Assembly (NCBI RefSeq): GCF_900106765.1
Contig: NZ_FNNG01000004.1
Location: 1 to 64,000, forward strand
Origin: Tepidimicrobium xylanilyticum
Lineage (GTDB): Bacteria; Bacillota; Clostridia; Tissierellales; Tepidimicrobiaceae
Length of the DNA: 64,000 nucleotides
Direction: 5' to 3'
The notes below the pieces were generated by a model, which did no database searches, was not told the origin of the DNA, and worked only from the letters and a program-made list of their open reading frames with translations. Below, piece by piece: positions 1 to 64,000 of this stretch. Each line of letters opens with the position of its first letter. Within the stretch, counting starts at the first letter, position 1. Made by a program: the position numbers and the translations under genes.

Positions 1-353
1 TTTTGAGCTTTGCCTCTAATTATTATTCCGTCCCAACCATTTCCTTTTAGATAAGCTGGAAAAAAGCCTCCTGCTTGGCTATCTCCTATGGTATTGGTTA
101 GAGGGCTCTTAGTAGTAGCTGTCATCCTATTGGCTCCGCTAATAGGAAAGCCTACCAAAGGGGACACGGAAAGGACTAAAATATTATCAGGAGATAAAGG
201 GTCTACCTTTGGGTCCATATCATTGAGTAAAATATATAATCCTAATGCTGAACCTCCAGGGTACAATCTATATACTTCTCCTGGTATAACTTTTTTCTTT
301 ATTTCTCCATTAGTCAAGTCTATATCTAGCAGTTTCCCATCTGGAAATCTCAT
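1..353 (-). CDS. Aldehyde:ferredoxin oxidoreductase, N-terminal part (cut by window edge)
   Basis: The first 117 codons of a tungsten/molybdopterin aldehyde:ferredoxin oxidoreductase family protein are visible; the rest lies left of the window. The start is the ATG at 353, preceded by GGGGTG five bases upstream. The translation begins MRFPDGKLLDIDLTNG and continues through a GGSALG segment, VDPLSPDN, SGANRM, TKSPLTNTIGDS and AYLKGNGWDGIIIRGKA, the usual order of the family's N-terminal cofactor-binding domain. It starts 16 bases after nagB, so it is probably the last or a late gene of the glucitol-type PTS operon. Such enzymes oxidise aldehydes to acids with reduction of ferredoxin; the substrate here is unknown. 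The Fe-S ligands and C-terminal domains cannot be checked. Confidence 0.85.
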   Translation of the reverse strand, partial: MRFPDGKLLDIDLTNGEIKKKVIPGEVYRLYPGGSALGLYILLNDMDPKVDPLSPDNILVLSVSPLVGFPISGANRMTATTKSPLTNTIGDSQAGGFFPAYLKGNGWDGIIIRGKAQ

Positions 354-369
354 TTTATCACCCCGTAGT

Positions 370-1122
370 TTACACTATCTTATAACTATCTGACCAACTA
401 AGCAATGATGCACTTTTTTTATCCAATACCACAGTAACATCCCTATGAAGCTGTAGAATTGATGCTGGTATACTTGGTGTTATGACTCCTTCAATAGCAC
501 TTTTTATCGCTTTTGCCTTGTTCTCTCCACTGGCTAATAGCATTATTTTTTTAGATAACATTATGGTTCTAATTCCCATAGTCAGCGCATATTTAGGAAC
601 CTCATCTGCACTATTAAAAAACCTTGAGTTTGCCCTTATAGTGTCTTCGTGGAGTTTAACTCGGTATGAAAATCCTGAAAAAAAATCTGATGGCTCATTA
701 AAACCTATATGACCATTTTCTCCTATTCCTAATACAACTAAATCCATTCCTCCTGCCTTTCTTATTTTCATTTCATATTCCTCGCATTCTTTGTTACTAT
801 CACTAGCAAGACCATCAGGTATATTTATATTGTCATATTTTATGTCAACATGCTTAAAAAAATTATCATACATAAATTTGTAATAGCTGTTAGCATCTTC
901 TTTGCCTAACCCTTCATATTCATCTAAATTAAATGTAGTCACCTTTGAAAAAGATAAAATCCCTTCTTTGTACATCTTTACAAGTTCTTTATACATTCCT
1001 ATCGAAGTACCACCTGTTGGAAGACCTAATATGGCATTGGGTTTTGATTTTATAACATTTAATATATTTTTAGATGCTATTTTACATAATTCTGTGTAAT
1101 CGTTGGCAATGTAAACTTCCAT
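370..1122 (-). CDS. nagB: Glucosamine-6-phosphate deaminase
   Basis: A 250-residue NagB family protein that converts glucosamine 6-phosphate to fructose 6-phosphate and ammonia. Seen are the phosphate loop LPTGGTSIGMY near residue 35, the catalytic NLDEYEG around residue 65 and the GIGENGHIGFNEPSD segment near 135, which holds the Asp/His/Glu triad residues. Length is usual for bacterial NagB. The ATG at 1122 has GGAGTG seven bases upstream. It lies 75 bases after the second PTS IIA gene in the same direction. Its place in a glucitol-type PTS operon suggests the imported compound is an amino sugar or amino-sugar alcohol, or that a NagB relative deaminates a related phosphate; this is inference. 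An aldolase in the same operon fits onward cleavage of a ketose phosphate. Confidence 0.93.
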   Translation of the reverse strand: MEVYIANDYTELCKIASKNILNVIKSKPNAILGLPTGGTSIGMYKELVKMYKEGILSFSKVTTFNLDEYEGLGKEDANSYYKFMYDNFFKHVDIKYDNINIPDGLASDSNKECEEYEMKIRKAGGMDLVVLGIGENGHIGFNEPSDFFSGFSYRVKLHEDTIRANSRFFNSADEVPKYALTMGIRTIMLSKKIMLLASGENKAKAIKSAIEGVITPSIPASILQLHRDVTVVLDKKSASLLSWSDSYKIV

Positions 1123-1196
1123 ATCATCACTCCTAAGCTAATACTTAAAATATGAATCTAAGTCTAATTAAAATATTGTCCTTTTGCTGGGATATA

Positions 1197-1577
1197 TCAA
1201 GCATTTTTAAAGATCTTTATAGTACTCCCTAAATTGACTGCAGGAACATTTTCTCCCTTCAAGTAAATTGTCCCACCGAGTATTTTTTCTTCATCAACAT
1301 CCACATTAAATTTGAAAGTACAGTGTCCCATAGTTGCTAAATTTTCATTTGCTACATTCCCAATCTCAACAACCTCATACTCTTGGTTATCAAAATAAAC
1401 CTTATCCCCTATTTCAATTTCTTCTTTCATCTCCTTACTATCATGGACATAACATACATCTATCAAGGAGTCAGGAATATCCGGCCCAAATATTACCATC
1501 ATATTATGATCCTGTAATAAACTTTTTGCTTCTTCCCCAATACGAGTAATTGTTAATTCATAAATACAGTATTCCAT
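1197..1577 (-). CDS. srlB: PTS glucitol/sorbitol-family IIA component (second copy)
   Basis: A 126-residue protein of the glucitol/sorbitol IIA family (SrlB/GutA), the cytoplasmic phosphocarrier between HPr and IIB. The family features LATMGH (the probable phosphorylated histidine, near residue 84) followed by FKFNVD and ILGGTIYLKG are present. It starts at the ATG at 1577 with GGAGGT six bases upstream. It is the second IIA gene in this operon; the other is at 2124-2504, with gutM between them. The two copies are clearly diverged rather than recent duplicates. Having two could mean separate transport and regulatory roles, which cannot be told from sequence. Confidence 0.85.
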   Translation of the reverse strand: MEYCIYELTITRIGEEAKSLLQDHNMMVIFGPDIPDSLIDVCYVHDSKEMKEEIEIGDKVYFDNQEYEVVEIGNVANENLATMGHCTFKFNVDVDEEKILGGTIYLKGENVPAVNLGSTIKIFKNA

Positions 1578-1642
1578 CGAAACCTCCTATTATAACAACA
1601 TATTTATTGCCGTTCTCAATCAATTTACTGAAAAATTGCATC

Positions 1643-1707
1643 GAGCTTGATAACTACTGCCATTATCCTTTGAAAAAATTTCTTGATATAAGAAGGTTAT
1701 CAAGCTC
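1643..1707. repeat. 12-bp perfect inverted repeat between gutM and the second IIA gene
   Basis: GAGCTTGATAAC at 1643-1654 is matched by GTTATCAAGCTC at 1696-1707, enclosing 41 bases that can form a further small stem. In the transcript (minus strand) this makes a strong intergenic hairpin without a U tract, so RNA processing or stability is more likely than termination. Its function is unknown. Confidence 0.6.
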
Positions 1708-1728
1708 AATGCCATTTTCAATATAAAT

Positions 1729-2127
1729 TTAGTCTTTTAAGTATTCCAACTCTAAGTTCATTTGCTGTGCTGCATCAAGCTTAGCTTTTTCTATTAATTT
1801 CAATCTATCTTCTTTTACATTGTGGTGTTTATTAATTATTTCAAATACCGTTCTTTCCTTATTACTATCATCAGATTTAAATCTAGAAAACACAGTAAGT
1901 CCCGTAAGCTTTTCAGCTTTAAGTATCTTTCCATCCCCATCTGCAACTAGTAAATAATATTTCTTTATTCCAAACCTATTAGAGGCGATTCCGCATTTCA
2001 CAACCCCAAGATCCTTGTATTTCATTATATGTGACGCAAGCGATCTTTTTTGAAATATAACCAATACACTCTGTAACCATATGGCAATAAATACTAAAAA
2101 AAACACTCCACTCAAATTTTCCCTCAT
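1729..2127 (-). CDS. gutM: GutM-type glucitol operon activator protein
   Basis: A 132-residue protein resembling GutM/SrlM, a small membrane-associated activator found in glucitol operons. A hydrophobic N-terminal helix (about residues 8-26) is followed by an RSLASHI segment and a cytoplasmic region with KILKAEKLTGLTVFSRFK. I place the start at the ATG at 2127: it forms an ATGA overlap with the stop of the upstream IIA gene and has AGAGGTGG at proper spacing. A GTG nine bases further upstream is in frame but lies on that ribosome site. Translational coupling to IIA is likely. How GutM works together with the LevR-type activator of this operon is unclear. Confidence 0.8.
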   Translation of the reverse strand: MRENLSGVFFLVFIAIWLQSVLVIFQKRSLASHIMKYKDLGVVKCGIASNRFGIKKYYLLVADGDGKILKAEKLTGLTVFSRFKSDDSNKERTVFEIINKHHNVKEDRLKLIEKAKLDAAQQMNLELEYLKD

Positions 2128-2504
2128 GTTAGCCACCTCTTTTTAAATATGATTTGAGTTCCACTAACCACATTAGGCAAATCAGTAGGGCTAACATGGA
2201 TATTTCCGGGTAGCATTGGTTCTATAGAAGCATCAAATTTTAATACTACATGCCCCAATTCGGAGAGATTAACATTTACCTCTTCCCCTATTGATGTTAT
2301 AGTATATTTACTATCTCCTATAATAACAAAATCATCTTTTTCTAAAGGAAGTAATAAATTGCTATATTTTATAAGTATAGAAAATTTAGCTAAATCTAAA
2401 GGAGCATCTTCTCCAAACAATATAATCATTTTTTCTCCTAAGAAATCTAGGGCATTGATCCCTATATTTACAACTTCAGATGTATACACATCCACTCTAA
2501 CCAC
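2124..2504 (-). CDS. srlB: PTS glucitol/sorbitol-family IIA component (first copy)
   Basis: About 126 residues of the glucitol IIA family. The conserved block LSELGHVVLKFD contains the probable phosphorylation-site histidine near residue 85, and MLPGNIHVSPTDLP follows as in the family. The reading frame opens with GTG at 2504; a second GTG nine bases in (2495) is better spaced from AGGTGG and may be the real start. The stop overlaps the gutM start. The gene follows the IIC2 gene by 17 bases, so the order IIC - IIB - IIC2 - IIA - gutM is kept in one transcript. It should accept phosphate from HPr and pass it to the cysteine of the IIB protein at 3087-3458. Confidence 0.87.
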   Translation of the reverse strand: MVRVDVYTSEVVNIGINALDFLGEKMIILFGEDAPLDLAKFSILIKYSNLLLPLEKDDFVIIGDSKYTITSIGEEVNVNLSELGHVVLKFDASIEPMLPGNIHVSPTDLPNVVSGTQIIFKKRWLT

Positions 2505-2521
2505 CTGCGCTCAAAATATTC

Positions 2522-3061
2522 TTAACTATAAAGCCCGAAACTTAGGACAATAGCTATTAACATCTCAATAGGAGAAACCAACCATTTACCATATAAAACT
2601 GCAGGAACCCCAACTTCTGCTGTTTCAGGCCTAGCCTCTGCCAGACCTAAACCTACAGGAACAAAATCTCCACCTGCCGGCTGATGTATAGCAAATATTG
2701 CAGGCAACGCTAAAGATGGAGCTATTTTCCCTTCAGCAATTAAAGCACCAATCAACACACCAATTGTTTGGGCTATAACCGCACCAGGCCCCAATATGGG
2801 AGAAAACAATGGGAAAGCACAAATTATACCTAAAAACAGCAATCCTATATAAGAATTTGCCATAAAACTCAATCCGTTGGCTATAATATCACCTAGTCCA
2901 GTAGACAATACAACACCGACTATTGCACTAACAAAGATCATAAAAGGTAATATAGTACTTATGGCCATATTAATTGCATCGCGACCAGACTGAATAAACA
3001 CCGAAACTATATAGCCAATACCACTCGATACCTTTGAAATAAATCCATTCATTCCTTTCAT
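2522..3061 (-). CDS. PTS glucitol/sorbitol-family IIC2 membrane component (split from IIB)
   Basis: This 179-residue membrane protein matches the C-terminal half of the usual IIBC protein SrlE. About four to five hydrophobic segments are seen, with FPLFSPILGPGAVIAQ in the middle and HQPAGGDFVPVGLGLAEA near residue 130, a family signature. ATG 3061 has GGAGG seven bases upstream. In E. coli the IIB and IIC2 parts are one chain; here they are separate genes 25 bases apart. Splitting of these domains is known in Gram-positive bacteria. It works with SrlA-type IIC (3461-4033) as the membrane channel. Confidence 0.85.
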   Translation of the reverse strand: MKGMNGFISKVSSGIGYIVSVFIQSGRDAINMAISTILPFMIFVSAIVGVVLSTGLGDIIANGLSFMANSYIGLLFLGIICAFPLFSPILGPGAVIAQTIGVLIGALIAEGKIAPSLALPAIFAIHQPAGGDFVPVGLGLAEARPETAEVGVPAVLYGKWLVSPIEMLIAIVLSFGLYS

Positions 3062-3086
3062 GGCAGAACCTCCTTATTAATAGCAT

Positions 3087-3458
3087 TCAAATCTTTTCTA
3101 TACAATCCAAAGTTACGCCAGAAACATATAAACCTGGTTTGATATAGCTAGCAAATGGTCCAGATGGACTAATTGGATTTACGTTTATTGTTATTAATCC
3201 TTTCTTAGGGAAAATCCCCAGTCTCAAAGTGCCACCGCAATTTACTACTACACATGCAACTTCTTCGTCTGGAACTATTGTTTTAAAGCCGTCTACTGCT
3301 ATCCCGCCTATTAAGTCAGCTATTTTTTGTGCTACTGGATGTATTCCTCCTCCTACAATTGAAACAACCTTATTTCTGACTTCTGTGCTTTCAATTATTA
3401 CAGGTTTTCCCCAACCTCTTTTGCCAGGCAAAACTCTCACTTTAGCACTAGTTTCCAT
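3087..3458 (-). CDS. srlE: PTS glucitol/sorbitol-family IIB component
   Basis: A 123-residue IIB protein matching the N-terminal half of SrlE. The opening [14 protein letters not shown] and the segment [17 protein letters not shown] are family hallmarks; the cysteine of NCGGTLR (around residue 74) is the expected phosphocysteine. It ends [15 protein letters not shown] without a membrane domain, which is encoded separately by the next gene. The start ATG 3458 has GGAGGT eight bases upstream, and the gene follows srlA by two bases, so the two are translationally coupled. Confidence 0.88.
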
Positions 3459-3460
3459 AA

Positions 3461-4033
3461 TTATACCTCCGCGTAGTTTACTTTTTCTTCTTCGAGAACA
3501 TCCCAGTCAATTCCTTTAGATTTAGCCAATCGATTAGAGATTTTCTCTATGACAAACGCTTTCAAAGTAGTTGTTGCTAAACCTATAAAAAATACTCTGA
3601 TAGCTAAAGGCCCTATGGGTAAACCAAGTTTTGTTATTCCGCTAGCTACACCCAACCATACATATAACTCAGCGGGATTCACATGCGGAAATAGAGACAT
3701 CATTGGTGCCATATTTAGGCTATTTACAGCTTCAAAATAGCCTGGTTTGTATTTTTCTGGCAAATATTTCCCCATCATGAATGCTGTAGGATTAGAGAAG
3801 AAGAAGTTGCTTAGAAAAGGCATTACTAGGTATCTGATTATTACACTTCTGCCAGCAGTCTTTTTAAAGAAGTTCTCCACTCTCTCAGGACCAATTAAAG
3901 CGACAATGGTATTCATGAAAACTAAAGCTACTAAAGCAGCGGGTAATATGCCAGAAACCATGCCTACAAATGTAGAAGCACCCTCATTTAATAAATCGAT
4001 AAAACCCTGAGCAAAATTAGTAAGAAAAGACAT
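3461..4033 (-). CDS. srlA: PTS glucitol/sorbitol-family IIC component
   Basis: A 190-residue integral membrane protein of the SrlA/GutA IIC family. Hydrophobic segments at about 18-45, 65-85, 108-135 and 140-165 are separated by the conserved stretches [19 protein letters not shown] and [16 protein letters not shown]. The start ATG 4033 has GGAGGT upstream. It is the first transport gene after the dehydrogenase, with a 70-base gap. The true sugar alcohol is not determined by sequence; the operon contains no sorbitol-6-phosphate reductase of the short-chain type but a zinc dehydrogenase and an aldolase. Confidence 0.9.
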
Positions 4034-4102
4034 TGCTCAAACCTCCTTCTTATTAATTATTTTTTTAGTTATTGATAATATTAAATAAATTATCAATTTT
4101 AT

Positions 4103-5143
4103 TTACCAAGGAATTACAACAACCTTTAAAGATTCTCCCTTTCTTACCAATTCAAGCCCTTTATCTATGTCTTCTAATGGAAGTTCATGGGTAATAATAT
4201 TTTTAATATCTAGGACTCCATCTTTTATCAAATTCAAAGCTGTAACATGTTGCCAATAAGTAGAGCCGTAAGAACCCACCAGTTTAATGTCTTTATAATG
4301 GACAATATTTGCATCGACTGTTACCATGCTATTATCCTTTGGCATACCAGCAAAAATTGATAATCTTCCCTCCCAGTCCAATAACTCCAAGGAATCTTCT
4401 ACTACTTTTGTTACGTTACAAGCCACTATTACCACATCTGCTTTTCTACCATCATTAAATTCCAGTATCTTTTCTAATAGGTTTTCTTTACTGCTATTTA
4501 CATAGTAGTCTGCATTTACCCTTTTAGCTAACTCTAATCGTTCATCCTTTATATCTGCCATTATAACCTTATTTGCCCCTTGTGCTTTAGCCAACATAGC
4601 ATGCATGCAACCAATTGGACCAGCCCCTATTATTACAACTGTATCGCCTAAACCTATATCAGATAATTCTTGTCCATTTAATACGCATCCTAGTGGTTCA
4701 GCTAATGCAGCCTGTTTATGATCCATATTTTTTGGTATAGCAATTAAAGAACCATTTTTTACCCCCTTTTCAGGTATCCTAACATACTGAGCAAATCCTC
4801 CAGGCAATTCATCGCCAATTTGTAAAGTGTTTTCACACCTAACTTGATATCCTCTCCTACACCAATCACATTCATTACATGCTATAGCAGGATATACGCT
4901 AACGGTATCTCCAACTTTAAAATTGTTAACGTTTTTCCCAACTTCAACTATCTCGCCGGATATCTCATGGCCAAGTATATGAGGCAAAACAATGTTTCTG
5001 TGACCAAAGTTAAAAGTCCTCAGATCAGTACCGCAAATTGCACAAGCGTGCACTTTAACTATGACATCCCCATCCTCACAAATAGGATCTGGTACATCTT
5101 TTACAACAATAGTTTTTAATTCTTCTAAAACTGCTGCTTTCAT
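4103..5143 (-). CDS. Zinc-dependent medium-chain alcohol (polyol/polyol-phosphate) dehydrogenase
   Basis: A 346-residue MDR-family dehydrogenase similar to sorbitol, threonine and galactitol-1-phosphate dehydrogenases. The catalytic zinc site is seen as CAICGTD near residue 35 and LGHEISG near 57; structural-zinc cysteines lie in CNECDWCRRGYQVRC near 93-107. The Rossmann motif VVIIGAGPIGC is near 170, followed by DIKDERL, whose aspartate suggests NAD preference. ATG 5143 has GGAGGG seven bases upstream. It lies between the aldolase and the PTS genes, so the likely role is oxidation of the polyol phosphate delivered by the PTS to a ketose phosphate that the aldolase can cleave. The exact substrate is unknown. 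Confidence 0.87.
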   Translation of the reverse strand: MKAAVLEELKTIVVKDVPDPICEDGDVIVKVHACAICGTDLRTFNFGHRNIVLPHILGHEISGEIVEVGKNVNNFKVGDTVSVYPAIACNECDWCRRGYQVRCENTLQIGDELPGGFAQYVRIPEKGVKNGSLIAIPKNMDHKQAALAEPLGCVLNGQELSDIGLGDTVVIIGAGPIGCMHAMLAKAQGANKVIMADIKDERLELAKRVNADYYVNSSKENLLEKILEFNDGRKADVVIVACNVTKVVEDSLELLDWEGRLSIFAGMPKDNSMVTVDANIVHYKDIKLVGSYGSTYWQHVTALNLIKDGVLDIKNIITHELPLEDIDKGLELVRKGESLKVVVIPW

Positions 5144-5157
5144 TTATAAGTCCCTCC

Positions 5158-5952
5158 TTATTCAAACAGTTTATAGGCTTCCGATGCAGTCCTTCCTTTT
5201 TTCACTATTTGATCTAAGGCTGCCAACATTACATCAGGCCTGTCATTAGCAAATATGTTCCTTCCCAATATTATGCCAGAAGCACCAGCAGACATAGCTC
5301 CATCTACCATTTCTAATATTTCCAACGTGCTCTTATTAGCAGGCCCACCTGCAATCCATACAGGTATTCCTAATGCCATTTGCACTACCTTCCTAAAGGA
5401 CTTCTCTGAACCTGTATAAGCTACTTTAAGTATGTCTGCTCCAAGTTCAACACCTACTCTTGCACAAAAAGCGTTGTAATCCTCATCAAATGGATCTACG
5501 TCAGGATGTCCAACAAAGGGCTCTCCAATAAATACAACCCCAAGTTTCCTACATTCTTCTGCAAGCATAGAATATTCTTTCATCATCTGTAGTTCCTTAT
5601 GAGCACCTAAATATGCGGTATATATAACTGCATCACTACCCCTAGAAACTGCTTCTTGAACTGTTCCGACTAAAACTTCTACATTGGGTTCAGGTCCTAA
5701 ATCCGTTGTACCTGATAATCTCATTATCACACCCGTATCCTTTTTCAATAAATCAGCAGCCATATTTAATACGCCCTTTTGTAATAGTACAGCATCAACA
5801 AAGCCACTATCCATGGACAGCTTTACCATTTTTAAAGGATCTTCTAACCCCTTTAATTCATTGGTGTAAACACCATGATCCATAGGTAAAGCAATGGTTT
5901 TCCCATTGTCACCTATCAATCTCTTTAAACGTATTTTCTTACCGCTTTCCAT
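5158..5952 (-). CDS. Class I (Schiff-base) aldolase of the DhnA/FbaB/LsrF family
   Basis: About 264 residues of the DeoC/FbaB-type aldolase superfamily. IALPMDHGVY marks the first barrel strand, and DILKVAYTGS carries the probable Schiff-base lysine near residue 180. GIPVWIAGGPAN and GASGIILGRNIF form the phosphate-binding loops near the C-terminus. I use ATG 5952 because GGGG lies eight bases upstream; the longer frame to 6081 runs over the sigma-54 promoter and has a non-homologous N-terminus. It is the first gene of the PTS operon. It probably cleaves the ketose phosphate formed by the neighbouring dehydrogenase into a triose phosphate and a second product; the assignment within the family is open. 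Confidence 0.85.
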   Translation of the reverse strand: MESGKKIRLKRLIGDNGKTIALPMDHGVYTNELKGLEDPLKMVKLSMDSGFVDAVLLQKGVLNMAADLLKKDTGVIMRLSGTTDLGPEPNVEVLVGTVQEAVSRGSDAVIYTAYLGAHKELQMMKEYSMLAEECRKLGVVFIGEPFVGHPDVDPFDEDYNAFCARVGVELGADILKVAYTGSEKSFRKVVQMALGIPVWIAGGPANKSTLEILEMVDGAMSAGASGIILGRNIFANDRPDVMLAALDQIVKKGRTASEAYKLFE

Positions 5953-6008
5953 TTCATCAACCCCTATTTTATATTTTTTAATTAAAAGAACTTTTGCCAT
6001 ATATGTAA

Positions 6009-6024
6009 TGCAAATATAATGCCA
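6009..6024 (-). promoter_or_regulatory. Sigma-54 (-24/-12) promoter of the glucitol-type PTS operon
   Basis: On the minus strand TGGCAT-N5-TTGCA is found, with the essential GG and GC at the -24 and -12 spacing; the consensus is TGGCAC-N5-TTGCW. It lies about 57 bases before the aldolase ATG, giving a short leader. A LevR-type sigma-54 activator gene starts its product directly upstream, so the activator's binding sites are expected in 6030-6234. Confidence 0.82.
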
Positions 6025-6234
6025 TCTTATATAAAAAAGAATGCTTTTAATAAAAACATTCAAAAATGGCTTAAATAACACATTACGGATTGTGAAAAAT
6101 TATCATATACATTAATTCGGAAAATAAAATTTCATGAAATGATGTGGTTATCGAATTTGTGTGAAGAAACTGAGCTAGATTCTTTTCAAGTGTGGGGTTA
6201 AATCCTAGTTTTTGCACTTTGTGTTAATGGCAAG

Positions 6235-8901
6235 TCAACTTAAGATTATGCTTGTTAGCTGAATAATCTCCCCATTAGAATATTTAAAAGGATATTTATT
6301 AGTTGTATGTTTTAACGCATTATTGACAATGGTCATGGTGTCTTTGTTTAATTCTAACTTATCTTCATAAGGATGTTTGTCAATTGGTATGCCAGCATAA
6401 CACCTTTCTAGCATTAATAAAAAACTAATATACAACTTTTCAACCTTGTTTGATAGGTTGATCTGAAAATTGCTTTTTTCAAGATATTTTATAAATTCAA
6501 CAAAAATCTCCTTCCCTTTATCTACACTAACTAAGGTCAAAAAACTATCCAATAACACCTCATCAACATTCCCTAATACCTTATCAATGAGAGGCATGCT
6601 TAAGCTGTCAAACTCTTTATCTCTTTTTAGTAAATTACCATCTATTAAAAACATCTCATAGAACTTAAAATACTTAATACCTTCTATGGGTTCCTTTATG
6701 CCAATCAAATCGAACACCAATACATTATTATTCAGTTTTTTATACAGTTCCAATATGCTCATTCTATAAATAGTAAGTACCATAATATTCACTTCTATAT
6801 CATTGGTAATTCCAATAATTGATTTGATATTTTCAAAATTATTTATAATTCTAGACAAGACCGGTTCAGTCTCATAAAAACTAGCTATAAAAACATTTAT
6901 TGATTTAGAAATGTTACCTTGTTTTATAATAACGCTATCCACATTTTTGAGCTCATTAGCTATTTTCTCCAAACTATTATTCTCTGAAATTTGATTTGTT
7001 TTATTAATTGCAAGAATTGCTTTACTAGTTGTTAAATTGGAATCAATTATTCTAAAAGGTTTATCAATAACCTTCTCCAACTCCTCTTGTATTATTTTAA
7101 TAGCCATATGAGGCGATAAATATATGATACTTCCAATATATGGGTATGAAACCTTTTCATTTACTTTATTAGCAATATGAATCAATCCATCACAGTCCAA
7201 AATATTTAAATTCTGTATATTCCTAGCCCTAGTAAGCCTCTTTACCAATGGAATAATTTTGCTTTCAGTAGAATCTTCGCTATCGCTAACAGCAAAAATC
7301 ATATATTTCTCCATTTTTATATTTCCAATTTGGTTCAGGATTATTAAGAAAAGTATTCTTCCCTCATCGTCTAGCTCTAATCCATACTGATACTCAAAAA
7401 TTTCAATTATTTCATTAACCAATTTATAATCTAAATTCATCCCATCTTTAACATATTGATATAATCCATCACTATCATCAAAAATATTCCATACTTGATT
7501 GCCTATTCCTTTTTGAAGAACTACATGTAATAATAAAAGAATATACTCTTCATAATACACCTTATTAATATCTAAATGCTTTTCAATTTGATCAATTAAA
7601 TAGCTATAATCTCTATAGGCCTTGCGCAATACCTCTTTAAGCTTCATATCCTTCCATTTGCTTATGAAATTATTAATATTGTTAGAAACCTTATTTATCA
7701 ATTCTTCATATGTAATGTTTTTTTGGTCATCTACACGAATACTTGCTAGAAAAATCATTTGGAAAACATCCATATCCATTAAATCATCATAATTATACAT
7801 ATTTATTTCAATGGGCAAATTGTCATTTCTCAATTGATATTGCTTAATTCTTTTGTAATTGTTTACCAACTCCTTTGACAATTTTCTCAAACCTATATCG
7901 ATGTAACCTAGTTCTTCATTCCTTTTAGCGTATAATTTAGAGCAGATTATTTTAATCTCATTTTCCAATTCTCCTACATTACCAGGCCAATCATACCAAA
8001 TTAAAGCATTTACTACCTCCTTTGAAATTCTAACTGTTTTACATATATTAAGTTTTCTTAACTCCTTTATAAAAAAAGCAATTATTAAGGAATACTTTTC
8101 CATGATATTCCTATCTCGAAAACTAGGCAAATTGACACACACCGGTATTCTTCGTAAAAAAGTTTTTAGGAAATTATCTTCTGGACTTTCTGTAGTAGCC
8201 ATAATCAATAGCACATTAGCCTTTCGATTGTTTCGTGTTTCTCCCAATCGCTTATATACACCTTTATCTATAAGAGTAAAAAGCATTTCCTGCCCCTCTG
8301 GTGGAAGGGAATGAACTTCATCCAAAAAAAGTACTCCTCCATCTGCAATTTCAACTAATCCAGGATTATCAGAATATGCGCCTGTATATGCTCCTTTACA
8401 GTGTCCAAAAATGATAGATAGCAATAGTTCAGGATTATTTGCGTAGCTAGAACAATTAAAAGTAATTACTTCCTTGTTTACCTGCCGTAAACTATTTGCA
8501 TATTCACCTAAAATTTCTGCAAAAAAACTTTTACCTACGCCAGTCTCTCCGGTTATAAGTATATTTAATCCATTGGGTGGATAGGAAACTGCAGCTTTGC
8601 ACAAGTTAATGGTTTTTCTGAGACTGAATTGATAGCCAATTAATCTACAAAAAACATCCTTTTTATGTTCTAAATCTGAATAGAAAATATTAGACAAATA
8701 GTACTTTACTGGTCTCCCTTTTTCCTTTTTTAGTTTTCCTTCCTTTTCAAGTTGATTAAGTATTCTACTAGATTCACTACGGGAAATATTAAATATATGT
8801 GAAATCTGATAGGCAGTAACAAAGACTTTGCCTCTAAAATTAGAAAAGCTATTTCTTTTAACGTAGTTTAAAACTTGATCTTTCTTGTTTATCTCATTCA
8901 T
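6235..8901 (-). CDS. LevR-type sigma-54-dependent PTS operon activator
   Basis: An 888-residue enhancer-binding protein. A winged-helix DNA-binding domain (about 20-70) precedes an AAA+ domain with Walker A GETGVGKS at 118, the sigma-54 contact loop GAYTGA at 170 and Walker B LFLDEV near 190. After it come a PTS regulation domain with LLLH near residue 460, an EIIA/EIIB-like region (about 540-750) and a second, weaker PTS regulation domain to the end. ATG 8901 has AAGGGGG upstream. It presumably opens the sigma-54 promoter at 6009-6024 under control of PTS phosphorylation. The position where LevR-type EIIA domains have AHG reads AVSD here, and the second PRD also seems to lack its usual histidine, so phosphate control may be reduced. 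Confidence 0.9.
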   Translation of the reverse strand: MNEINKKDQVLNYVKRNSFSNFRGKVFVTAYQISHIFNISRSESSRILNQLEKEGKLKKEKGRPVKYYLSNIFYSDLEHKKDVFCRLIGYQFSLRKTINLCKAAVSYPPNGLNILITGETGVGKSFFAEILGEYANSLRQVNKEVITFNCSSYANNPELLLSIIFGHCKGAYTGAYSDNPGLVEIADGGVLFLDEVHSLPPEGQEMLFTLIDKGVYKRLGETRNNRKANVLLIMATTESPEDNFLKTFLRRIPVCVNLPSFRDRNIMEKYSLIIAFFIKELRKLNICKTVRISKEVVNALIWYDWPGNVGELENEIKIICSKLYAKRNEELGYIDIGLRKLSKELVNNYKRIKQYQLRNDNLPIEINMYNYDDLMDMDVFQMIFLASIRVDDQKNITYEELINKVSNNINNFISKWKDMKLKEVLRKAYRDYSYLIDQIEKHLDINKVYYEEYILLLLHVVLQKGIGNQVWNIFDDSDGLYQYVKDGMNLDYKLVNEIIEIFEYQYGLELDDEGRILFLIILNQIGNIKMEKYMIFAVSDSEDSTESKIIPLVKRLTRARNIQNLNILDCDGLIHIANKVNEKVSYPYIGSIIYLSPHMAIKIIQEELEKVIDKPFRIIDSNLTTSKAILAINKTNQISENNSLEKIANELKNVDSVIIKQGNISKSINVFIASFYETEPVLSRIINNFENIKSIIGITNDIEVNIMVLTIYRMSILELYKKLNNNVLVFDLIGIKEPIEGIKYFKFYEMFLIDGNLLKRDKEFDSLSMPLIDKVLGNVDEVLLDSFLTLVSVDKGKEIFVEFIKYLEKSNFQINLSNKVEKLYISFLLMLERCYAGIPIDKHPYEDKLELNKDTMTIVNNALKHTTNKYPFKYSNGEIIQLTSIILS

Positions 8902-9104
8902 ATTCCATCCCCCTTTCTAATATTTGAGTACTCGGGAAATATAAATACGAGTTATTAAATACTAATTATTGTGTAAATTCTGAAAACTAACAAAGGTCCT
9001 TTCTATTTATCCTAGCGAAAGGGAAATGTTAGAAATAACCCCTGCATATATTGTATAAAAATGTCGAAAAATTAGCAAGAATAATGCTATAAAGATTTAC
9101 CTTG

Positions 9105-9135
9105 CAAAAAAGGAACCAGTCCTTAGACCAATTCC
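9105..9135 (-). terminator. Rho-independent terminator of the Fe-alcohol dehydrogenase gene
   Basis: On the minus strand a 10-bp stem (GGAATTGGTC with GACTGGTTCC, including G-U pairs) with loop TAAG is followed by six T. It lies 14 bases beyond the dehydrogenase stop. Confidence 0.75.
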
Positions 9136-9148
9136 TCTTCTCAGATAC

Positions 9149-10324
9149 CTATTCAAGAGCTAATTTATATATTTCTAAAACATCTTTTTCATATAGTTTA
9201 ACAAAAAATCCAACACTATCGCCGCCACTGTTGGATATACACCTTCTTGCCATCTCATCAATCTTATCAGTAGGAATTCCTGCTTCCTTAAATGTGGTTG
9301 GAAGACCAATGCTTCTAAAGAATTCCTCTAATCTCCTTATACCTTCTAAGGCTACAACTTCTGGATTGTTGAAATCTGCTTCCACATCAAATACTCTCAC
9401 TGCAAATTGGGCAAACCTTTCAACATTGTTTTTGTAGACATATTTCATCCATGCAGGGAATATTATGGATAGTGTAACCCCGTGGGTTGTATCGTACATG
9501 GCCGATATCTCATGGCCTATCTTATGAGATGCCCAATCTTCTTCCCTTCCTAAGCCAAGGATTCCATTATGAGCAATGGTGCCTGTCCACATGATTTCTG
9601 CCCTAGCAGCATAGTTATTAGGCTCTTTTAATACTATAGGAGCATATTTTATTAAAGTTCTTAGGGTGCCTTCACAAAGCCTATCCGTTAAATCTACATT
9701 CCTAGTATTTGTAAAATATCTCTCAAATATATGAGCCATTATATCTGAAACTCCTGCAGAGGTCTGTTCCTTTGGTAGAGAGTAGGTGGTCTCAGGATTT
9801 AATATAGCAAAGGCAGGTCTAACTATTTCTGATCTTACGCTTACTTTAACCTTTGTCTCTTCATTAGTAACTACAGTACTATTGCTAGTTTCACTGCCTG
9901 TGGCGGGTAAGGTTAAGATTACTCCAACGGGTATGGTATCTTTTGGTACTGCCTTCTTTTCAAATAGTTCCCAAACATCGCCATCATACTTAGCCCCTAT
10001 TCCTATGGCTTTAGCTGAATCCACAACGCTTCCCCCACCAACAGCAAGGATTAGGTCTATATCTTCCTCTTTACATATTTCTATCCCTTTTCTTACTAGC
10101 TTAAGTCTAGGATTAGGTTGTACTCCCGGCAACTCTATATATTCAATACCCTCTTTTTTAAGGGAATCTATTACCCTATCATAGAGTCCTATTCGTTTGA
10201 TACTCCCTCCACCATAGTGTAGTAGGATTTTTTTCCCATAATTAGCAACTTCCTTACCTACCTCAAATTCCATATCCTTACCAAATAATATCTTGGTAGG
10301 ACTGTGGTATGAAAAGTTAAGCAT
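9149..10324 (-). CDS. Iron-containing alcohol dehydrogenase (BdhA/YqhD type)
   Basis: A 391-residue group III alcohol dehydrogenase. NAD(P)-binding is marked by YGGGSIKRIGLYD near 40 and AVGGGSVVDSAKAIG near 98. Metal ligands fit GVSDIMAHIFERYF near 190-205 and the later histidines in GREEDWASHKIGHEISAMYDTTHG (quoted here as GREEDWASHKIGHE then SAMYDTTHG). The start is ATG 10324, seven bases after GGAGGTG; an ATG 15 bases upstream overlaps that ribosome site. The gene appears monocistronic with its own terminator. It probably reduces butyraldehyde or other short aldehydes made in amino acid fermentation; the true substrate is open. Confidence 0.88.
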   Translation of the reverse strand: MLNFSYHSPTKILFGKDMEFEVGKEVANYGKKILLHYGGGSIKRIGLYDRVIDSLKKEGIEYIELPGVQPNPRLKLVRKGIEICKEEDIDLILAVGGGSVVDSAKAIGIGAKYDGDVWELFEKKAVPKDTIPVGVILTLPATGSETSNSTVVTNEETKVKVSVRSEIVRPAFAILNPETTYSLPKEQTSAGVSDIMAHIFERYFTNTRNVDLTDRLCEGTLRTLIKYAPIVLKEPNNYAARAEIMWTGTIAHNGILGLGREEDWASHKIGHEISAMYDTTHGVTLSIIFPAWMKYVYKNNVERFAQFAVRVFDVEADFNNPEVVALEGIRRLEEFFRSIGLPTTFKEAGIPTDKIDEMARRCISNSGGDSVGFFVKLYEKDVLEIYKLALE

Positions 10325-10469
10325 GCAAAACACCTCCAAATATGTTAATTTTAATTTAACTGTATATACTTATATTTTAACATTTTAAATAGAATATATT
10401 ATAACCATATTGCTTTTATCTGTTATACATAAAAGTAATAATCATGCCAAATTAGCGTGTTAAATAAAG

Positions 10470-10492
10470 TGGGGCACTGAGATCTGACCCCA
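10470..10492 (-). terminator. Hairpin after the isoaspartyl dipeptidase gene (REP-like)
   Basis: TGGGG at one side pairs with CCCCA at the other, with an internal TCAGATCTCAGTG part; on the minus strand TTTATTT follows after a few bases. It may end the iadA transcript, but the TCAG...CCCC motif also resembles dispersed intergenic hairpins. Confidence 0.45.
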
Positions 10493-10507
10493 GTATCCCC
10501 ATTAGCA

Positions 10508-11692
10508 CTATTCCTCGAAAGTTCCAAATACAACTGCTTTTCTATTCTCTACCATAATCTTGCCCTTCGCTATGACCATGTCAATATCTAACGATTTCTC
10601 ATCGAGAATGCAAAGGTCAGCATCAAAATATCTTTCTATTCTACCTTTCCCATTAAGCTTAAGAATTTTAGCAGGATTGCATGTTACTGCCCTAATTGCT
10701 ATTTCTAACGGGATATTTTCATTGAATACACAATCCTTTATCCCTACCAATAAGCTGATGGACTTCCCTACCCCTATTCCAACAAACTCCTTCTTTTCAT
10801 TGAATATGGGTAGGCTTCCCTGACCATCAGAGCTTAGGGTGAAATTATCTAAGTGTATTCCTTCCTCTAAAATCCTTTTTAAGCCCTTGCTAAAGCTTAC
10901 CTCCCCATCCTGCTCCTCCCAAAGTTCGGGATCCTCACTGGCGGTAAAATCTATATACCCTCCCATCTTAGCATATTTTATAGCATCTTCAAATAGCTCC
11001 GAGTTTCTGTTAATATGAGTAGGTAAAAATTGAGTAATAGGAATTTCAGTTTCCTCAATAGTTCTAAATAGGAATTCAAGCTTTCTTGGTCCATCACCTA
11101 CATGAACGTTTACAATTCCAGCCTTTCCCGATAACATACCTGCAACACGTGCATCCGCTGCAGCCCTTATGAATTCCTCAAATGTAGGCTGAGATGACCT
11201 ATGATCTGAAATAGCAACCTCACCAATACCTATTACCTTGTCTATAAACATTATGTCCTTCATTATCTCTCCAGTAAGAGTATTTAGGGGTAATCTATAG
11301 GAACCAGTATAAACATAGGTAGTAATGCCTTCTTCCTCCAACCCCCTTGCCTTAGCCAATAAAGCATTCATGTCCCTAGCAACACCGTCAGTGCCAAGGG
11401 TTCCAACTACAGTCGTAACCCCTGCAGTTGTAAAACTAGATAGGGTAGCTTCAGGAGTCCTAGTGGAAAAACCCCCTTCTCCGCCTCCACCTAAAATGTG
11501 GACATGACAGTCTATAAATCCTGGTACTAAAATCTTACCAGTACCATCTATCTCCTTTACTTCTACTAAGCCATTTAAATTTATATGAATTTTATCTTCT
11601 ATTGCTGCAATTTTATCTCCCATCAACAATATATCCTTTATTCCTATAGGTTCCGGTTTGTAGACATTAATATTTCTAATAATTGTAATCAT
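10508..11692 (-). CDS. iadA: Isoaspartyl dipeptidase (beta-aspartyl peptidase)
   Basis: About 394 residues of the amidohydrolase superfamily, clearly IadA-like. It hydrolyses beta-aspartyl dipeptides from damaged proteins. Metal-site motifs seen are DCHVHILGGGGEGG near 66, ISDHRSSQPT near 160, FLPTHINRN near 225 and LSSDGQGS near 285. At the position of the carbamylated bridging lysine of the E. coli enzyme (K162, KCAISDHRS), this protein has glutamate (EVAISDHRS). I prefer ATG 11692, nine bases from GAGGG; ATGs at 11698 and 11701 are closer to that site. It is followed upstream by an M19 dipeptidase gene 38 bases away in the same direction, so a peptide-use operon is likely. Confidence 0.9.
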   Translation of the reverse strand: MITIIRNINVYKPEPIGIKDILLMGDKIAAIEDKIHINLNGLVEVKEIDGTGKILVPGFIDCHVHILGGGGEGGFSTRTPEATLSSFTTAGVTTVVGTLGTDGVARDMNALLAKARGLEEEGITTYVYTGSYRLPLNTLTGEIMKDIMFIDKVIGIGEVAISDHRSSQPTFEEFIRAAADARVAGMLSGKAGIVNVHVGDGPRKLEFLFRTIEETEIPITQFLPTHINRNSELFEDAIKYAKMGGYIDFTASEDPELWEEQDGEVSFSKGLKRILEEGIHLDNFTLSSDGQGSLPIFNEKKEFVGIGVGKSISLLVGIKDCVFNENIPLEIAIRAVTCNPAKILKLNGKGRIERYFDADLCILDEKSLDIDMVIAKGKIMVENRKAVVFGTFEE

Positions 11693-11730
11693 AGCCATCA
11701 TCCCTCTTATTGAAAATTAGAATTCACCAA

Positions 11731-12705
11731 TTATCCACAAACTATATCCATTATCCTCAGATAATTTTTATAGCTTATCCTTTCAATATCTTCTTGTGAA
11801 AATCCCCTTTCCTGCAATTTACTTATGAGATTTGGAGCTTTGGATATATCCTCTATTCCAGAAGTTCCTCTGTAGGGGTCTTCTATGAAGGATTGGGATG
11901 TGTCCTCCTCTAGATATTCAAAGAAGTCGAATCCAAAGGCTAGATGGTCTATTCCAATCAGTTCAGCTATGTGCTCCATATGGTTTATGAGGTAGTCCAC
12001 ATTCCTCTTATCCCTGTCCGCATGTATGAACTCGTTGAAGGCATTAATCCCTATAAGACCACCCCTTTCTCCTATGGCCTTTATCTGCTCATCCGTTAAA
12101 TTTCTTTTCACTGGACAAAGAACCCTTGCATTGGAGTGAGAGGCAATAATAGGCTTAGTTGCAACCTTATATATATCCCAGAAGGTTCTGTCATTTGCAT
12201 GGGATACATCAAGAATAATCCCTAGATTCTCCATTATCTTTACAGCTCTTTTACCTAACTCTGTAAGACCTCTATTCGTATCGCCCCTAGCCCCTGTTCC
12301 AAAAGCATTTTGTTCATTCCAGGTAAGACTTATCTGTCTGAAACCCAACTGATATAGAACATATATCCCTTCTGGATCATCACCTAAAGGACTTAAACCT
12401 TCCATTCCAAGAATCACCGCCAGCTTTCCTTCAGCTACAGCAGCATAAAAACCTTTAGAATTAAATATTACCCTTAGGATATCCTGATTTTCCCATATCT
12501 CCTGACACATATATTTTATGCTTTCCAAAAACCTCTCCTTTGGCCTTTCAACATGAGGAGGGTCAATCCATACTATAAAGGCACCTCCTGCCATATCCCC
12601 TTTTTTAAACCTATCTAGGTGGTATCTTTTTATTATATCCCTTTCCCCTAAGCTCCTTTTTACCGTTACATCCGTCCATATATCACCATGTATGTCAATT
12701 AACAT
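11731..12705 (-). CDS. Membrane-dipeptidase-type peptidase, M19 family
   Basis: A 324-residue member of the renal dipeptidase family, zinc enzymes that cleave dipeptides, sometimes D-amino-acid ones. The metal-site motifs are DIHGDI at the N-terminus, LGMEG near 113, LDVSHAND near 165, IASHSNARVL near 190 and FGFDFFEYLEE near 245. No signal peptide is seen, so the enzyme is cytoplasmic. ATG 12705 has GGGAGGTG upstream. It is transcribed before iadA, and the long palindromic terminator of the grd operon lies 150 bases upstream, so this pair probably has its own promoter. Confidence 0.88.
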   Translation of the reverse strand: MLIDIHGDIWTDVTVKRSLGERDIIKRYHLDRFKKGDMAGGAFIVWIDPPHVERPKERFLESIKYMCQEIWENQDILRVIFNSKGFYAAVAEGKLAVILGMEGLSPLGDDPEGIYVLYQLGFRQISLTWNEQNAFGTGARGDTNRGLTELGKRAVKIMENLGIILDVSHANDRTFWDIYKVATKPIIASHSNARVLCPVKRNLTDEQIKAIGERGGLIGINAFNEFIHADRDKRNVDYLINHMEHIAELIGIDHLAFGFDFFEYLEEDTSQSFIEDPYRGTSGIEDISKAPNLISKLQERGFSQEDIERISYKNYLRIMDIVCG

Positions 12706-12857
12706 AGTACACCTCCCAAAATAAGAGGGTAAATCTGCAACCTCTTTATATTTATCACTTAAAATTACCCATTAATATATTACAATAACCAATAATATAT
12801 CCTAAATTGATTAAAGGCTACACCTACTATTATAGTAGAAACTGACGATAAAAAACA

Positions 12858-12893
12858 CACCCTTCTAATCAAAATATTTTGATTAGAAGGGTG
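12858..12893 (-). terminator. Terminator at the end of the grd/BCCT operon
   Basis: A perfect 36-base palindrome, CACCCTTCTAATC then AAAATATTTT then GATTAGAAGGGTG, lies 17 bases beyond the BCCT transporter stop. On the minus strand GTGTTTTTTATC follows, so it is a strong Rho-independent terminator. Confidence 0.88.
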
Positions 12894-12909
12894 CTTTACT
12901 TTCATATAT

Positions 12910-14400
12910 CTATATATTCTCTTTTCTAAATGCCTTCATTAAGGATACCATTGCTAACAACATTACGAATATAAATGGAAAGGCTGCTGCAACGGAGGCA
13001 GTTTGTAAAGCTTCTAATCCACCTGATAATAACAAGGCTGTTGCTAATAAGGCTTGCACCACACCCCAAAGAAACTTCTTGCTATTGGTCGGATTTAAGT
13101 CCCCATTAGAAGTAAACATTCCAAGTACGAAAGTAGCTGAATTGGATGACGTTATAAAGAATGTAGTCAATAAGATTACCGTAATAAAAGATAATATATT
13201 GGTTAATGGATAGTATTCAAACACCTTAAATAAAGCCGTTTCTGGAAACTGAGCTGCTTGTGATAAGGTATCCAATCCCACTGTATCAGATAGATTTAAT
13301 CCTAAACTGCCAAATGCGGCAAACCAAATGATGGATACTAAAGCTGGTGCTAATATGACCCCTCCAACAAACTCCTTTATGGTCCTTCCTTTTGAAATTC
13401 TTGCAATAAAGCTGCCTACAAATGGAGCCCAAGCTATCCACCAGGCCCAATAGAATATTCTCCAATTGTTAACCCAGCTATTGTCTCCAAAGGCACTTAT
13501 GCTTAAGCTATCCTTAATGAAATCGCTAATATATAAACCCAAACCGTTGGTAAAATTGTTTATTATAGCTAAAGTTGGTCCCAATATTATTACTAGTATC
13601 AATAATCCACTTGCAATATATAAATTGATATCTCCTAAAATTTTTATGCCTTTATCTATGCCACTTACAGCAGTCCAAATAGTTATAACCGTTATAATTA
13701 ATATGATTATTATTTGAATCAATGCAGTTTCTGGTATGTTGAATAGGTAATTTAATCCGCTATTGATCTGCAGAGTACCTAATCCCAAAGAAGTGGCTAC
13801 CCCTGCAACTGTAGCAAAGACTGCAAGAATATCTATTAATTTACCAATTGGTCCATTCACTCTCTCTTCTCCAAATAGTGGGATAAATATGCTGCTTATT
13901 AGTCCTGGCTTATCCTTTCTAAATTGGAAATAAGCAAGAGCAAGACCTATAATACTATAATTTGCCCAAGGGTGGAATCCCCAGTGCATAAAGGATGATT
14001 TCATTGCAAAATCTGCAGCCTCCACACTTCCAGCTTCCATTCCAGGAGGAGCTACAAAATGGGATAGGGGTTCAGCCACTCCCCAGAATACAAGGCCTAT
14101 ACCCATGCCTGCTCCAAATAGCATAGCAAACCAGGATGCATTGCTGTATTCAGGTTCGGAATCATCTGGTCCTAATTTTAAATTACCATATTTACTAAAA
14201 GCTAAAATTATGGCGAAAACGACGAATATTAGCATGGATATTAAATAGGCCCAACCAAAGTTATTTGTCAAGAAAACCAGTAGTGAATTAGCAAAGTTAG
14301 CAAAACTACTCTGACCAATTATACCCCATAAAACTATTAAAATAGATATAATAAGAGATATATGAAATACTCTATTATCATTTTGTTTCATATTATTCAT
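12910..14400 (-). CDS. BCCT-family transporter (betaine/choline/carnitine type)
   Basis: A 496-residue protein with about twelve membrane segments. Family motifs are seen: GAGMGIGLVFWGVAEPL near 92, HWGFHPWANY near 138 and, in the eighth segment, the aromatic box WRIFYWAWWIAWAPFVG near 312. BCCT proteins import quaternary ammonium compounds such as glycine betaine, usually with sodium. ATG 14400 follows GGAGG. The gene is the last of the grd operon, 93 bases after the grdH-like stop, so the likely cargo is betaine (or sarcosine-related) as electron acceptor for the reductase. A similar grdI-grdH-transporter arrangement is, as I recall, known in Eubacterium acidaminophilum. Confidence 0.92.
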   Translation of the reverse strand: MNNMKQNDNRVFHISLIISILIVLWGIIGQSSFANFANSLLVFLTNNFGWAYLISMLIFVVFAIILAFSKYGNLKLGPDDSEPEYSNASWFAMLFGAGMGIGLVFWGVAEPLSHFVAPPGMEAGSVEAADFAMKSSFMHWGFHPWANYSIIGLALAYFQFRKDKPGLISSIFIPLFGEERVNGPIGKLIDILAVFATVAGVATSLGLGTLQINSGLNYLFNIPETALIQIIIILIITVITIWTAVSGIDKGIKILGDINLYIASGLLILVIILGPTLAIINNFTNGLGLYISDFIKDSLSISAFGDNSWVNNWRIFYWAWWIAWAPFVGSFIARISKGRTIKEFVGGVILAPALVSIIWFAAFGSLGLNLSDTVGLDTLSQAAQFPETALFKVFEYYPLTNILSFITVILLTTFFITSSNSATFVLGMFTSNGDLNPTNSKKFLWGVVQALLATALLLSGGLEALQTASVAAAFPFIFVMLLAMVSLMKAFRKENI

Positions 14401-14452
14401 ATTTTTCCTCCAATTAACTATAATTTTAGTGGTAGCTATTTAACTACAGTTT

Positions 14453-14485
14453 CTGAAAGGGTGATTTAGCTTGTCACCCTTTCAG
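14453..14485. repeat. Intergenic 11-bp hairpin between grdH and the BCCT gene
   Basis: CTGAAAGGGTG at 14453-14463 pairs perfectly with CACCCTTTCAG at 14475-14485. No T tract follows on the minus strand. It may act as a partial terminator or as an mRNA-stabilising stem that sets a different level for transporter and reductase. Confidence 0.6.
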
Positions 14486-14493
14486 AATATAGC

Positions 14494-15810
14494 TTAAATT
14501 TTCACACTAAATACAGTTTGTTCTTTAACATCTGCAGTCAAGGCTTCTAAAGCAACCCCAACCCTATGGTATCTTAGCTTCCACTGTTCTTCCTTTGGTG
14601 TGTTTGGATCCCCTAGTGGATAGGGTATGGATATAGTTGGAACTATTTTATTTGACCCAACAGATTTAGCAACGGGGATTAAATTGGCCATTTGAACTAC
14701 AGGTATGCCTGCTTTTTCTATTTCTTTTACTATCGTTGCACCGCAACGTGTACAAGTACCTCAGGTGGATGTCAATATTACCCCATCAACACCTGCTGCT
14801 TTTAAATCCTCTACTATTTCTTTACCCATTCTTGCCGCTTCTCCTTGAGTAGTACCCGTTCCAACTGTGGAATAGAAGTAGTCATGGACCTTACCTATCT
14901 TCCCTTCCTTTTCAAAAGCTCTCATAACATCTAGTGGAACTATAACGTTTGGATCATCATTTGCCGCTGCTGGGTCGAATCCAGCATGGATGGTTTTAAA
15001 TACTCCAGCTTCCAATCTTTCTAAATTGGATACGTCATATTTACCCCATCTTGTGGCAGAAGCAGATTGAATTCTATCTGGATTGTCTACAGGTACTATA
15101 CCACCTGAAGTTACCATAGCTATTTTGGCTTTTGATAGATCTTTTATTGGTTCTGCTATAGGCACCGTATCCAGCTCTGGTATAGGAAGTTCCGTTTGGA
15201 AGGGCTCCCCATGGATCTTTTTCAGCAGCATATCTATAACCCTATCTGCTGCAGGAACGGGTTCTTTTAACCAAACCTGGCGTCTGATTCCTCTACCAAA
15301 ATAGCCTTCTTCATCAGCAGAAAGAAGTTCGTCTCCATTTAATATCCTCTTGCCAAAGTCAGCCATCTTCTTAATATCTTTCCTCATGGCAGCAGCGCTA
15401 GCTCCGCCCTTAAATATATACATGTGCTCTCGGAACATCTCAACTCCCGGATTCTCTTCGTTCATGGAAGTTATTACTGGCACGTTAAACTTTTCCTTCA
15501 CAGCCTTTCCAATGTGCCCACAGGCGGTACCATATCTACCTGCTCTAAAGGCTGGGCCTGCAAAGAATATATGGAATTCCTTATCTTCCAAGAAGCCTAA
15601 TATGGTTTCTATAGCCTCTTCCGTATTAGAACCCATATAGTTATCACCGCAGATAATGGTGTGGGTAACCTTTACATCATCTCCTAATTGCCTTTGTAGT
15701 TCCATAGCTGGCCCTACTAAGCCTTCTCTTATCTCTGGAGGAAAATCAGCCTTTTCTTCTCCCCCTATCTGACCAAAGAATTGATTAATATAGAGTATTG
15801 CTTTCTTCAT
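14494..15810 (-). CDS. grdH: Selenoprotein B subunit of betaine/sarcosine/glycine reductase (UGA = Sec at codon 350)
   Basis: The 438-residue GrdB/F/H subunit of the selenium-dependent reductase, which binds the amine substrate and passes its carboxymethyl group to GrdA. An in-frame TGA at 14761-14763 is read as selenocysteine: the frame continues LTST-U-GTCTRCGATIVKEIEKAG and ends at 14494, giving normal family length. N-terminal signature ILYINQFFGQIGGEE, then IICGDNYM, AGPAFRAGRYG and MNEENPGVEMF. The last two resemble sarcosine/betaine (GrdF/GrdH) rather than glycine (GrdB) forms as I recall them, and a BCCT transporter follows, so I name it grdH with moderate certainty. ATG 15810 has AAGGAGGTG seven bases upstream. 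Annotation pipelines that stop at TGA split it in two. Confidence 0.9.
14734..14763 (-). promoter_or_regulatory. UGA codon and SECIS-like hairpin in grdH
   Basis: Twelve bases after the UGA (14761-14763) the mRNA holds CGUUGC-GGU-GCAACG, a perfect 6-bp stem with a GGU loop. The spacing and the GGU apical loop resemble the SelB-binding element of E. coli fdhF. It is within coding sequence, as in all bacterial SECIS elements. Confidence 0.7.
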
Positions 15811-15822
15811 CCTTACACCTCC

Positions 15823-17148
15823 TTAAAATTCTTTTACCGTCTTAGTTGACCATCCAACAACCTGATCTCCACAGAACATGGAGTTGTTTTCCATTATTAT
15901 GGAACCGTCTTCCCTTACCGATGGCCCAAGAATCTCGTCTCCTGCCCAACCTCCGGCTAATCCATCCCTTGCTAAGGATTCTAGTTCGCCTAAAACCGTC
16001 TCCATAGGAGGAAGCTCTATCAATTGAGACACATCGCCACAGGATACGATGGCATCCGCCTTAGGATCTAGGGTTACCAATGGTTGTGATTTCCCATCCC
16101 TACCTGTACACTCATTGGTTAGCCCTACAGTTTTTATTCCTGCATCCTCTAAAGCAACGATACATGCTATAAAGTCTGCATCTGGATTCCCGTATCCTTC
16201 TTCTGCAACTATGGCGCTATCAGCCCCTAAAGACTTAGCCATTTGAGCTACAAATAGGGCTGCCCTTTCTTTTTGGTCTAGGGCTACATTTAAGTTGGAC
16301 ATTATAATACCTAGGAAGTTTAAGGTTTTCCCGTGCTCCTCATAAAGCCTTCTTATCATTGGGAAGTTTTGAAAATCATAGGTTGACCATTTAGATGAAC
16401 AAGGCATGAAACTACCCGAAATTACTGCTCCATCTAATATTTCGTTTGGATGCATAAAGGTTGGCAACATCCTATTGGCATCCCAGCCATAAATCAAATC
16501 ATTATAGCCTAGTTCCTCCATCTGGGATTGAGGCTGTAAAACTAACACTACAGATGGCAAATCGTTTATCTTAGCTGTACGCTTTGTAATGGGCTCTAAT
16601 TCAAAGCTTTCCACTTCCTCTGGCTCTAAATCCTTTACACAGGAGCCAATATACTCTGCCAATCTCATTCCAGCCCATCTTAAAGCCCTATTCTTCTTTT
16701 GCTGCTCCCTTTTTTCAAATTCTTCATCTGTATCAGCTACTAGTACAATATTCTTTAGCTGGGAAAAGTAGGTGTATTTTGCTCCTTCACCACTCATATC
16801 TATAAGGCCATCCTGGAAGCCGCCCCAATGTTTTCCTACAACTAATACGCTGCAATCCTTAAGGGCTAAGGTTCTGCCATTACCTGCTTGCATCAATTCT
16901 CCTGTTACACCAGGGAATACTGGGCCTCCGCCAACCCTAAATCTCGGCTCTATTGCTTCCTTCACTGGTACCAACCTAACCTTATCACCTGGTTTTACTA
17001 TATACAGGTCTGCTTCGGTAATATGTTCATCCTGTCTAACTACTTCCAGGGCCTCCTCTTTATTAATGGTTAATATCCCATTAGAATAGGAGGTCTTGTC
17101 CCCAAAAACTATATCCTTGACGTAAAAGTTACCTAATTCCAGTTTCAT
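15823..17148 (-). CDS. grdI: Pyruvoyl-type proprotein subunit of reductase component B (GrdE/GrdI family)
   Basis: A 441-residue GrdE/GrdI/GrdG proprotein. In the family it is cleaved at a conserved cysteine, which becomes a pyruvoyl group that binds the amine substrate as a Schiff base; the SGSFMPCSSKWSTYDFQ stretch near residues 244-260 carries the likely cysteine (about C250). Also seen are VGGGPVFPGVTGE near 72 and NPDADFIAC near 325. I use ATG 17148: GAGGAG lies nine bases upstream; a TTG 18 bases earlier is overlapped by that site. It lies between grdA and the selenoprotein B gene, 12 bases from the latter. Substrate type (betaine, sarcosine or glycine) follows the grdH assignment. Confidence 0.9.
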   Translation of the reverse strand: MKLELGNFYVKDIVFGDKTSYSNGILTINKEEALEVVRQDEHITEADLYIVKPGDKVRLVPVKEAIEPRFRVGGGPVFPGVTGELMQAGNGRTLALKDCSVLVVGKHWGGFQDGLIDMSGEGAKYTYFSQLKNIVLVADTDEEFEKREQQKKNRALRWAGMRLAEYIGSCVKDLEPEEVESFELEPITKRTAKINDLPSVVLVLQPQSQMEELGYNDLIYGWDANRMLPTFMHPNEILDGAVISGSFMPCSSKWSTYDFQNFPMIRRLYEEHGKTLNFLGIIMSNLNVALDQKERAALFVAQMAKSLGADSAIVAEEGYGNPDADFIACIVALEDAGIKTVGLTNECTGRDGKSQPLVTLDPKADAIVSCGDVSQLIELPPMETVLGELESLARDGLAGGWAGDEILGPSVREDGSIIMENNSMFCGDQVVGWSTKTVKEF

Positions 17149-17172
17149 CCCTTCCACTCCTCTCAAGTGATT

Positions 17173-17652
17173 TTAGTCTTTAAACTTGCAGTATTCTTCC
17201 CTAATAGCTTTTACTTCCTCTATTATTTCATCAACATTTAGTACCATTTCCATCATGCCAACTTGCTCATCATAAACATCTGGATCTACTGCTTCCTTAA
17301 ACTCTGGTTCTACTGGATGATAAACTCTAAGTCCTAACTGGACTCCTGCCAATGGACCTGCAAAAGTTGGGTCTCCTGCTGTAACCGTTTCAGCTGCTAA
17401 ACCAGCTGCTTCAGCTTCAGCTCCACCGATTATTACGATTATGTTTTCTGCACCGTATTTTTCAGTTAAATCTTTAACCCTCTTTTGATTTTCCAAGTCC
17501 ATGGCTCCTGCAGCCGTTCAGACAAAGCACTCGGTAGATGAGAACACTACTTCAGCTTCTGTAGTCTTTACACACTCTTCGATGGCTGGCCCTGGGATGC
17601 CATCTCTATCGCCTATGATGATAACCTTTTTACTGGCATCAAATAATGACAT
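17173..17652 (-). CDS. grdA: Glycine/sarcosine/betaine reductase selenoprotein A (UGA = Sec at codon 45)
   Basis: The 159-residue selenoprotein that takes the carboxymethyl group from component B as a Se-carboxymethyl adduct and hands it to component C. The start is ATG 17652 with GGAAGTG six bases upstream. Translation runs [20 protein letters not shown], then [19 protein letters not shown] with the TGA at 17518-17520, and ends normally at 17173. The CxxU-type redox motif (C42, V44, U45) is intact. Just after the UGA, GGCT and AGCC can form a short stem. It is the first gene of the operon. No thioredoxin genes or grdC/grdD lie nearby, so these must be elsewhere. Confidence 0.95.
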
Positions 17653-17689
17653 ATTTTCACTTCCTTTCATTTAGTTAATTGTTATAACT

Positions 17690-17745
17690 AGTATAGCCTA
17701 TCTTATAGATATTATTTATGGAAAATAATATCTATATCTATAAGA
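17690..17745 (-). promoter_or_regulatory. grd promoter region with imperfect palindrome (operator candidate)
   Basis: TATACT at 17690-17695 is a good -10 element for grdA. Directly upstream, at 17701-17745, TCTTATAGATATTATTT is mirrored in the other direction; the second arm carries an additional AGATAT step. The palindrome covers the -35 position, where no good hexamer is seen. A binding protein here, for example the divergent TetR product, would control the operon. Confidence 0.6.
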
Positions 17746-17764
17746 TTTATTAATTTCATCATAT

Positions 17765-17797
17765 CATAATCGTGGTTATATTACAATCATGATTATG
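17765..17797. promoter_or_regulatory. 33-bp near-perfect palindrome upstream of tetR (operator candidate)
   Basis: CATAATC at 17765 and GATTATG ending at 17797 bound a palindrome in which 13 of 16 base pairs of each arm match. It lies ten bases before the -35 hexamer of the TetR gene. TetR proteins often bind such sites next to their own gene. Confidence 0.6.
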
Positions 17798-17806
17798 TCA
17801 TTTTTA

Positions 17807-17835
17807 TTGTTTAATTTTAAAAATTGTGATATCAT
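17807..17835 (+). promoter_or_regulatory. Sigma-A promoter of the TetR-family gene
   Basis: TTGTTT and TATCAT are separated by exactly 17 bases, 47 bases before the chosen ATG. It is divergent to the grd promoter. Confidence 0.5.
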
Positions 17836-17881
17836 AAAGAAAAAATTGGATTGCAATATAGTGATTGAAAGGGATCTGTGT

Positions 17882-18541
17882 ATGGAAAAAAAGTTATTGA
17901 GAAAAAAAAGGATGATGACATATTTTATTGATGCTGCTGCCCAAATAATAAGGGAAGAGGGCATCGATAAGGTTACAATAAGAAAAGTAGCCGATATAGC
18001 CGGCTTTAATAGCGCTACCCTATATAATTATTTTGAAAATCTGGATCATTTAATATTATTCGCTGCCATGCGTTACATAAAGGATTATGCTGCCGCCTTA
18101 CCTGAATACTTAAAGGATGCTAACAATGCCTTGGATAGGTTTTTAAGAGTATGGGAATGCTTTTGCCACTTCTCCTTCAAGGATCCAGAAATATACCACG
18201 CTATCTTTTTTGCAGATTTAGACAAGGATCTGGAAGATTATGTAGCCGAATATTATAAGCTATTTCCCGAAGAATTAATAGTTGAAAACCATGGCATTTC
18301 AACCATGCTTTTAAAACACAATATATTTGAAAGGGGAATGACTACTGTAAAAGAATGTGTTAAAGAAGGCTTTATTAGAGAAGAAGATGCTGAAGATTTA
18401 AATGAAATGACCATGTTCATCTATGAAAGCATATTATTAAAAGTTATAAGAAATAAAATGGAATATGATGATGCCAATGCAAAATGCATCAAGTATATAA
18501 AACGTATTACCAACTCCTTTCTTATAGAAGATAAAAGATAG
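17882..18541 (+). CDS. TetR/AcrR-family transcriptional regulator
   Basis: A 219-residue regulator. The N-terminal helix-turn-helix is typical: IIREEGIDKVTIRKVADIAG near 23-42, then SATLYNYFENLDHLI. The remainder is a helical ligand-binding domain with no recognised family label. I use ATG 17882, with AAAGGGA seven bases upstream; the open frame extends to 17789 but that start lies in the promoter and palindrome. It is transcribed away from grdA, and two palindromes lie between. The likely role is control of the grd operon and of itself in response to betaine, an amino acid or a redox product; the ligand is unknown. Confidence 0.87.
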   Translation: MEKKLLRKKRMMTYFIDAAAQIIREEGIDKVTIRKVADIAGFNSATLYNYFENLDHLILFAAMRYIKDYAAALPEYLKDANNALDRFLRVWECFCHFSFKDPEIYHAIFFADLDKDLEDYVAEYYKLFPEELIVENHGISTMLLKHNIFERGMTTVKECVKEGFIREEDAEDLNEMTMFIYESILLKVIRNKMEYDDANAKCIKYIKRITNSFLIEDKR

Positions 18542-18554
18542 TAAATATAAATCA

Positions 18555-18581
18555 AGCAGGGTGCTTTACAACCACCCTGCT
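18555..18581. terminator. Hairpin between the convergent tetR and M20 peptidase genes
   Basis: AGCAGGGTG pairs with CACCCTGCT around a nine-base loop. No T run follows closely on either side, so it is a weak or shared terminator. Confidence 0.5.
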
Positions 18582-18608
18582 CCATTAATGTGCTAATTAT
18601 CTTTCCCC

Positions 18609-19802
18609 TTAGCCTCTATTGTTATTTACATAATCTATACCTTTTAAAACCATATTGCTCATAACTGTTGAGCCAATAATAAGTGCCCTTTCATCTCCAT
18701 CAAATCTAGGGCTATGCCAAACATAATTCATATCCCTTTCTTCATTGCCTACCCCTAACCAGAAAAAGAATCCTGGAATCTTCTCAGTGAAAAGAGCAAA
18801 ATCTTCTCCACCCATAGAAGGTATCGGTTCTACTATCCCTTCTTCTCCTACTATTTCCTTAGCAGCATCATAAGCTAATTTGGTCAGCTCTTCGCTATTG
18901 AAAATAGCTGGTAATTCAAATATATAATCCAATTCCACATCTACCTTATAAGCTCTGGCAGTATTCTCTAGTACTTCCTTTATTCGTTCTGGGAGCATTT
19001 GTCTCGTTTCTGGAAGGAAACTTCTGACAGTACCTGTCATTTCCACAATTTCAGGAATAACATTATTTGTTGTTCCTGAATTAATCGTTCCTAAGGATAT
19101 GACTGCCGAATCTAAAGGACTAACATTTCTACTCACTATAGTTTGCAAATTCATTATAATGGCTGAAGCAGCTACAATAGGATCGCTTGTAGCATGAGGT
19201 AGTGCACCATGCCCCCCTCTCCCTTTAACCCTTATCTTTATAGTATCAACAGCGGCCATTAAACCTCCTTTTTTAATGGCAATTTTCCCCCAGGGTATCT
19301 CAGGGTTATTATGTAAACCAAAAATTAAATCTGCTTTTATATCCGTAAAAAGCCCCTTTTCCAACATTAATTTTGCACCCTTGTTTACTTCCTCTGCTGG
19401 TTGAAAAACAAACATTACATTTCCCTTCAATTTGTCCCTTATGCTAGATAAGATTAGAGCAGCGCCTATTAAAGTAGTTGCATGTATATCGTGACCACAA
19501 GCATGCATTACTCCATCTATTCTAGACTTATAGGGCACATCGCTTAATTCCTGAATTGGAAGAGCATCAATATCTCCTCTGAGTGCAATGGTGGGGCCAC
19601 TTTCAGCTCCCCTCAATAAACCTATTACTCCCGTTTCCATTCCTATATCGATTATTTCTATGCCTAGAGAAGTTAGCTTCTCCTTAATTTTTTCAGTAGT
19701 CCTATACTCCTTTAAACTTAACTCTGGATACATATGAAGATCCCTTCTAAAATTTATTAATTCTTCTTCGTATAATTCCTTTATTTTTTCTAGTTCAAAC
19801 AT
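18609..19802 (-). CDS. M20 family amidohydrolase (N-acyl amino acid / hippurate hydrolase type)
   Basis: About 397 residues of the M20D aminoacylase family, which removes acyl groups from amino acids or cleaves small peptides. Metal and catalytic motifs: LHMYPELSLKE near 22, LRGDIDALPIQE near 75, HACGHDIH near 100, QPAEEVNKGA near 135 with the general base glutamate pair, and GGEDFA near 355. I use ATG 19802 with GGAGGG seven bases upstream; the frame extends to 19895 without homologous sequence. It follows a leader with a strong hairpin-plus-T-run, so expression may be controlled by attenuation. Genomic setting beside amino acid uptake and reduction genes suggests peptide or acyl-amino-acid use. 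Confidence 0.9.
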   Translation of the reverse strand: MFELEKIKELYEEELINFRRDLHMYPELSLKEYRTTEKIKEKLTSLGIEIIDIGMETGVIGLLRGAESGPTIALRGDIDALPIQELSDVPYKSRIDGVMHACGHDIHATTLIGAALILSSIRDKLKGNVMFVFQPAEEVNKGAKLMLEKGLFTDIKADLIFGLHNNPEIPWGKIAIKKGGLMAAVDTIKIRVKGRGGHGALPHATSDPIVAASAIIMNLQTIVSRNVSPLDSAVISLGTINSGTTNNVIPEIVEMTGTVRSFLPETRQMLPERIKEVLENTARAYKVDVELDYIFELPAIFNSEELTKLAYDAAKEIVGEEGIVEPIPSMGGEDFALFTEKIPGFFFWLGVGNEERDMNYVWHSPRFDGDERALIIGSTVMSNMVLKGIDYVNNNRG

Positions 19803-19928
19803 ATAAGGCCCTCCTTTTACTTCTTTTACTGATTTATAAAACCTTTTCCTCATCAGTATTATGGTCGTAGCAATAATCTTTATCATGATATCCACAAAAA
19901 TATATACCTAAACATTGGGATATTTTAC

Positions 19929-20040
19929 CAAAAAAACAGTAGCCTAGGCTACTGATTAATTCCTTGGGCTACAACCGTTATAAACTTAAAGGTAGAATAG
20001 GAATGGTTTATCGTTAGGTTCTTGTTTGTAAAAGTTTATA
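19929..20040 (-). promoter_or_regulatory. Structured leader with attenuator-like terminator before the M20 gene
   Basis: On the minus strand TATAAACTT (20032-20040) pairs with AAGTTTATA (19979-19987), closing a domain of about 62 bases. It is followed by the perfect 18-base palindrome CAGTAGCCTAGGCTACTG (19937-19954) and seven T. An upstream GTAGCC (near 19970) could pair with GGCTAC of the palindrome and so disrupt the terminator. The M20 gene begins 127 bases further. I do not recognise a known riboswitch class, and no T-box sequence is seen. It could instead be a second terminator for the liv operon. Confidence 0.5.
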
Positions 20041-20136
20041 TATTATAATCTCAACTCGTGTCTTTATATTATATCATACAAAACATCTAAACAGGTATAA
20101 ATAATTTAAGTTCTAATTATATGTGCTAAATTTCCA

Positions 20137-20162
20137 TAAAAAAAAGGTAGCATGTTGCTACC
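20137..20162 (-). terminator. Terminator of the liv operon
   Basis: GGTAGC and GCTACC form a stem with a five-base loop, followed by eight T on the minus strand. It lies 15 bases beyond the livF stop. Confidence 0.88.
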
Positions 20163-20176
20163 TCTACATAGTGATC

Positions 20177-20887
20177 TTATCTAGCTTCTCCTAAATATGC
20201 TTCCTGTACCCGGCTATCGTTAAGAAGCTCTTGTCCAGTTCCTTCTAGTTTTAGTTCTCCTGTTTCCAGTACATATCCATAATGAGCAATTTCTAAGGCT
20301 TTTTTAGCATTTTGCTCAACTAACAGTATGGTATTTCCTTGTTCGTTTATAGTCTTTATAATATCGAATATCTCTTTTACTAAAATAGGGGCTAATCCTA
20401 AAGAGGGTTCGTCCATCATAAGGACCTTTGGTTTAATCATCAAGGCCCTCCCAACGGCCAGCATCTGCTGTTCCCCTCCCGATAGGGTTCCAGCCTTCTG
20501 CCAATGCCTTTCCTTTAGCCTAGGAAATATCTCATATACCTGTGCCATATTATTCTTAATGGCTTCCTTATCGTTAATGGTATATGCCCCTAATATTAGA
20601 TTTTCTTCCACTGTTAGATTGGGAAATACATGCCTTCCCTCCGGCACTAGAACGATTCCCTTTTTAACTATATCAACGGTAGAAAGGTCAGTTATATTCT
20701 CATCGTTATACTTCACAGTTCCTTCCCCCTTCTTTACAAGGCCCATTATGGCTCTTAAGGTTGAAGATTTCCCAGCACCATTGGCTCCAATTAAAGTTAC
20801 TATCTTATTATCCTCAATGGTTAAGTTTATTCCCCTTACAGCCTTTATACCACCATAATTAATGTGTAGGTTGTTAATCTTAAGCAT
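20177..20887 (-). CDS. livF: Branched-chain amino acid ABC transporter ATPase LivF
   Basis: A 236-residue ABC ATPase of the LivF family. Walker A GANGAGKSS is near residue 35, the signature LSGGEQQML near 136 and Walker B VLMMDEPSLGLAP near 155, the last being typical for LivF. It begins immediately after the livG stop (TAGATG junction), so the two are coupled. It is the last gene of the livKHMGF operon and forms a heterodimer with LivG to drive uptake of branched-chain or related amino acids. Confidence 0.95.
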   Translation of the reverse strand: MLKINNLHINYGGIKAVRGINLTIEDNKIVTLIGANGAGKSSTLRAIMGLVKKGEGTVKYNDENITDLSTVDIVKKGIVLVPEGRHVFPNLTVEENLILGAYTINDKEAIKNNMAQVYEIFPRLKERHWQKAGTLSGGEQQMLAVGRALMIKPKVLMMDEPSLGLAPILVKEIFDIIKTINEQGNTILLVEQNAKKALEIAHYGYVLETGELKLEGTGQELLNDSRVQEAYLGEAR

Positions 20888-21655
20888 CTATTCCACCCCC
20901 AAATAAGCTTCTATAACCCTTTGGTTGCTTTGAATGGCCTCTGGGTCTCCTTGAGCAATGAGTACCCCATGGTCTAATACCAATATTTCTTCGCATGTTC
21001 CCATCACAACATCCATATGATGTTCGATTAGAAATACGGTCAAATCAAACTCCTCTTTGATATTCAATATAAATTCCATTAGCTCATTGCTCTCTTGAGG
21101 GTTCATTCCTGCTGCTGGTTCATCTAACAATAGTAACTTTGGTTCAGTAGCCAAGGCTCTGGCAATTTCCAACCTTCTCTGTTTACCATAGGGAAGGGAA
21201 TGAGCTTTCTCATCCTTTTCCTCCAAAAGTCCTACCCTATCCAATAGATAGAGGGATTTTTCCAGCATTTCCTTTTCCTCTTTTTTATAGCTTGGAATTC
21301 TAAAGATCGATGAAAAGACATTGGATTTAATTCTCAAATGGTTAGCAATGAATACATTGTCCAATACAGACATATCCTTAAAAAGCCTTATATTTTGGAA
21401 TGTCCTACATATTCCAAGCTTTGCAATTTCATCAGGCCTAATTCCAGTTATATCATGTTCTTTCCCATTTGCATTGAACTTAATCTGCCCTTCTGTTGGT
21501 TTATATACACCAGTAATTACATTAAATATGGTAGTCTTTCCTGCCCCATTTGGACCAATTAGACCAACTATCTGCCCCTTTTTAATATGGGCGTTAAATT
21601 TATTTGCAGCTATAACTCCGCCGAACCTCATGGTCATATCTTCTATTTTAAGCAT
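20888..21655 (-). CDS. livG: Branched-chain amino acid ABC transporter ATPase LivG
   Basis: A 255-residue ABC ATPase of the LivG family. Walker A GPNGAGKTT is near residue 35, the LPYGKQRRLEIARAL signature near 153 and Walker B LLLLDEPAAGMNP near 175, the AAGMNP ending being characteristic of LivG. The C-terminal IEHHMDVVM contains the switch histidine. It lies between livM and livF. The ribosome site GGATGTGA before ATG 21655 is modest, suggesting coupling with livM, which ends 18 bases upstream. Confidence 0.95.
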   Translation of the reverse strand: MLKIEDMTMRFGGVIAANKFNAHIKKGQIVGLIGPNGAGKTTIFNVITGVYKPTEGQIKFNANGKEHDITGIRPDEIAKLGICRTFQNIRLFKDMSVLDNVFIANHLRIKSNVFSSIFRIPSYKKEEKEMLEKSLYLLDRVGLLEEKDEKAHSLPYGKQRRLEIARALATEPKLLLLDEPAAGMNPQESNELMEFILNIKEEFDLTVFLIEHHMDVVMGTCEEILVLDHGVLIAQGDPEAIQSNQRVIEAYLGVE

Positions 21656-21673
21656 AGGCTATTCACATCCTTC

Positions 21674-22687
21674 TTAGTTTTCCTTCAATAATCTGTCCTT
21701 CCTAAATATTACCACCAGCATAAGGATTATTGCAAAGATAACCATTCTCATACCTGGGATCCCTGGTAATCTAATAAAGCCTAAATTAATGGAGCTGTCC
21801 AAGAATCTCAGCAATTCCATAGCAGCAGTAACAACTATTGCTGAAATCACAGTACCGTTAATATTCCCTAATCCACCTAATACCATTATTAGGATTATAT
21901 TAAAGGTTAAGGTAATCCTAAACATATTAGGGTCTATGGTCCCCAAATGGACTGCCATAAGGCCGCCTCCAATCCCTGCTAAAAAGGAGCTAAATGTAAA
22001 GCTCATGACCTTATGCTTAAACAAATTTATCCCCATGGACCTAGCTGCTATTTCATCTTCCTTTATGGCTTTGAAAGCTTTACCATAGCTTCCTTCCGTT
22101 AAATATACCATAAATAGCAGTGTTAAAAAGGCTATAATCCAGCTCCATAATATACTGCTGTATTTTGGAATAGCTTTTAATCCCAAGGCTCCATTAGTTA
22201 AAGATTGGGTATTAGTGAACACTACCCTTATGATTTCAGCAAATCCCAGAGTAGCAATAGCCAAATAGTCATCGGTAAGCCTTAAAACTGGTGCTCCAAT
22301 TAGAAAACCAAATAAAGCTGCAATTATGCCTCCCATTAACAGAGCAGGTAAAAAACTCCACTGAACATCTGCTAAAAAGGGTACTATTGGCTCTAAAAAG
22401 AAATTCATAGCCTTATTCTCTGGAGTTATGGTTAAAATGGCAACTGTATATGCACCAACAGCCATAAAGCCAGCATGTCCCAATGAGAAAAGACCTGTAA
22501 ATCCATTTATAAGCTGCATACTAAGTCCTAATGTTACATAGACGCCACAGAGATTAGCAATGGTCCTAATATGGTCATTTGCAAAAAAGTTTACTATAAG
22601 GCACAATATAAATAAAACCCCAATTAAGATCAAAGTCTTCTTATCCAATACCTTTCTATCTTCAACTATCAATCTTTTTTCAGCCAT
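21674..22687 (-). CDS. livM: Branched-chain amino acid ABC transporter permease LivM
   Basis: A 337-residue permease with eight or more membrane segments, LivM family. GLFSLGHAGFMAVGAY near 68 and LTDDYLAIATLGFAEI near 155 are conserved, and EDEIAARSMGINLFKHK near 218 is the coupling loop to the ATPases. The start ATG 22687 lies three bases after the livH stop, with GGAGAAGGTG inside the end of livH. It pairs with LivH to form the channel. Confidence 0.95.
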   Translation of the reverse strand: MAEKRLIVEDRKVLDKKTLILIGVLFILCLIVNFFANDHIRTIANLCGVYVTLGLSMQLINGFTGLFSLGHAGFMAVGAYTVAILTITPENKAMNFFLEPIVPFLADVQWSFLPALLMGGIIAALFGFLIGAPVLRLTDDYLAIATLGFAEIIRVVFTNTQSLTNGALGLKAIPKYSSILWSWIIAFLTLLFMVYLTEGSYGKAFKAIKEDEIAARSMGINLFKHKVMSFTFSSFLAGIGGGLMAVHLGTIDPNMFRITLTFNIILIMVLGGLGNINGTVISAIVVTAAMELLRFLDSSINLGFIRLPGIPGMRMVIFAIILMLVVIFRKDRLLKEN

Positions 22688-22690
22688 AGC

Positions 22691-23590
22691 TTACACCTTC
22701 TCCGTAGTTTTTTCTCCCAGCAAGCCTGTTGGTTTAGCAAGGAGTATTATAATCAGAAGAATAAAAGCAAAAGCATCCCTATATCCAGTTAGTCCGGGAA
22801 GAAATGCAACCAACATTATTTCTCCTAGCCCAAGTATGAAGCCACCTAGAACTGCTCCTGCAATATTCCCGATTCCACCTATTACAGCCGCTATAAAACA
22901 CTTAATTCCCGGCATAGAACCCATTAATGGCATTAGCTGAGGATACTTGATACCCCACATAATACCCCCTACTGCAGCTAAAAAAGAACCAATAAAAAAA
23001 GTAGTGGATATTATCTTGTTAACATCTATTCCCATTAATCTGGCAGCATCATAATCCTTAGAAAGGGCTCTCATGGCCATACCGGTTTTTGTCTTATTTA
23101 TAATATAGGTTAATCCAATTAATAAACCTATGGTTATGGCGGGAATTATAAAAGTTACTAAGTTTATTGATACTCCTCCTATATTGATTATTTTGTTCAG
23201 TATTGAAGGGATAGGGAAGGCCTTTGGCCTTCCGCCAAAAACTACTGTTGCAAAGTTCTGAAGGAAGAATGAAGCTCCTATAGCAGATATTAAAACAGTA
23301 ATTCTCTGTGCATCCCTCAATGGTTTATATGCTATTTTTTCAAGGAGGAAACCAATCATACCTGTTATAACCGCAGCTAATATAAACGCAATATACCATG
23401 GCATGGGTGTATATACTATGGCATAGTAGGTTAGATAAGCTCCAAGCATAAATATATCTCCATGGGCAAAGTTAATAAGCCTTAATATCCCATATACCAT
23501 AGTATATCCTATGGCAATTAGTGCATATAAACTGCCTAGCGAAACTCCATTGGCCAAGTGCTGCATAAATTCCATGAAGCTCATACTCAT
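22691..23590 (-). CDS. livH: Branched-chain amino acid ABC transporter permease LivH
   Basis: A 299-residue permease of the LivH family. ANGVSLGSLYALIAIGYTM near the N-terminus and RLINFAHGDIFMLGAY near 40 are family marks; the coupling loop SKDYDAARLMGIDVNK is near 185. Eight membrane segments are visible. ATG 23590 has AAGGGGGA seven to eight bases upstream. It follows livK by 38 bases in one operon. Confidence 0.95.
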   Translation of the reverse strand: MSMSFMEFMQHLANGVSLGSLYALIAIGYTMVYGILRLINFAHGDIFMLGAYLTYYAIVYTPMPWYIAFILAAVITGMIGFLLEKIAYKPLRDAQRITVLISAIGASFFLQNFATVVFGGRPKAFPIPSILNKIINIGGVSINLVTFIIPAITIGLLIGLTYIINKTKTGMAMRALSKDYDAARLMGIDVNKIISTTFFIGSFLAAVGGIMWGIKYPQLMPLMGSMPGIKCFIAAVIGGIGNIAGAVLGGFILGLGEIMLVAFLPGLTGYRDAFAFILLIIILLAKPTGLLGEKTTEKV

Positions 23591-23628
23591 ATTTAGTCCC
23601 CCTTATAATCTTTAGCTTTCCTAGATTC

Positions 23629-24786
23629 TTATTCAGGTTCTATTGTGGTTAAATATACAAATTCTCCATTTTCCACTTTCTTTATGATAGCACTCTTAAC
23701 AGCATCCCCATTTTGGTCAAGAGTTATATGGCCAGTTGCACCTGTGAAATCTTTTGTTTCACTTAATGCATCCCTTATTGCTTGTGAATCAGCAGACCCT
23801 GCCCTTTCAATGGCATCTAATATAACCATATAGGCATCATATCCTAAAGCTGCAAAAGCATTGGCAGGCTTATTAAATTTTTCTTCATACTTTGCTAAGA
23901 ACTCCTCCGAAACTGCTGTTACAGGAGCTTCAGCCGTAAAGTGGGTACTAAATACAGCACCTTCCACCGCATCCCCACCAATGGATAGGAATTCTGGTGA
24001 TTCCCAAGTATCTCCACCAAGAATTGGTATAGTAATTCCTTGGTCTCTGGCTTGTTTGATTAATAGGGCACTTTCACCATAGTTTCCTGGTGCAAATATT
24101 ACATCAGGATTTGCACTAGATACATTGGTAAGCTGTGCAGTAAAGTCTTGGTCTCCAGTATTATAGGCAGCTTTAGCAACAATGGAATTTTCATCTCCAG
24201 TCAATTCCTTAAAAGAATCTTCAAAGTACTTGCTTAGCCCTACTGAATAGTCCTGGGTTACGTCCTGAATAATAGCAGCAGTCTTTGCCCCTAATTCCTT
24301 CACTGCATAGTTTGCCATTACAGTTCCCTGAAATGGGTCGATGAAACATACTCTGAAATAAAAATCGTTATTCAGGGTAACTAATGGATTAGTTGGTGAA
24401 CATCCTACTGCTGGAATTTTCTTTTCCTTTACTATATCTCCAGCCGCCATAGATAAAGAACTTCCATAGCTGCCTATTATTGCAACTACATTATCCTTAT
24501 CTATCAAACTTGATACTGCATTTGCAGCTTCTACCTTGTCCGACTTGTTGTCAACAATTACCAATTCTACTGGTCTGCCAAGAATCTCTGACTTTAATTC
24601 GTTAGCAAGTTCTATTCCTTCCACTGTCATTTGGCCACCAGCCGCACTGGCTCCAGTCATAGGCTCAAATACACCTATCTTAATTGGTCCTGTATCGCTT
24701 GCCGTTTCCTGAGTACCTCCGCATCCTGCTAATAGAAAAGCAGTTAACACAACCACTAGCACCAAAATCCCAAATTTTTTGAACAT
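23629..24786 (-). CDS. livK: Branched-chain amino acid ABC transporter substrate-binding lipoprotein
   Basis: A 385-residue periplasmic-type binding lipoprotein (Peripla_BP_6/LivK). A signal peptide with lipobox LLAGC puts the lipidated cysteine near residue 21. The mature part starts with IKIGVFEPMTGASAAGGQ and has the two-lobed fold of leucine/isoleucine/valine or amide binding proteins. The start ATG 24786 follows GGGGGG closely; the open frame to 24825 is a less likely start. It is the first gene of the liv operon, with a consensus promoter about 130 bases upstream. Specificity among branched-chain amino acids, short amides or other ligands is not set by sequence. Confidence 0.93.
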   Translation of the reverse strand: MFKKFGILVLVVVLTAFLLAGCGGTQETASDTGPIKIGVFEPMTGASAAGGQMTVEGIELANELKSEILGRPVELVIVDNKSDKVEAANAVSSLIDKDNVVAIIGSYGSSLSMAAGDIVKEKKIPAVGCSPTNPLVTLNNDFYFRVCFIDPFQGTVMANYAVKELGAKTAAIIQDVTQDYSVGLSKYFEDSFKELTGDENSIVAKAAYNTGDQDFTAQLTNVSSANPDVIFAPGNYGESALLIKQARDQGITIPILGGDTWESPEFLSIGGDAVEGAVFSTHFTAEAPVTAVSEEFLAKYEEKFNKPANAFAALGYDAYMVILDAIERAGSADSQAIRDALSETKDFTGATGHITLDQNGDAVKSAIIKKVENGEFVYLTTIEPE

Positions 24787-24914
24787 TTTAAAACCCCCCT
24801 TTTTCATTTTACAATGCATAAGCATTGTTGCTGGATAGATCGGATGTACTGGTATGTATGAAGAAGCATTTTGTGAAAAGTTTAACTAGTGCGAATATTT
24901 TATATTTTACCTTT

Positions 24915-24943
24915 AGTATATAATTCATCTGTTTTTTTGTCAA
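24915..24943 (-). promoter_or_regulatory. Sigma-A promoter of the livKHMGF operon
   Basis: A perfect TTGACA (24938-24943) and TATACT (24915-24920) are 17 bases apart on the minus strand. The leader to livK is about 120 bases; no riboswitch was recognised in it. Confidence 0.85.
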
Positions 24944-24961
24944 TATTCTTCATTTTTGGCA

Positions 24962-25888
24962 CTAAGTTAACATAAAATCTTCTCCCATTCTTTTATATTC
25001 TTCCAAAACCCTTTCAATACTAGGTATGGACTTTCTTCCACCTAAAGTTTTAACGGAAATGGCTGAAACTAAGGATGAAAATTTTAAATTGGACGAAAAT
25101 GAAAATCCTTTAACAAGCCCATAGGCAAAAGCCCCATGGAATATATCTCCAGCCCCCGTAGTATCCACTGCCTTTACTTTATAAGCAGGCAATCTTTTTA
25201 CCTCTCCATCCTCCTCATAGATAAGCCCTCTTTCCCCTAATGTGACTACCACCTTCCCTTTAGTTAGCTCTTTTAATTGATAAATAGCCTTTTCGTAATC
25301 CTTTTCATTATCTATGACATCCATATTACAGTAGGATAGGGCAAATCTTTCTGAAGTTATAAGATAATCCACCTTTTTCGCTAAAGCAATAGTTCCCTCT
25401 CTAACTGAACCAGCATCTAGTATAGTAATTGCATGTGGGAAGGTTTTAACAGCCTCTATTGATGTTTCCAATTCATGCCCATCAAAGAGAATTACTTTTG
25501 GATTTAATCCCTTTAATTTGGAGAAAGGTACCTTAAAACCTTCATGCTTCTCAGAACAGTTTATAATAGTCCTACTACCATTTTCCACATTGACCAATAT
25601 AGTGGAATAAGGAGTAGAATAATTTTTATCTATCTTCACTAAGGATATATCCGTTCCTACTTCTTTAAATTCCTCAATTATCTTTTTGCCATAGATATCA
25701 TGGCCTAAAACCCCTATATAAGCTGTAGGTATTCCCCATTTTGATAACAGATAGGCTGCATTTGCTGCAGGCCCTCCACCGCATTCGATTTTTGTATTAA
25801 CTGAATACTTTTGATTCTCAATAGGATAGCCTTCAAGAGGCAATGTTACATCATAAGCTGCATGGCCTATACATAGTACATCAAACAT
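24962..25888 (-). CDS. PfkB-family carbohydrate kinase
   Basis: A 308-residue ribokinase/PfkB-family kinase. The N-terminal VLCIGHAAYDV and GGGPAANAAYLLSKWG motif near 35 bind substrate; the C-terminal DTTGAGDIFHGAF near 237 holds the anion hole and catalytic aspartate. ATG 25888 has GGAGG seven bases upstream. It is the last gene after regulator, IIB and IIC of an ascorbate-family PTS, so it may phosphorylate the imported sugar phosphate a second time or salvage an unphosphorylated sugar. The family does not tell the substrate. Confidence 0.87.
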   Translation of the reverse strand: MFDVLCIGHAAYDVTLPLEGYPIENQKYSVNTKIECGGGPAANAAYLLSKWGIPTAYIGVLGHDIYGKKIIEEFKEVGTDISLVKIDKNYSTPYSTILVNVENGSRTIINCSEKHEGFKVPFSKLKGLNPKVILFDGHELETSIEAVKTFPHAITILDAGSVREGTIALAKKVDYLITSERFALSYCNMDVIDNEKDYEKAIYQLKELTKGKVVVTLGERGLIYEEDGEVKRLPAYKVKAVDTTGAGDIFHGAFAYGLVKGFSFSSNLKFSSLVSAISVKTLGGRKSIPSIERVLEEYKRMGEDFMLT

Positions 25889-25947
25889 CTTTTTTCCTCC
25901 TTCTAAATTTATTAAAAACAAATGCTCCTATAAAGGAGCATTTACAA

Positions 25948-27321
25948 TCATTCATAAGCCTCTACATCATTATTCAAAGTAGGAGATTTAGTTTTTATGA
26001 AATTCGGTACTATAAGAGCTATTAGGAATAGCCCAGCAAGTATATATGTTCCCATACCTTCCATTATATTTGCTACTTTTCCAAATAATATCCCTATTAC
26101 TCCAAAATCAAAATCTCCAAAGGTGGTATTTTGGAAGCCAAGTTCTCCAAGAACCGGAAGCAATAATGCAGGTAAGAAGGTTATTCCTAGACCATTAACA
26201 AACGACCCAATTACAGCTCCCCTTTTCCCACCAGTAGCGTTTCCGTATATTCCTGCTGTTGCACCACAGAAGAAATGTGGAACTAAACCTGGTATTATCA
26301 ATACCCCTCCTAAAGCTCCTAGTATAAACATCCCTATTATACCACCAATAAAGCTAGATATGAATCCTATTACCACTGCAGTTGGTGCATAGGTAAAGAA
26401 AACAGCACAATCTACCGCTGGAACTGCATTTGGTATAATCTTTTTGGAAATACCTTCAAAGGCAGGGATTAAATCTCCTAATATCATCCTGACCCCGTTA
26501 TAAACGATGGTAACCCCTACTGCAAATTTTAAAGCACTCATTATAGCAAATACTATGAAATTGGTTCCACCTGATATACCAGATACAAACTCAGCTCCTG
26601 CAGCAATGGCTGCAATTAAGTAGAATATACACATTGCAATAGCCGTTGAAATGGTGGTGTCCCTTAGGAAACCATATTTTTCAGGAATTTTAATATCCTC
26701 AGTACTGTCTTCCACATTTCCTACTATTTTACCAACCCAAGCCGATAGGTAATAGCCTAGACTACCAAAATGGCCCATGGCTATATTATCCCCTTCGGTA
26801 ACCTGTAGGGTATATTTTTGCCCAATGGCAGGTGAAATGGCTGACCAAGCCCCCAGTATAAATCCACCGACTCCAACTAATGGAGTCCCTGATAGTCCAG
26901 CAGTACTCAATACTGCAGAAAGAAGACATGCCATAAAGAAGGAATGATGTCCTGTTAAGAATATATACTTATACTTTGTAAATCTGGCAATAATAAGGTT
27001 AAAAACAAGACCAAATAATAATATAAGCATAGTTTCTCTTCCCAAAACATTTTGGGCAATGGCAACGATTGCCTCGTTATTTGGAACAACCCCTGTAATG
27101 TTAAATCCATGTTCTATCATCTGTCCCAATGGATCTAAATTTGCTACGATAAAGTCTGCTCCAGCGCCTAACATAAGGTATCCAAGTATTGGCTTTAATG
27201 TTCCAGTCATTACTCTAGTAAAGGGCCTCCTCAAAGCAATAAGACCTATCAAGGAAATTAGTCCTAATAATAAGGCCGGTTGTGTTAAGATATCTTGAGA
27301 AATAACTCTTAAAATACCCAT
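25948..27321 (-). CDS. ulaA: PTS ascorbate-family IIC component
   Basis: A 457-residue membrane protein of the UlaA/SgaT IIC family, with about ten or eleven membrane segments. GHHSFFMACLLSAVL near 125 and QKYTLQVTEGDNIAMGHFG near 170 match the substrate-binding part, and FVNGLGITFLPALLLP is near 380. ATG 27321 has GGGGGAGG upstream. It follows the IIB gene by 17 bases. UlaA proteins carry L-ascorbate in enteric bacteria; relatives carry other sugars or polyols. None of the ascorbate-degrading enzymes (UlaD, UlaE, UlaF, UlaG) is nearby, so another substrate is likely. Confidence 0.9.
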   Translation of the reverse strand: MGILRVISQDILTQPALLLGLISLIGLIALRRPFTRVMTGTLKPILGYLMLGAGADFIVANLDPLGQMIEHGFNITGVVPNNEAIVAIAQNVLGRETMLILLFGLVFNLIIARFTKYKYIFLTGHHSFFMACLLSAVLSTAGLSGTPLVGVGGFILGAWSAISPAIGQKYTLQVTEGDNIAMGHFGSLGYYLSAWVGKIVGNVEDSTEDIKIPEKYGFLRDTTISTAIAMCIFYLIAAIAAGAEFVSGISGGTNFIVFAIMSALKFAVGVTIVYNGVRMILGDLIPAFEGISKKIIPNAVPAVDCAVFFTYAPTAVVIGFISSFIGGIIGMFILGALGGVLIIPGLVPHFFCGATAGIYGNATGGKRGAVIGSFVNGLGITFLPALLLPVLGELGFQNTTFGDFDFGVIGILFGKVANIMEGMGTYILAGLFLIALIVPNFIKTKSPTLNNDVEAYE

Positions 27322-27338
27322 TCTAATACCTCCCCCAT

Positions 27339-27620
27339 TTAATCATTTTTTTGAGACAGTTCCAATAAAATATCCAACACATCTTCCTTTATCTTCTTCT
27401 TATTGATATAGCTTCTTACTACTGCAACCCTTTTGTTTTCAAACTGATTTGCAAGCTCTTCCACAGTAACAATAAGGTCACATTCCTTGCCTTGAGCTGA
27501 ATTAAAATCTGTAGATTCTATATCAGCTTTGATCCCATGTTCTTCACATATTTCATCCAATTTCATCTTAAGCATTATGCTGCTACCAATTCCATTACCG
27601 CATACAGTAAATACCTTCAA
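27339..27620 (-). CDS. ulaB: PTS ascorbate-family IIB component
   Basis: A 93-residue IIB protein of the lactose/ascorbate superfamily. The phosphocysteine loop VCGNGIGSSIMLKMK puts the active cysteine at residue 7. The start is TTG 27620, with GGAGGGAG at good spacing; no ATG or GTG fits. It lies between the regulator gene (which encodes an EIIA domain) and the IIC gene. It receives phosphate from an EIIA, possibly the regulator's own, and gives it to the sugar on IIC. Confidence 0.88.
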   Translation of the reverse strand: MKVFTVCGNGIGSSIMLKMKLDEICEEHGIKADIESTDFNSAQGKECDLIVTVEELANQFENKRVAVVRSYINKKKIKEDVLDILLELSQKND

Positions 27621-27641
27621 AACATCTCCCTCCTTTCTATT

Positions 27642-29762
27642 TTATTTACTAAACTTGTCTATTATTTCAAGGATTTCATCTACATCAATTGAATTTACTA
27701 TCCTATCGATAGCTTCTTCATCCTCCAATAAGACCATCAACTGAGACAAGGCCTTTAAATGGCTTTCCGAATCTACTGCACAGAAGGATATTACCAATTT
27801 CACTGGGTCATTTTCCTTATTGCCAAATTCTATTGGTTCTTTTAACGTGATAATACTCATTCCAATTTCCAATGCACCTTCTTCTGGTCTTGCATGGGGC
27901 ATTGCTACCCCCTCTAAAATTACTATATATGGACCAATCTCCTTTACAGCTTCAATCATGGAATCTACATACCTTTCTTCTGCTGCCCCTACCTTTACTA
28001 AGAGTTCTCCACCAATTCTTACTGCTTCTTCCCAATTTTTTGCTTCCACATTAAGTTTTATTGTTTCCTTTGAAATTATATCCTTTAGCACTGGCTTATC
28101 ATCTCCATCTTCATTTTTGAGCATTTTTAAATTGAATATATTATATAAATCCTTTTCCAATTGATGGCGGTCATTAATAGTGCAGCTCCTTTCAATAACG
28201 CTTATAAGCCCATCAATTTCTACTCTCTTCCCACTAGATTTAAGGAAGATCCCATTTAATTCCTTAATATTGTCTTCACTTAATATTGGACTAACGTATA
28301 TAACCTTAATGCCTTTTACATTCTCAATAGGAACTGTAGATATGATTACATCTATATCCTCCCTATCCAAGATTTCCTCTAATTTTCTCTTAGAAACTAC
28401 TGCTACAATACTCACTTCAAACATGGATTGGATCTGTACCGATAAAAGTTCCGATGTACCAATGCCAGTATTACACACGATTACTACCCTAGGTAAAACA
28501 ATTCCACTAAATCTTTCCCTTTCTATAGCAGCCCCAAAATGGATAGTTAGATATCCTATTTCATCATCATTTATTTTCTTTCCTATGAACTCCTCTATGG
28601 GATAAACGCTTTCTTTAACTATTTGGAAAAGTTCCTCATAGTCCTCCTTTATACTCTTTAGAATTGGATTCTCCAGTTTTATCCCATATTTTAAGCGGTT
28701 TATCATCGGTTTTATATGCTCCAATAAACTATTGTATAGTTTCCAGTCCTGTCCAATATCTGAAATGATTTTGGAATTTACCAACTCTATAACTTCCTTT
28801 ACCAATAACTGAATATGAATCCATTCGCCCTTGGAATTTTCATAGATAGAAGAGAGATTACCTCCTAATAGACAAGCGGTTATATAGATGATTTCATCTT
28901 CTATGATCTTAATATTATAATATCCCTCAACTATTTCTATTAAATCCTTGGCTACAGTATATTCTCTAGTCTGAACCATGTTTTTATCTTCTAGGTTTAA
29001 GTCAATATATCTACCCTTGTTAATCCTCATTAAAGATACACATATATGGGCTACAATATTTGCATAGGCTACATCGGAGTAATCGACCCCAATCTTTTTT
29101 TCCATGATATTTACTATATTTTCTATAAAGGGTATGTCGATGTCATCTATCAACCTATCCATATATTTTCTTATTCCAAATGAATTACTTTTACCATGCT
29201 TATGGCTTTTGGATTTAACATCTGAATAGTCATAGACATATTCTGTCCAAAGTTCTACTAACAGCTTTCTTATATGCCTTTCCTCTCCCACCAGTTTTAA
29301 GCCGTGTCTTTGGCGGAATACTATATTAAGGCCATACTCTTCTAAAGCCCTTCTAGCCTTTTTCAAGTCATTATTTATTGTACTTTGGCTTACCCCTAGC
29401 TTTTGTGATAATTCCTCTGTTGTGATATAATCATCTGCGTCTATAAAGGCTAAGATAATCATTATAATTCTCTCATCTGGCGAAAATACGAAATCGTACT
29501 TTTCAGCCCCAACTAAGACTTCTTTTAACTTTTTTCTATCTTCAGCCTCTCCCATGAAGGATACGCCTACTCTAGGTTTTCTTTGAAGTTTATTCATGCC
29601 ATTGGCTACTAGGAAGTTATCTATATTGTCTAGATCATACCTTACAGTCCTATTACTTACCATCAGCAACTTTTGAATTTGAGAAATGGTTCTCGGCACA
29701 TTACTATTTAGTAAATACAATAATATTTGAGCTGCTCTATCATATAGGAAAATAATACTCAC
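27642..29762 (-). CDS. BglG/MtlR-type PTS-controlled transcriptional regulator with EIIB and EIIA domains
   Basis: About 706 residues. Two helix-turn-helix domains (QIQKLLMVSNRTVRYDLDNI, then LSQKLGVSQSTINNDLKKA) precede two PTS regulation domains with histidine-bearing helices, a GatB-like EIIB domain (VIVCNTGIGTSELLS) and a C-terminal EIIA domain of the fructose/mannitol type with active-site VAMPHARPEEGA. It probably activates this PTS operon, which follows. The start is uncertain: the ATG at 29813 lacks a ribosome site; GTG 29762 sits directly on AAAGGAA, while that site is ideally spaced for an ATT codon at 29756. No separate IIA gene is present, so the regulator's EIIA domain may serve transport. 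Confidence 0.85.
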   Translation of the reverse strand: MSIIFLYDRAAQILLYLLNSNVPRTISQIQKLLMVSNRTVRYDLDNIDNFLVANGMNKLQRKPRVGVSFMGEAEDRKKLKEVLVGAEKYDFVFSPDERIIMIILAFIDADDYITTEELSQKLGVSQSTINNDLKKARRALEEYGLNIVFRQRHGLKLVGEERHIRKLLVELWTEYVYDYSDVKSKSHKHGKSNSFGIRKYMDRLIDDIDIPFIENIVNIMEKKIGVDYSDVAYANIVAHICVSLMRINKGRYIDLNLEDKNMVQTREYTVAKDLIEIVEGYYNIKIIEDEIIYITACLLGGNLSSIYENSKGEWIHIQLLVKEVIELVNSKIISDIGQDWKLYNSLLEHIKPMINRLKYGIKLENPILKSIKEDYEELFQIVKESVYPIEEFIGKKINDDEIGYLTIHFGAAIERERFSGIVLPRVVIVCNTGIGTSELLSVQIQSMFEVSIVAVVSKRKLEEILDREDIDVIISTVPIENVKGIKVIYVSPILSEDNIKELNGIFLKSSGKRVEIDGLISVIERSCTINDRHQLEKDLYNIFNLKMLKNEDGDDKPVLKDIISKETIKLNVEAKNWEEAVRIGGELLVKVGAAEERYVDSMIEAVKEIGPYIVILEGVAMPHARPEEGALEIGMSIITLKEPIEFGNKENDPVKLVISFCAVDSESHLKALSQLMVLLEDEEAIDRIVNSIDVDEILEIIDKFSK

Positions 29763-29963
29763 TTCCTTTCGTAAAAGGAAATTAACACTTCCCTTTATTT
29801 TTAAGTATACCATCTATAATTTGCAATAAACCTACATAAAATGTCCCTTATAAATGTGGCAATTTTACAAATAAAAGCTCCGTACTAATTCTAGCATAAG
29901 ATTCCCTTGACAAATACAACTACTATTACTACATCATGATCTGCTTTCCGAATAATTTAATAA

Positions 29964-30008
29964 AATAAAAAGCCGCCATTATAAGGTTTTTTCCTTAAAT
30001 GACGACTA
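29964..30008 (-). terminator. Terminator of the small membrane protein gene
   Basis: On the minus strand GTCGTCATT-TAAGG and CCTTA-TAATGGCGGC pair (with G-U pairs) around AAAAAA, followed by TTTTTATTTT. Confidence 0.75.
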
Positions 30009-30014
30009 AGCCAT

Positions 30015-30200
30015 TTATCCCCTATTCTTAATAATAAAATTAATGCCAAGTCCAATTAATATGATGGGAATTAATATTTTGACTAATAATCCAAAAAAAA
30101 TGCCAAAAGTAACGGTGACTCCTGTAAAAACTAAAATTAAAAGGGTTAGAACTATGGAGAAAACAATGGCAATAATTGAAATCAAACACCCAAATATCAT
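30015..30200 (-). CDS. Small hydrophobic membrane protein, unknown
   Basis: A 61-residue protein made of two hydrophobic segments (about 4-30 and 33-54) with an NRG C-terminus. I do not recognise the family. Support for it being a gene is a GGAG site seven bases before ATG 30200, a strong terminator directly after the stop, and separate transcription from both neighbours. A role is not assigned. Confidence 0.6.
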   Translation of the reverse strand: MIFGCLISIIAIVFSIVLTLLILVFTGVTVTFGIFFGLLVKILIPIILIGLGINFIIKNRG

Positions 30201-30356
30201 AACATTCTCCTTTATCCAGTTATTTTACTCTTAATATAAATTATAGCATAACTGGGTAAAAATTTACTATAATATCCTCCATAGGAAAATAATATTGCAT
30301 TTTTTATTAAGAAATAATTTAATATGTAAATATAAGCATAATAATAGAGCATTATC

Positions 30357-30383
30357 AAATGGGACGGCTAAACCGTCCCATTT
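30357..30383 (-). terminator. Hairpin terminator after the copper-amine-oxidase-like-domain protein
   Basis: AAATGGGACGG pairs perfectly with CCGTCCCATTT around five bases. It lies 20 bases after the stop at 30404. The GGGAC head is shared with other intergenic hairpins in this window. Confidence 0.65.
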
Positions 30384-30403
30384 TACTAATTATAATCATT
30401 TTA

Positions 30404-31480
30404 TTATTTATAATACTTTCCGTACTTTTCATCTCCATATATCCTATATTCAGTTTCATACTTGCCATCTACGTAAATATCAATTATCACTCTATCATCA
30501 TCATGATCATAGTCATAATAGTAGAATATTTTATCTGCTATTCTATCTAAAGTATCAAGCAGTTCATAATTTTTTATATCCACATATTCACTGCGAGAAA
30601 TATCTAGGTCTATGGATAAATAAACTTCATAGTTTCTAGTATCAATGTCATCTATATAGACTTTAATTTTTTCTTTATCAAACTCATTATATACTATATC
30701 TTCTATATCCCTATCATAATACCCTCTACTACTACTGCTGCTACTTCCATAGGAAATACTTAAACTGCTATTCTTCTTTTTATTAAATGTTAATACATCC
30801 TTTCTATAGTATTCATCATATATTGAACCATAAATATCTACATTGCTAATTTCTGATAATATTATATCTACAATATCTTCTATCAGAGCTTTTCTGTCGC
30901 TATGCTTTATTCTATTCCAATAGTTTTCCTGTCTAACATCTCTTAAATCCATTGTAATGTTTACATCAATCCTATTACTGCTTTCCTTTAAAACTATGTC
31001 AAAGTCTACCCCTTCATAAGTACCAAATTTGCTATTTAACTCTTTTTCAATATCCTTAATGTCTTTCTCTTTTTTAGCTTTCTCCTCTTCAGCTTTTTCT
31101 TTTAACTTTTCAATTTCCTTTTTTAGTTCAGCAATTTCATTATCCCTCTTCTTCAACTCCTCCTCATAGGCTTTCGATTTAACGTCTATAATCTCTGCCG
31201 TATAGGTTTCTTCGTCCCATTTTATCTCCATGTCTAATAGTTCAGCAATAGCCCTTACTGGTACATAAGAACGCCCATCTACAATAAAAGCAGGTGTATT
31301 ATACTTCTTTTCTATTTCCTTCGTCACATCCTTACCACCTACTTTAAATTTAATTCTTCCGTAAGTAGCCGTAAGCTTCTTTTGATATACTTGATTGGCT
31401 GCTGTAGCAATGGTACCCAATGCTAAAACCAATACTATTGAAATAATTAGTACTTTTTTAAATCTAATACCTTTGAACAT
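30404..31480 (-). CDS. Secreted protein with copper-amine-oxidase-like N domain and two copies of an unrecognised repeat
   Basis: A 358-residue exported protein: signal peptide about 1-28, then a copper amine oxidase N-like domain (about 33-98, with AFIVDGRSYVPVRAIAELL), a charged coiled coil (about 103-147) and two copies of a ~95-residue alpha/beta unit (about 145-245 and 258-350). The units start with a LNSKFGTYEGV-like strand and end in IYGSIYDEYYRKD-like strands; a serine-rich linker lies between. The same unit occurs three times in the protein at 48295-50238. ATG 31480 follows GGGAGG. The N-domain is common in cell-surface proteins of Clostridia and is not catalytic. Function is unknown. 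Confidence 0.8.
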   Translation of the reverse strand: MFKGIRFKKVLIISIVLVLALGTIATAANQVYQKKLTATYGRIKFKVGGKDVTKEIEKKYNTPAFIVDGRSYVPVRAIAELLDMEIKWDEETYTAEIIDVKSKAYEEELKKRDNEIAELKKEIEKLKEKAEEEKAKKEKDIKDIEKELNSKFGTYEGVDFDIVLKESSNRIDVNITMDLRDVRQENYWNRIKHSDRKALIEDIVDIILSEISNVDIYGSIYDEYYRKDVLTFNKKKNSSLSISYGSSSSSSRGYYDRDIEDIVYNEFDKEKIKVYIDDIDTRNYEVYLSIDLDISRSEYVDIKNYELLDTLDRIADKIFYYYDYDHDDDRVIIDIYVDGKYETEYRIYGDEKYGKYYK

Positions 31481-31778
31481 AAAATCCCTCCCATACTCTT
31501 TTATTATATACTATTGTATCATCATAAGGGAAGTGCTTTCAATTATTTTTACTACTTCTTTAGTACCATCTTTCTCATGTATATTTTATAAATATTCCTC
31601 CCTGTTTTTTCTTATTTTAAGACCTCTAAACCCTCCTGTTACTAATTTTTTAACCTTACCCATTAGGCTCTCAGATATTGATTGAGGAATTAATATGGAT
31701 AGGGATTTATTCCTATTTTATTGCAAAATATGTCATATTCGGTCTTTTTATGGTAAAATAAGCTAAAGGAGTGATAGT
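31481..31778. other. AT-rich intergenic region between divergent genes
   Basis: About 300 bases between the start of the gene at 31480 and the plus-strand gene at 31779. It should hold both promoters. I see no clear structure or conserved reading frame in it. Confidence 0.4.
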
Positions 31779-32018
31779 ATGTATTATGAAGAAAATAAAA
31801 AAAGCAATTCGTTATTAGCTCCAAGGGAACTATTACATTTAAAACTAAAATACAATAAATTATTAAATGAGTACAAAAAAGCAATGACTGATTTAGGATA
31901 TGCAACATATGATAAGGTAATATATAAGAATCTAAAAGACGAAGAACTGGAAAAATTCGTAATACGCATCAAAGAACTCGAAATGGAAATGGAAAAACTC
32001 AATGAAATAATTTATTAG
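31779..32018 (+). CDS. Small coiled-coil protein, unknown
   Basis: A 79-residue cytoplasmic protein, highly charged and helical, with heptad-like leucines (LLHLKLKYNKLLNEYKKAM near 17-36 and ELEKFVIRIKELEMEMEKL near 56-74). A good ribosome site AAAGGAGTGA lies six bases before the ATG. I do not recognise its family. It sits between a surface-protein gene and a stretch of decayed mobile elements, on the strand opposite to its neighbours. Confidence 0.65.
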   Translation: MYYEENKKSNSLLAPRELLHLKLKYNKLLNEYKKAMTDLGYATYDKVIYKNLKDEELEKFVIRIKELEMEMEKLNEIIY

Positions 32019-32074
32019 GATTACAGTCAAAAAATAGTGATTAATAATCACATGTTAGACTTGTATAAGTAAAA

Positions 32075-32210
32075 ACGACCATTTTGGAGCGCTAACTTAA
32101 TATCAACTATGGCACTGGCTATAGCTCCTTTTAGACTTCCAGCAAATAGCCAGTTCTTTTTTTCCTTCTATAAATGGTCTTATGCTATTTTTCGCTATGT
32201 TATTTGATAT
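32075..32210 (-). pseudogene. IS66-family transposase, C-terminal fragment (frameshifted)
   Basis: On the minus strand the two frames read ISNNIAKNSIRPFIEG and then KNWLFAGSLKGAIASAIV, matching the IRPF...GRKNWLFS...GAKASA block near the end of IS66 transposases. A run of seven A between them shifts the frame by one base. No upstream transposase remains. Confidence 0.72.
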
Positions 32211-32235
32211 TTTACTATATACCATAATACTTAAC

Positions 32236-32370
32236 TCATTCTCCCCATAGCAAATTTACAGCATTATATAATTCATTTGTAGATTGACGTAAATATATAC
32301 TGGCTGTCTTTAGGTCATTATGCCCTAATGGGTTTTGTACTGCTACAATATTAGCGTTATTGTTAATTAA
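32236..32370 (-). pseudogene. Tyrosine recombinase/integrase, C-terminal fragment
   Basis: The minus strand encodes LINNNANIVAVQNPLGHNDL then KTASIYLRQSTNELYNAVN and a stop. This is the LGH...T...IY block of XerC/D-like recombinases with the catalytic tyrosine. A stop codon precedes it in frame and the rest of the gene is missing. Confidence 0.72.
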
Positions 32371-32612
32371 TTATATGTCTTATTACTCAAAATGGTCGTA
32401 GATTTTATTCTTAGAAAAATATATCCAGCACTCACGGTTTAACTATCTTGACAAAGTGTGGAAAAATATAATCTAGCATTTTTTCCATAACAAAATACAT
32501 TTGCGAAATAAACCTGCTAAAATGTTAATTGGCTAAAATAACATAGGAAGGAAATTTATTCACAAGTACAATCTAACTTTGTCACACAATTGTTAAATTT
32601 AGAATGGGTTAA

Positions 32613-32738
32613 AGTAACGTTTCTCATATTCCTATACCGCCTAAAGTTCTTTATATTAATGAATTTAAGGGTAATGTAGAAACTGGGAAGTATTACATTA
32701 TGAAAACAACCCCAGCCCAACTATTGACAAAAAGCTAA
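32613..32738 (+). pseudogene. ISL3-family transposase fragment
   Basis: The plus strand reads IPIPPKVLYINEFKGNVETG KYYIM in one frame, matching the PKVISIDEFKG...KY block around the first catalytic aspartate of ISL3 transposases (the D is N here). Stops flank it on both sides. Confidence 0.6.
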
Positions 32739-32776
32739 AAAACACCTCACAAGTATTGCTACCTGTGAGGTGTTTA
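32735..32776 (-). terminator. Terminator of the S-layer protein gene
   Basis: On the minus strand AAACACCTCACAG and CTTGTGAGGTGTTT form a long stem, followed by TTTTAGC and more T. It lies 44 bases after the stop of the S-layer gene. Confidence 0.85.
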
Positions 32777-32819
32777 ACTTTTAGTTTATCATCCAATTAC
32801 ATTATGTCCTAGCCTCTAA

Positions 32820-35800
32820 TTATGCAGTAATTTCAATTGTATCAGATGCTGAACCGAATTGTATTGTTATAATTACTTTAGAATCATCATCAGATTTTGC
32901 AGCTGATACACCATCCATACCCGCAATTGCTGCATTAACATTGTTTAGCGTTGTATCTGCATCAGTATTCCAAGTAAGATTTAATTCTTCTACTTGTTTT
33001 TTTACTCTTGCCACCATCTCTGTATCTGATTCTATTTCATCAATTGCTGCCTTTGCATCTGCAAGTGCTGTGTCTACTTCTTCAGTTGTTGTAGCTGCAT
33101 CTATAGCTGCTTTACCAGTTGCTATTGCTGTTGCTAAATCTGCAGCATTTACTGTATAATCTGCAGCATCTTTATATTCATCTAACTCATCTTTTGCTGC
33201 TTCCTTCGCTGCTTCTAAATCTGCTTCTGAATTAACTCTATCAATTACTTCTTGAATTTCTGCAAGTGTTTCTTCTGTGCCAGCTAATGCTGCATCATAT
33301 TCAGCTATTAAACCGAATCTTAGATTTTCCAATCCAGCTGCTCTTAAAGCATCCCATAGTTCTTCTAGAGTTTGTGCTTCATTTATTGCTTTTACTTTTT
33401 CTGCTTCATCTTTTCCTTCTAATTCTTTTATTTTTTCTACTGCCTTATCTAATTTGTCTTTTGCTTCATCACTTACAAATTTCTTAGCTTCATCGCTTAA
33501 GTTATTATATGCTGTTTCTGCTTCTTTTACTGCATCTTTATTAGCTAATGTTATTTCTTCTACTTTTGGTAGCTTGTTAATTAATTCTACTACATTTTCA
33601 GCTGCATCCTTTGCTTGTTTTTCACTTTCTTTCTCTGCTACTGTTTGACCTTCTTTTAGAAGTTCTTTTGATTCAAATTCATAATAGTATGATGCATCTA
33701 ATCTTTGTCCGCTTGTAGTTTTTAATGTGTTTTCAATCTTTAATCCAAAATACTTATTAACTACAGTTAAATCGTCCCAATCTAGAGGAATTTCTAGAAG
33801 TACTACATAACCATTACTCTTTAATATAGCTTCACCGTTTAAATCATCTACATCTTTTCTTAGAACTCTAGTCTTAATGTCATTTTTATCTCCTTGAGTA
33901 TAGAAGATATAGTTTGTTCCATCTTCTGCCATGCTTCTGTCTAGTTTCTTATTAAATTCAATTTCTATTTCTGTATCTCTTGTTCTTGTTCCTTCATATA
34001 CCTTAACACTTTTAACTATGAAATCACTTGATTTAGTAAATTCAAATGAATAGTAATCTCTGTACATTTTGTTTCTTGAAGATGACATATCTGTGAAGCC
34101 TTCAATTTCTAAGATGTATTCGATGTCGTTATCCTTATTATCCCATATCTTCAAGCCTTCTATTACTACATCTATTACATCTTTTTCATATCTCTTTTCT
34201 TTTACGTTATAGTAATATTTAGCTGAAGTTATCTTAGGATCGTTCTCACCATCTAACTTAGTTCTCTTAGATACTTCATCTTCATATAGAGCAAAGTGAT
34301 CTTTTACTATAAAACCTTCTTCTTCTTGTGTTTTTTCACTCTTATCATTTACAAAGCTACCTTTTACTTCTTTATTGAAGTGTAGTCTTATTGTAGCTGT
34401 TCCAGTCTTGGAATCAAAAGTTTTACTTACTATTTCTTTCTTTATTATTTCTGGTTCAATGTCATCTAATACTTCTCTAAGTGCTATAGTTGTTTTTTCC
34501 ATTTTAACTCTTGAGTGGTTTTCAATGTCTACTATAGTTACTTCATCTCTTCTTGAAGGTGCTTCATTATCTTTGAATTCATAAACAACTTTATTTGTAT
34601 CTACTTTTGTAGCACTATCTGCGTATATAGTATGTCTTCCTAGTTCATAAGAGATATTTCCTGTATCAGATTTGCTGTAATATTCTGCTACTGAAGGTTT
34701 GTAGATGTCTTTATCAAATACTACTTCTACTTTATTTCCTTTTAATATAGCGTCTACTACTTTTGGAGCTTCATTATCTTTTACTATTTCAATATCGAAA
34801 TCTTCTTTTGCAGATTTATACCCTGCAAAGTCTACTAATCCTTCAATAGTTAAAGTCTTAGCACCGCTTGGGAAACTTCCGCTGTATGGAGTTAAAATTA
34901 AGTTTCTTCCATATCTTTCAACGTTCATAACGATGTATTTTCCATCTACTAAGAAGTTTTTACCTCTTACATCTTCTATTGGTTCGCTAGTTATAACTTT
35001 TATACCATATTCTCCAAGAACTTCTACTTTTTCTACTGATGGTATAGTGTTGTCTCTAGCTACAAATTTATATTTTCCATTTATAGCTTTGTCTACATTT
35101 TTAATTTCTAATTGATATTCTTTACCACTTCTTAAAGTATCTCTTACTTCTAGTAAAAGATCATTACCTTTTAATTCTGCTCTTTCAATTACATTGCCTT
35201 CTAGTCTGTAATTGCTAGTATTTAATAGTTTTTCTTCGTTTGCTAATTTAGCATTTGATAATTCAACTTTTATTTCTTTTAAGTTTTCAGTATCGTTAAC
35301 TGTAGCTTTTAATTCTTTTGGTGCTGGCATTTCAATTCCTAAGAATTCTGCTAATGTTTTACCTTCTTTTTTCATTTTAACGCCAAGAGCGTTAAATATC
35401 ATTGTTGCTACATCTTCTCTTACGATTGCTGCGTTAGCATCAGCTTCTTTAACGCCTTCTAGTATTCCTAATTCTTTAGCTTTATCCATTACAGACTTCC
35501 ATTCAGTATCGCCATACTCTAGTGCTCTTAAAAGAACTAGTGCGAATTCTTGTACTAATATGGATTCTCTTGGTTTGAAGTTTCCATTTGGATATCCTTC
35601 AAAGTATCCATTGGCTGTTGCCCATCCTAAGAACCCTGCATAATATGGGTCGTTATTGTCTGGGTATATTTCATCTTCAGCTGGTTCATAGTTCTTAGCT
35701 TCTTCTTCTGCTTTAAGAAGCCTGCTTAATAATACTACTGCGTCACGTCTTTCAAGTGCCTTGTCAAGCATTAAGTTACCTGACTTGTCACCTTTTAAGA

Positions 35801-35912
35801 TACCATTCTTTTCTAAGAAAGCTGGTACGTTTACTTCTTCATCTGCAAATACAAATGAGAAGCTGCTTAGGATCATTACTACTGCAAGTAGTAGTGACAG
35901 TTTTCTCTTCAT
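32820..35912 (-). CDS. S-layer protein with three SLH domains
   Basis: A 1030-residue exported protein: signal peptide (1-23, cut probably after FVFA), three SLH domains (about 25-180; YPDNNDPYYAGFLGWA and YFEGYPNGNFKPRESI are typical) that bind the pyruvylated secondary wall polymer, then about 600 residues of beta-rich Ig-like segments and a C-terminal helical, alanine- and glutamate-rich region with FIVAR-like repeats (about 765-970). ATG 35912 has AAAGGAGGT eight bases upstream and a long structured leader, and the codons are A/T-biased, as for a highly expressed gene. It is the best candidate in the window for the main S-layer subunit. Confidence 0.87.
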   Translation of the reverse strand: MKRKLSLLLAVVMILSSFSFVFADEEVNVPAFLEKNGILKGDKSGNLMLDKALERRDAVVLLSRLLKAEEEAKNYEPAEDEIYPDNNDPYYAGFLGWATANGYFEGYPNGNFKPRESILVQEFALVLLRALEYGDTEWKSVMDKAKELGILEGVKEADANAAIVREDVATMIFNALGVKMKKEGKTLAEFLGIEMPAPKELKATVNDTENLKEIKVELSNAKLANEEKLLNTSNYRLEGNVIERAELKGNDLLLEVRDTLRSGKEYQLEIKNVDKAINGKYKFVARDNTIPSVEKVEVLGEYGIKVITSEPIEDVRGKNFLVDGKYIVMNVERYGRNLILTPYSGSFPSGAKTLTIEGLVDFAGYKSAKEDFDIEIVKDNEAPKVVDAILKGNKVEVVFDKDIYKPSVAEYYSKSDTGNISYELGRHTIYADSATKVDTNKVVYEFKDNEAPSRRDEVTIVDIENHSRVKMEKTTIALREVLDDIEPEIIKKEIVSKTFDSKTGTATIRLHFNKEVKGSFVNDKSEKTQEEEGFIVKDHFALYEDEVSKRTKLDGENDPKITSAKYYYNVKEKRYEKDVIDVVIEGLKIWDNKDNDIEYILEIEGFTDMSSSRNKMYRDYYSFEFTKSSDFIVKSVKVYEGTRTRDTEIEIEFNKKLDRSMAEDGTNYIFYTQGDKNDIKTRVLRKDVDDLNGEAILKSNGYVVLLEIPLDWDDLTVVNKYFGLKIENTLKTTSGQRLDASYYYEFESKELLKEGQTVAEKESEKQAKDAAENVVELINKLPKVEEITLANKDAVKEAETAYNNLSDEAKKFVSDEAKDKLDKAVEKIKELEGKDEAEKVKAINEAQTLEELWDALRAAGLENLRFGLIAEYDAALAGTEETLAEIQEVIDRVNSEADLEAAKEAAKDELDEYKDAADYTVNAADLATAIATGKAAIDAATTTEEVDTALADAKAAIDEIESDTEMVARVKKQVEELNLTWNTDADTTLNNVNAAIAGMDGVSAAKSDDDSKVIITIQFGSASDTIEITA

Positions 35913-36249
35913 TTTTCAAAGACCTCCTTTAAATTATTTAAAATTTTGTCTTTACAGTTGCAAATATGTATGAATTTGCAATCTATAAAGTATTATAGCA
36001 TCAACCCGCTTTTAGGTCAACAGGTTGAATGCTAATGTAATCTAATTGTAATATTGGCTAAGGGATAACCCCTTGACCTGTTATCATTATACACTAAAAA
36101 AGGCTAGAATACTATTACAATTGTGTTACAAATTTCATTCGATGCACAATTTTCAACCAATGGTCAATTATCAAGTGGTTTATGTATGAGACTCTTTGGC
36201 TGTGCCTAAGAATTGAAAGAGGAGGACTTTAACTATGGTTGGGAATAAC
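35913..36249 (-). other. Long leader/promoter region of the S-layer gene
   Basis: This gap holds AGGTCAA (36014-36020) and TTGACCT (36073-36079) as distant arms of a stem, with AAGGGATAACCCCTT inside it as a small hairpin. TATAAT-like sequence is seen near 36085-36095 on the minus strand, but without a clear -35. A degenerate copy of the GATGCACAATT repeat element is at about 36143. A long 5' leader is common for S-layer mRNAs. Confidence 0.45.
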
Positions 36250-36381
36250 AATGGCTTCCGCCGCTCGGGGTGGAAGCCATTTTATGATTACATTACTGTG
36301 CCAGTACTTCAATTGCTTTTTTTAGTTGTTGGTCTTGGCTTTTTATTATTATATCTGGTTGTATGCCTTCTTTGTTTATAG
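36235..36381 (+). CDS. Possible 48-residue membrane peptide antisense to ctpA 3' end
   Basis: An ATG at 36235, nine bases after AGGAGG, opens 48 codons: a short basic N-terminus (NNNGFRRSGWKPF) and then a continuous hydrophobic stretch to the stop. It overlaps the terminator hairpin and the last 90 bases of the protease gene on the other strand. The strong ribosome site is the only real support; the hydrophobic part may be a shadow of the ctpA frame. Confidence 0.25.
   Translation: MVGNNNGFRRSGWKPFYDYITVPVLQLLFLVVGLGFLLLYLVVCLLCL
36250..36281 (-). terminator. Terminator of the ctpA-like gene
   Basis: AATGGCTTCC pairs perfectly with GGAAGCCATT around a GC-rich twelve-base loop, 11 bases after the stop. 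The minus-strand tail GTTATTCC is only moderately T-rich. Confidence 0.65.
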
Positions 36382-37405
36382 TTGATTTATTAGGGGTTTG
36401 GTATTCAGCTATGGTTAGTTTTATACCGTCTCCATAGGGTAGTGGAATTATATTTTGGACTGTTCCCTTGCCATAGGTCTTAACCCCTATAATTGTCCCA
36501 ACTTTTGTGTCCTTTACTGCCCCTGCGAATATTTCTGAAGCAGAGGCTGAATTTTCATTTACCAGTACAGCTAGTTTATATTTGGGCTTCTTTAAATTTG
36601 AATAATAGGTTTGTTCTACATTATCCTTATATTTTACATGCACTATAGGACCTTCTGGAATGAATAGATTTAGTATGTTTACAACCTCACTTAATAATCC
36701 ACCTGGGTTGTTTCTTAGGTCTATTATAATGTTAGTAATACTTTTCTTATCAAATTCCCTTAATGCTGAAACTACATTTTCATAAGTATGCGGATTAAAT
36801 TGAGTTATCTTTATATAGCCAATTCTATCATTCAATATTTTAAATTCTACAGGATTTATGATGATTTCTGCCCTTTTAATATTCTTATATATCCTGTTAT
36901 TGTTTCTGCTAATACCCAATTTTACAGTAGTTCCAGCTTCGCCTTTAATCAGTTGGGTTACCTCTTCTAGTGATTTTCCTTTTACATTCTCTCCATTTAC
37001 AGATATTATCTCATCTCCAGCCTGAAGTCCTACTCTCTCAGCAGGACTTCCTTTTATAGGCTCGGATATTATTATAGACCCTTTATCTTCTTTAATATAT
37101 ACTCCAATACCTATAAATTCACCTGAAAGCTCTTCCGTTAAGCGTTGGAATTCTTCTCTAGTATAGTATTGGCTGTTTTCATCTAATGCTTGGAATATTC
37201 CTCTAATAGCACCTTCTATCAATTCTGATTCTGTAGTTTCATAAAAGTAATGAGTTTCTAGAAGGTTTTTTACATATAATAGATAATTTAGATCTAAGTT
37301 AGCATTATTTGCTGCTCCTACAGTAACTGGGAAAGACAATTGAAGTATGAAAGCTACTAATATTAATGATAAAATTTTTCTTCCCCTATACCCTTTAATA
37401 TTCAT
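36293..37405 (-). CDS. C-terminal processing protease, PDZ/S41 family
   Basis: A 370-residue exported serine protease of the CtpA/S41 family. Signal peptide about 1-28, a helical region, a PDZ domain (about 90-170, with GIGVYIKEDKG and VGLQAGDEIISVNG), then the catalytic core with NPGG near 235, the nucleophile in NENSASASEIFAGA near 285 and the general base lysine in KTYGKGTVQ near 310. I use ATG 37405, eight bases after GGGAG; a GTG at 37414 is the other option. It sits between surface-protein genes in the same direction, so processing of exported or wall-anchored proteins is its likely job. Confidence 0.9.
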   Translation of the reverse strand: MNIKGYRGRKILSLILVAFILQLSFPVTVGAANNANLDLNYLLYVKNLLETHYFYETTESELIEGAIRGIFQALDENSQYYTREEFQRLTEELSGEFIGIGVYIKEDKGSIIISEPIKGSPAERVGLQAGDEIISVNGENVKGKSLEEVTQLIKGEAGTTVKLGISRNNNRIYKNIKRAEIIINPVEFKILNDRIGYIKITQFNPHTYENVVSALREFDKKSITNIIIDLRNNPGGLLSEVVNILNLFIPEGPIVHVKYKDNVEQTYYSNLKKPKYKLAVLVNENSASASEIFAGAVKDTKVGTIIGVKTYGKGTVQNIIPLPYGDGIKLTIAEYQTPNKSTINKEGIQPDIIIKSQDQQLKKAIEVLAQ

Positions 37406-37423
37406 TAAAATCACTCCCAGTTA

Positions 37424-38893
37424 TTAGTTTAATATATTCTCTCTATAATCATATTTTAATTGATTTTGTAGATAGTTTATAAAGTTCACCAATAAGGTGG
37501 CCGTTTCTTCCTTCGTAATAGGCTTATTCGGATAGAAATATTCATCCCTTGGAATTATATTCAACTCTTTTGCCATATATACGTGATCCTTAGCCCAGGA
37601 TGGGATGCTGGAATCATCTATAAATCCAGTTGAGTAATTGCCAATAGGGGCTAGGTTTTGGAAGCCTAAAAGTCTAATTAAAATGGTGGTAGCTTCTGCT
37701 TTGGTTAATTCCCTATCGGGTTCAAACCTGTCCTTTCCTACGCCTATCATAATGCCTCTATTGGATACCCCTTCTATATAAGGATAGTTTCTATGGGTTT
37801 TAGGCACGTCTATATACCTTAGTTTTTCTTCTTCGGCTTTTTTCCTACTCCTCCTGCTGCTGGTTTCTTCTACCGGCAACTCTATATCCATAGTATTGGC
37901 TAAGGCTCTAGCAAAATCCCCCCTACTTACTGCTGTTTGAGGGCCTAAATTGGTGGCAGTTATTGAAAAGCCATTCATACTAGCTATTAACAATATGTCC
38001 TTTTCAGATGCTAGGCCCCTCACATCTCTTAAAGCTGGTATGTTTAGCCTTCTAATTATTGGGTTAGTGTCAATGCTTGTGGAAGCTTGTCCCAAATTCC
38101 TTCCTGAGCCTTTAAGTCTTGGTAGGTCATAAGAGTATTTAAGGACATTCTCATGTTTTTCCGTTAATATGAACCCCCCATGGAAGGATATCTGATTAGG
38201 TATATTTTCTACAAAATTGTAATCCTTAGTCTTATTATAAGAAGCTTCTACCGTAGCAGTACCTTCCCAAAAGTCATTTGCATTCATTTTGTTGTTATAC
38301 TCTATTATATAATGTAGGGTTTGCGTTTGAGTAGCAGACCAAGGGCTATCATAGCCTACTAGGTTTCCTATGGTTTGGACTGTAACCTCTTCTGTAGGAG
38401 TTCTTCTATTACCAACTTTATAGGTCTTTCTAGCTGCCCAATCGCCTGCATAGTATTCTAAAAGGCCCGTTTCATGAAGGATTTGGCCTTGATTCCATTG
38501 GTAATCCTCTGTATCTACCTTATAAGTTTTTCCATTTATTTTAAAGGTTTCTGAATACTTATCCAGCGTTTTTTGGGATGTGGTTTGCTTCCCATTGGTT
38601 TCAAAGGTTTCCGTTAATGTAATGTTTCGCTTTAATGATGCTCCTAATTTTAAATTGTAAAGGTCGTATTTATAGGTGTATGTTTTTGTTTGAACCCCTT
38701 TTTTACTCCTTTCTTTTATGCTTATATTCAAAGTGCCTTCCAACTCTATAGGCTCTCCTGTAATAAATATTACTTCCTTATAATTGTTTTCATTATTTAT
38801 TCCGCCTTCATAGCCTGGAATTTCTACGGCAAAAGAAGATGATGCTAATACTAATATTAGAATTAAGGTTAATACTGTTGTTTTTATTTTCAT
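37424..38893 (-). CDS. Cell-surface protein with C-terminal SLH domains
   Basis: A 489-residue exported protein: signal peptide 1-22, a beta-rich N-terminal region of unknown type (about 25-280; it includes paired aromatic/threonine strands), and three SLH units at the C-terminus (about 290-480; ANTMDIEL, GIMIGVGKDRFEPDRELTK, NIIPRDEYFYPNKPITKEE). An arginine/serine/lysine-rich linker near 333-345 may be a protease site. The start is ATG 38893 with GGAGGT eight bases upstream. It ends 18 bases before the protease start, so the two are likely co-transcribed. The N-terminal domain was not recognised. Confidence 0.85.
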   Translation of the reverse strand: MKIKTTVLTLILILVLASSSFAVEIPGYEGGINNENNYKEVIFITGEPIELEGTLNISIKERSKKGVQTKTYTYKYDLYNLKLGASLKRNITLTETFETNGKQTTSQKTLDKYSETFKINGKTYKVDTEDYQWNQGQILHETGLLEYYAGDWAARKTYKVGNRRTPTEEVTVQTIGNLVGYDSPWSATQTQTLHYIIEYNNKMNANDFWEGTATVEASYNKTKDYNFVENIPNQISFHGGFILTEKHENVLKYSYDLPRLKGSGRNLGQASTSIDTNPIIRRLNIPALRDVRGLASEKDILLIASMNGFSITATNLGPQTAVSRGDFARALANTMDIELPVEETSSRRSRKKAEEEKLRYIDVPKTHRNYPYIEGVSNRGIMIGVGKDRFEPDRELTKAEATTILIRLLGFQNLAPIGNYSTGFIDDSSIPSWAKDHVYMAKELNIIPRDEYFYPNKPITKEETATLLVNFINYLQNQLKYDYRENILN

Positions 38894-38994
38894 TTTGTTA
38901 ACCTCCAGTTTTATCAATTCAGGATAACCAGTTCATAATTCACGATTATTCTGCGCTTTAGCCCTTGGGGCTTTTCATTATGGTTTAACTTAGG

Positions 38995-39017
38995 GGTCCT
39001 GTCTTAGTGACAGGACC
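38995..39017 (-). terminator. Hairpin after the 39-41.5 kb SLH gene
   Basis: GGTCCTGTC and GACAGGACC form a perfect 9-bp stem with a five-base loop, 10 bases beyond the stop. No clear T run follows. Confidence 0.6.
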
Positions 39018-39027
39018 TTAATGTCTT

Positions 39028-41511
39028 TTAGTCTTCTATCAATAGTATATATGGTATGTCTTTAGCAGAATCGTTGTGTTTTATTATATAGGCTTGGGCA
39101 CCTTTTCTTAGCTTGTAAAGTTCTTCTAAGGATAATGGTTGATCGTTTACTAGGATTACTGCTTTTTTCAAGTTTAGGGTTTGGTCTTGGTTGTAGTCCC
39201 AGCGGCTGGTTAGATTGTTATAGGTTCTTACTTTTGTTAAGGTTAAAGTTTTTTCATCAATATTAATATCTCCTATTTCCCCTAATGTGCTGTGGTCTAA
39301 TGTTATGGTTTGATTGTAGCTGTTTTGATCCTGAGGTATTAAATTGATGGCTAATGCTTCCTTTCCATAAGGGGTTTCTTTAACTATCATATAAGCTGGT
39401 TTGTTTTTGTAATATCCTTTTTCTATCCTATTTCTTAAACTCTTATCCTTTATATCAATTAAGTCTATATATCTGGAATCTAAGAAGGCCTTTGTTGGGA
39501 TTAATTGCTCTAATTGACTATCATAAACTAATGTATTTAATGTTAATGTAAATTCTTCAGAACCTGAGTTGGACCTAAATCCAGAGGAAGTTAAAATCTC
39601 CTTATCCGTTTTATAATTATATCTGCCTATGGTTAATCTATAATCAGATATATCCTCTATCTTCCCTTTGTAGACCAATAGTCTTGTACCATCTATCCTG
39701 TCATCTATTATACCCGTATCTTCTATGGAAATAACACTTGCTCCACGACTACCGTATCTTAAATCGGAAACTAGATATACATTTTGATTCAAGTTTAAGT
39801 TTAGTGGATCTACTAACCTATTATCTTTTATTACTATGGTACCCTCATGAATATTGAAGGAATTGGTATCTACTACCAGTTGGCCAACGCCATAGTCTAT
39901 GTTTTGGACCTTATCCTTGTATTCCATTGCTGAACCAGATTTAAGTAGCATTTTAGAGATACTCGTATTTCCATAAGAGTTTTCATAGGCAATATAGGCT
40001 TCTGTTCCCTTCCTCTTATTAAGGTCTTGGAGGCTTATCTTCCGTCCTCCTTCGTATATGCTGCCAGTACCTAGTTTAATCCTCTCGTTGGATTTGGATA
40101 ATGGTATCCACTTGCCTTGATATAACCTTTCAGGTTGGGATATGAGGATTTCCTTATTCCTTTCATCTACTAATTGGATTTTCCCCTTCATTACTCCCGC
40201 AATATGCTTTTCTTCGTCCTCCACCTTTATTTCCGATACTTGAGGTGAATATATATCGTCAAAGGTTAATAAAACCCTATCTCCTTCCTTAACTTGGAAC
40301 AGCTCAACTCTTTGATTCTTTTTGTATATGGTGGTATAAATAGGATCTATTTTAAATTTTTCTCTGCCACTGTTAGTTGATATTTCAACTTCATCGTTGG
40401 ATATGAAGAGTACAGTTCCTACCCTAAATCTAGTTCCAGGGATTATATAGCCATCCCTTTCCGGATCTACATAATCAAAGGTAGTAATCTTAGTTACAAG
40501 ATCGCCTTTAAGGGTAATGGCAACCTCCTGCTCAAAATATAGTTGGTCCATGTTTATGTAAGGGTCTAGTTTTAATCTATGGCGTTTATCGTTGTAATCC
40601 CATACTACAATCTCCCTATCCGTTAAGTTGATCTCTCGGATGGTTCCTTCAATTACAGTTTCTTTCTTGGTGTTTAGTTCAGCATATATACATCTTCCAT
40701 TTGAATCTATATAATAGGTAATAAAATCTCTCGTTTTCAATATGCTAGGTGGATATATTTTTTTGTCCTTTTGGACTGGAAATTGATTTTTCCCCTCATA
40801 CCCTATTATATTGCTGGTACCATCAGTGTTGTAGATGGTTATATTTCCTAATTCAATATTGGATATTTGCCCTATCTTTTTAGTAATTCCTCTATAATGG
40901 ATTAAATCATCGATAGCATTGGATAGTATTTTTGCAAATTCAGCTCTGGTAATATAGCCTTTTGGATCTAAAGTAGTGGCATTTTTACCCTTCATATAGC
41001 CCTTTTGTAGGACTAATTCCACATAGGGTAGTCTGTGTTGAGCTATTTTATTATAATCTTTAAACTTTTTAGCTTCTATTATGTTATGGCCTAAAGGTGG
41101 CTCTACTCCCAAGGCTCTACCTAGTACATTGGCTGCCTCTTCTCTGGTTACTCTTGTGCTTGGATTGGGAGTTAATTTCTCAATATCCCCTTCTACTAAT
41201 GCTAAATCGTAGGCTATTTGGTATATACCCTTTAAATGGTTAGTAGGCTCTAATGTTTGAGCCTCCCCTTCAAGGCCTAGAGCTCTAATAGCTACTGTAA
41301 GTAGTTCACCATAAGTTAATTTGCGGTTTGGATAGAATTTGCCTCCGCTTCCCGTCATATAGCCTAAGGCAGAAACTTCAAGTATTTCTCTCTTAGCCCA
41401 ATGTTTATCTATGTCGGTATAATTAATGCTTTGGGCTTTTATTAAGTTGTTGGGAATCATAAAATTCAATATAAGCATGAATGATATTATTAGTAGAGTT
41501 TTTTTCTTCAT
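39028..41511 (-). CDS. Large SLH-domain surface protein
   Basis: An 827-residue exported protein: signal peptide 1-26, three SLH domains (about 30-210; YTDIDKHWAKREILEVSALG, GDIEKLTPNPSTRVTREEA, ATTLDPKGYITRAEFAKIL), then about 600 residues of beta-rich repeats. Several units have a strand pattern with INLTDREIVVWDYN-, ISNDEVEISTNSG- and DYRLTIGRYNYK-like segments and look like small beta-barrel or SH3-like units. ATG 41511 has GGGGAG upstream. It belongs to the same-direction cluster with the TIG-repeat protein. No catalytic motif was seen; a structural or scaffold role is probable. Confidence 0.85.
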   Translation of the reverse strand: MKKKTLLIISFMLILNFMIPNNLIKAQSINYTDIDKHWAKREILEVSALGYMTGSGGKFYPNRKLTYGELLTVAIRALGLEGEAQTLEPTNHLKGIYQIAYDLALVEGDIEKLTPNPSTRVTREEAANVLGRALGVEPPLGHNIIEAKKFKDYNKIAQHRLPYVELVLQKGYMKGKNATTLDPKGYITRAEFAKILSNAIDDLIHYRGITKKIGQISNIELGNITIYNTDGTSNIIGYEGKNQFPVQKDKKIYPPSILKTRDFITYYIDSNGRCIYAELNTKKETVIEGTIREINLTDREIVVWDYNDKRHRLKLDPYINMDQLYFEQEVAITLKGDLVTKITTFDYVDPERDGYIIPGTRFRVGTVLFISNDEVEISTNSGREKFKIDPIYTTIYKKNQRVELFQVKEGDRVLLTFDDIYSPQVSEIKVEDEEKHIAGVMKGKIQLVDERNKEILISQPERLYQGKWIPLSKSNERIKLGTGSIYEGGRKISLQDLNKRKGTEAYIAYENSYGNTSISKMLLKSGSAMEYKDKVQNIDYGVGQLVVDTNSFNIHEGTIVIKDNRLVDPLNLNLNQNVYLVSDLRYGSRGASVISIEDTGIIDDRIDGTRLLVYKGKIEDISDYRLTIGRYNYKTDKEILTSSGFRSNSGSEEFTLTLNTLVYDSQLEQLIPTKAFLDSRYIDLIDIKDKSLRNRIEKGYYKNKPAYMIVKETPYGKEALAINLIPQDQNSYNQTITLDHSTLGEIGDINIDEKTLTLTKVRTYNNLTSRWDYNQDQTLNLKKAVILVNDQPLSLEELYKLRKGAQAYIIKHNDSAKDIPYILLIED

Positions 41512-41538
41512 AGATTTTCTCCCCTTTTTTCAATTCAC

Positions 41539-41572
41539 GATGCACAATTATTTGAGTCTAGCTTTTGGGTCT
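41539..41572. repeat. Intergenic repeat element, copy A
   Basis: A 34-base stretch starting GATGCACAATTATTTG and ending GCTTTTGGGTCT matches copy B at 48082-48115 with about four differences. It is followed by a degenerate AGATTTTTC...AGAATGATCTCT inverted-repeat part. Similar shorter pieces lie near 36143 and 38940. Confidence 0.65.
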
Positions 41573-41619
41573 AGAGATTTTTCAGCCACGCTTTAGAATG
41601 ATCTCTAAAATTCAGAATT

Positions 41620-41646
41620 ACAGAGGGGAAATTGTAGCCCCTCTGT
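41620..41646 (-). terminator. Terminator after the TIG-repeat giant gene
   Basis: ACAGAGGGG pairs perfectly with CCCCTCTGT around nine bases, three bases beyond the stop. T-richness is better on the plus strand; on the minus strand TAATTCTGAATTTTA follows. Confidence 0.65.
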
Positions 41647-41648
41647 TT

Positions 41649-44600
41649 TTATCTATCTGATAGCAGTATATATTTCCCTCTTCCATTAAAGGAAGTTATC
41701 CTGTTATCGGATATTTTAACATAATTTCCAGTGGAGGTGTCAAATTTGTATAGAGTTACATTCTTTGCATTTGAATAGGTTATATCATCTAGGTTTAAGG
41801 TTAGCTTGCCATTTCTTAGCAATTGGTCAATATCCATGTAATCCTTCCCTCTCTGGAATCTAAAGTGGAAATCGTAAGCTCTTGATGCTATTCTCTTTCC
41901 TCTTGGGATATGGGATTCTCCCTGTCTTTTTATGTTAATTTGAAGGTTAGAATCCTTATCCCCTTCATCCAACATGGAGACTCTAAAGGTGTACATATCC
42001 TTTGGATTAATAGTCATCTGCAGTTCTCCATATTTTATATTTAATGTAGAGTCAGTTCTTGCTAGGGCTATTGGTATGTTTATTATTAATTCATTAGTGT
42101 TTTTATATTTGGAGTGGTTAAAGTCTAAGCTACCCACATTGTTTTTAATATCCTCTGTACCTAATGTTCTTATTATCTTGCTTCCTATTATTTCTTCCTT
42201 ACCTTTTTCTATTAATTTCTTCTGTTCTTCTTTAAGCCTTTCTTCCTTCTCCCTTTGTTTGTAGTCTTCCTGTAGACTTAAAGTCCTTACCTCAACTTCT
42301 GCAAAATCTATGGCTGCTCCATATTCGTTTAGGGCTCTTACCATGAATACATATCTAGTATTGGGTTCTAATCCCTTTATTAGATATTCTGCATCAGTTG
42401 TGCTGGCTATGAAAGTGCTGGCGTTTTCGCTAGCTTTCCTTCCGTATATCTCATATTTAGTAGCCCTGTTCAACAAATCTGGATCCGACTCGTTCCAGAT
42501 TAACATTACCGTTGATTCATAGCCTGGAATGGCTTCTAATACCATTGGTTTTAGTGGCAATGGTTTTTCGTATTTGAAGTCGTTATAAGGGTCGGATACC
42601 CCCCCATCTGGGTTGATTATTATGATGCTACTATTCTCTAGGTTGGTGGCTTCGTTAAACCTTATCTTGATTTCGTTAGTATTTACCACATTAACACTTG
42701 CTGCTTCCATTCCACCTATTACTGCCACTTCCCTATTATTCCCTTGTGGATCTACTCCAGTTATTCCTTGTCCCTTTACATCCATTCCAGATTTTAATTC
42801 TCTAATTGGGATTATTTCCCCACCTATTATTACCTTAGCACCGGGCATGAATTGATTTCCTGTTATGGTTACTTCTGTTTTTGTGTCGTTTGTAAATAGT
42901 TTTTTAGGGTTGATATCGTCTATTCTTGGTTTTGATATATAAGTAAATATTAAGTTTTCTTGGGTTGGGCTGTTGTCTGGGTTTTCCACCTTCACCCTTA
43001 CAGGTCCTATGGTATCCGATGGCGGAGCAATTACCTCTATTGTACTATGGTCAATTATCTTTATATCCTCTCTGGATACTTGGTTGTCTCCAAAGAATAC
43101 CTTTAACTCTTCCCCTTCATAGCCTTCCATGCTCTTTCTAAAGTCCTTACCTTTAATGGTAGCCTTCGTTCCTCCTGTAGCTGGTCCTCTATCTGGCTCT
43201 ATACTGCCTAACTCTGGACCCGATTCCCCCTTGACAAATTGAATATAAATTGGTGCATTCCAGATATTGTTTGGGTTATCGGAGGATACCTGAGAACCAT
43301 CTCCGTTAATTACAGTTACCCTATATAGCTTTCCTATTGCGTTTTCATTGACTGGAGGCATGATGAAGGCTAATTTATTTGGGCTGGCATTTAAGGTTTC
43401 CGTTATATCCTTGTTATCTATATCCAATATATCTCCTATCTGGATTCGTGCTCCTTCTCTAAAATCCTCTCCCAATACGGTAATATGTTGGCCTCCCCTG
43501 TAGTCTAACCTTAATATTCTAGTCTTTCCATCGTCCCCTATGCTTGGATCCATTCCATCCCTTGTGATGTTTAAAATTCTAGGTTTACTTGCAGGGTTGG
43601 TATATTTATACCTTGTAGTAGCCCTTCCTCCATCTGGATTGGTTACCTCTACCTGCACATCCCCTACTGTGTAATAGGATGGAGTTTTCAACTCAATTTG
43701 CCCAGTATTCACCAATTTGGTTTCTGGGGAATATCCCTTTTCTACGATTAACTTCCTATTTTCAGTCTTAATCATTACCAGTTCATACCCAGGATAGGCC
43801 TTTCCATCGGTACTTTCTAATTCCCAAGTAGGAAGGTATATGGGCTTTCCGCTATATCCTTCAATGGTAAAGGTCTTTTTGTATATCTCTTTATTATATT
43901 TAGCTGTCATGGTAATGTTAGTTCTCTGAATTTGAGAACCATCATATTCTATGGTGAAATCCCCATTTTCCAAGGTAACCTGGGCTATATTGTTGTTCAA
44001 ATCCTTAATTCCACCTATGGTACCAAAGCGGACTCTAGGCATATATTCCTCTCTAATATTTCCACCTTCCAATATGGACATTAGGGTGTTTTGGAATCCA
44101 GAACCTATTATTTCTACTGCATCTTTCCCTTGTTTCTTTCCTGTATCCCCTACTATTCTGTCTATTGTGATTCTAGAGCCTTCAAAATTGATAAATACCC
44201 TATTAGATGTTCCAAAATCGTTATTTACTACATAAAGTTCATGACGCCCTGGGGTAATCTGAGGAGTTATTACCTTAATATAGTTGGTACCAAATTCAAC
44301 TATCTTGGCTTCTAGCCCCCCTATCCTTACCTTTGGAAGTACTTCAGATGTCAGATATTTATCGTAAGTATCTACAGGAACAGGAAGGGGTTCTGTCTTT
44401 CCAAGTTCTTTATTTTCAATATAGTCTATCCAATTGGAGTACGAGGTGAAACTTTCACTGTCATCTAAGTCTTCGTAATATACTGTAACTCCTTGTCTCG
44501 TTCCTTCTTTCCAATCCCTATACTTCTTTGTTAAACTCCAAGGTTCTTCATATTTGAAGTATCTACCAGTTATAGTGAGTATCTCTCCTCCAGCTGCAGA

Positions 44601-47600
44601 GCCTACTTGAGTATCTTTTTGGAACTCTATTCCATCTATAATAGGTCTTGCTGAAGGTGGAATTACATAAGTAAACCTTCCTATGGCTGTACCGCCATTT
44701 CCATTTTCTACCGCTACAGGAACTACCTTTCTATCCGTTCCTTCTTGAGCCATATTTCTCCTATATGGTGGCATATTGGTTATAATTAAAGTATCTTTGC
44801 CTGATATGGTCTCCCTTCTTACATCGTTAGCTGGTACTAGAACCCCATCTACATAAACTTTAGAATCATCTTCAAAGTTGATTCCTTCTATGAGGATTTG
44901 ATATCCTCCCTCTATAGAACCAATACTTGGCTTTATAGCATGAATTTCAGGCTTTAAGGATACGGCCTCATAGTAGTAGAATTTATCTCTGGCTGTAGAT
45001 TTCTTCGTATCTGGATTTTCCACAGTAATGGTATATCCATCAGGCAGTTTGGAATTTAACTGTGGCACCTTAAATTCTATTCGGTTTTTATCTATCACTT
45101 TAACCCTTGAACCGTATATTTCCCCTGCTTCATTAAATTTATAGGGGGTTTTCATTATAAGTGTTAGAGTTTCTCCATCTTTCGATAGTTCTATTCCATT
45201 TTTATTTACATTAATATCATAAACTTGTCCATCCTTTTCAGCTACTATATTTCCATTTATCTCCACAATATAATATTCATTTATTATGCTGCTTTGATCA
45301 CTACCAGAGCCTCCATCAGATAGGATTATATTCCCTCTAATATCCTGATATATGGTATAGAAGTTGTTAGGTCTATCTTTGTCCTCCAATATTACGCTAT
45401 GATGGTAGTCTGCAAGGTTTAAGCTATGTCCATCATATTTTATGAGCTCTTGATTCTCATTTTCATATTCTTCCAATACAATCTTTCCATTGACGATATT
45501 GTACTCGTTTATGTCAACTCCATCCATGAGGATTCTGCTTCCTATTAATCTATAGATTCCCATTCCAGCAGTGGTACCTACCGATGGGTTTGGGGCTAGG
45601 AAATTTTCCCCATCTACTATTACTACAGTATCCTTAGTTCCCGATTTAGGTGAAAAGTCCATAAATTGAGGATCTCGTTCCAAGGATTTTACATAGGTAA
45701 AATCTCTACTTGCCTGGCCTCCATCGGGATTCATTACAATAAGCTTTGTGGGTCCTTCTATTATCTGAGGATACTTTGGTGCATTAAATTTAAGTATGGT
45801 ATTAAGACCTGATGGGTCTAATTCCTGTTTTACTCCTTGTACTTCTACTCCTCCCACAAATACTCTAACTCCCTGTTGGAAGTTGGAGCCTGTAACTGTA
45901 ATCTCTTCCCCTGAATCTATGGCCACTACATTAGGGGTAATTCGGTCTATGCTTGGAGGTAAACCATCCTTAAGGTCTATGAACATTAAGGATACATTGT
46001 AGTTAAAACCGGGATAACCGGGTTCGTTACTTCCAAGTATTGGATTCATTACATATACAAGCTTAGGCCTAGGATTTTTTAAATCGGTAGTAACAGAATT
46101 TGCTGGAATTTTTACTTCCTCTGTTCTAGGCAGGGTGATTATTATTTTACTTCCTGTATCCCTTCCTACGGTTCCATCTATGATATTCCCCTTAGAATCC
46201 AATACCACCATGTCGGCCCCTGGTAAATCCTCCCATGCTCCGTTATGATATCTCTGTACTTGTCCTTCTTCTTTGGGATTAATTCTCAAAACAATGCCTT
46301 GATCGGCATCGTTCATTTGGGCGCCTAGTCCTACCACTGGATAATTGGTTATTTCCTCATTGCTTTCTGGATCTCTGCTTCTTATTACTTTAAAGTTTTC
46401 TCCTTCTATTCCTATCACTATATCTTCTTTTAAAACGTAATCTTCCGAGGATTTATCCTTTACTACTTGGATTTTTTCTGGCGATATCTTGTTAATGCTT
46501 GGAGGTGTATGACTTGGGACTATAGTGTATTTTACATTGTCGTTGGAAATAATGTTGGTAATGGTATGCGTTTCCCCAGATTCAGTTTTAATTTCAGTTT
46601 GCATGATTATTATTACATTTACTTCAGTCTCTTTATTTACGGTAGTTTGAGGTAATTTAACGGTTATATCATCAAAAATCTCAGTAAATTTATAAACTGG
46701 GTTTCCATTTGTTTCAACTGGCGTAGTTTTATCTCCTATATAGGTGGCTATATATCTGTTTACCTCTGTTATATTTTGTCCATTATAAGTTGCTTTATTA
46801 TTTTGATCTGCATTTTTATAGGTTATGTGGAATACCCTGTCCTGATTTTCTTCATCGCTTCCAAATTCTGAATCTATTATCCCTTTTAGGGTATCGCCAA
46901 TGGTTATAGTGCTTACTTTTACTTCATCTACACTAAGGGATTTTTCGTCAATACCATTTATAAAGCCCAATTCATCAAATCTTATACCTGTTACTTCTAC
47001 TGTTTCTCCTGTATCTGGCCCTCTTTCGGGTTCAATCCTGCTTAGTACTGGCCCTTTATCGGCTCCAATTACGAAAAACCTTCCTTCTACCTTTCTGGTA
47101 TCAGTAATCTGTTCATATATATTCCCTCTAGGATTGGTAATTTTATTGGTAACTATTACATCATAATATTTAGCATCCGTTATTCCCTTGGGTATTTTTA
47201 TTTTTAATACCTTGTTGGTGGCTGACAATATTTCAGCCATATTATCGGCGCTATATCTATCCGTAGCATCTTCTAGAAAAAATACTGAATGTTGTGCCTC
47301 TCCATCTTTTATAGTAAAGTTTCCATCGGCTTTGATGTATGCAATGCTTTCTCTCGTTCCCGATTGTGGGATAATCTCCAATTTAGCTCCAAGTTGAGGC
47401 ATATTACCTAATAGTTTAAATGCGTTACGATAAATGGCTGATTGTTCTACTTCTCCATCATCCAATCTTAACGTAATATTTTTAAATCCTGTAGTCCCTT
47501 TCATAACTTCGCTAAAGCGGTCGTATTGGTCAGCAACGAAAACTCCTTGTTCGCCGGTTATCTGAATTTTAACATTTGCTGCATTCAATCTTGCTCCTGT

Positions 47601-48041
47601 AAAGCTTACCTTCTGGCCTACGTTTACATCATAGGTTTCCATTTTGTTTATTATAGGAGCAGGGTCTATTTTTAATATAAAACCACCTACTCTAATTTCA
47701 GTTATCCTAATATTGCCCTGAGGATTGGTGATCCAAGATTCTACCGTTATGGGTTTGCCTAATTCGTTTTCGCCTACATTTATCTGATCTATAACTTGTG
47801 GATCCCCCTCTTCTTTAAAAATAGTAACATTATGGGTACCTGATTTATTTATAATGGCTTCAACACTTATGTAAATTGATTCTAATTGATTTTCATTTCC
47901 AATGCCCGACTTGTACGTGTACACAATCTTATTCTTAGATTGAGCGAATACACCTACCGGTCCTATTACTGGTATTATGAAGGATATTATTAATAATATG
48001 GATAATAGCTTTTTTCCTATTTTCGATTTTACCTTAACCAT
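41649..48041 (-). CDS. Giant exported protein with about eleven IPT/TIG domains and one fibronectin type III domain
   Basis: A 2130-residue surface protein. Signal peptide about 1-34 (VGVFAQ end). Then a long array of IPT/TIG Ig-like domains, recognisable by openings such as LSRIEPERGPDTGETVEVTG, PSIDRITPNVVAIDSGEEI, EIHAIKPSIGSIEGGYQIL, ELGSIEPDRGPATGG and RIDDINPKKLFTNDTKTEV. A fibronectin type III domain follows (about 1865-1950; MVLEAIPGYES, YEIYGRK, LEPNTRYVFMVRALNEYGAA), then a charged coil and a C-terminal beta domain. No SLH domain, sortase motif or membrane anchor was seen, so how it is held at the cell is open. ATG 48041 has AAAGGAGAT upstream. Adhesion or S-layer bridging is inferred. 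Confidence 0.87.
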   Translation of the reverse strand: MVKVKSKIGKKLLSILLIISFIIPVIGPVGVFAQSKNKIVYTYKSGIGNENQLESIYISVEAIINKSGTHNVTIFKEEGDPQVIDQINVGENELGKPITVESWITNPQGNIRITEIRVGGFILKIDPAPIINKMETYDVNVGQKVSFTGARLNAANVKIQITGEQGVFVADQYDRFSEVMKGTTGFKNITLRLDDGEVEQSAIYRNAFKLLGNMPQLGAKLEIIPQSGTRESIAYIKADGNFTIKDGEAQHSVFFLEDATDRYSADNMAEILSATNKVLKIKIPKGITDAKYYDVIVTNKITNPRGNIYEQITDTRKVEGRFFVIGADKGPVLSRIEPERGPDTGETVEVTGIRFDELGFINGIDEKSLSVDEVKVSTITIGDTLKGIIDSEFGSDEENQDRVFHITYKNADQNNKATYNGQNITEVNRYIATYIGDKTTPVETNGNPVYKFTEIFDDITVKLPQTTVNKETEVNVIIIMQTEIKTESGETHTITNIISNDNVKYTIVPSHTPPSINKISPEKIQVVKDKSSEDYVLKEDIVIGIEGENFKVIRSRDPESNEEITNYPVVGLGAQMNDADQGIVLRINPKEEGQVQRYHNGAWEDLPGADMVVLDSKGNIIDGTVGRDTGSKIIITLPRTEEVKIPANSVTTDLKNPRPKLVYVMNPILGSNEPGYPGFNYNVSLMFIDLKDGLPPSIDRITPNVVAIDSGEEITVTGSNFQQGVRVFVGGVEVQGVKQELDPSGLNTILKFNAPKYPQIIEGPTKLIVMNPDGGQASRDFTYVKSLERDPQFMDFSPKSGTKDTVVIVDGENFLAPNPSVGTTAGMGIYRLIGSRILMDGVDINEYNIVNGKIVLEEYENENQELIKYDGHSLNLADYHHSVILEDKDRPNNFYTIYQDIRGNIILSDGGSGSDQSSIINEYYIVEINGNIVAEKDGQVYDINVNKNGIELSKDGETLTLIMKTPYKFNEAGEIYGSRVKVIDKNRIEFKVPQLNSKLPDGYTITVENPDTKKSTARDKFYYYEAVSLKPEIHAIKPSIGSIEGGYQILIEGINFEDDSKVYVDGVLVPANDVRRETISGKDTLIITNMPPYRRNMAQEGTDRKVVPVAVENGNGGTAIGRFTYVIPPSARPIIDGIEFQKDTQVGSAAGGEILTITGRYFKYEEPWSLTKKYRDWKEGTRQGVTVYYEDLDDSESFTSYSNWIDYIENKELGKTEPLPVPVDTYDKYLTSEVLPKVRIGGLEAKIVEFGTNYIKVITPQITPGRHELYVVNNDFGTSNRVFINFEGSRITIDRIVGDTGKKQGKDAVEIIGSGFQNTLMSILEGGNIREEYMPRVRFGTIGGIKDLNNNIAQVTLENGDFTIEYDGSQIQRTNITMTAKYNKEIYKKTFTIEGYSGKPIYLPTWELESTDGKAYPGYELVMIKTENRKLIVEKGYSPETKLVNTGQIELKTPSYYTVGDVQVEVTNPDGGRATTRYKYTNPASKPRILNITRDGMDPSIGDDGKTRILRLDYRGGQHITVLGEDFREGARIQIGDILDIDNKDITETLNASPNKLAFIMPPVNENAIGKLYRVTVINGDGSQVSSDNPNNIWNAPIYIQFVKGESGPELGSIEPDRGPATGGTKATIKGKDFRKSMEGYEGEELKVFFGDNQVSREDIKIIDHSTIEVIAPPSDTIGPVRVKVENPDNSPTQENLIFTYISKPRIDDINPKKLFTNDTKTEVTITGNQFMPGAKVIIGGEIIPIRELKSGMDVKGQGITGVDPQGNNREVAVIGGMEAASVNVVNTNEIKIRFNEATNLENSSIIIINPDGGVSDPYNDFKYEKPLPLKPMVLEAIPGYESTVMLIWNESDPDLLNRATKYEIYGRKASENASTFIASTTDAEYLIKGLEPNTRYVFMVRALNEYGAAIDFAEVEVRTLSLQEDYKQREKEERLKEEQKKLIEKGKEEIIGSKIIRTLGTEDIKNNVGSLDFNHSKYKNTNELIINIPIALARTDSTLNIKYGELQMTINPKDMYTFRVSMLDEGDKDSNLQINIKRQGESHIPRGKRIASRAYDFHFRFQRGKDYMDIDQLLRNGKLTLNLDDITYSNAKNVTLYKFDTSTGNYVKISDNRITSFNGRGKYILLSDR

Positions 48042-48081
48042 TGCCCCAATCTCCTTTCCCCTTATTCAATGCACTATCCAC

Positions 48082-48115
48082 AATGCACAATTATTTAAGT
48101 CTAGCTTTTAGGTCT
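48082..48115. repeat. Intergenic repeat element, copy B
   Basis: The 34 bases AATGCACAATTATTTAAG... to GCTTTTAGGTCT match copy A. Next to it, ATTCC and GGAAT arms enclose CGGATGTGCCTC, corresponding to the degenerate inverted part seen at copy A. It lies upstream of the giant gene and downstream of nothing on the plus strand. Confidence 0.65.
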
Positions 48116-48294
48116 GAAATTCCTCGGATGTGCCTCGGAATAACAGTTTCCCAATTGACAATAATCTAAGTATATTATCGGCAAACATAGCAAGTTCTTA
48201 AGTTTATTATATATTATAAGCTAAATTTTTTCACCTGAATGCCGATAATATGGGAGAGAGTTACTATAGTAGTAAAGAACAAGGGGGAATGGTT

Positions 48295-50238
48295 TTGAAA
48301 AATAGAGCTATTATTTCTATAATGATTATACTGATTTTACTTCCATGCCTTCCTAAGCCTAGCTATGGAAAAGGTCAGGTGATGGAGATTGATGCTTTAT
48401 TTGGGGATTTTAAACTTCAGGTTGAAGGCTGGTATTTCCCCCATAAGGAAATATTCATATATGATGGAGAGCTTTGGGTACCTATGAAGGAAGTGGCCCA
48501 AGCCTTGGGTATGGGGTATAGTTATAATTCTAGAAATAGGACTTTAAAACTAGATTCCCATGGAAAGCTTAATATAAATGCCACTTCTATAAAACCTAGT
48601 GTTTATCAAAAAGGATATGAAATTCAAGCCATGTACAGAAGAATAGAGGATTTGAATAAGAAGATAAGGGAGTTTCAAGGCAGAAAAACTGATAGTTCCA
48701 GTAAATGGGAAGGAGAAATCCGAAACATTAAGGTGGGATTTTCTGATATAAATATATTCCTAGATGGTAAGAAAATATACTTGGATAGGAAACCCTTATT
48801 ATATAAGGATGATATATATGTTTCATTAGTATCTCTTTCTCCAGTACTCTACATTACCCCAGAGTTTGTTGATAATGTAGTAAATATAGACGGTAATGGG
48901 ATTTTGGTTAACAAACCGGAATATGGCAGTATTGAAAAGTTGATCAATGGCAGAAATTCCCTTAGCTTAAAGCTAGAGAAGGAATTAACAGAATTAGAGA
49001 AAAAGAGAAAAATAATCATGGATGTAAAAATACCTTATGAAAAAATAGATCGCTTAGATGATATGGAAATATATCTGAATAGACATTTAGGATATATAGG
49101 AGAGCTCCCTGTAAAAATTCACCTTAGAAAAGAAAGCGATTCTTGGTACTATGTAGACATAGAGTTTGAAACTGGGTATAATTTCAGATGGCGAGAATTA
49201 ACAAGGCGGGATGTAGAAGCCTATATATGGGATATATTCGTTGCCATTACCAGTTTATATGATGAGGAAGCAAAGATTCAAGGTCACATAGAGAACCCTT
49301 ACAGTTCTAGATATAATTATGTGGAATTTAATACCCAGATGAAAAACATAGTATTTAAGTTTATAGATAGCAGGTTAGATATGACGGAAAAGGTAGACCC
49401 TCAATTTATAGAAGATTTATTAGCAAAAAGATTGGATAGATATAATCGAGTATACTTCGATTATTCTGCTAGAATATCTGGCTATGATTTAGAACTTATA
49501 GTCTATCCTGATACTAGAAGCTTTATGCATAATTGGAGTCTTAATAGTAAAGTTAGTTTCTTAGAAAGGATAGATAGTATCATAAGGGAATACTATCCAC
49601 AATTAAGGATAAATGGAGTTATTGAATATCCTGGTAGAGATAGCATTGAGTTTTTAATCCATGAAGGTAAGATCCGTTCTCCATATTTAGAAAGGAAAAC
49701 TGAGGAATTTTTGAAAAAAAGATATGGATCATTTACATCTGGAAGTTTCAGAATCCCAATGGAATATAAGTTACACCAAACTAACTTAAATGATTATAAA
49801 CTGCTAGTATATATGGACTTTAATATAAATGATGAAAGATGGAACGAATCTGTAGACAGGGCATTGGACATATTTTTACATGATGTCATAGCTGAAGTGA
49901 TTGCCCTATGGGATGCAAATGTATTTCTTCAAGCTTATGACAAGAATCAGTATATTGTAAAGGAAATAGTAATATCTCAAGATGTGGTCCAAATGGTTAA
50001 TGCAGACCCCTTTCCTGGAGAAGTTGTAAAAGGTTCTACCGTAAGATTGTCTACCAATACCCTAGGAGCTAATATATACTATACCTTAGATGGTTCTGCA
50101 CCATCTCCATCGAATAGGATTCTCTATATTGATCCTATTGTGATAAATGAGGATACCATAATCCGAGCCTATGCTACAAAAGAAGGCATGAACGATAGCC
50201 CTATTTCCACCTTTAACTATAAGGTAGTGGAAAAATAA
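48295..50238 (+). CDS. Exported protein: copper-amine-oxidase-like N domain, three unrecognised repeats, chitobiase-C-like domain
   Basis: About 647 residues. Signal peptide (to about LPKPSYG), a copper amine oxidase N-like domain (ELWVPMKEVAQALGMGYSYN near 65), a second such part with GKKIYLDRKPLLYKDDIYV near 165-185, then three copies of a ~95-residue unit (about 257-357, 372-465 and 468-565) that also occurs twice in the protein at 30404-31480, and finally a chitobiase/hexosaminidase C-like beta domain (about 575-645; NIYYTLDGSAPS). I prefer TTG 48295, seven bases after GGGGG; ATG 48289 is nearly on that site and ATG 48250 has none. It is divergent from the giant TIG gene. Function unknown. 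Confidence 0.78.
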   Translation: MKNRAIISIMIILILLPCLPKPSYGKGQVMEIDALFGDFKLQVEGWYFPHKEIFIYDGELWVPMKEVAQALGMGYSYNSRNRTLKLDSHGKLNINATSIKPSVYQKGYEIQAMYRRIEDLNKKIREFQGRKTDSSSKWEGEIRNIKVGFSDINIFLDGKKIYLDRKPLLYKDDIYVSLVSLSPVLYITPEFVDNVVNIDGNGILVNKPEYGSIEKLINGRNSLSLKLEKELTELEKKRKIIMDVKIPYEKIDRLDDMEIYLNRHLGYIGELPVKIHLRKESDSWYYVDIEFETGYNFRWRELTRRDVEAYIWDIFVAITSLYDEEAKIQGHIENPYSSRYNYVEFNTQMKNIVFKFIDSRLDMTEKVDPQFIEDLLAKRLDRYNRVYFDYSARISGYDLELIVYPDTRSFMHNWSLNSKVSFLERIDSIIREYYPQLRINGVIEYPGRDSIEFLIHEGKIRSPYLERKTEEFLKKRYGSFTSGSFRIPMEYKLHQTNLNDYKLLVYMDFNINDERWNESVDRALDIFLHDVIAEVIALWDANVFLQAYDKNQYIVKEIVISQDVVQMVNADPFPGEVVKGSTVRLSTNTLGANIYYTLDGSAPSPSNRILYIDPIVINEDTIIRAYATKEGMNDSPISTFNYKVVEK

Positions 50239-50266
50239 AATTATATGCCCATAATAGGAGGTTTTC

Positions 50267-50755
50267 ATGAAGAAAGTTTTGGTTTTCATATTAATTGGTT
50301 TAATTATATTTCCGAATGTCAGCATAGCTGCTAATCAGCATGTAATGGAAAATAAGGATTTAAATGAGAAAATGACAAGAAAGGAATTAGCCACTATAGG
50401 AGTGCGGTTAAAGGACTTGGAAAATTTAGTTCAATTTTATGAGGATAAAAATATCTTCCCCGATGTTAAAGGCTGGGCCACTCCTTACATTAATTTGGCA
50501 TATAGTTTCGATATTATGAAGGGCACTACTAATGATAAATTTGAACCCGATGCCAATGTAACCTATATAGAATTTTTAACCGTAATAATGCGGGTAATGG
50601 GCTATGTAGATGGAATCGACTTTGTTAAATACCCTGAGGATTATTATAATAAGGCTTTGGAGCTTGGACTGGCAAATATGTATATTCCATATGATCAAAC
50701 TATAACCAGAGGATTTGCTTATGATATAATTACTGAATTGCTTACTAAACATTAG
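50267..50755 (+). CDS. Small SLH-domain protein
   Basis: A 162-residue exported protein: signal peptide 1-22 (NVSIAA), then two SLH units (EDKNIFPDVKGWATPYINLA with TTNDKFEPDANVTYIEFLT, and a weaker one to the end). ATG 50267 has AGGAGG six bases upstream, 28 bases after the preceding gene, so the two form one transcript. As it is almost only SLH domain, it may anchor the upstream product to the wall polymer, which itself lacks SLH domains. Confidence 0.83.
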   Translation: MKKVLVFILIGLIIFPNVSIAANQHVMENKDLNEKMTRKELATIGVRLKDLENLVQFYEDKNIFPDVKGWATPYINLAYSFDIMKGTTNDKFEPDANVTYIEFLTVIMRVMGYVDGIDFVKYPEDYYNKALELGLANMYIPYDQTITRGFAYDIITELLTKH

Positions 50756-50759
50756 AATT

Positions 50760-50785
50760 GGGACACGGAATTGCCTCCGTGTCCC
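50760..50785. terminator. Terminator between convergent genes
   Basis: GGGACACGGA and TCCGTGTCCC form a perfect 10-bp stem with a six-base loop, four bases after the SLH gene stop and five before the queT stop. It can serve both genes. Confidence 0.75.
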
Positions 50786-50790
50786 TCATA

Positions 50791-51270
50791 CTATTCTTTT
50801 ATCATATTGGTAAGATAGTGATTTCTTTCTATAAGTTTAAATATTGGTACTCCTATTACAGATACTACTATAAATTGAGAAAGCATTATCTGGCCTGTAA
50901 CTAAAAAAAAGTTTACAGGAGTATCTGATAAAAACCAAATTTCTAAACCTACTATAAAGCTGAATATAGATGGCCAGAGACTGGCTAGGAATATATTTTT
51001 TGTTCTACTCATACAGTTAAGGGCTAAAAAGCTAGCCAATGTCCCAAATATAATATCTATTAGTCCAAAAGGGCTTCCTATATTAGCTATGGCACATCCT
51101 AAAGTCAAGGGACCTATGTAAAATGGATCCATATACGCTAATAGGGTTAGTATTTCAGAAATCCTAAATTGAATTGGTCCATAAGCCAAAGAGGGCAAAG
51201 CATAGGTTAGAATTACATATAATGCTGCAATAATACCTGCTTTTACTAATTTGTACGTTTTATTTTTCAT
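50791..51270 (-). CDS. queT: QueT-type queuosine precursor ECF transporter S component
   Basis: A 159-residue membrane protein with five or six segments, of the QueT family. The N-terminal AGIIAALYVILTYALPSLA, then YGPIQFRISEILTLLAYMDP near 30-52 and GCAIANIGSPFGLIDIIFGT near 58-80 are family marks. It is the substrate-binding part of an energy-coupling-factor importer, thought to bring in queuine or preQ1; shared EcfAAT genes are elsewhere. I use ATG 51270, eight bases after AGGAGG; its start overlaps the end of the radical SAM gene, so translation is coupled. Confidence 0.88.
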   Translation of the reverse strand: MKNKTYKLVKAGIIAALYVILTYALPSLAYGPIQFRISEILTLLAYMDPFYIGPLTLGCAIANIGSPFGLIDIIFGTLASFLALNCMSRTKNIFLASLWPSIFSFIVGLEIWFLSDTPVNFFLVTGQIMLSQFIVVSVIGVPIFKLIERNHYLTNMIKE

Positions 51271-51967
51271 CTTCATTGCCTCCTACCCCAAAATCAGTAT
51301 TGTTCCATAGAATTTCTATATTGTCATATTCCTCTAGGTATGAGTAGTTTTCTTTAAACCACTGAATTAACTCTTGGTCCCCTTTTACAGGAGTAGTATT
51401 TTCAATATAAATATTTATACAACCATATTTAAAATGTTCTTTTAATATGTCTATATCCCTCTTAATCATCTCCTTGGTTTGTCCCTTTATTCCCACCAAT
51501 AAGCATATGGATTCAAAATACTTTGCTACTTCCTTATAATCTTTAAAATATACTCCTTTGTTTAGATAGTTGTTTCTAAAAACATCATCAAAGGTTTCAA
51601 TTCCACATTTAAATACAATATCTATCCCTTTAAAGTAATCCCTTATTTCATTAAGCCTATGTCTATAGTGGTAATGGCTCTCAAAATACAGCCTTTCTAT
51701 TCCTTTCGAATTGACAATGTTTTTTATTTCTTCAAGGGTTTCCTTTGGCAGTTGAAATACAGAAGCGGAATTTATGACCTCTAATTGCTTAAACTCCCCT
51801 GTTATGTTCTTCAATACTTCTTTATTGATTTCATTTATATAATAATCATCTTTCTCATTGTCGTGAATATAGTCGCAAAACAAACATCGTCCCCAATGGC
51901 AAGGATGTGATTTTAAAAGCACAATCTCCCTTGGATTCTTCTCTAATATTTTACTGTACCTAATCAA
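51260..51967 (-). CDS. Radical SAM protein linked to QueT (possible queuine lyase QueL)
   Basis: About 235 residues with a radical SAM fold. The cluster motif is C-x4-C-x2-C (CHWGRCLFC near residue 23), close to but longer than the usual CxxxCxxC. VINSASVFQLP near 66, ESHYHYRHRL near 95 and KCGIETFDD near 120 follow. I prefer TTG 51967, eight bases after GGGAG; GTG 51976 sits on that site. The gene overlaps queT, a queuosine-precursor importer. Queuine salvage by the radical SAM enzyme QueL next to a transporter is described in Clostridioides; I infer a similar role from context, without a sequence comparison. Confidence 0.75.
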   Translation of the reverse strand: MIRYSKILEKNPREIVLLKSHPCHWGRCLFCDYIHDNEKDDYYINEINKEVLKNITGEFKQLEVINSASVFQLPKETLEEIKNIVNSKGIERLYFESHYHYRHRLNEIRDYFKGIDIVFKCGIETFDDVFRNNYLNKGVYFKDYKEVAKYFESICLLVGIKGQTKEMIKRDIDILKEHFKYGCINIYIENTTPVKGDQELIQWFKENYSYLEEYDNIEILWNNTDFGVGGNEDEK

Positions 51968-51976
51968 TGTTATCAC

Positions 51977-52344
51977 TCCCTTGTTTTTATAGTGGTTATC
52001 AAGGTAACACTTTGTTCTATGTATTACGTGCTTGATTCATAATGCAATTTTTATTTTACCCAAAAAATAAACTGACTCTTAATAATTTTTGATATTTTAC
52101 ATAACCCAAGCCTATCCTATAAAATCTTACTTTATCTAATTTTATTTCTTTCATCTTTTCTCTCATAAAAATAGATGGGGTAATTCTTGCACCCCCATCA
52201 TCTTTTCCAAGTCCCAACTTAAGGTATGGGACCTTCTCTTTTTTGATAGCATTCTATTGGTATTATTATACATAGAGCATTAAGTTATGTCAAATACTCA
52301 ATAAGTTTGGAACACAGGATACCATCCAATGTCCTCATATCCCT
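51977..52344. other. AT-rich intergenic region with two hairpins
   Basis: The gap between the radical SAM gene and the first LtaS gene holds two inverted repeats: GATGGGG with CCCCATC (52174-52199) and AAGTCCC with GGGACCTT (52209-52235). The promoter for the radical SAM gene should lie here; no preQ1 riboswitch was recognised. No conserved frame is seen. Confidence 0.45.
52174..52199 (-). terminator. Probable terminator downstream of the LtaS genes
   Basis: On the minus strand GATGGGGGT and ACCCCATC pair, followed by TATTTTTATG. It is about 150 bases beyond the LtaS stop. Confidence 0.5.
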
Positions 52345-54141
52345 TTATTGTGCAAAAAAATCTGCTTTTAGTATATACTCAGATTTGTTTATTTCTTCTA
52401 TTACCATTTTATGCTTTTCTATGAAGTCTAGTGGGTTAAGGAGTTCTCTTGTTTTTATGTTATATACTCGACTGTTTTCGAATATACCGTCTCTTGACAT
52501 CTCTAGCAATATTTCATCAGTTATTATAGAGCCTTTTAAGGCATAGGTTTGGGGAGCTACAAAGTTTTCCCCCTCATAATTGATTAAATCTACACCAAAC
52601 ATTAGACCTTTTTCGTTTTTATAGCCCATAATATTTAACATAGTAGGCAGAAAGTCTAATGCACTGCCTATTCTAGTTATGGTTTCATTAGCTTCAAGAC
52701 TTGGTATATGGATTATCAAAGGGATCTTTAACATTTCATCCAAATCGTAAGGGTAACCTAGATAATCGGTCATCAGCTTTTGGTCATCTTTGTTAAGGCT
52801 ATTTATAGCAAAATGATCTCCGTATATGACCAATATCGAATTATCATACAGCCCTTCTCTTTTTAAATCCTCGATAAACTGACCTATGGCCTTATCGGTA
52901 TAGTGGATAGCTTGAAGGTAATTCCCTAGTAAGGTGTCCTCATATTCAGCTTTGATATTCAGGTACTTATACTTTTCAGGCATTTTAAAGGGATTGTGGC
53001 TAGTTAATGTGATCATAAAAGCATAGAAGGGCTTATCATCTAATCCATCTAATTCCTTTAAATAACCCATAGATTGTTTAAAAAACTCAACATCAGTGAG
53101 TCCAAAGCCAATGGTTTCCGTTAAATCATAGTCCTCTTCAGATACGAACCTTTGGAAACCTTGATTTAGATAGGCCTTGTCCCGATTCCAGAAATCCTTT
53201 TTATATCCATGAAATGCCCAAGCAATATATCCATTATCCCTTAGAATCCAGGGAAGTCCATAAAAGGTATTGTCCACATATTGGGTATAGGTAGGTTCCT
53301 CCATAGATGGATATAGGGAATTATGGGTTACGAATTCTGCATCGGAAGTATTCCCCCTTCCCAATTGCTGATAATAGTTATTAAAGTAGAGGCTTCCCTC
53401 TTCTCTAATAAGCCTATTTAGGTTGGGGGTTACTTCCTGCCCTTCATGGAAATGGTCTATTACAAAATTCTGCAAGGATTCAACTTGGATTACTATTAAA
53501 TTTTTCCCTTTCCCTAAACCTGTGTACTTTCCTTCCACAAATTCCGATCGCTTTTTAAGTTCAGCTATATCCGTTATAGTCAAAGTCTCTATATTGGTTA
53601 TATCTTCCTTCATTATAGTCTTCTTAATATCCTTAGCATGGTAGGTGAATAATTCTTGGTTGGTTACAGGCCCGAATAGGCCTATCTTGCTTAATATGGT
53701 TAGCAAAAGGATTAGAACTAGAGCTATTCCTCCAGGAATTCCCCAGCTTATATATCTATTAAATCTTCTGCTATTCCTTTTCCTTCGTGAATAGAAGTAA
53801 ACTAGGGGTAAATCTAATAAAAAAAGTATGTTCCTAAAGGATAACAAGGTTTTAACGCTATCTCCTACTGCTGGAACCTGACCTACCTGCTTAAGCATCT
53901 TGATTGAGGGCAAAGTATTGAAATAGCTATAGTATACCACATCCACAAACATGATTAAGGATACTATTGTATAGAATAGGAACCCTAATCTGTATTTATT
54001 CCTGTTGTTCCTCAAATAGATGAAGGAATAACAAAATAGAATTACCAATAGGCTGATTAAGAAGACTAAAGCTCTATTGTGTTTTACCCTGGTTATGTTC
54101 ATGAATAATAATATCTTCAGAGCTAACAATAGCGATAACAT
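52345..54141 (-). CDS. LTA synthase family sulfatase (copy 1)
   Basis: A 598-residue membrane enzyme: five N-terminal membrane segments (to about 155), then an extracellular sulfatase-fold domain. VIQVESLQNF carries the metal-binding glutamate (221), GRGNTSDAEF the catalytic threonine (about 265), and YGDHFA the later metal ligands. Such enzymes move glycerol phosphate from phosphatidylglycerol to make polyglycerol phosphate on lipoteichoic acid or related polymers. ATG 54141 follows GGAGG, 15 bases after the stop of the larger paralogue upstream. The two are closely similar over about 600 residues and are clearly tandem duplicates. Confidence 0.9.
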   Translation of the reverse strand: MLSLLLALKILLFMNITRVKHNRALVFLISLLVILFCYSFIYLRNNRNKYRLGFLFYTIVSLIMFVDVVYYSYFNTLPSIKMLKQVGQVPAVGDSVKTLLSFRNILFLLDLPLVYFYSRRKRNSRRFNRYISWGIPGGIALVLILLLTILSKIGLFGPVTNQELFTYHAKDIKKTIMKEDITNIETLTITDIAELKKRSEFVEGKYTGLGKGKNLIVIQVESLQNFVIDHFHEGQEVTPNLNRLIREEGSLYFNNYYQQLGRGNTSDAEFVTHNSLYPSMEEPTYTQYVDNTFYGLPWILRDNGYIAWAFHGYKKDFWNRDKAYLNQGFQRFVSEEDYDLTETIGFGLTDVEFFKQSMGYLKELDGLDDKPFYAFMITLTSHNPFKMPEKYKYLNIKAEYEDTLLGNYLQAIHYTDKAIGQFIEDLKREGLYDNSILVIYGDHFAINSLNKDDQKLMTDYLGYPYDLDEMLKIPLIIHIPSLEANETITRIGSALDFLPTMLNIMGYKNEKGLMFGVDLINYEGENFVAPQTYALKGSIITDEILLEMSRDGIFENSRVYNIKTRELLNPLDFIEKHKMVIEEINKSEYILKADFFAQ

Positions 54142-54156
54142 ATATATCCTCCATAT

Positions 54157-56586
54157 CTATTGTTTCAGCAAAAACCCATCTAGATTTTCATATTGGTCTA
54201 TGTCTACATTTTCATCTACTCCATCTAAGTAGATGGATATTTCCAGATCTTTTAATTCCTTTACGAAAGAGTTATCTAAATATTCCTCATTTAGTATAAC
54301 TCCAGCTAAAGGATTCCTCTTTAGAAAGTCTAAAATCTCTTCATTAGTATAATTCCCCTTTGTTGCATTGAAGAATATATTCTTAAAGGCTTTGTTGGAG
54401 AGCCTATAGTACTGGTCAAATTTGGTCTGCTCTACTATAAGCCTATCCTTTATATCAGGATACTCATCCTTGACTTTTAAAAATATACCCTTATTCCACT
54501 CATCAGTTTTTAATAATAGATATGCGTCTTCATGATTCTCCATCCAATGAGCCAAATCCTTTATTTCATAACCACCTTCCAATACTACTTCTTCCTCGAC
54601 TATAAACTTAAGTTTTACAGCCATCAATCTGTGGCCTTCTTCATAGTTTTTGCTCAATTCTTCCAAAGGATTATTATAACATCTAATTATGTACTTATCA
54701 TCCGGTATATTTTTCCCCTTTAAGTCCTCTAGATCAACTGAGCCTTGATTTTCCATCAATAGTTTGATTAAATCCTTTTTTAATACATAATTTGATTTGT
54801 TTATTTCGGATACTATGTATTCATATCTTGCCTTAACTTTCTCTAATTCTATGGGTTCCCTTGTTTTCCTATTATAAGCTTGGCTATTTTCAAAGAGTCC
54901 ATCGCTAGACATATTGAATAAGGTATCATCATCTATAAAGGTACCTTTAAATACATAGATTTGAGCAGCTACAAAATTCTTCCCTTGGTAATTTAGCAAA
55001 TCCCGACCAAACATTATTCCCTTTTCGTTTTTATAACCCATAATATTCAATATGGTAGGTAAAAAGTCTAGTTGGCTGCCTATTCTAGATATGGTTTCGT
55101 TAATTTCCACATCTGGCACGTGGATAATCAATGGAACTCTAAACATTTCATTTATATCATATTCCATATTTAAAAATTCCGACATCAATTCTACTCCCTG
55201 GGGATTGTATCCAGTTATGGCAAAGTGATCCCCATAAATTGCTATTACTGAATTATCATATAATCCTGCTTTCTTTAAATCCTCCAAAAATTCTCCTAAT
55301 GCCTTGTCCACATAATGGATGGATTGAAGATAATCCCCTAATATAGTGCCTTCATGTTCTTCTCTAATATTTAAATAATGATATTTTTCTGGCATCTTAA
55401 AAGGAGTATGGCTAGTTAATGTAATCATAAATGCGTAGAAGGGCTTGTCATCTATGCTGTCCAATTCCTTTAGATATTCTATAGATTGCTTAAAGAATTC
55501 CCTATCGGTAATTCCAAAGCCTATAGTCTCTACCAGTTTAAAATCGTCTTGGGAAATGAATCTTTGGAATCCTTGATTTGTATAGGCCTTATCCCTATTC
55601 CAAAAATCCTTTTCATACCCATGAAATACCCAAGCAGTATAACCATTATCCCTTAATATCCACGGCAGCCCATAGAAAGTATTTTGCTCATATTGAACAT
55701 AGGTAGGGTCTTCCATAGATGGGTATAGGGAATTATTGGTGACGAATTCTGCATCAGAAGTATTGCCTCTTCCCAACTGTTGATAATAGTTGTCAAAATA
55801 AAGGCTGCCCTTTTCCTTTATTAATCTGTTTAGATTGGGAGTTATCTCCTGTCCATCATAAAAAAGGTCTATAACAAAGTTTTGTAAAGCCTCTACCTGT
55901 ATTACTATTAAATTTTTCCCCTTTCCAATTCCCGTATGCTTCCCTTCCTCAAGTTGAGTCCGCTGTAAAAGTTCTTCCAAGTCCTCTTGGCTAAATAGGC
56001 CTCCTCTTTCCTCGATGATTTCCTCATCTTTTCCTTTTTCTACTGCAAACACCTCTTTAATATCCATAATATGGTAAGTAAAAGGTTCTTGATTCATTAC
56101 GGGCACCATCAAACCTTTGGCATCTACAATAGATAGGGTTAATATAAGGATAAAACCTATACCAGCAGGTATGCCAAATCTTATATATTTGCTATAGGAT
56201 TTATTCTCATTCATAATTGGTTTCTTTCTATGGTATATTATATGTAATGGCAGGTCCAATATAAATAATAGGTTTTTAAAGCCAAGTAACATTTTGATGC
56301 TATCCTTAACAGCCCCTAATTGATGGAACTGTTTAATCATCCTGATTGAGGGGAAAGAATTAAAATAGCTGAAATACACCACGTCGATAAACATAACAGA
56401 GCATATTATGCTATATATGATAAATGCTAGGCTTCTTTTCCTTTTTAGGTTACTAAAATGGACTAAAGTAAACATAAAAAAAATTATAAGCATACTAATA
56501 AATAATATTATTGATTGATTGTGTTCAACTTTGATTATATCCATAAACGGCAGCATTTTCCACAGGAGCAATATTGCAAAGATCAT
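54157..56586 (-). CDS. LTA synthase family sulfatase (copy 2) with additional C-terminal domain
   Basis: An 809-residue paralogue of the gene at 52345-54141. Five N-terminal membrane segments, the glutamate in VIQVEALQNF (232), catalytic threonine in GRGNTSDAEF (about 276) and YGDHFAITG are intact. After residue about 625 it has 185 residues more. This part (MAVKLKFIVEEEVVLEGGYE, DAYLLLKTDEW, DRLIVEQTKF, PLAGVILNEEY, SIYLDGVDEN) looks like the strand order of a GDPD/PI-PLC-like barrel without its usual metal and histidine residues. ATG 56586 follows GGAGG. It probably makes or trims a teichoic acid-like polymer together with copy 1. Confidence 0.87.
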   Translation of the reverse strand: MIFAILLLWKMLPFMDIIKVEHNQSIILFISMLIIFFMFTLVHFSNLKRKRSLAFIIYSIICSVMFIDVVYFSYFNSFPSIRMIKQFHQLGAVKDSIKMLLGFKNLLFILDLPLHIIYHRKKPIMNENKSYSKYIRFGIPAGIGFILILTLSIVDAKGLMVPVMNQEPFTYHIMDIKEVFAVEKGKDEEIIEERGGLFSQEDLEELLQRTQLEEGKHTGIGKGKNLIVIQVEALQNFVIDLFYDGQEITPNLNRLIKEKGSLYFDNYYQQLGRGNTSDAEFVTNNSLYPSMEDPTYVQYEQNTFYGLPWILRDNGYTAWVFHGYEKDFWNRDKAYTNQGFQRFISQDDFKLVETIGFGITDREFFKQSIEYLKELDSIDDKPFYAFMITLTSHTPFKMPEKYHYLNIREEHEGTILGDYLQSIHYVDKALGEFLEDLKKAGLYDNSVIAIYGDHFAITGYNPQGVELMSEFLNMEYDINEMFRVPLIIHVPDVEINETISRIGSQLDFLPTILNIMGYKNEKGIMFGRDLLNYQGKNFVAAQIYVFKGTFIDDDTLFNMSSDGLFENSQAYNRKTREPIELEKVKARYEYIVSEINKSNYVLKKDLIKLLMENQGSVDLEDLKGKNIPDDKYIIRCYNNPLEELSKNYEEGHRLMAVKLKFIVEEEVVLEGGYEIKDLAHWMENHEDAYLLLKTDEWNKGIFLKVKDEYPDIKDRLIVEQTKFDQYYRLSNKAFKNIFFNATKGNYTNEEILDFLKRNPLAGVILNEEYLDNSFVKELKDLEISIYLDGVDENVDIDQYENLDGFLLKQ

Positions 56587-56758
56587 TTCTGTTCCTCCTA
56601 TAATGGCTTAATTTTTCATACAATACTAATTTACACCAATATGGTATAACTTGCAAGTTTATAAGTAGGATATGGATAAATTGTTGGAAAAAGCCTAAAA
56701 AAATTGTATAATGTATAAATAAAACAATTATATATCTTTTATGGAAAGGAGATGAACT

Positions 56759-57265
56759 ATGAGATTCAGAACTAATGATTTAGTGACAGCTGCTGTGCTA
56801 CTAGCAATTGGCATTATACTTCCTATGGTAATACATATATCTGGTATTAATGGAGCTGTATTTCTCCCCATGCATATACCAGTATTAGTATCCGGACTAA
56901 TATTAGGTTCTTCATTAGGACTTATTGTAGGAATTATATCGCCTATACTTAATCATACTCTAACTGGTATGCCACCAATTCCAACTCTTTGGATTATGTT
57001 GGTAGAACTAGCAGTTTATGGCCTAATATCTGGCTATCTTTATAGGAGAATTAAAATGGCCTTACTACCTGCTTTAATCTCTAGCATGGTTCTAGGTCGA
57101 ATTGCTGCAGCACTAACAGTTTTAGTTTTGGGAAGTGCTTTTTCCCTTCCAATGCCTCCTTTAGATATATATATTAAAGGAATTACTATTACAGCTTTAC
57201 CCGGTATTATAATCCAAATTCTACTAATACCGCCAATAGTGAAGGCTTATGAAAGGAATCGATAA
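56759..57265 (+). CDS. ECF transporter S component, unknown substrate
   Basis: A 168-residue membrane protein with six hydrophobic segments, of the vitamin-type ECF S component superfamily. The N-terminal NDLVTAAVLLAIGIILPM, HIPVLVSGLILGSSLGL near 40 and the late basic end IVKAYERNR fit this family. It needs shared EcfA, EcfA' and EcfT subunits, which are not in the window. The ribosome site GAAAGGAGAT is optimal. The sequence does not tell which vitamin it binds; the gene stands alone with a strong terminator. Confidence 0.8.
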   Translation: MRFRTNDLVTAAVLLAIGIILPMVIHISGINGAVFLPMHIPVLVSGLILGSSLGLIVGIISPILNHTLTGMPPIPTLWIMLVELAVYGLISGYLYRRIKMALLPALISSMVLGRIAAALTVLVLGSAFSLPMPPLDIYIKGITITALPGIIIQILLIPPIVKAYERNR

Positions 57266-57268
57266 ACC

Positions 57269-57324
57269 AATAAGTTCTTTTATTGGTGTCAGGCACCGAT
57301 AAAAGAACTTATTTTATTTTTTTT
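57269..57324 (+). terminator. Terminator of the ECF S component gene
   Basis: A 20-bp stem (AATAAGTTCTTTTATTGGTG with its complement) has a TCAGG-type loop and is followed by TTATTTTTTTTG. The GGTGTCAGGCACC head resembles dispersed intergenic hairpins. Confidence 0.9.
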
Positions 57325-57377
57325 GTATTATTTTATAGAATTAACATATAATATAGGTATGAAAGGAGGAACCACTT

Positions 57378-58547
57378 ATGAGAAAAATAGGGTTATTGCC
57401 AAAGCTAATCATTGCCATCATATTGGGAATAATTATCGGGAATATTGCTCCTGCTTGGATTATTAGGATATTAGCTACCTTTAATGGCCTATTTGGCAAT
57501 TTCTTAGGATTTGCCATACCCCTTATTATTATAGGTTTTATAGCTCCTGGTATTGGTGATTTAGGAGCAGAAGCTGGTAAACTGTTGGCAATAACTACAG
57601 TTCTTGCTTATGGGTCTACCATTTTTTCTGGATCCTTTGCTTATTTCATATCCTCCCTAGTACTACCTATGTTTTTAACTACTGGTGCCTTAAATGTAGA
57701 TGCAACTAATCCAGAAGAAGCCCTTTTAAGCCCTTATTTTGACATTGAAATGCCCCCCATATTTGGAGTAATGACTGCTTTGCTAATTGCCTTTACTATT
57801 GGACTTGGTATTGCATTTATTAAAGGGGAGACTATAAAGAAGTTTATGAGTGAATTTCAATCTATTATAGAAAAGCTTATTGATAGCATAATCATTCCAC
57901 TGCTGCCCTACCACATATTAGGCATATTTGCTAATATGACCTATGCCGGACAGGTAGCCACTATTCTATCTGTATTTGCCAGAGTATTCGTAATGGTAAT
58001 TTTACTCCATATTTCCATCTTAGTAATACAGTTCACAATTGCCGGTGCCATTGGGGGAAGAAATCCTTTTAGGCTACTTAAGAACATGATACCTGCTTAT
58101 CTTACAGCTATAGGTACCCAGTCTTCAGCAGCTACTATTCCAGTTACTTTAGAACAAGCCAAAAAGAATGGAATCCAAGATGAAATTGCAGATTTTGTCA
58201 TTCCCCTATGTGCTACCATCCATCTATCAGGAAGTACCATTACTTTGGTTAGCTGTTCCATGGCAATTATGATGTTAAATGGAATGACCACTAACTTTGG
58301 GATAATGTTTTCTTTCATACTGATGCTCGGCATTACAATGGTTGCTGCACCTGGAGTCCCTGGTGGCGCTGTCATTGCAGCTTTAGGTCTATTGGAATCC
58401 ATGTTAGGCTTCACTCCTGCTATGCTTTCACTGATGATAGCGTTATACGTAGCCCAAGACAGCTTTGGCACTGCAGTTAACGTTACGGGAGATGCTGCCA
58501 TAGCTTTAATAGTAAATAGGATATCAGGGTTTAAATTAGAAAAATAA
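57378..58547 (+). CDS. Dicarboxylate/amino acid:cation symporter (DAACS family)
   Basis: A 389-residue membrane protein of the GltP/GltT/SstT family. About eight membrane segments plus two re-entrant loops; the segments AIGTQSSAATIPVT near 242 (serine-rich tip of hairpin 1), PLCATIHLSGSTITL near 278, and AAPGVPGGAVIAALG near 325 (hairpin 2) and FGTAVNVTGDAA near 365 are family motifs that bind substrate and sodium. GAAAGGAGG precedes the ATG by seven bases. It imports glutamate, aspartate, serine/threonine or a dicarboxylate with cations; the substrate is open. Transcribed alone with a terminator after it. Confidence 0.92.
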   Translation: MRKIGLLPKLIIAIILGIIIGNIAPAWIIRILATFNGLFGNFLGFAIPLIIIGFIAPGIGDLGAEAGKLLAITTVLAYGSTIFSGSFAYFISSLVLPMFLTTGALNVDATNPEEALLSPYFDIEMPPIFGVMTALLIAFTIGLGIAFIKGETIKKFMSEFQSIIEKLIDSIIIPLLPYHILGIFANMTYAGQVATILSVFARVFVMVILLHISILVIQFTIAGAIGGRNPFRLLKNMIPAYLTAIGTQSSAATIPVTLEQAKKNGIQDEIADFVIPLCATIHLSGSTITLVSCSMAIMMLNGMTTNFGIMFSFILMLGITMVAAPGVPGGAVIAALGLLESMLGFTPAMLSLMIALYVAQDSFGTAVNVTGDAAIALIVNRISGFKLEK

Positions 58548-58551
58548 TATG

Positions 58552-58592
58552 AAATAGGAAGGAATTAAATTACATATTCCTTCCTATTTTAT
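58552..58592 (+). terminator. Terminator of the DAACS symporter gene
   Basis: AAATAGGAAGGAAT and ATTCCTTCCTATTT form a perfect 14-bp stem with a nine-base loop and a T-rich tail. Confidence 0.88.
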
Positions 58593-58602
58593 ATTGCTAA
58601 TA

Positions 58603-59090
58603 CTAATATATTTGTTCCAAGTTTCTTTTATCTAGGAAAAAATTGGTAAATCTTCTAGCTTCCGATTTCATTTTCATATCTGATTTTACAATAAAATCTA
58701 CATCCCAAAAGGCTGCTGGTACATCTAATGGAATGCAGCGAATATTATCATATCTATCTATAACAGTTAATCTTCTACAAATATAAATATTCCTTTGTTT
58801 AATTCCACTAAATCATAAACTAACTTTAAATCATGACTAGATTTATAATATACATCTGGCTTAATTCCTGCTTTGTGTAAGTTATTTATAAGCATATCCT
58901 GCATACGGAAGGCATCTGCTAAAAATATAAATTTTTGCCCTCTTAAATCTTCAAATTTAATACTTTTTTTCTTTGATAAAGGATTATTCTTGTTCACTAT
59001 TACTATTAGGTTTTCCTTTATTAAATGTATATATCTAAGCCTGTTTTGATCATTGGGTTTAACAGTCAGAGCTAAATCTAAATTTCCATA
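58603..59090 (-). pseudogene. LysR-type regulator, C-terminal fragment with frameshift
   Basis: On the minus strand GNLDLALTVKPNDQNRLRYI to NKGIFIF matches the effector-binding domain of LysR regulators. After about 58765 the frame shifts and continues RRLTVIDRYDNIRCIPLDVP, then DVDFIVKSDMKMKSEARRF and stops at 58603, the expected C-terminal end. The DNA-binding half is missing; the fragment is joined directly to an alcohol dehydrogenase start. Confidence 0.75.
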
Positions 59091-59184
59091 CTTTGGCACA
59101 TCCAAGTTTTTTTGCTTCTTCACCAAATAAGTTGATGGTCCCTTCTCCGTAGATTATGGGACATACTTGTCCGTATCTTGCCAT
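59090..59184 (-). pseudogene. Iron-containing alcohol dehydrogenase, N-terminal fragment
   Basis: A perfect ribosome site AGGAGGT is followed by ATG 59184 and about 30 codons reading MARYGQVCPIIYGEGT and LFGEEAKKLGCAKV, the beginning of a group III alcohol dehydrogenase. At about 59090 the sequence passes into the LysR fragment in another frame, showing a deletion junction. Confidence 0.65.
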
Positions 59185-59200
59185 ATTATACCTCCTTATT

Positions 59201-59461
59201 TTATAATTTGTAAGCTAATTCAAATCCAGTTTCCATAGCATTTCTAATTCTTCCAGTCTTATTAGCATCTCCTAGTACAAATACATTGCTGAATTCTTCT
59301 TTTATTTCCTCTATTAATTCTGTATCTGGCTTTGTACCTAAGTCTAGTACTGTATATTCAAGGCTATAGAAACTATTTTCGTTAGTTTCCTTGTTTTCAA
59401 AAATAGCTGTATTGCCATCTATTTTCACCAGTTTATGTTTTGGATATAATTTTACTCCAAC
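59201..59461 (-). pseudogene. FAD-dependent oxidoreductase (old yellow enzyme/BaiC type), C-terminal fragment
   Basis: About 86 codons: GVKLYPKHKLVKIDGNTAIF, then VLDLGTKPDTELIEEI and VFVLGDANKTGRIRNAMETGFELAY, the C-terminal GD...R...A...G block of NADH:flavin oxidoreductases. A stop codon precedes it in frame and the rest of the gene is absent. Its stop is 16 bases before the alcohol dehydrogenase fragment, so both were probably one operon. Confidence 0.72.
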
Positions 59462-59546
59462 TTATATTTGATTATATAATTATATTTATAGATTGTGAAA
59501 TAATTCACAATTGTGGTTGCTACAACTTTTATTGATAGTATTAATT

Positions 59547-59576
59547 AAACAGCAACCTGAAATTAGGTTGCTGTTT
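59547..59576 (-). terminator. Terminator overlapping the stop of the HD-GYP-like gene
   Basis: AAACAGCAACC pairs perfectly with GGTTGCTGTTT around eight bases. The TAA stop lies within the stem/loop; TTTAATTAATAC follows on the minus strand. Confidence 0.75.
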
Positions 59577-60798
59577 TTTCATACTTGCTTATGGTTTTTC
59601 TCAACTGGATTTGCTTTCTAAACAACTGCCTAAATATGGCATCTCTCTTCCAATCGGGTATATTGGTATAGTTGAAATCAAAGTATTTATAAGGACCGAA
59701 ATTATATTTTCTAACTACTGTACCCGTAATATCCAACTCCAATTCATCAAATAGCACCTTTATTATTAAAGGCTTTCCATTAGACAGATTCTTGCCATAA
59801 CTTTCTTCCAAACTAAAGGACAAGGCGTCTCCACCTATTTTATTGATTTCTATAGGTACAGCCCTTTTAGTGCCTGGCAAGTATAGTATGCCATCTCCTT
59901 TTAATCCAAAAGGATATCCCTTGCCGTCATACCATTCGTGATGGTATTTGACTATTTCGGGAACGTTTTTATATTCCTCAATATCCTCAAATAGGTATTT
60001 TAAAATTTTATAGCTAGTAATGACGTGTTCTTGAACCTTTTGGTATTCTTCCTTCTCCAGCCTCCCCTTTTTATATAATATACTATTGTCCACTATGATC
60101 TTGCCAACATCGTGTAATAATCCTGCTAAAGTCAATTCATTCAGTTCTTCTTTGGATAGCTTTAATTCCATTCCAATCTCCCTACACCAACCTGAAACAT
60201 TATAGGCATGGTTAGAAAGATAGGGAGCCTTTTTATCCATTAGACCTAATATAAATTCAGCTATATTAACTGCATCTTCAAACTGCTCCATCCTGATAAG
60301 AAGCAAGGTTAACAGCTTAGAAATATCAGACATCAGTTCTTCTACCAAATTGTCATCTATAAAGTGATTGAAGGGGAATTCTTTGAAATCAGAAGAGCCT
60401 AAGTATAAACATCCGATTAGTTCTATTGATAAATCTCTATCATTGCAGCAAAAAATGGGGATATAAACTTCGGTGTTGACACCTTCTAACAATGGAGGGA
60501 ATATATCTTGAGAATAATTTTCCACTATGCCCTTTTTGCCTATTAGTTCCCTAAAAGCAGAGTACTGTATTTTGTTTATGAATATGGCATTGGAAATTGA
60601 TTTTCTCTTATATTTCATATTAGAGCTTGCAACTGCATTCTTGTAAGCAATATTCCTTTTATCATTAAATAGGAAAGATATGCATACATCATAACCTAAG
60701 AGTTCTAATAGCTGCTTCTGTTTTTGTACTAACCTGTTTCTTGTAGACATTGATTTCACTCTAACAAATTTGCTCGTCTCCAAAGTTAGGTTTTCCAT
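59563..60798 (-). CDS. HD-GYP-like protein fused to a PilZ-like C-terminal domain
   Basis: A 411-residue cytoplasmic protein. An N-terminal sensory region (about 1-165, GAF-like) is followed by an HD domain (about 185-295) with HDVGKI, QEHVITSYKIL and HHEWYDGKGYPFGLKGD. The usual next segment of HD-GYP enzymes (AVADVFDAL) is missing; instead GDGILYLPGTKRAVPIEINK leads into a PilZ-like beta domain (about 300-390). The gene thus keeps most metal ligands but seems to lack the last aspartate. It could be a reduced c-di-GMP phosphodiesterase or a c-di-GMP binding protein. ATG 60798 is preceded by AGGTGATAAGG. Confidence 0.8.
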   Translation of the reverse strand: MENLTLETSKFVRVKSMSTRNRLVQKQKQLLELLGYDVCISFLFNDKRNIAYKNAVASSNMKYKRKSISNAIFINKIQYSAFRELIGKKGIVENYSQDIFPPLLEGVNTEVYIPIFCCNDRDLSIELIGCLYLGSSDFKEFPFNHFIDDNLVEELMSDISKLLTLLLIRMEQFEDAVNIAEFILGLMDKKAPYLSNHAYNVSGWCREIGMELKLSKEELNELTLAGLLHDVGKIIVDNSILYKKGRLEKEEYQKVQEHVITSYKILKYLFEDIEEYKNVPEIVKYHHEWYDGKGYPFGLKGDGILYLPGTKRAVPIEINKIGGDALSFSLEESYGKNLSNGKPLIIKVLFDELELDITGTVVRKYNFGPYKYFDFNYTNIPDWKRDAIFRQLFRKQIQLRKTISKYEKTAT

Positions 60799-60920
60799 TA
60801 CCTTATCACCTACTTCCCTCGTTTGGTTCTATAGTACTATTTGAGTAGGATTATTTTATCACATTATTTTCCAAATTTCAAATGAATTTTCTATATATTA
60901 CAAATTTTTAGCAAAATGTA

Positions 60921-60966
60921 AATCCCTCCTAATCTACTTTTATTTTAAAATAGACTAGGAAGGATT
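60921..60966 (-). terminator. Hairpin terminator after the PqqD-like gene
   Basis: AATCCCTCCTAATCTA and TAGACTAGGAAGGATT pair with two mismatches around an AT loop, directly after the stop. The tail is not strongly T-rich. Confidence 0.6.
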
Positions 60967-60969
60967 ATA

Positions 60970-61317
60970 TTACTTAAAGTCTATGAACTTATTGTTTTTC
61001 AATATATTCATAAATTGAATTAGCCTTTCATACAGGGGTTCTGCTTTCTCTTGAAATTCCCCTTTTACCAATTGGGATATCTGGTAGACTGACTTCTCTC
61101 CATCTATATGCTTCCATATGAAGGAACCCATTTGATCCAAATCTATTCTATATTTATCTGGTGTGAAAAAAAGTTTTCGAACTATCCTTTCAAATAAAGA
61201 ATTTCTATATATTATTATTTGAATTAACCCATCTTCCTTTTCTATCCAATGGATTTTTTCCGATTTCTTTGGTATATAATCTAGATAGTTTTCTTCTTTT
61301 TTATTCCTCTTAAACAT
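60970..61317 (-). CDS. PqqD-family protein
   Basis: A 115-residue protein of the PqqD family, small domains that bind precursor peptides or act as chaperones for them. FTPDKYRIDLDQMGSFIWKH near 55-75, IDGEKSVYQISQLV and YERLIQFMNIL are typical. No precursor peptide, radical SAM maturase or PQQ gene is adjacent. It follows the OPT transporter gene by 12 bases with its own GGGGAG site, so it is probably part of a transport unit. In other Firmicutes, PqqD-like genes next to transporters have unknown roles. Confidence 0.8.
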   Translation of the reverse strand: MFKRNKKEENYLDYIPKKSEKIHWIEKEDGLIQIIIYRNSLFERIVRKLFFTPDKYRIDLDQMGSFIWKHIDGEKSVYQISQLVKGEFQEKAEPLYERLIQFMNILKNNKFIDFK

Positions 61318-61329
61318 AGTACTCCCCTA

Positions 61330-63234
61330 TTATTTTTCTATCTTTGCATAAAAGGACTTCCTTATCAATAGGTAGGCCAAACCTGCAAAGAATACTAAGG
61401 AGCCCCATTGGCCTAAGGCATAATTTCCAAAGGCAACTTTATCTGCTAGGGTTACTCCTCCTACTGGTATTATAGCCATTACTGCCAATAGTATTCCTAC
61501 TAGCCCTTCGCCAGCTATAAGACCAGATGAGAATAAAACTCCCCCATCAATTTTCTCTTTGATATTGTCATCTTCTTTCTTTTCAAGTATTCCCCTAATA
61601 ATTCCACCTAGCATAATTGGTGTACTTAAGTGAATTGGTAGGTATAGGCCTACTGCAAAGGGAAGTATTGGAATGCCTAGTATCTCAACTACTAATCCAA
61701 TGCCTACTCCCATGAATACCAAGACCCATGGGAGGTTGCCACTCATTACTCCTTCAACCACCAACTTCATTAAGGTAGCCTGTGGTGCTGGCAATTCGTT
61801 GGATCCAAAGCCCCAAGCCCTATCCAATAACATTAATACAAGGCCAATTACTAGTGCAGAAGCTACAGCTCCTATTACTTCTCCATACTGCTGCTTCCTT
61901 GGGGTAGCCCCTACCAAGAAGCCAGTCTTTAAGTCCTGGGACATATCTCCTGCCATGGCTGCTATTATACAGATTACTGAACCTACGGATATAGCTCCTA
62001 TCATTCCCGCTTCCCCATCAAATCCAATGGATTTGAATATGATGGAGGTAATTAGTAGGGTTGCAATGGTCATACCCGACACTGGATTATTGCTGCTGCC
62101 TACCAAGCCTACAAGCCTTGCTGATACAGTAGCAAAGAAGAAGCCAAATATGGCTATAATTAAGGCTCCAGGAATACCTACAGGTATGAAGTCCGTAGCT
62201 CCTATAAATATCACTATGACTAATACACCCATTAAGGCTCCTTTGATAGACATATCTTCATCCGTCCTAAGATTTGAAGTAGAACCAGCCGTGATCTTCA
62301 AGCCCCCTAAGGCCTCCTTAAAGGTTCTGACGATTAATGGCAAGGATTTAATTAAGGATAGTATTCCTCCAAAGGCTACAGCCCCTGCACCAATATATCT
62401 AATATAGTTGCTCCATATTCCCCAGTAGTCCAATTGACTTAGGGGTACTGATGCTGGATATATTATATCCGTTATATATTGACCCAAATTGGTCATTAAT
62501 GGAATGAGTACAAACCAACCTAGCACCGCACCAGACAACATGTAGGCAGATATTTGGGGACCTACTATAAAACCTACCCCTAGTAGGGCTGGTAGAGTAT
62601 CCATTCCTATGGCTGCACCCTTATATCCTGGAATTGCCCATTCTATTTCCGATGGGAATAGTTTAATTCCATCAGTAATGAATTTAAAGGCTGAACCAAT
62701 ACCAAGTCCCTTGAATACCGTCTCGGCCTTTGTTCCTCCAGTTTCTCCTGCAATTAAAACCTCTGCACAGGCAGTTCCTTCTGGATAGGGAAGAATCCCA
62801 TGTTCATTTACTATTAAGGCCCTCCTTAGCGGAAGCATTAGTAATACTCCTAAAATACCTCCTGATAAGGATATGATCACTATCCTTAATAAGCTAGGCA
62901 CCTCCATACCAAGCTCTTGAGACCAAATATACAAGGCGGGTAAAGTAAATATGGCACCTGCTGCTAAGGATTCTCCAGCAGAACCTATGGTTTGCACCAT
63001 ATTGTTCTCTAAGATAGAATCTCGCTTCATAATTCCACGGATAATGCCCATAGAAATTACCGCCGCTGGTATGGAAGCACTGATAGTCATACCAACTCTA
63101 AGGCCAATATAAGCATTAGCTGCACCAAAAACTATAGACATAAAAATACCAATTATAATTGCTGTAGATGTAAATTCTGGCATCACCTCACCCGCTGGGA
63201 TATAAGGCTTAAAATCTTTTAATTGATTATCCAC
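61330..63234 (-). CDS. OPT-family oligopeptide transporter
   Basis: A 634-residue membrane protein with about 14-16 segments, of the bacterial OPT/YSL family. EFTSTAIIIGIFMSIVFGAA near 22, GLRVGMTISASIPAAVISMG near 45, PYPEGTACAEVL near 148 and GDMSQDLKTGFLVGATPRKQ near 430-450 are family signatures. The start is GTG 63234, with GGAGAGG at good spacing. It probably imports di- to tetrapeptides or peptide-like metal chelates, which fits a peptide-fermenting cell. Co-transcribed with the PqqD-like gene. Confidence 0.92.
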   Translation of the reverse strand: MDNQLKDFKPYIPAGEVMPEFTSTAIIIGIFMSIVFGAANAYIGLRVGMTISASIPAAVISMGIIRGIMKRDSILENNMVQTIGSAGESLAAGAIFTLPALYIWSQELGMEVPSLLRIVIISLSGGILGVLLMLPLRRALIVNEHGILPYPEGTACAEVLIAGETGGTKAETVFKGLGIGSAFKFITDGIKLFPSEIEWAIPGYKGAAIGMDTLPALLGVGFIVGPQISAYMLSGAVLGWFVLIPLMTNLGQYITDIIYPASVPLSQLDYWGIWSNYIRYIGAGAVAFGGILSLIKSLPLIVRTFKEALGGLKITAGSTSNLRTDEDMSIKGALMGVLVIVIFIGATDFIPVGIPGALIIAIFGFFFATVSARLVGLVGSSNNPVSGMTIATLLITSIIFKSIGFDGEAGMIGAISVGSVICIIAAMAGDMSQDLKTGFLVGATPRKQQYGEVIGAVASALVIGLVLMLLDRAWGFGSNELPAPQATLMKLVVEGVMSGNLPWVLVFMGVGIGLVVEILGIPILPFAVGLYLPIHLSTPIMLGGIIRGILEKKEDDNIKEKIDGGVLFSSGLIAGEGLVGILLAVMAIIPVGGVTLADKVAFGNYALGQWGSLVFFAGLAYLLIRKSFYAKIEK

Positions 63235-63381
63235 TGATATGCCTCTCCTTTCTAATTATTTTTTTATTGAATATTTTTATTATATTTTTTTTAATCAGAA
63301 ATGTCAAATAACTTCAAATATTACATTTGTTGCTTTATCTTGGTAAAACATTAAAGTCTGGTAATATATAGTTAAAATAAT

Positions 63382-63403
63382 AACAACCCAAAACTGGGTT
63401 GTT
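63382..63403 (-). terminator. Terminator of kamE
   Basis: AACAACCCA pairs perfectly with TGGGTTGTT around four bases, six bases beyond the kamE stop. The minus-strand tail ATTATTTTAAC is moderately T-rich. Confidence 0.75.
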
Positions 63404-63408
63404 TTATT

Positions 63409-64000
63409 TTAAACCATATTTCTTTTTACCATTTCAGTTACTATGAAGCTGGCCACATCTTCTGCAAAAGTGCCTGGACCAAATCCTGCATCGTATCCCA
63501 GCTCCTTTGCTAGTTCATGGGATATCCTTGGTCCACCACAAACTAGGATTACCTTATCCCTAATTCCTTCTGCCTCCAATAATTCCACCAATTGGGTTAG
63601 ATTTGGTATATGGACATCCTTTTGGGTTACTACCTGGGATACCAATATGGCATCAGCATTCAATTCTATGGCTTTGGCTACTAAATCCTCATTAGGAACT
63701 TGGCTGCCTAGGTTATAAGCTTCTACTCCTTCATATCTCTCCAATCCATAGTGGCCTGCATAGCCTTTCATGTTCATGATAGCATCTATTCCAACGGTAT
63801 GGGCATCTGTTCCAGTACAAGCTCCTACTATTACTATGTCCCTATTAATATTGTCCTTTATAAATTGTTCCACTTCTTCTTTGCTCATCACATCTACATC
63901 TACTTTTGGTACCTCTATTTTAGTAAAGTCTACTGTGTGGATTAATTTCCCATATAAAATAAAATAGGTAAATCCAACTAGATCCTTTGCATATACTACG
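63409..64000 (-). CDS. kamE: Lysine 5,6-aminomutase beta subunit, C-terminal part (cut by window edge)
   Basis: The last 197 codons of the adenosylcobalamin- and PLP-dependent aminomutase subunit; the frame stays open to the right window edge (LVGFTYFILYGKLIH upstream of MSKEEVEQF). Seen are the base-off cobalamin motif GTDAHTVGIDA (histidine ligand of cobalt), the likely PLP lysine in MNMKGYAGHYG and the C-terminal VCGGPRISHELAKELGYDAG. The family moves the terminal amino group of lysine to C5, the entry to lysine fermentation. A GTG within the frame at 63891 is not the real start, since the upstream codons match the family. The alpha subunit gene kamD should lie to the right. Confidence 0.95.
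   Translation of the reverse strand, partial: VVYAKDLVGFTYFILYGKLIHTVDFTKIEVPKVDVDVMSKEEVEQFIKDNINRDIVIVGACTGTDAHTVGIDAIMNMKGYAGHYGLERYEGVEAYNLGSQVPNEDLVAKAIELNADAILVSQVVTQKDVHIPNLTQLVELLEAEGIRDKVILVCGGPRISHELAKELGYDAGFGPGTFAEDVASFIVTEMVKRNMV

Follow-up and report, generated by a model that had tools for sequence, protein, structure and literature searches.

Two genes in the window, by which we mean the whole analysed stretch of 64,000 nucleotides from Tepidimicrobium xylanilyticum, raise the question of what the domain repeated in their products is, and of what such a domain does in proteins encoded around a cluster of SLH and TIG-repeat genes. A sequence-only reading had placed the open reading frames at 30404..31480 (minus strand, P0001) and 48295..50238 (plus strand, P0002), where both are indeed present, and had described a unit of about 95 residues shared by the two proteins in five copies, which it did not recognise.

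The two proteins and the locus around which they lie

P0001, of 358 aa, is built in a simple linear order, with all of its features on the minus strand. It appears to be exported, as had been claimed for both proteins, by a signal peptide of the A-x-A type at about residues 1-28 (31397..31480), which was read from the sequence rather than called by a predictor. This is followed by the stalk domain PF07833, Cu_amine_oxidN1, at residues 36-97 (31190..31375), and by a long helix at residues 100-152 (31025..31183), a probable coiled coil according to the AlphaFold2 model and its charged, heptad-like sequence, which continues into the first helix of unit S1 (30746..31072). A divergent unit, S2 (30410..30712), ends the protein. 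P0002, on the plus strand and likewise apparently exported, starts at 48250 or 48295 and has 662 aa counted from the first ATG; the start at 48295 is a TTG with a ribosome-site-like AGGGGG 7 bases upstream. Behind its signal peptide Pfam gives two PF07833 stretches, one at residues 67-125 (48448..48624) and a PF07833-like one at about residues 157-218 (48718..48903), the borders of which come from the alignment; the region of the latter is also matched in P0002 orthologues (L036, 158-196; L038, 174-230). Then come the units B1 (49042..49365), B2 (49387..49686) and the divergent B3 (49693..49983), all located by profile-profile and profile searches, and a CHB_HEX_C_1/Fn3_assoc domain (50014..50211; Pfam E 4.9e-17). 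The copper-amine-oxidase-like N domain claimed for both proteins is confirmed by PF07833 matches of 41 bits in P0001 (E 2.1e-10) and 32.6 bits in P0002 (E 8.3e-8) against a cut-off of 24.2. No SLH domain was found by Pfam in either. By eye, the N-terminus of P0001 has no cysteine and thus no lipobox cysteine, and the one in P0002 lies in LLPC, which is not lipobox-like; it is kept in L033 and absent from L032, L034, L035 and L036.

The stalk has been met before. PF07833 is a homodimerisation domain in the solved structure of PaSOD (PMC10432803), is named among the wall-interacting anchors of cellulosome scaffoldins (PMC11557425) and is present in the cell-surface protein OlpC (PMC3413522). A Gram-positive surfaceome includes PF07833 proteins, some of them without other known domains, and the authors of that study, on D. 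reducens, tie the domain to cell wall hydrolases (PMC4137172). In the literature consulted, dimerisation is the only tested role, and the wall-anchor role is largely annotation. Proteins of the PaSOD and cellulosome OlpC/ScaG type share the N-terminal domain and export with P0001 and P0002; they differ in the C-terminal partner, which is the unit here and a SOD, a cohesin or a hydrolase in the others.

Between the two genes, as had been noted, lies the SLH/TIG cluster, whose members are conserved neighbours, all on the minus strand: SLH proteins of 1030 aa (32820..35912), 497 aa (37424..38917) and 827 aa (39028..41511), an S41 C-terminal processing peptidase (36293..37414), and a TIG-repeat protein of 2130 aa with fn3 (41649..48041), which is transcribed divergently from P0002. 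Downstream of P0002 Pfam identifies a small SLH protein of 162 aa (50267..50755, plus strand), with a gene at the equivalent position in G008 and G010.

Five copies of one unit

All five units are linked by profile-profile comparison, which bears out the earlier claim of one unit repeated in both proteins. S1 matches S2 with an E of 3.8e-20 and B1, B2 and B3 with 4e-13, 2e-10 and 5e-7, respectively; S2, whose order of elements in the model is like that of S1, matches the same three with 2e-11, 2.5e-6 and 5e-5. The comparisons within P0002 did not reach significance (B1-B2 0.003, B1-B3 0.09, B2-B3 0.12), and B1 to B3 are therefore joined only through the smaller protein. As controls, profiles were reversed, and columns were shuffled 20 times per pair for four pairs. 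The lowest E between different units was 0.027 with reversed profiles and 0.014 with shuffles, while a unit against its own reversed profile gave 0.0011 (S2), 0.0023 (B1) and 0.0037 (S1).

Built from 33 units found beyond the order, a further profile recovered S1 (1.9e-23), B1 (1.1e-16), B2 (6e-6) and B3 (7e-6, all E per sequence), against a best non-unit match of 0.0075 among the 197 open reading frames of the window. It is worth pointing out that these 33 units had been collected with a profile, A2, that included three units of the window (S1, B1 and B2) but neither its S2 nor any B3, so B3 is the sole fully independent find. B3 was also recognised, by a profile without B3 rows, in the P0002-type proteins of G142, G012, G010, G017 and G008. 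S2 is weak in single-profile searches, with 0.024 for the 33-unit profile and two pieces of 0.00086 and 0.17 elsewhere; its assignment depends on the profile-profile evidence and on relatives in which the second unit is strong (2.5e-28 in G007, 7.6e-28 in G124).

Some details of the original description had to be revised. The motif in the first helix is (L/V)-x2-(R/K/H/E)-(F/L/Y)-(G/D), the proposed spacing of L-x3 fitting only once, in B2. The final-strand pattern (I/V)-x-G-x-(I/V) is found in S1, B1 and B2 and not in S2 or B3. Nor does the unit end at that strand after about 95 residues, as one or two further strands bring it to about 105 positions.

Databases, fold and structural neighbours

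No Pfam or NCBIfam model spans the unit. DUF7167 (PF23768), a short model covering about a third of a unit, leaves P0001 and P0002 unmatched; with E up to 1 allowed, only 4 of 35 units match it, the best at 0.0012, and the only one of eight relatives to pass, the distant L079, scores 24.9 where 24.4 is required, with 36 of the 60 columns aligned, a half-unit match. Across Pfam, NCBIfam and PHROG, the search for a known domain returned only PF07833, CHB_HEX_C_1/Fn3_assoc, coiled-coil noise and this marginal DUF7167; PHROG 23118 aligns with P0001 along its stalk and coil and reaches no further into S1 than its first residues. Sequence searches of the PDB gave a lowest value of 0.019 with unit profiles, the best rows being designed proteins, and 0.33 with whole proteins. 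A viral or mobile origin was rejected, with no relative found in IMG/VR (profile A4), phages (S1) or plasmids (two units of L062); fold matches in BFVD were weak and unnamed (top 8.2e-4). Literature searches by name and accession returned no description of the unit, although most subscription journals lay outside them and its absence there is unproven.

The fold was more telling. AlphaFold2 was used to model P0001 and S1, the latter with alignment A8 after an earlier one with S2 rows, A7, proved misaligned. The stalk in the P0001 model is poor (pLDDT mostly 42-59), and the S1 model is a confident alpha-beta-beta-alpha-beta-beta fold of about 105 residues (pLDDT 95.4, pTM 0.87). CamS proteins head the Foldseek matches and also take four of the five highest-scoring rows when the unit is compared by VIA. 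Among solved structures, the C-terminal domains of CamS come nearest, at Z 8.6-10.2 and rmsd 2.7-3.5 over 90-97 residues; with 3ib5 at Z 10.2, rmsd 2.8 and 97 aligned residues, the unit model has the CamS C-terminal fold. The unit thus stands as a domain with no described sequence family over it, the marginal DUF7167 aside, as the sequence-only reading had it, while its fold is not new. CamS proteins, or sex pheromone staph-cAM373 precursor lipoproteins (PF07537; 3ib5, 4hn3, 2qx2, 3n2q), are exported proteins of Bacillota like the unit proteins, and their C-terminal domain overlays the unit over its full length. Unlike them, the unit proteins have no lipobox, carry a PF07833 stalk with a coiled coil, and hold one to three copies.

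Relatives, rival readings and a probable head-module role

Profile searches found unit proteins in a fair number of Bacillota genomes, in 29/398 genomes of the phylum and 35/249 of the order. Among 40 fetched loci, two units occur in 27 proteins, one in 11 and three in 2; most of these proteins have 245-444 aa, and one has 561. The stalk is on the unit gene at 39 of the 40 loci (38 by our own profile, L214 by Pfam). In the one protein without it, L189 of G530, SLH domains take its place, which suggests that SLH and PF07833 do the same anchoring job. G530 is the only relative with SLH domains in unit proteins, and holds a second such protein, L139, adjoining an ordinary stalk-plus-units protein, L140. 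Pure stalk proteins are not the only carriers of the unit, since L145 combines stalk, Trypsin_2 and unit in one protein. In 62 units, the columns in which a single residue reaches 50% or more belong for the most part to the hydrophobic core, the others being two glycines (one of them conserved at 95%), a tryptophan and acidic residues here and there; net charge runs from -55 to +2. An enzyme was rejected, as these units have no invariant set of catalytic-looking polar residues.

How close is the kinship to CamS? One could take the units for true, distant members of that family that have lost the lipobox and drifted past the Pfam model, which would be compatible with a head-module role. The structural matches favour this, as do comparisons of the CamS C-domain with S2 (E 7.7e-4, probability 25%) and, in the same register, with the 62-unit profile (E 0.0079, under the lowest of 100 shuffles, 0.017). 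The other units are weaker (S1 0.091, B1 0.014, B2 0.046, B3 0.011), S1 and B3 keeping roughly to this register along part of the domain and B1 and B2 off it; whole CamS gave 0.016, and its N-terminal part, at 0.085, gave no match to the unit profile. Probabilities reach only 5-25%, and PF07537 matches neither P0001 nor P0002 at E up to 10, nor anything in 100 relatives, the own genome included, while the positive control, Bacillus subtilis, was matched. The sequence likeness is only suggestive, and we consider membership rather unlikely, if the best placed of the alternatives. The ring-building motif domains FliF RBM2, EscJ, PrgK and SpoIIIAH-SpoIIQ are also structural neighbours, with a similar alpha-beta-beta-alpha-beta core in tandem copies, and would make the units self-assembly modules packing side by side between molecules into a ring or lattice in the wall. 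The tandem units and the likeness of neighbouring copies, in building-block fashion (80% identity in L061; nearly identical by eye in L075), fit this idea. However, their Z of 5.9-8.0 is below that of CamS and at or inside the tool's common-arrangement range, the layout is common elsewhere, and they match in structure without a sequence match or a membrane ring context, so we regard it as doubtful. A bolder version, in which a large unrecognised Bacillota surface family of stalk, coiled coil and tandem heads, the heads being akin to both CamS and ring-building motifs, uses these to link wall-anchored rods side to side into a lattice under or inside the S-layer, strikes us as more speculative still.

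The locus itself invites the reading that P0001 and P0002 are dedicated S-layer components that tether or space out the SLH proteins whose genes lie between theirs, or act as their chaperones. The pair surrounds the SLH/TIG locus in 5/7 relatives examined (G006, G008, G011, G012, G045), where the two genes share a contig, and the SLH-unit fusions of G530 point the same way. Within the order, SLH genes are near 7/14 unit loci against 3/19 control stretches, which is borderline (p 0.057). Overall, general SLH linkage had to be dropped (11/40 loci against 6/40 control stretches, p 0.27), 29/40 unit loci having no other SLH gene in the fetched stretch. In G017 the two types of gene are about 460 kb apart, so the proteins need not work together. 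The common envelope role proposed earlier thus draws on architecture and gene order and not on any general closeness to SLH genes; a dedicated S-layer part is, to our minds, about as doubtful as self-assembly. Least probable is a role in regulating exported proteases or helping them to fold, in the manner of the alpha-lytic protease prodomain: the prodomain-like protein 4hlb matches at Z 8.7, L145 is a protease fusion and the locus has an S41 peptidase, but the fusion is a single one, CamS scores equal or exceed that of 4hlb, and most unit proteins of the fetched loci, at their lengths, are too short for stalk, units and protease.

We find it reasonably likely, then, that the unit is an unnamed extracellular domain with the CamS C-terminal fold, forming the non-catalytic heads of surface proteins that are anchored at the wall and probably dimeric. 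After export, as the N-termini suggest, the PF07833 stalk would hold the protein at the cell wall, in keeping with the literature on this domain and its replacement by SLH in G530; the coiled coil would keep the heads off the wall and may also pair two chains; and the one to three heads may bind a partner, be it another protein of the envelope, a polymer of the wall or an external surface. In this lineage two unit proteins are encoded in a conserved envelope locus alongside SLH, TIG and S41-peptidase genes, and this gene order makes it probable that P0001 and P0002 help to build or decorate the envelope layer.

A domain that is blank in the searched databases now has defined borders, a model of high confidence and a profile for its family. 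It occurs in one class of exported proteins of Bacillota, and its structural relative is CamS, whose own mode of action has, to our knowledge, yet to be worked out. Should the heads bind or assemble, these proteins would represent a second, SLH-independent way of surface display in Clostridia-type bacteria.

The repeated unit and its fold

It had been proposed from the sequence alone that a single domain is repeated five times in two exported proteins, and reading both sequences in the window established that P0001 (30404-31480, minus strand) and P0002 (48295-50238, plus strand) with their five units in all are real. The units, S1 and S2 in P0001 and B1 to B3 in P0002, were cut as profiles from alignments of 24 P0001-type and 16 P0002-type proteins, among them those of the window itself, with relatives drawn from the 150 genomes nearest to the window's genome. 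Profile-profile comparison (hhalign) ties the five together, S1 matching S2, B1, B2 and B3 at 3.8e-20, 4e-13, 2e-10 and 5e-7, respectively. The lowest control values were 0.027 for reversed profiles of different units, 0.0011 for a unit against its own reverse, and 0.014 for column shuffles (20 each, four pairs); direct comparisons of B1, B2 and B3 among themselves were not significant (0.003-0.12). A profile of 33 units from genomes outside the order, with rows originally found by a profile containing S1, B1 and B2 but no B3, recognised S1, B1, B2 and B3, and S2 weakly. A 62-unit profile with no B3 row matched B3 in P0002-type proteins of five related genomes (G142, G012, G010, G017 and G008).

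The model of P0001, built with seven orthologues, has a mean pLDDT of 69, with blocks at 83-94 in S1, 66-89 in S2 and mostly 42-59 in the stalk, the PF07833 domain; S1 and S2 show an identical order of elements, and a long helix runs continuously into the first unit. S1 modelled alone, with nine further rows, reached a pLDDT of 95.4 and a pTM of 0.87, and its elements are H5-16, E25-31, E34-41, H46-54, H57-74, E79-86, E91-98 and E105-108. Among PDB entries, Foldseek placed CamS at the top both for the whole model (3n2q, 9.5e-8 over 241 columns) and for a single unit (4hn3, 6.4e-4). The rmsd to 3n2q is 17.8, so the two domains are arranged differently in the P0001 model and in CamS. With VIA-align, where rows less than 1 Z apart count as tied and values below 8 may reflect a common arrangement, the unit aligned with residues 275-378 of CamS 3ib5 at Z 10.2 (rmsd 2.8, 97 aligned), with 4hn3, 2qx2 and 3n2q at 9.6, 9.5 and 8.6, with the alpha-lytic protease prodomain-like 4hlb at 8.7, and with FliF RBM2 and others at 7.5 and below. 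The unit thus resembles CamS in the fold of the latter's C-terminal domain.

A relation in sequence is suggestive: the 62-unit profile matched 30 CamS C-domains at E 0.0079 (lowest of 100 shuffles, 0.017), and S2 did so at 7.7e-4, the remaining four units giving 0.011-0.091. Searches for CamS itself gave no match in 100 relatives and a match in 1 of 149 phylum genomes; in the class of that one carrier, presumably Bacilli, 37 of 61 genomes have it.

Distribution and architecture

Unit matches occur in 29 of 398 genomes of the phylum (35-unit query, E up to 0.001) and, within the order, in 35 of 249 (62-unit query), the window's genome counted in both. Seven carriers (L091-L097) are Clostridium sp. 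Cult1, Clostridium sp. Cult3, [Clostridium] ultunense DSM 10521, Schnuerera sp. xch1 (Tepidimicrobiaceae, Tissierellales) and three MAGs labelled Tissierellia bacterium, Tissierella sp. and Bacillota bacterium; L098 and L099 gave stalk matches, and no unit was seen in either. The window is placed in the family and order of Schnuerera.

Architecture was counted over 40 fetched loci, each of which has a unit gene in its central part. The stalk is present in the unit gene of 39 (38 by a custom stalk profile, L214 by Pfam), and the sole stalk-less gene, in genome G530, carries two SLH domains instead (custom profile and Pfam). Two G530 proteins have SLH-like sequence before the units in the stalk's place, L146:3041-4720 by Pfam and L139:1353-2759 by eye. 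Locus L190 holds a stalk-plus-units gene and, besides it, an open frame of 111 aa that matches the unit but lacks the stalk. Two units are found in 27 proteins, one in 11 and three in 2, some one-unit proteins being long enough to conceal a diverged second unit. Adjacent copies can be nearly identical (80% in L061), and copies therefore seem to have been gained by recent duplication. Outside the 40 loci, one protein (L145:1217-2698, genome G193) combines the stalk, a Trypsin_2 protease and one unit, and the P0002-type proteins of L036 and L038 have an added Cadherin-like domain. Residues 13-175 of P0001, the stalk and coil, resemble phrog_23118, a phage family of unknown function (E 5.9e-9), which suggests that phages may carry stalk proteins too.

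The gene cluster and its surroundings

The sequence-only reading also held that P0001 and P0002 flank an SLH/TIG cluster and might share an envelope role. The order P0001, SLH1030, S41 peptidase, SLH497, SLH827, TIG2130, P0002 was checked in seven relatives, and both ends are kept in five. Four of these share the window's family, and the fifth, G045, comes from a different family in the order. A general link to SLH genes is weak. All seven genes lie within the fetched stretch in G006; in G008, G011, G012 and G045 six do, the seventh (P0001 in the first three, P0002 in G045) lying on the same contig 0.3, 5.4, 6.0 and 0.4 kb past the end. G010 has six of seven, with a contig end at the expected place of P0001. 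In G017, which like G006, G011 and G012 belongs to the window's family, P0001 and P0002 are about 460 kb apart, and the 20 kb fetched contain no cluster gene. G001, which belongs to the window's genus and was outside this comparison, has the two genes on separate short contigs. An SLH gene besides the unit gene was present at 11 of 40 unit loci versus 6 of the 40 stretches used as controls (p 0.27), and within the order at 7 of 14 versus 3 of 19 (p 0.057), the total DNA (722 kb of unit loci, 796 kb of controls) biasing slightly against unit loci.

The 1.3 kb between P0001 and the SLH1030 gene (31481-32819) has no Rfam match and, on the cluster strand, no ORF as long as 90 aa, and a terminator-like hairpin follows the 1030-aa SLH gene. 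Adjoining the locus are tandem sulfatase-fold (PF00884) LtaS-like paralogues (52345-54141 and 54157-56586, both minus strand), and such a pair is likewise tandem next to P0002 in G017. In G012 (L102 / L035) the P0002-type match runs to residue 575 and resumes only at 633-661, in a short open frame of its own, which makes the last domain look broken; a second, partial copy of the S41 peptidase gene is present there. Elsewhere in the window, Rfam SECIS_4 at 14723-14760 (minus strand) lies immediately past the stop of an ORF at 14761-15810 (minus strand, 349 aa), which is probably a selenoprotein with UGA readthrough; its length recalls glycine reductase component B, which we take as a candidate.

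A possible role for the unit proteins

By eye, the N-termini of P0001 and P0002 are of export type. Both proteins contain PF07833 and bear tandem heads with a CamS-like fold, in P0001 by model and in P0002 by sequence. PF07833 would anchor the protein in the wall, since it is listed among wall-interacting domains (PMC11557425) and is contained in the cell-surface protein OlpC (PMC3413522), and it is swapped for SLH in G530. A surface location is likely because PF07833 proteins were found in a surfaceome, whose authors connect this domain to cell wall hydrolases (PMC4137172). The unit proteins may also dimerise, given the PaSOD crystal structure (PMC10432803).

CamS of S. aureus represses toxin production, and the abstract gives no route (PMC10769083), so from that abstract CamS supplies no mechanism yet for the unit. 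The unit defines a domain family that is real, fairly widespread and unnamed in the libraries searched; it is neither a new fold nor yet a new mechanism. Its conserved columns are the core, two glycines, one tryptophan and scattered acids, and its net charge ranges from -55 to +2; an enzyme would fit this pattern less well than a scaffold or recognition module whose surface can change.
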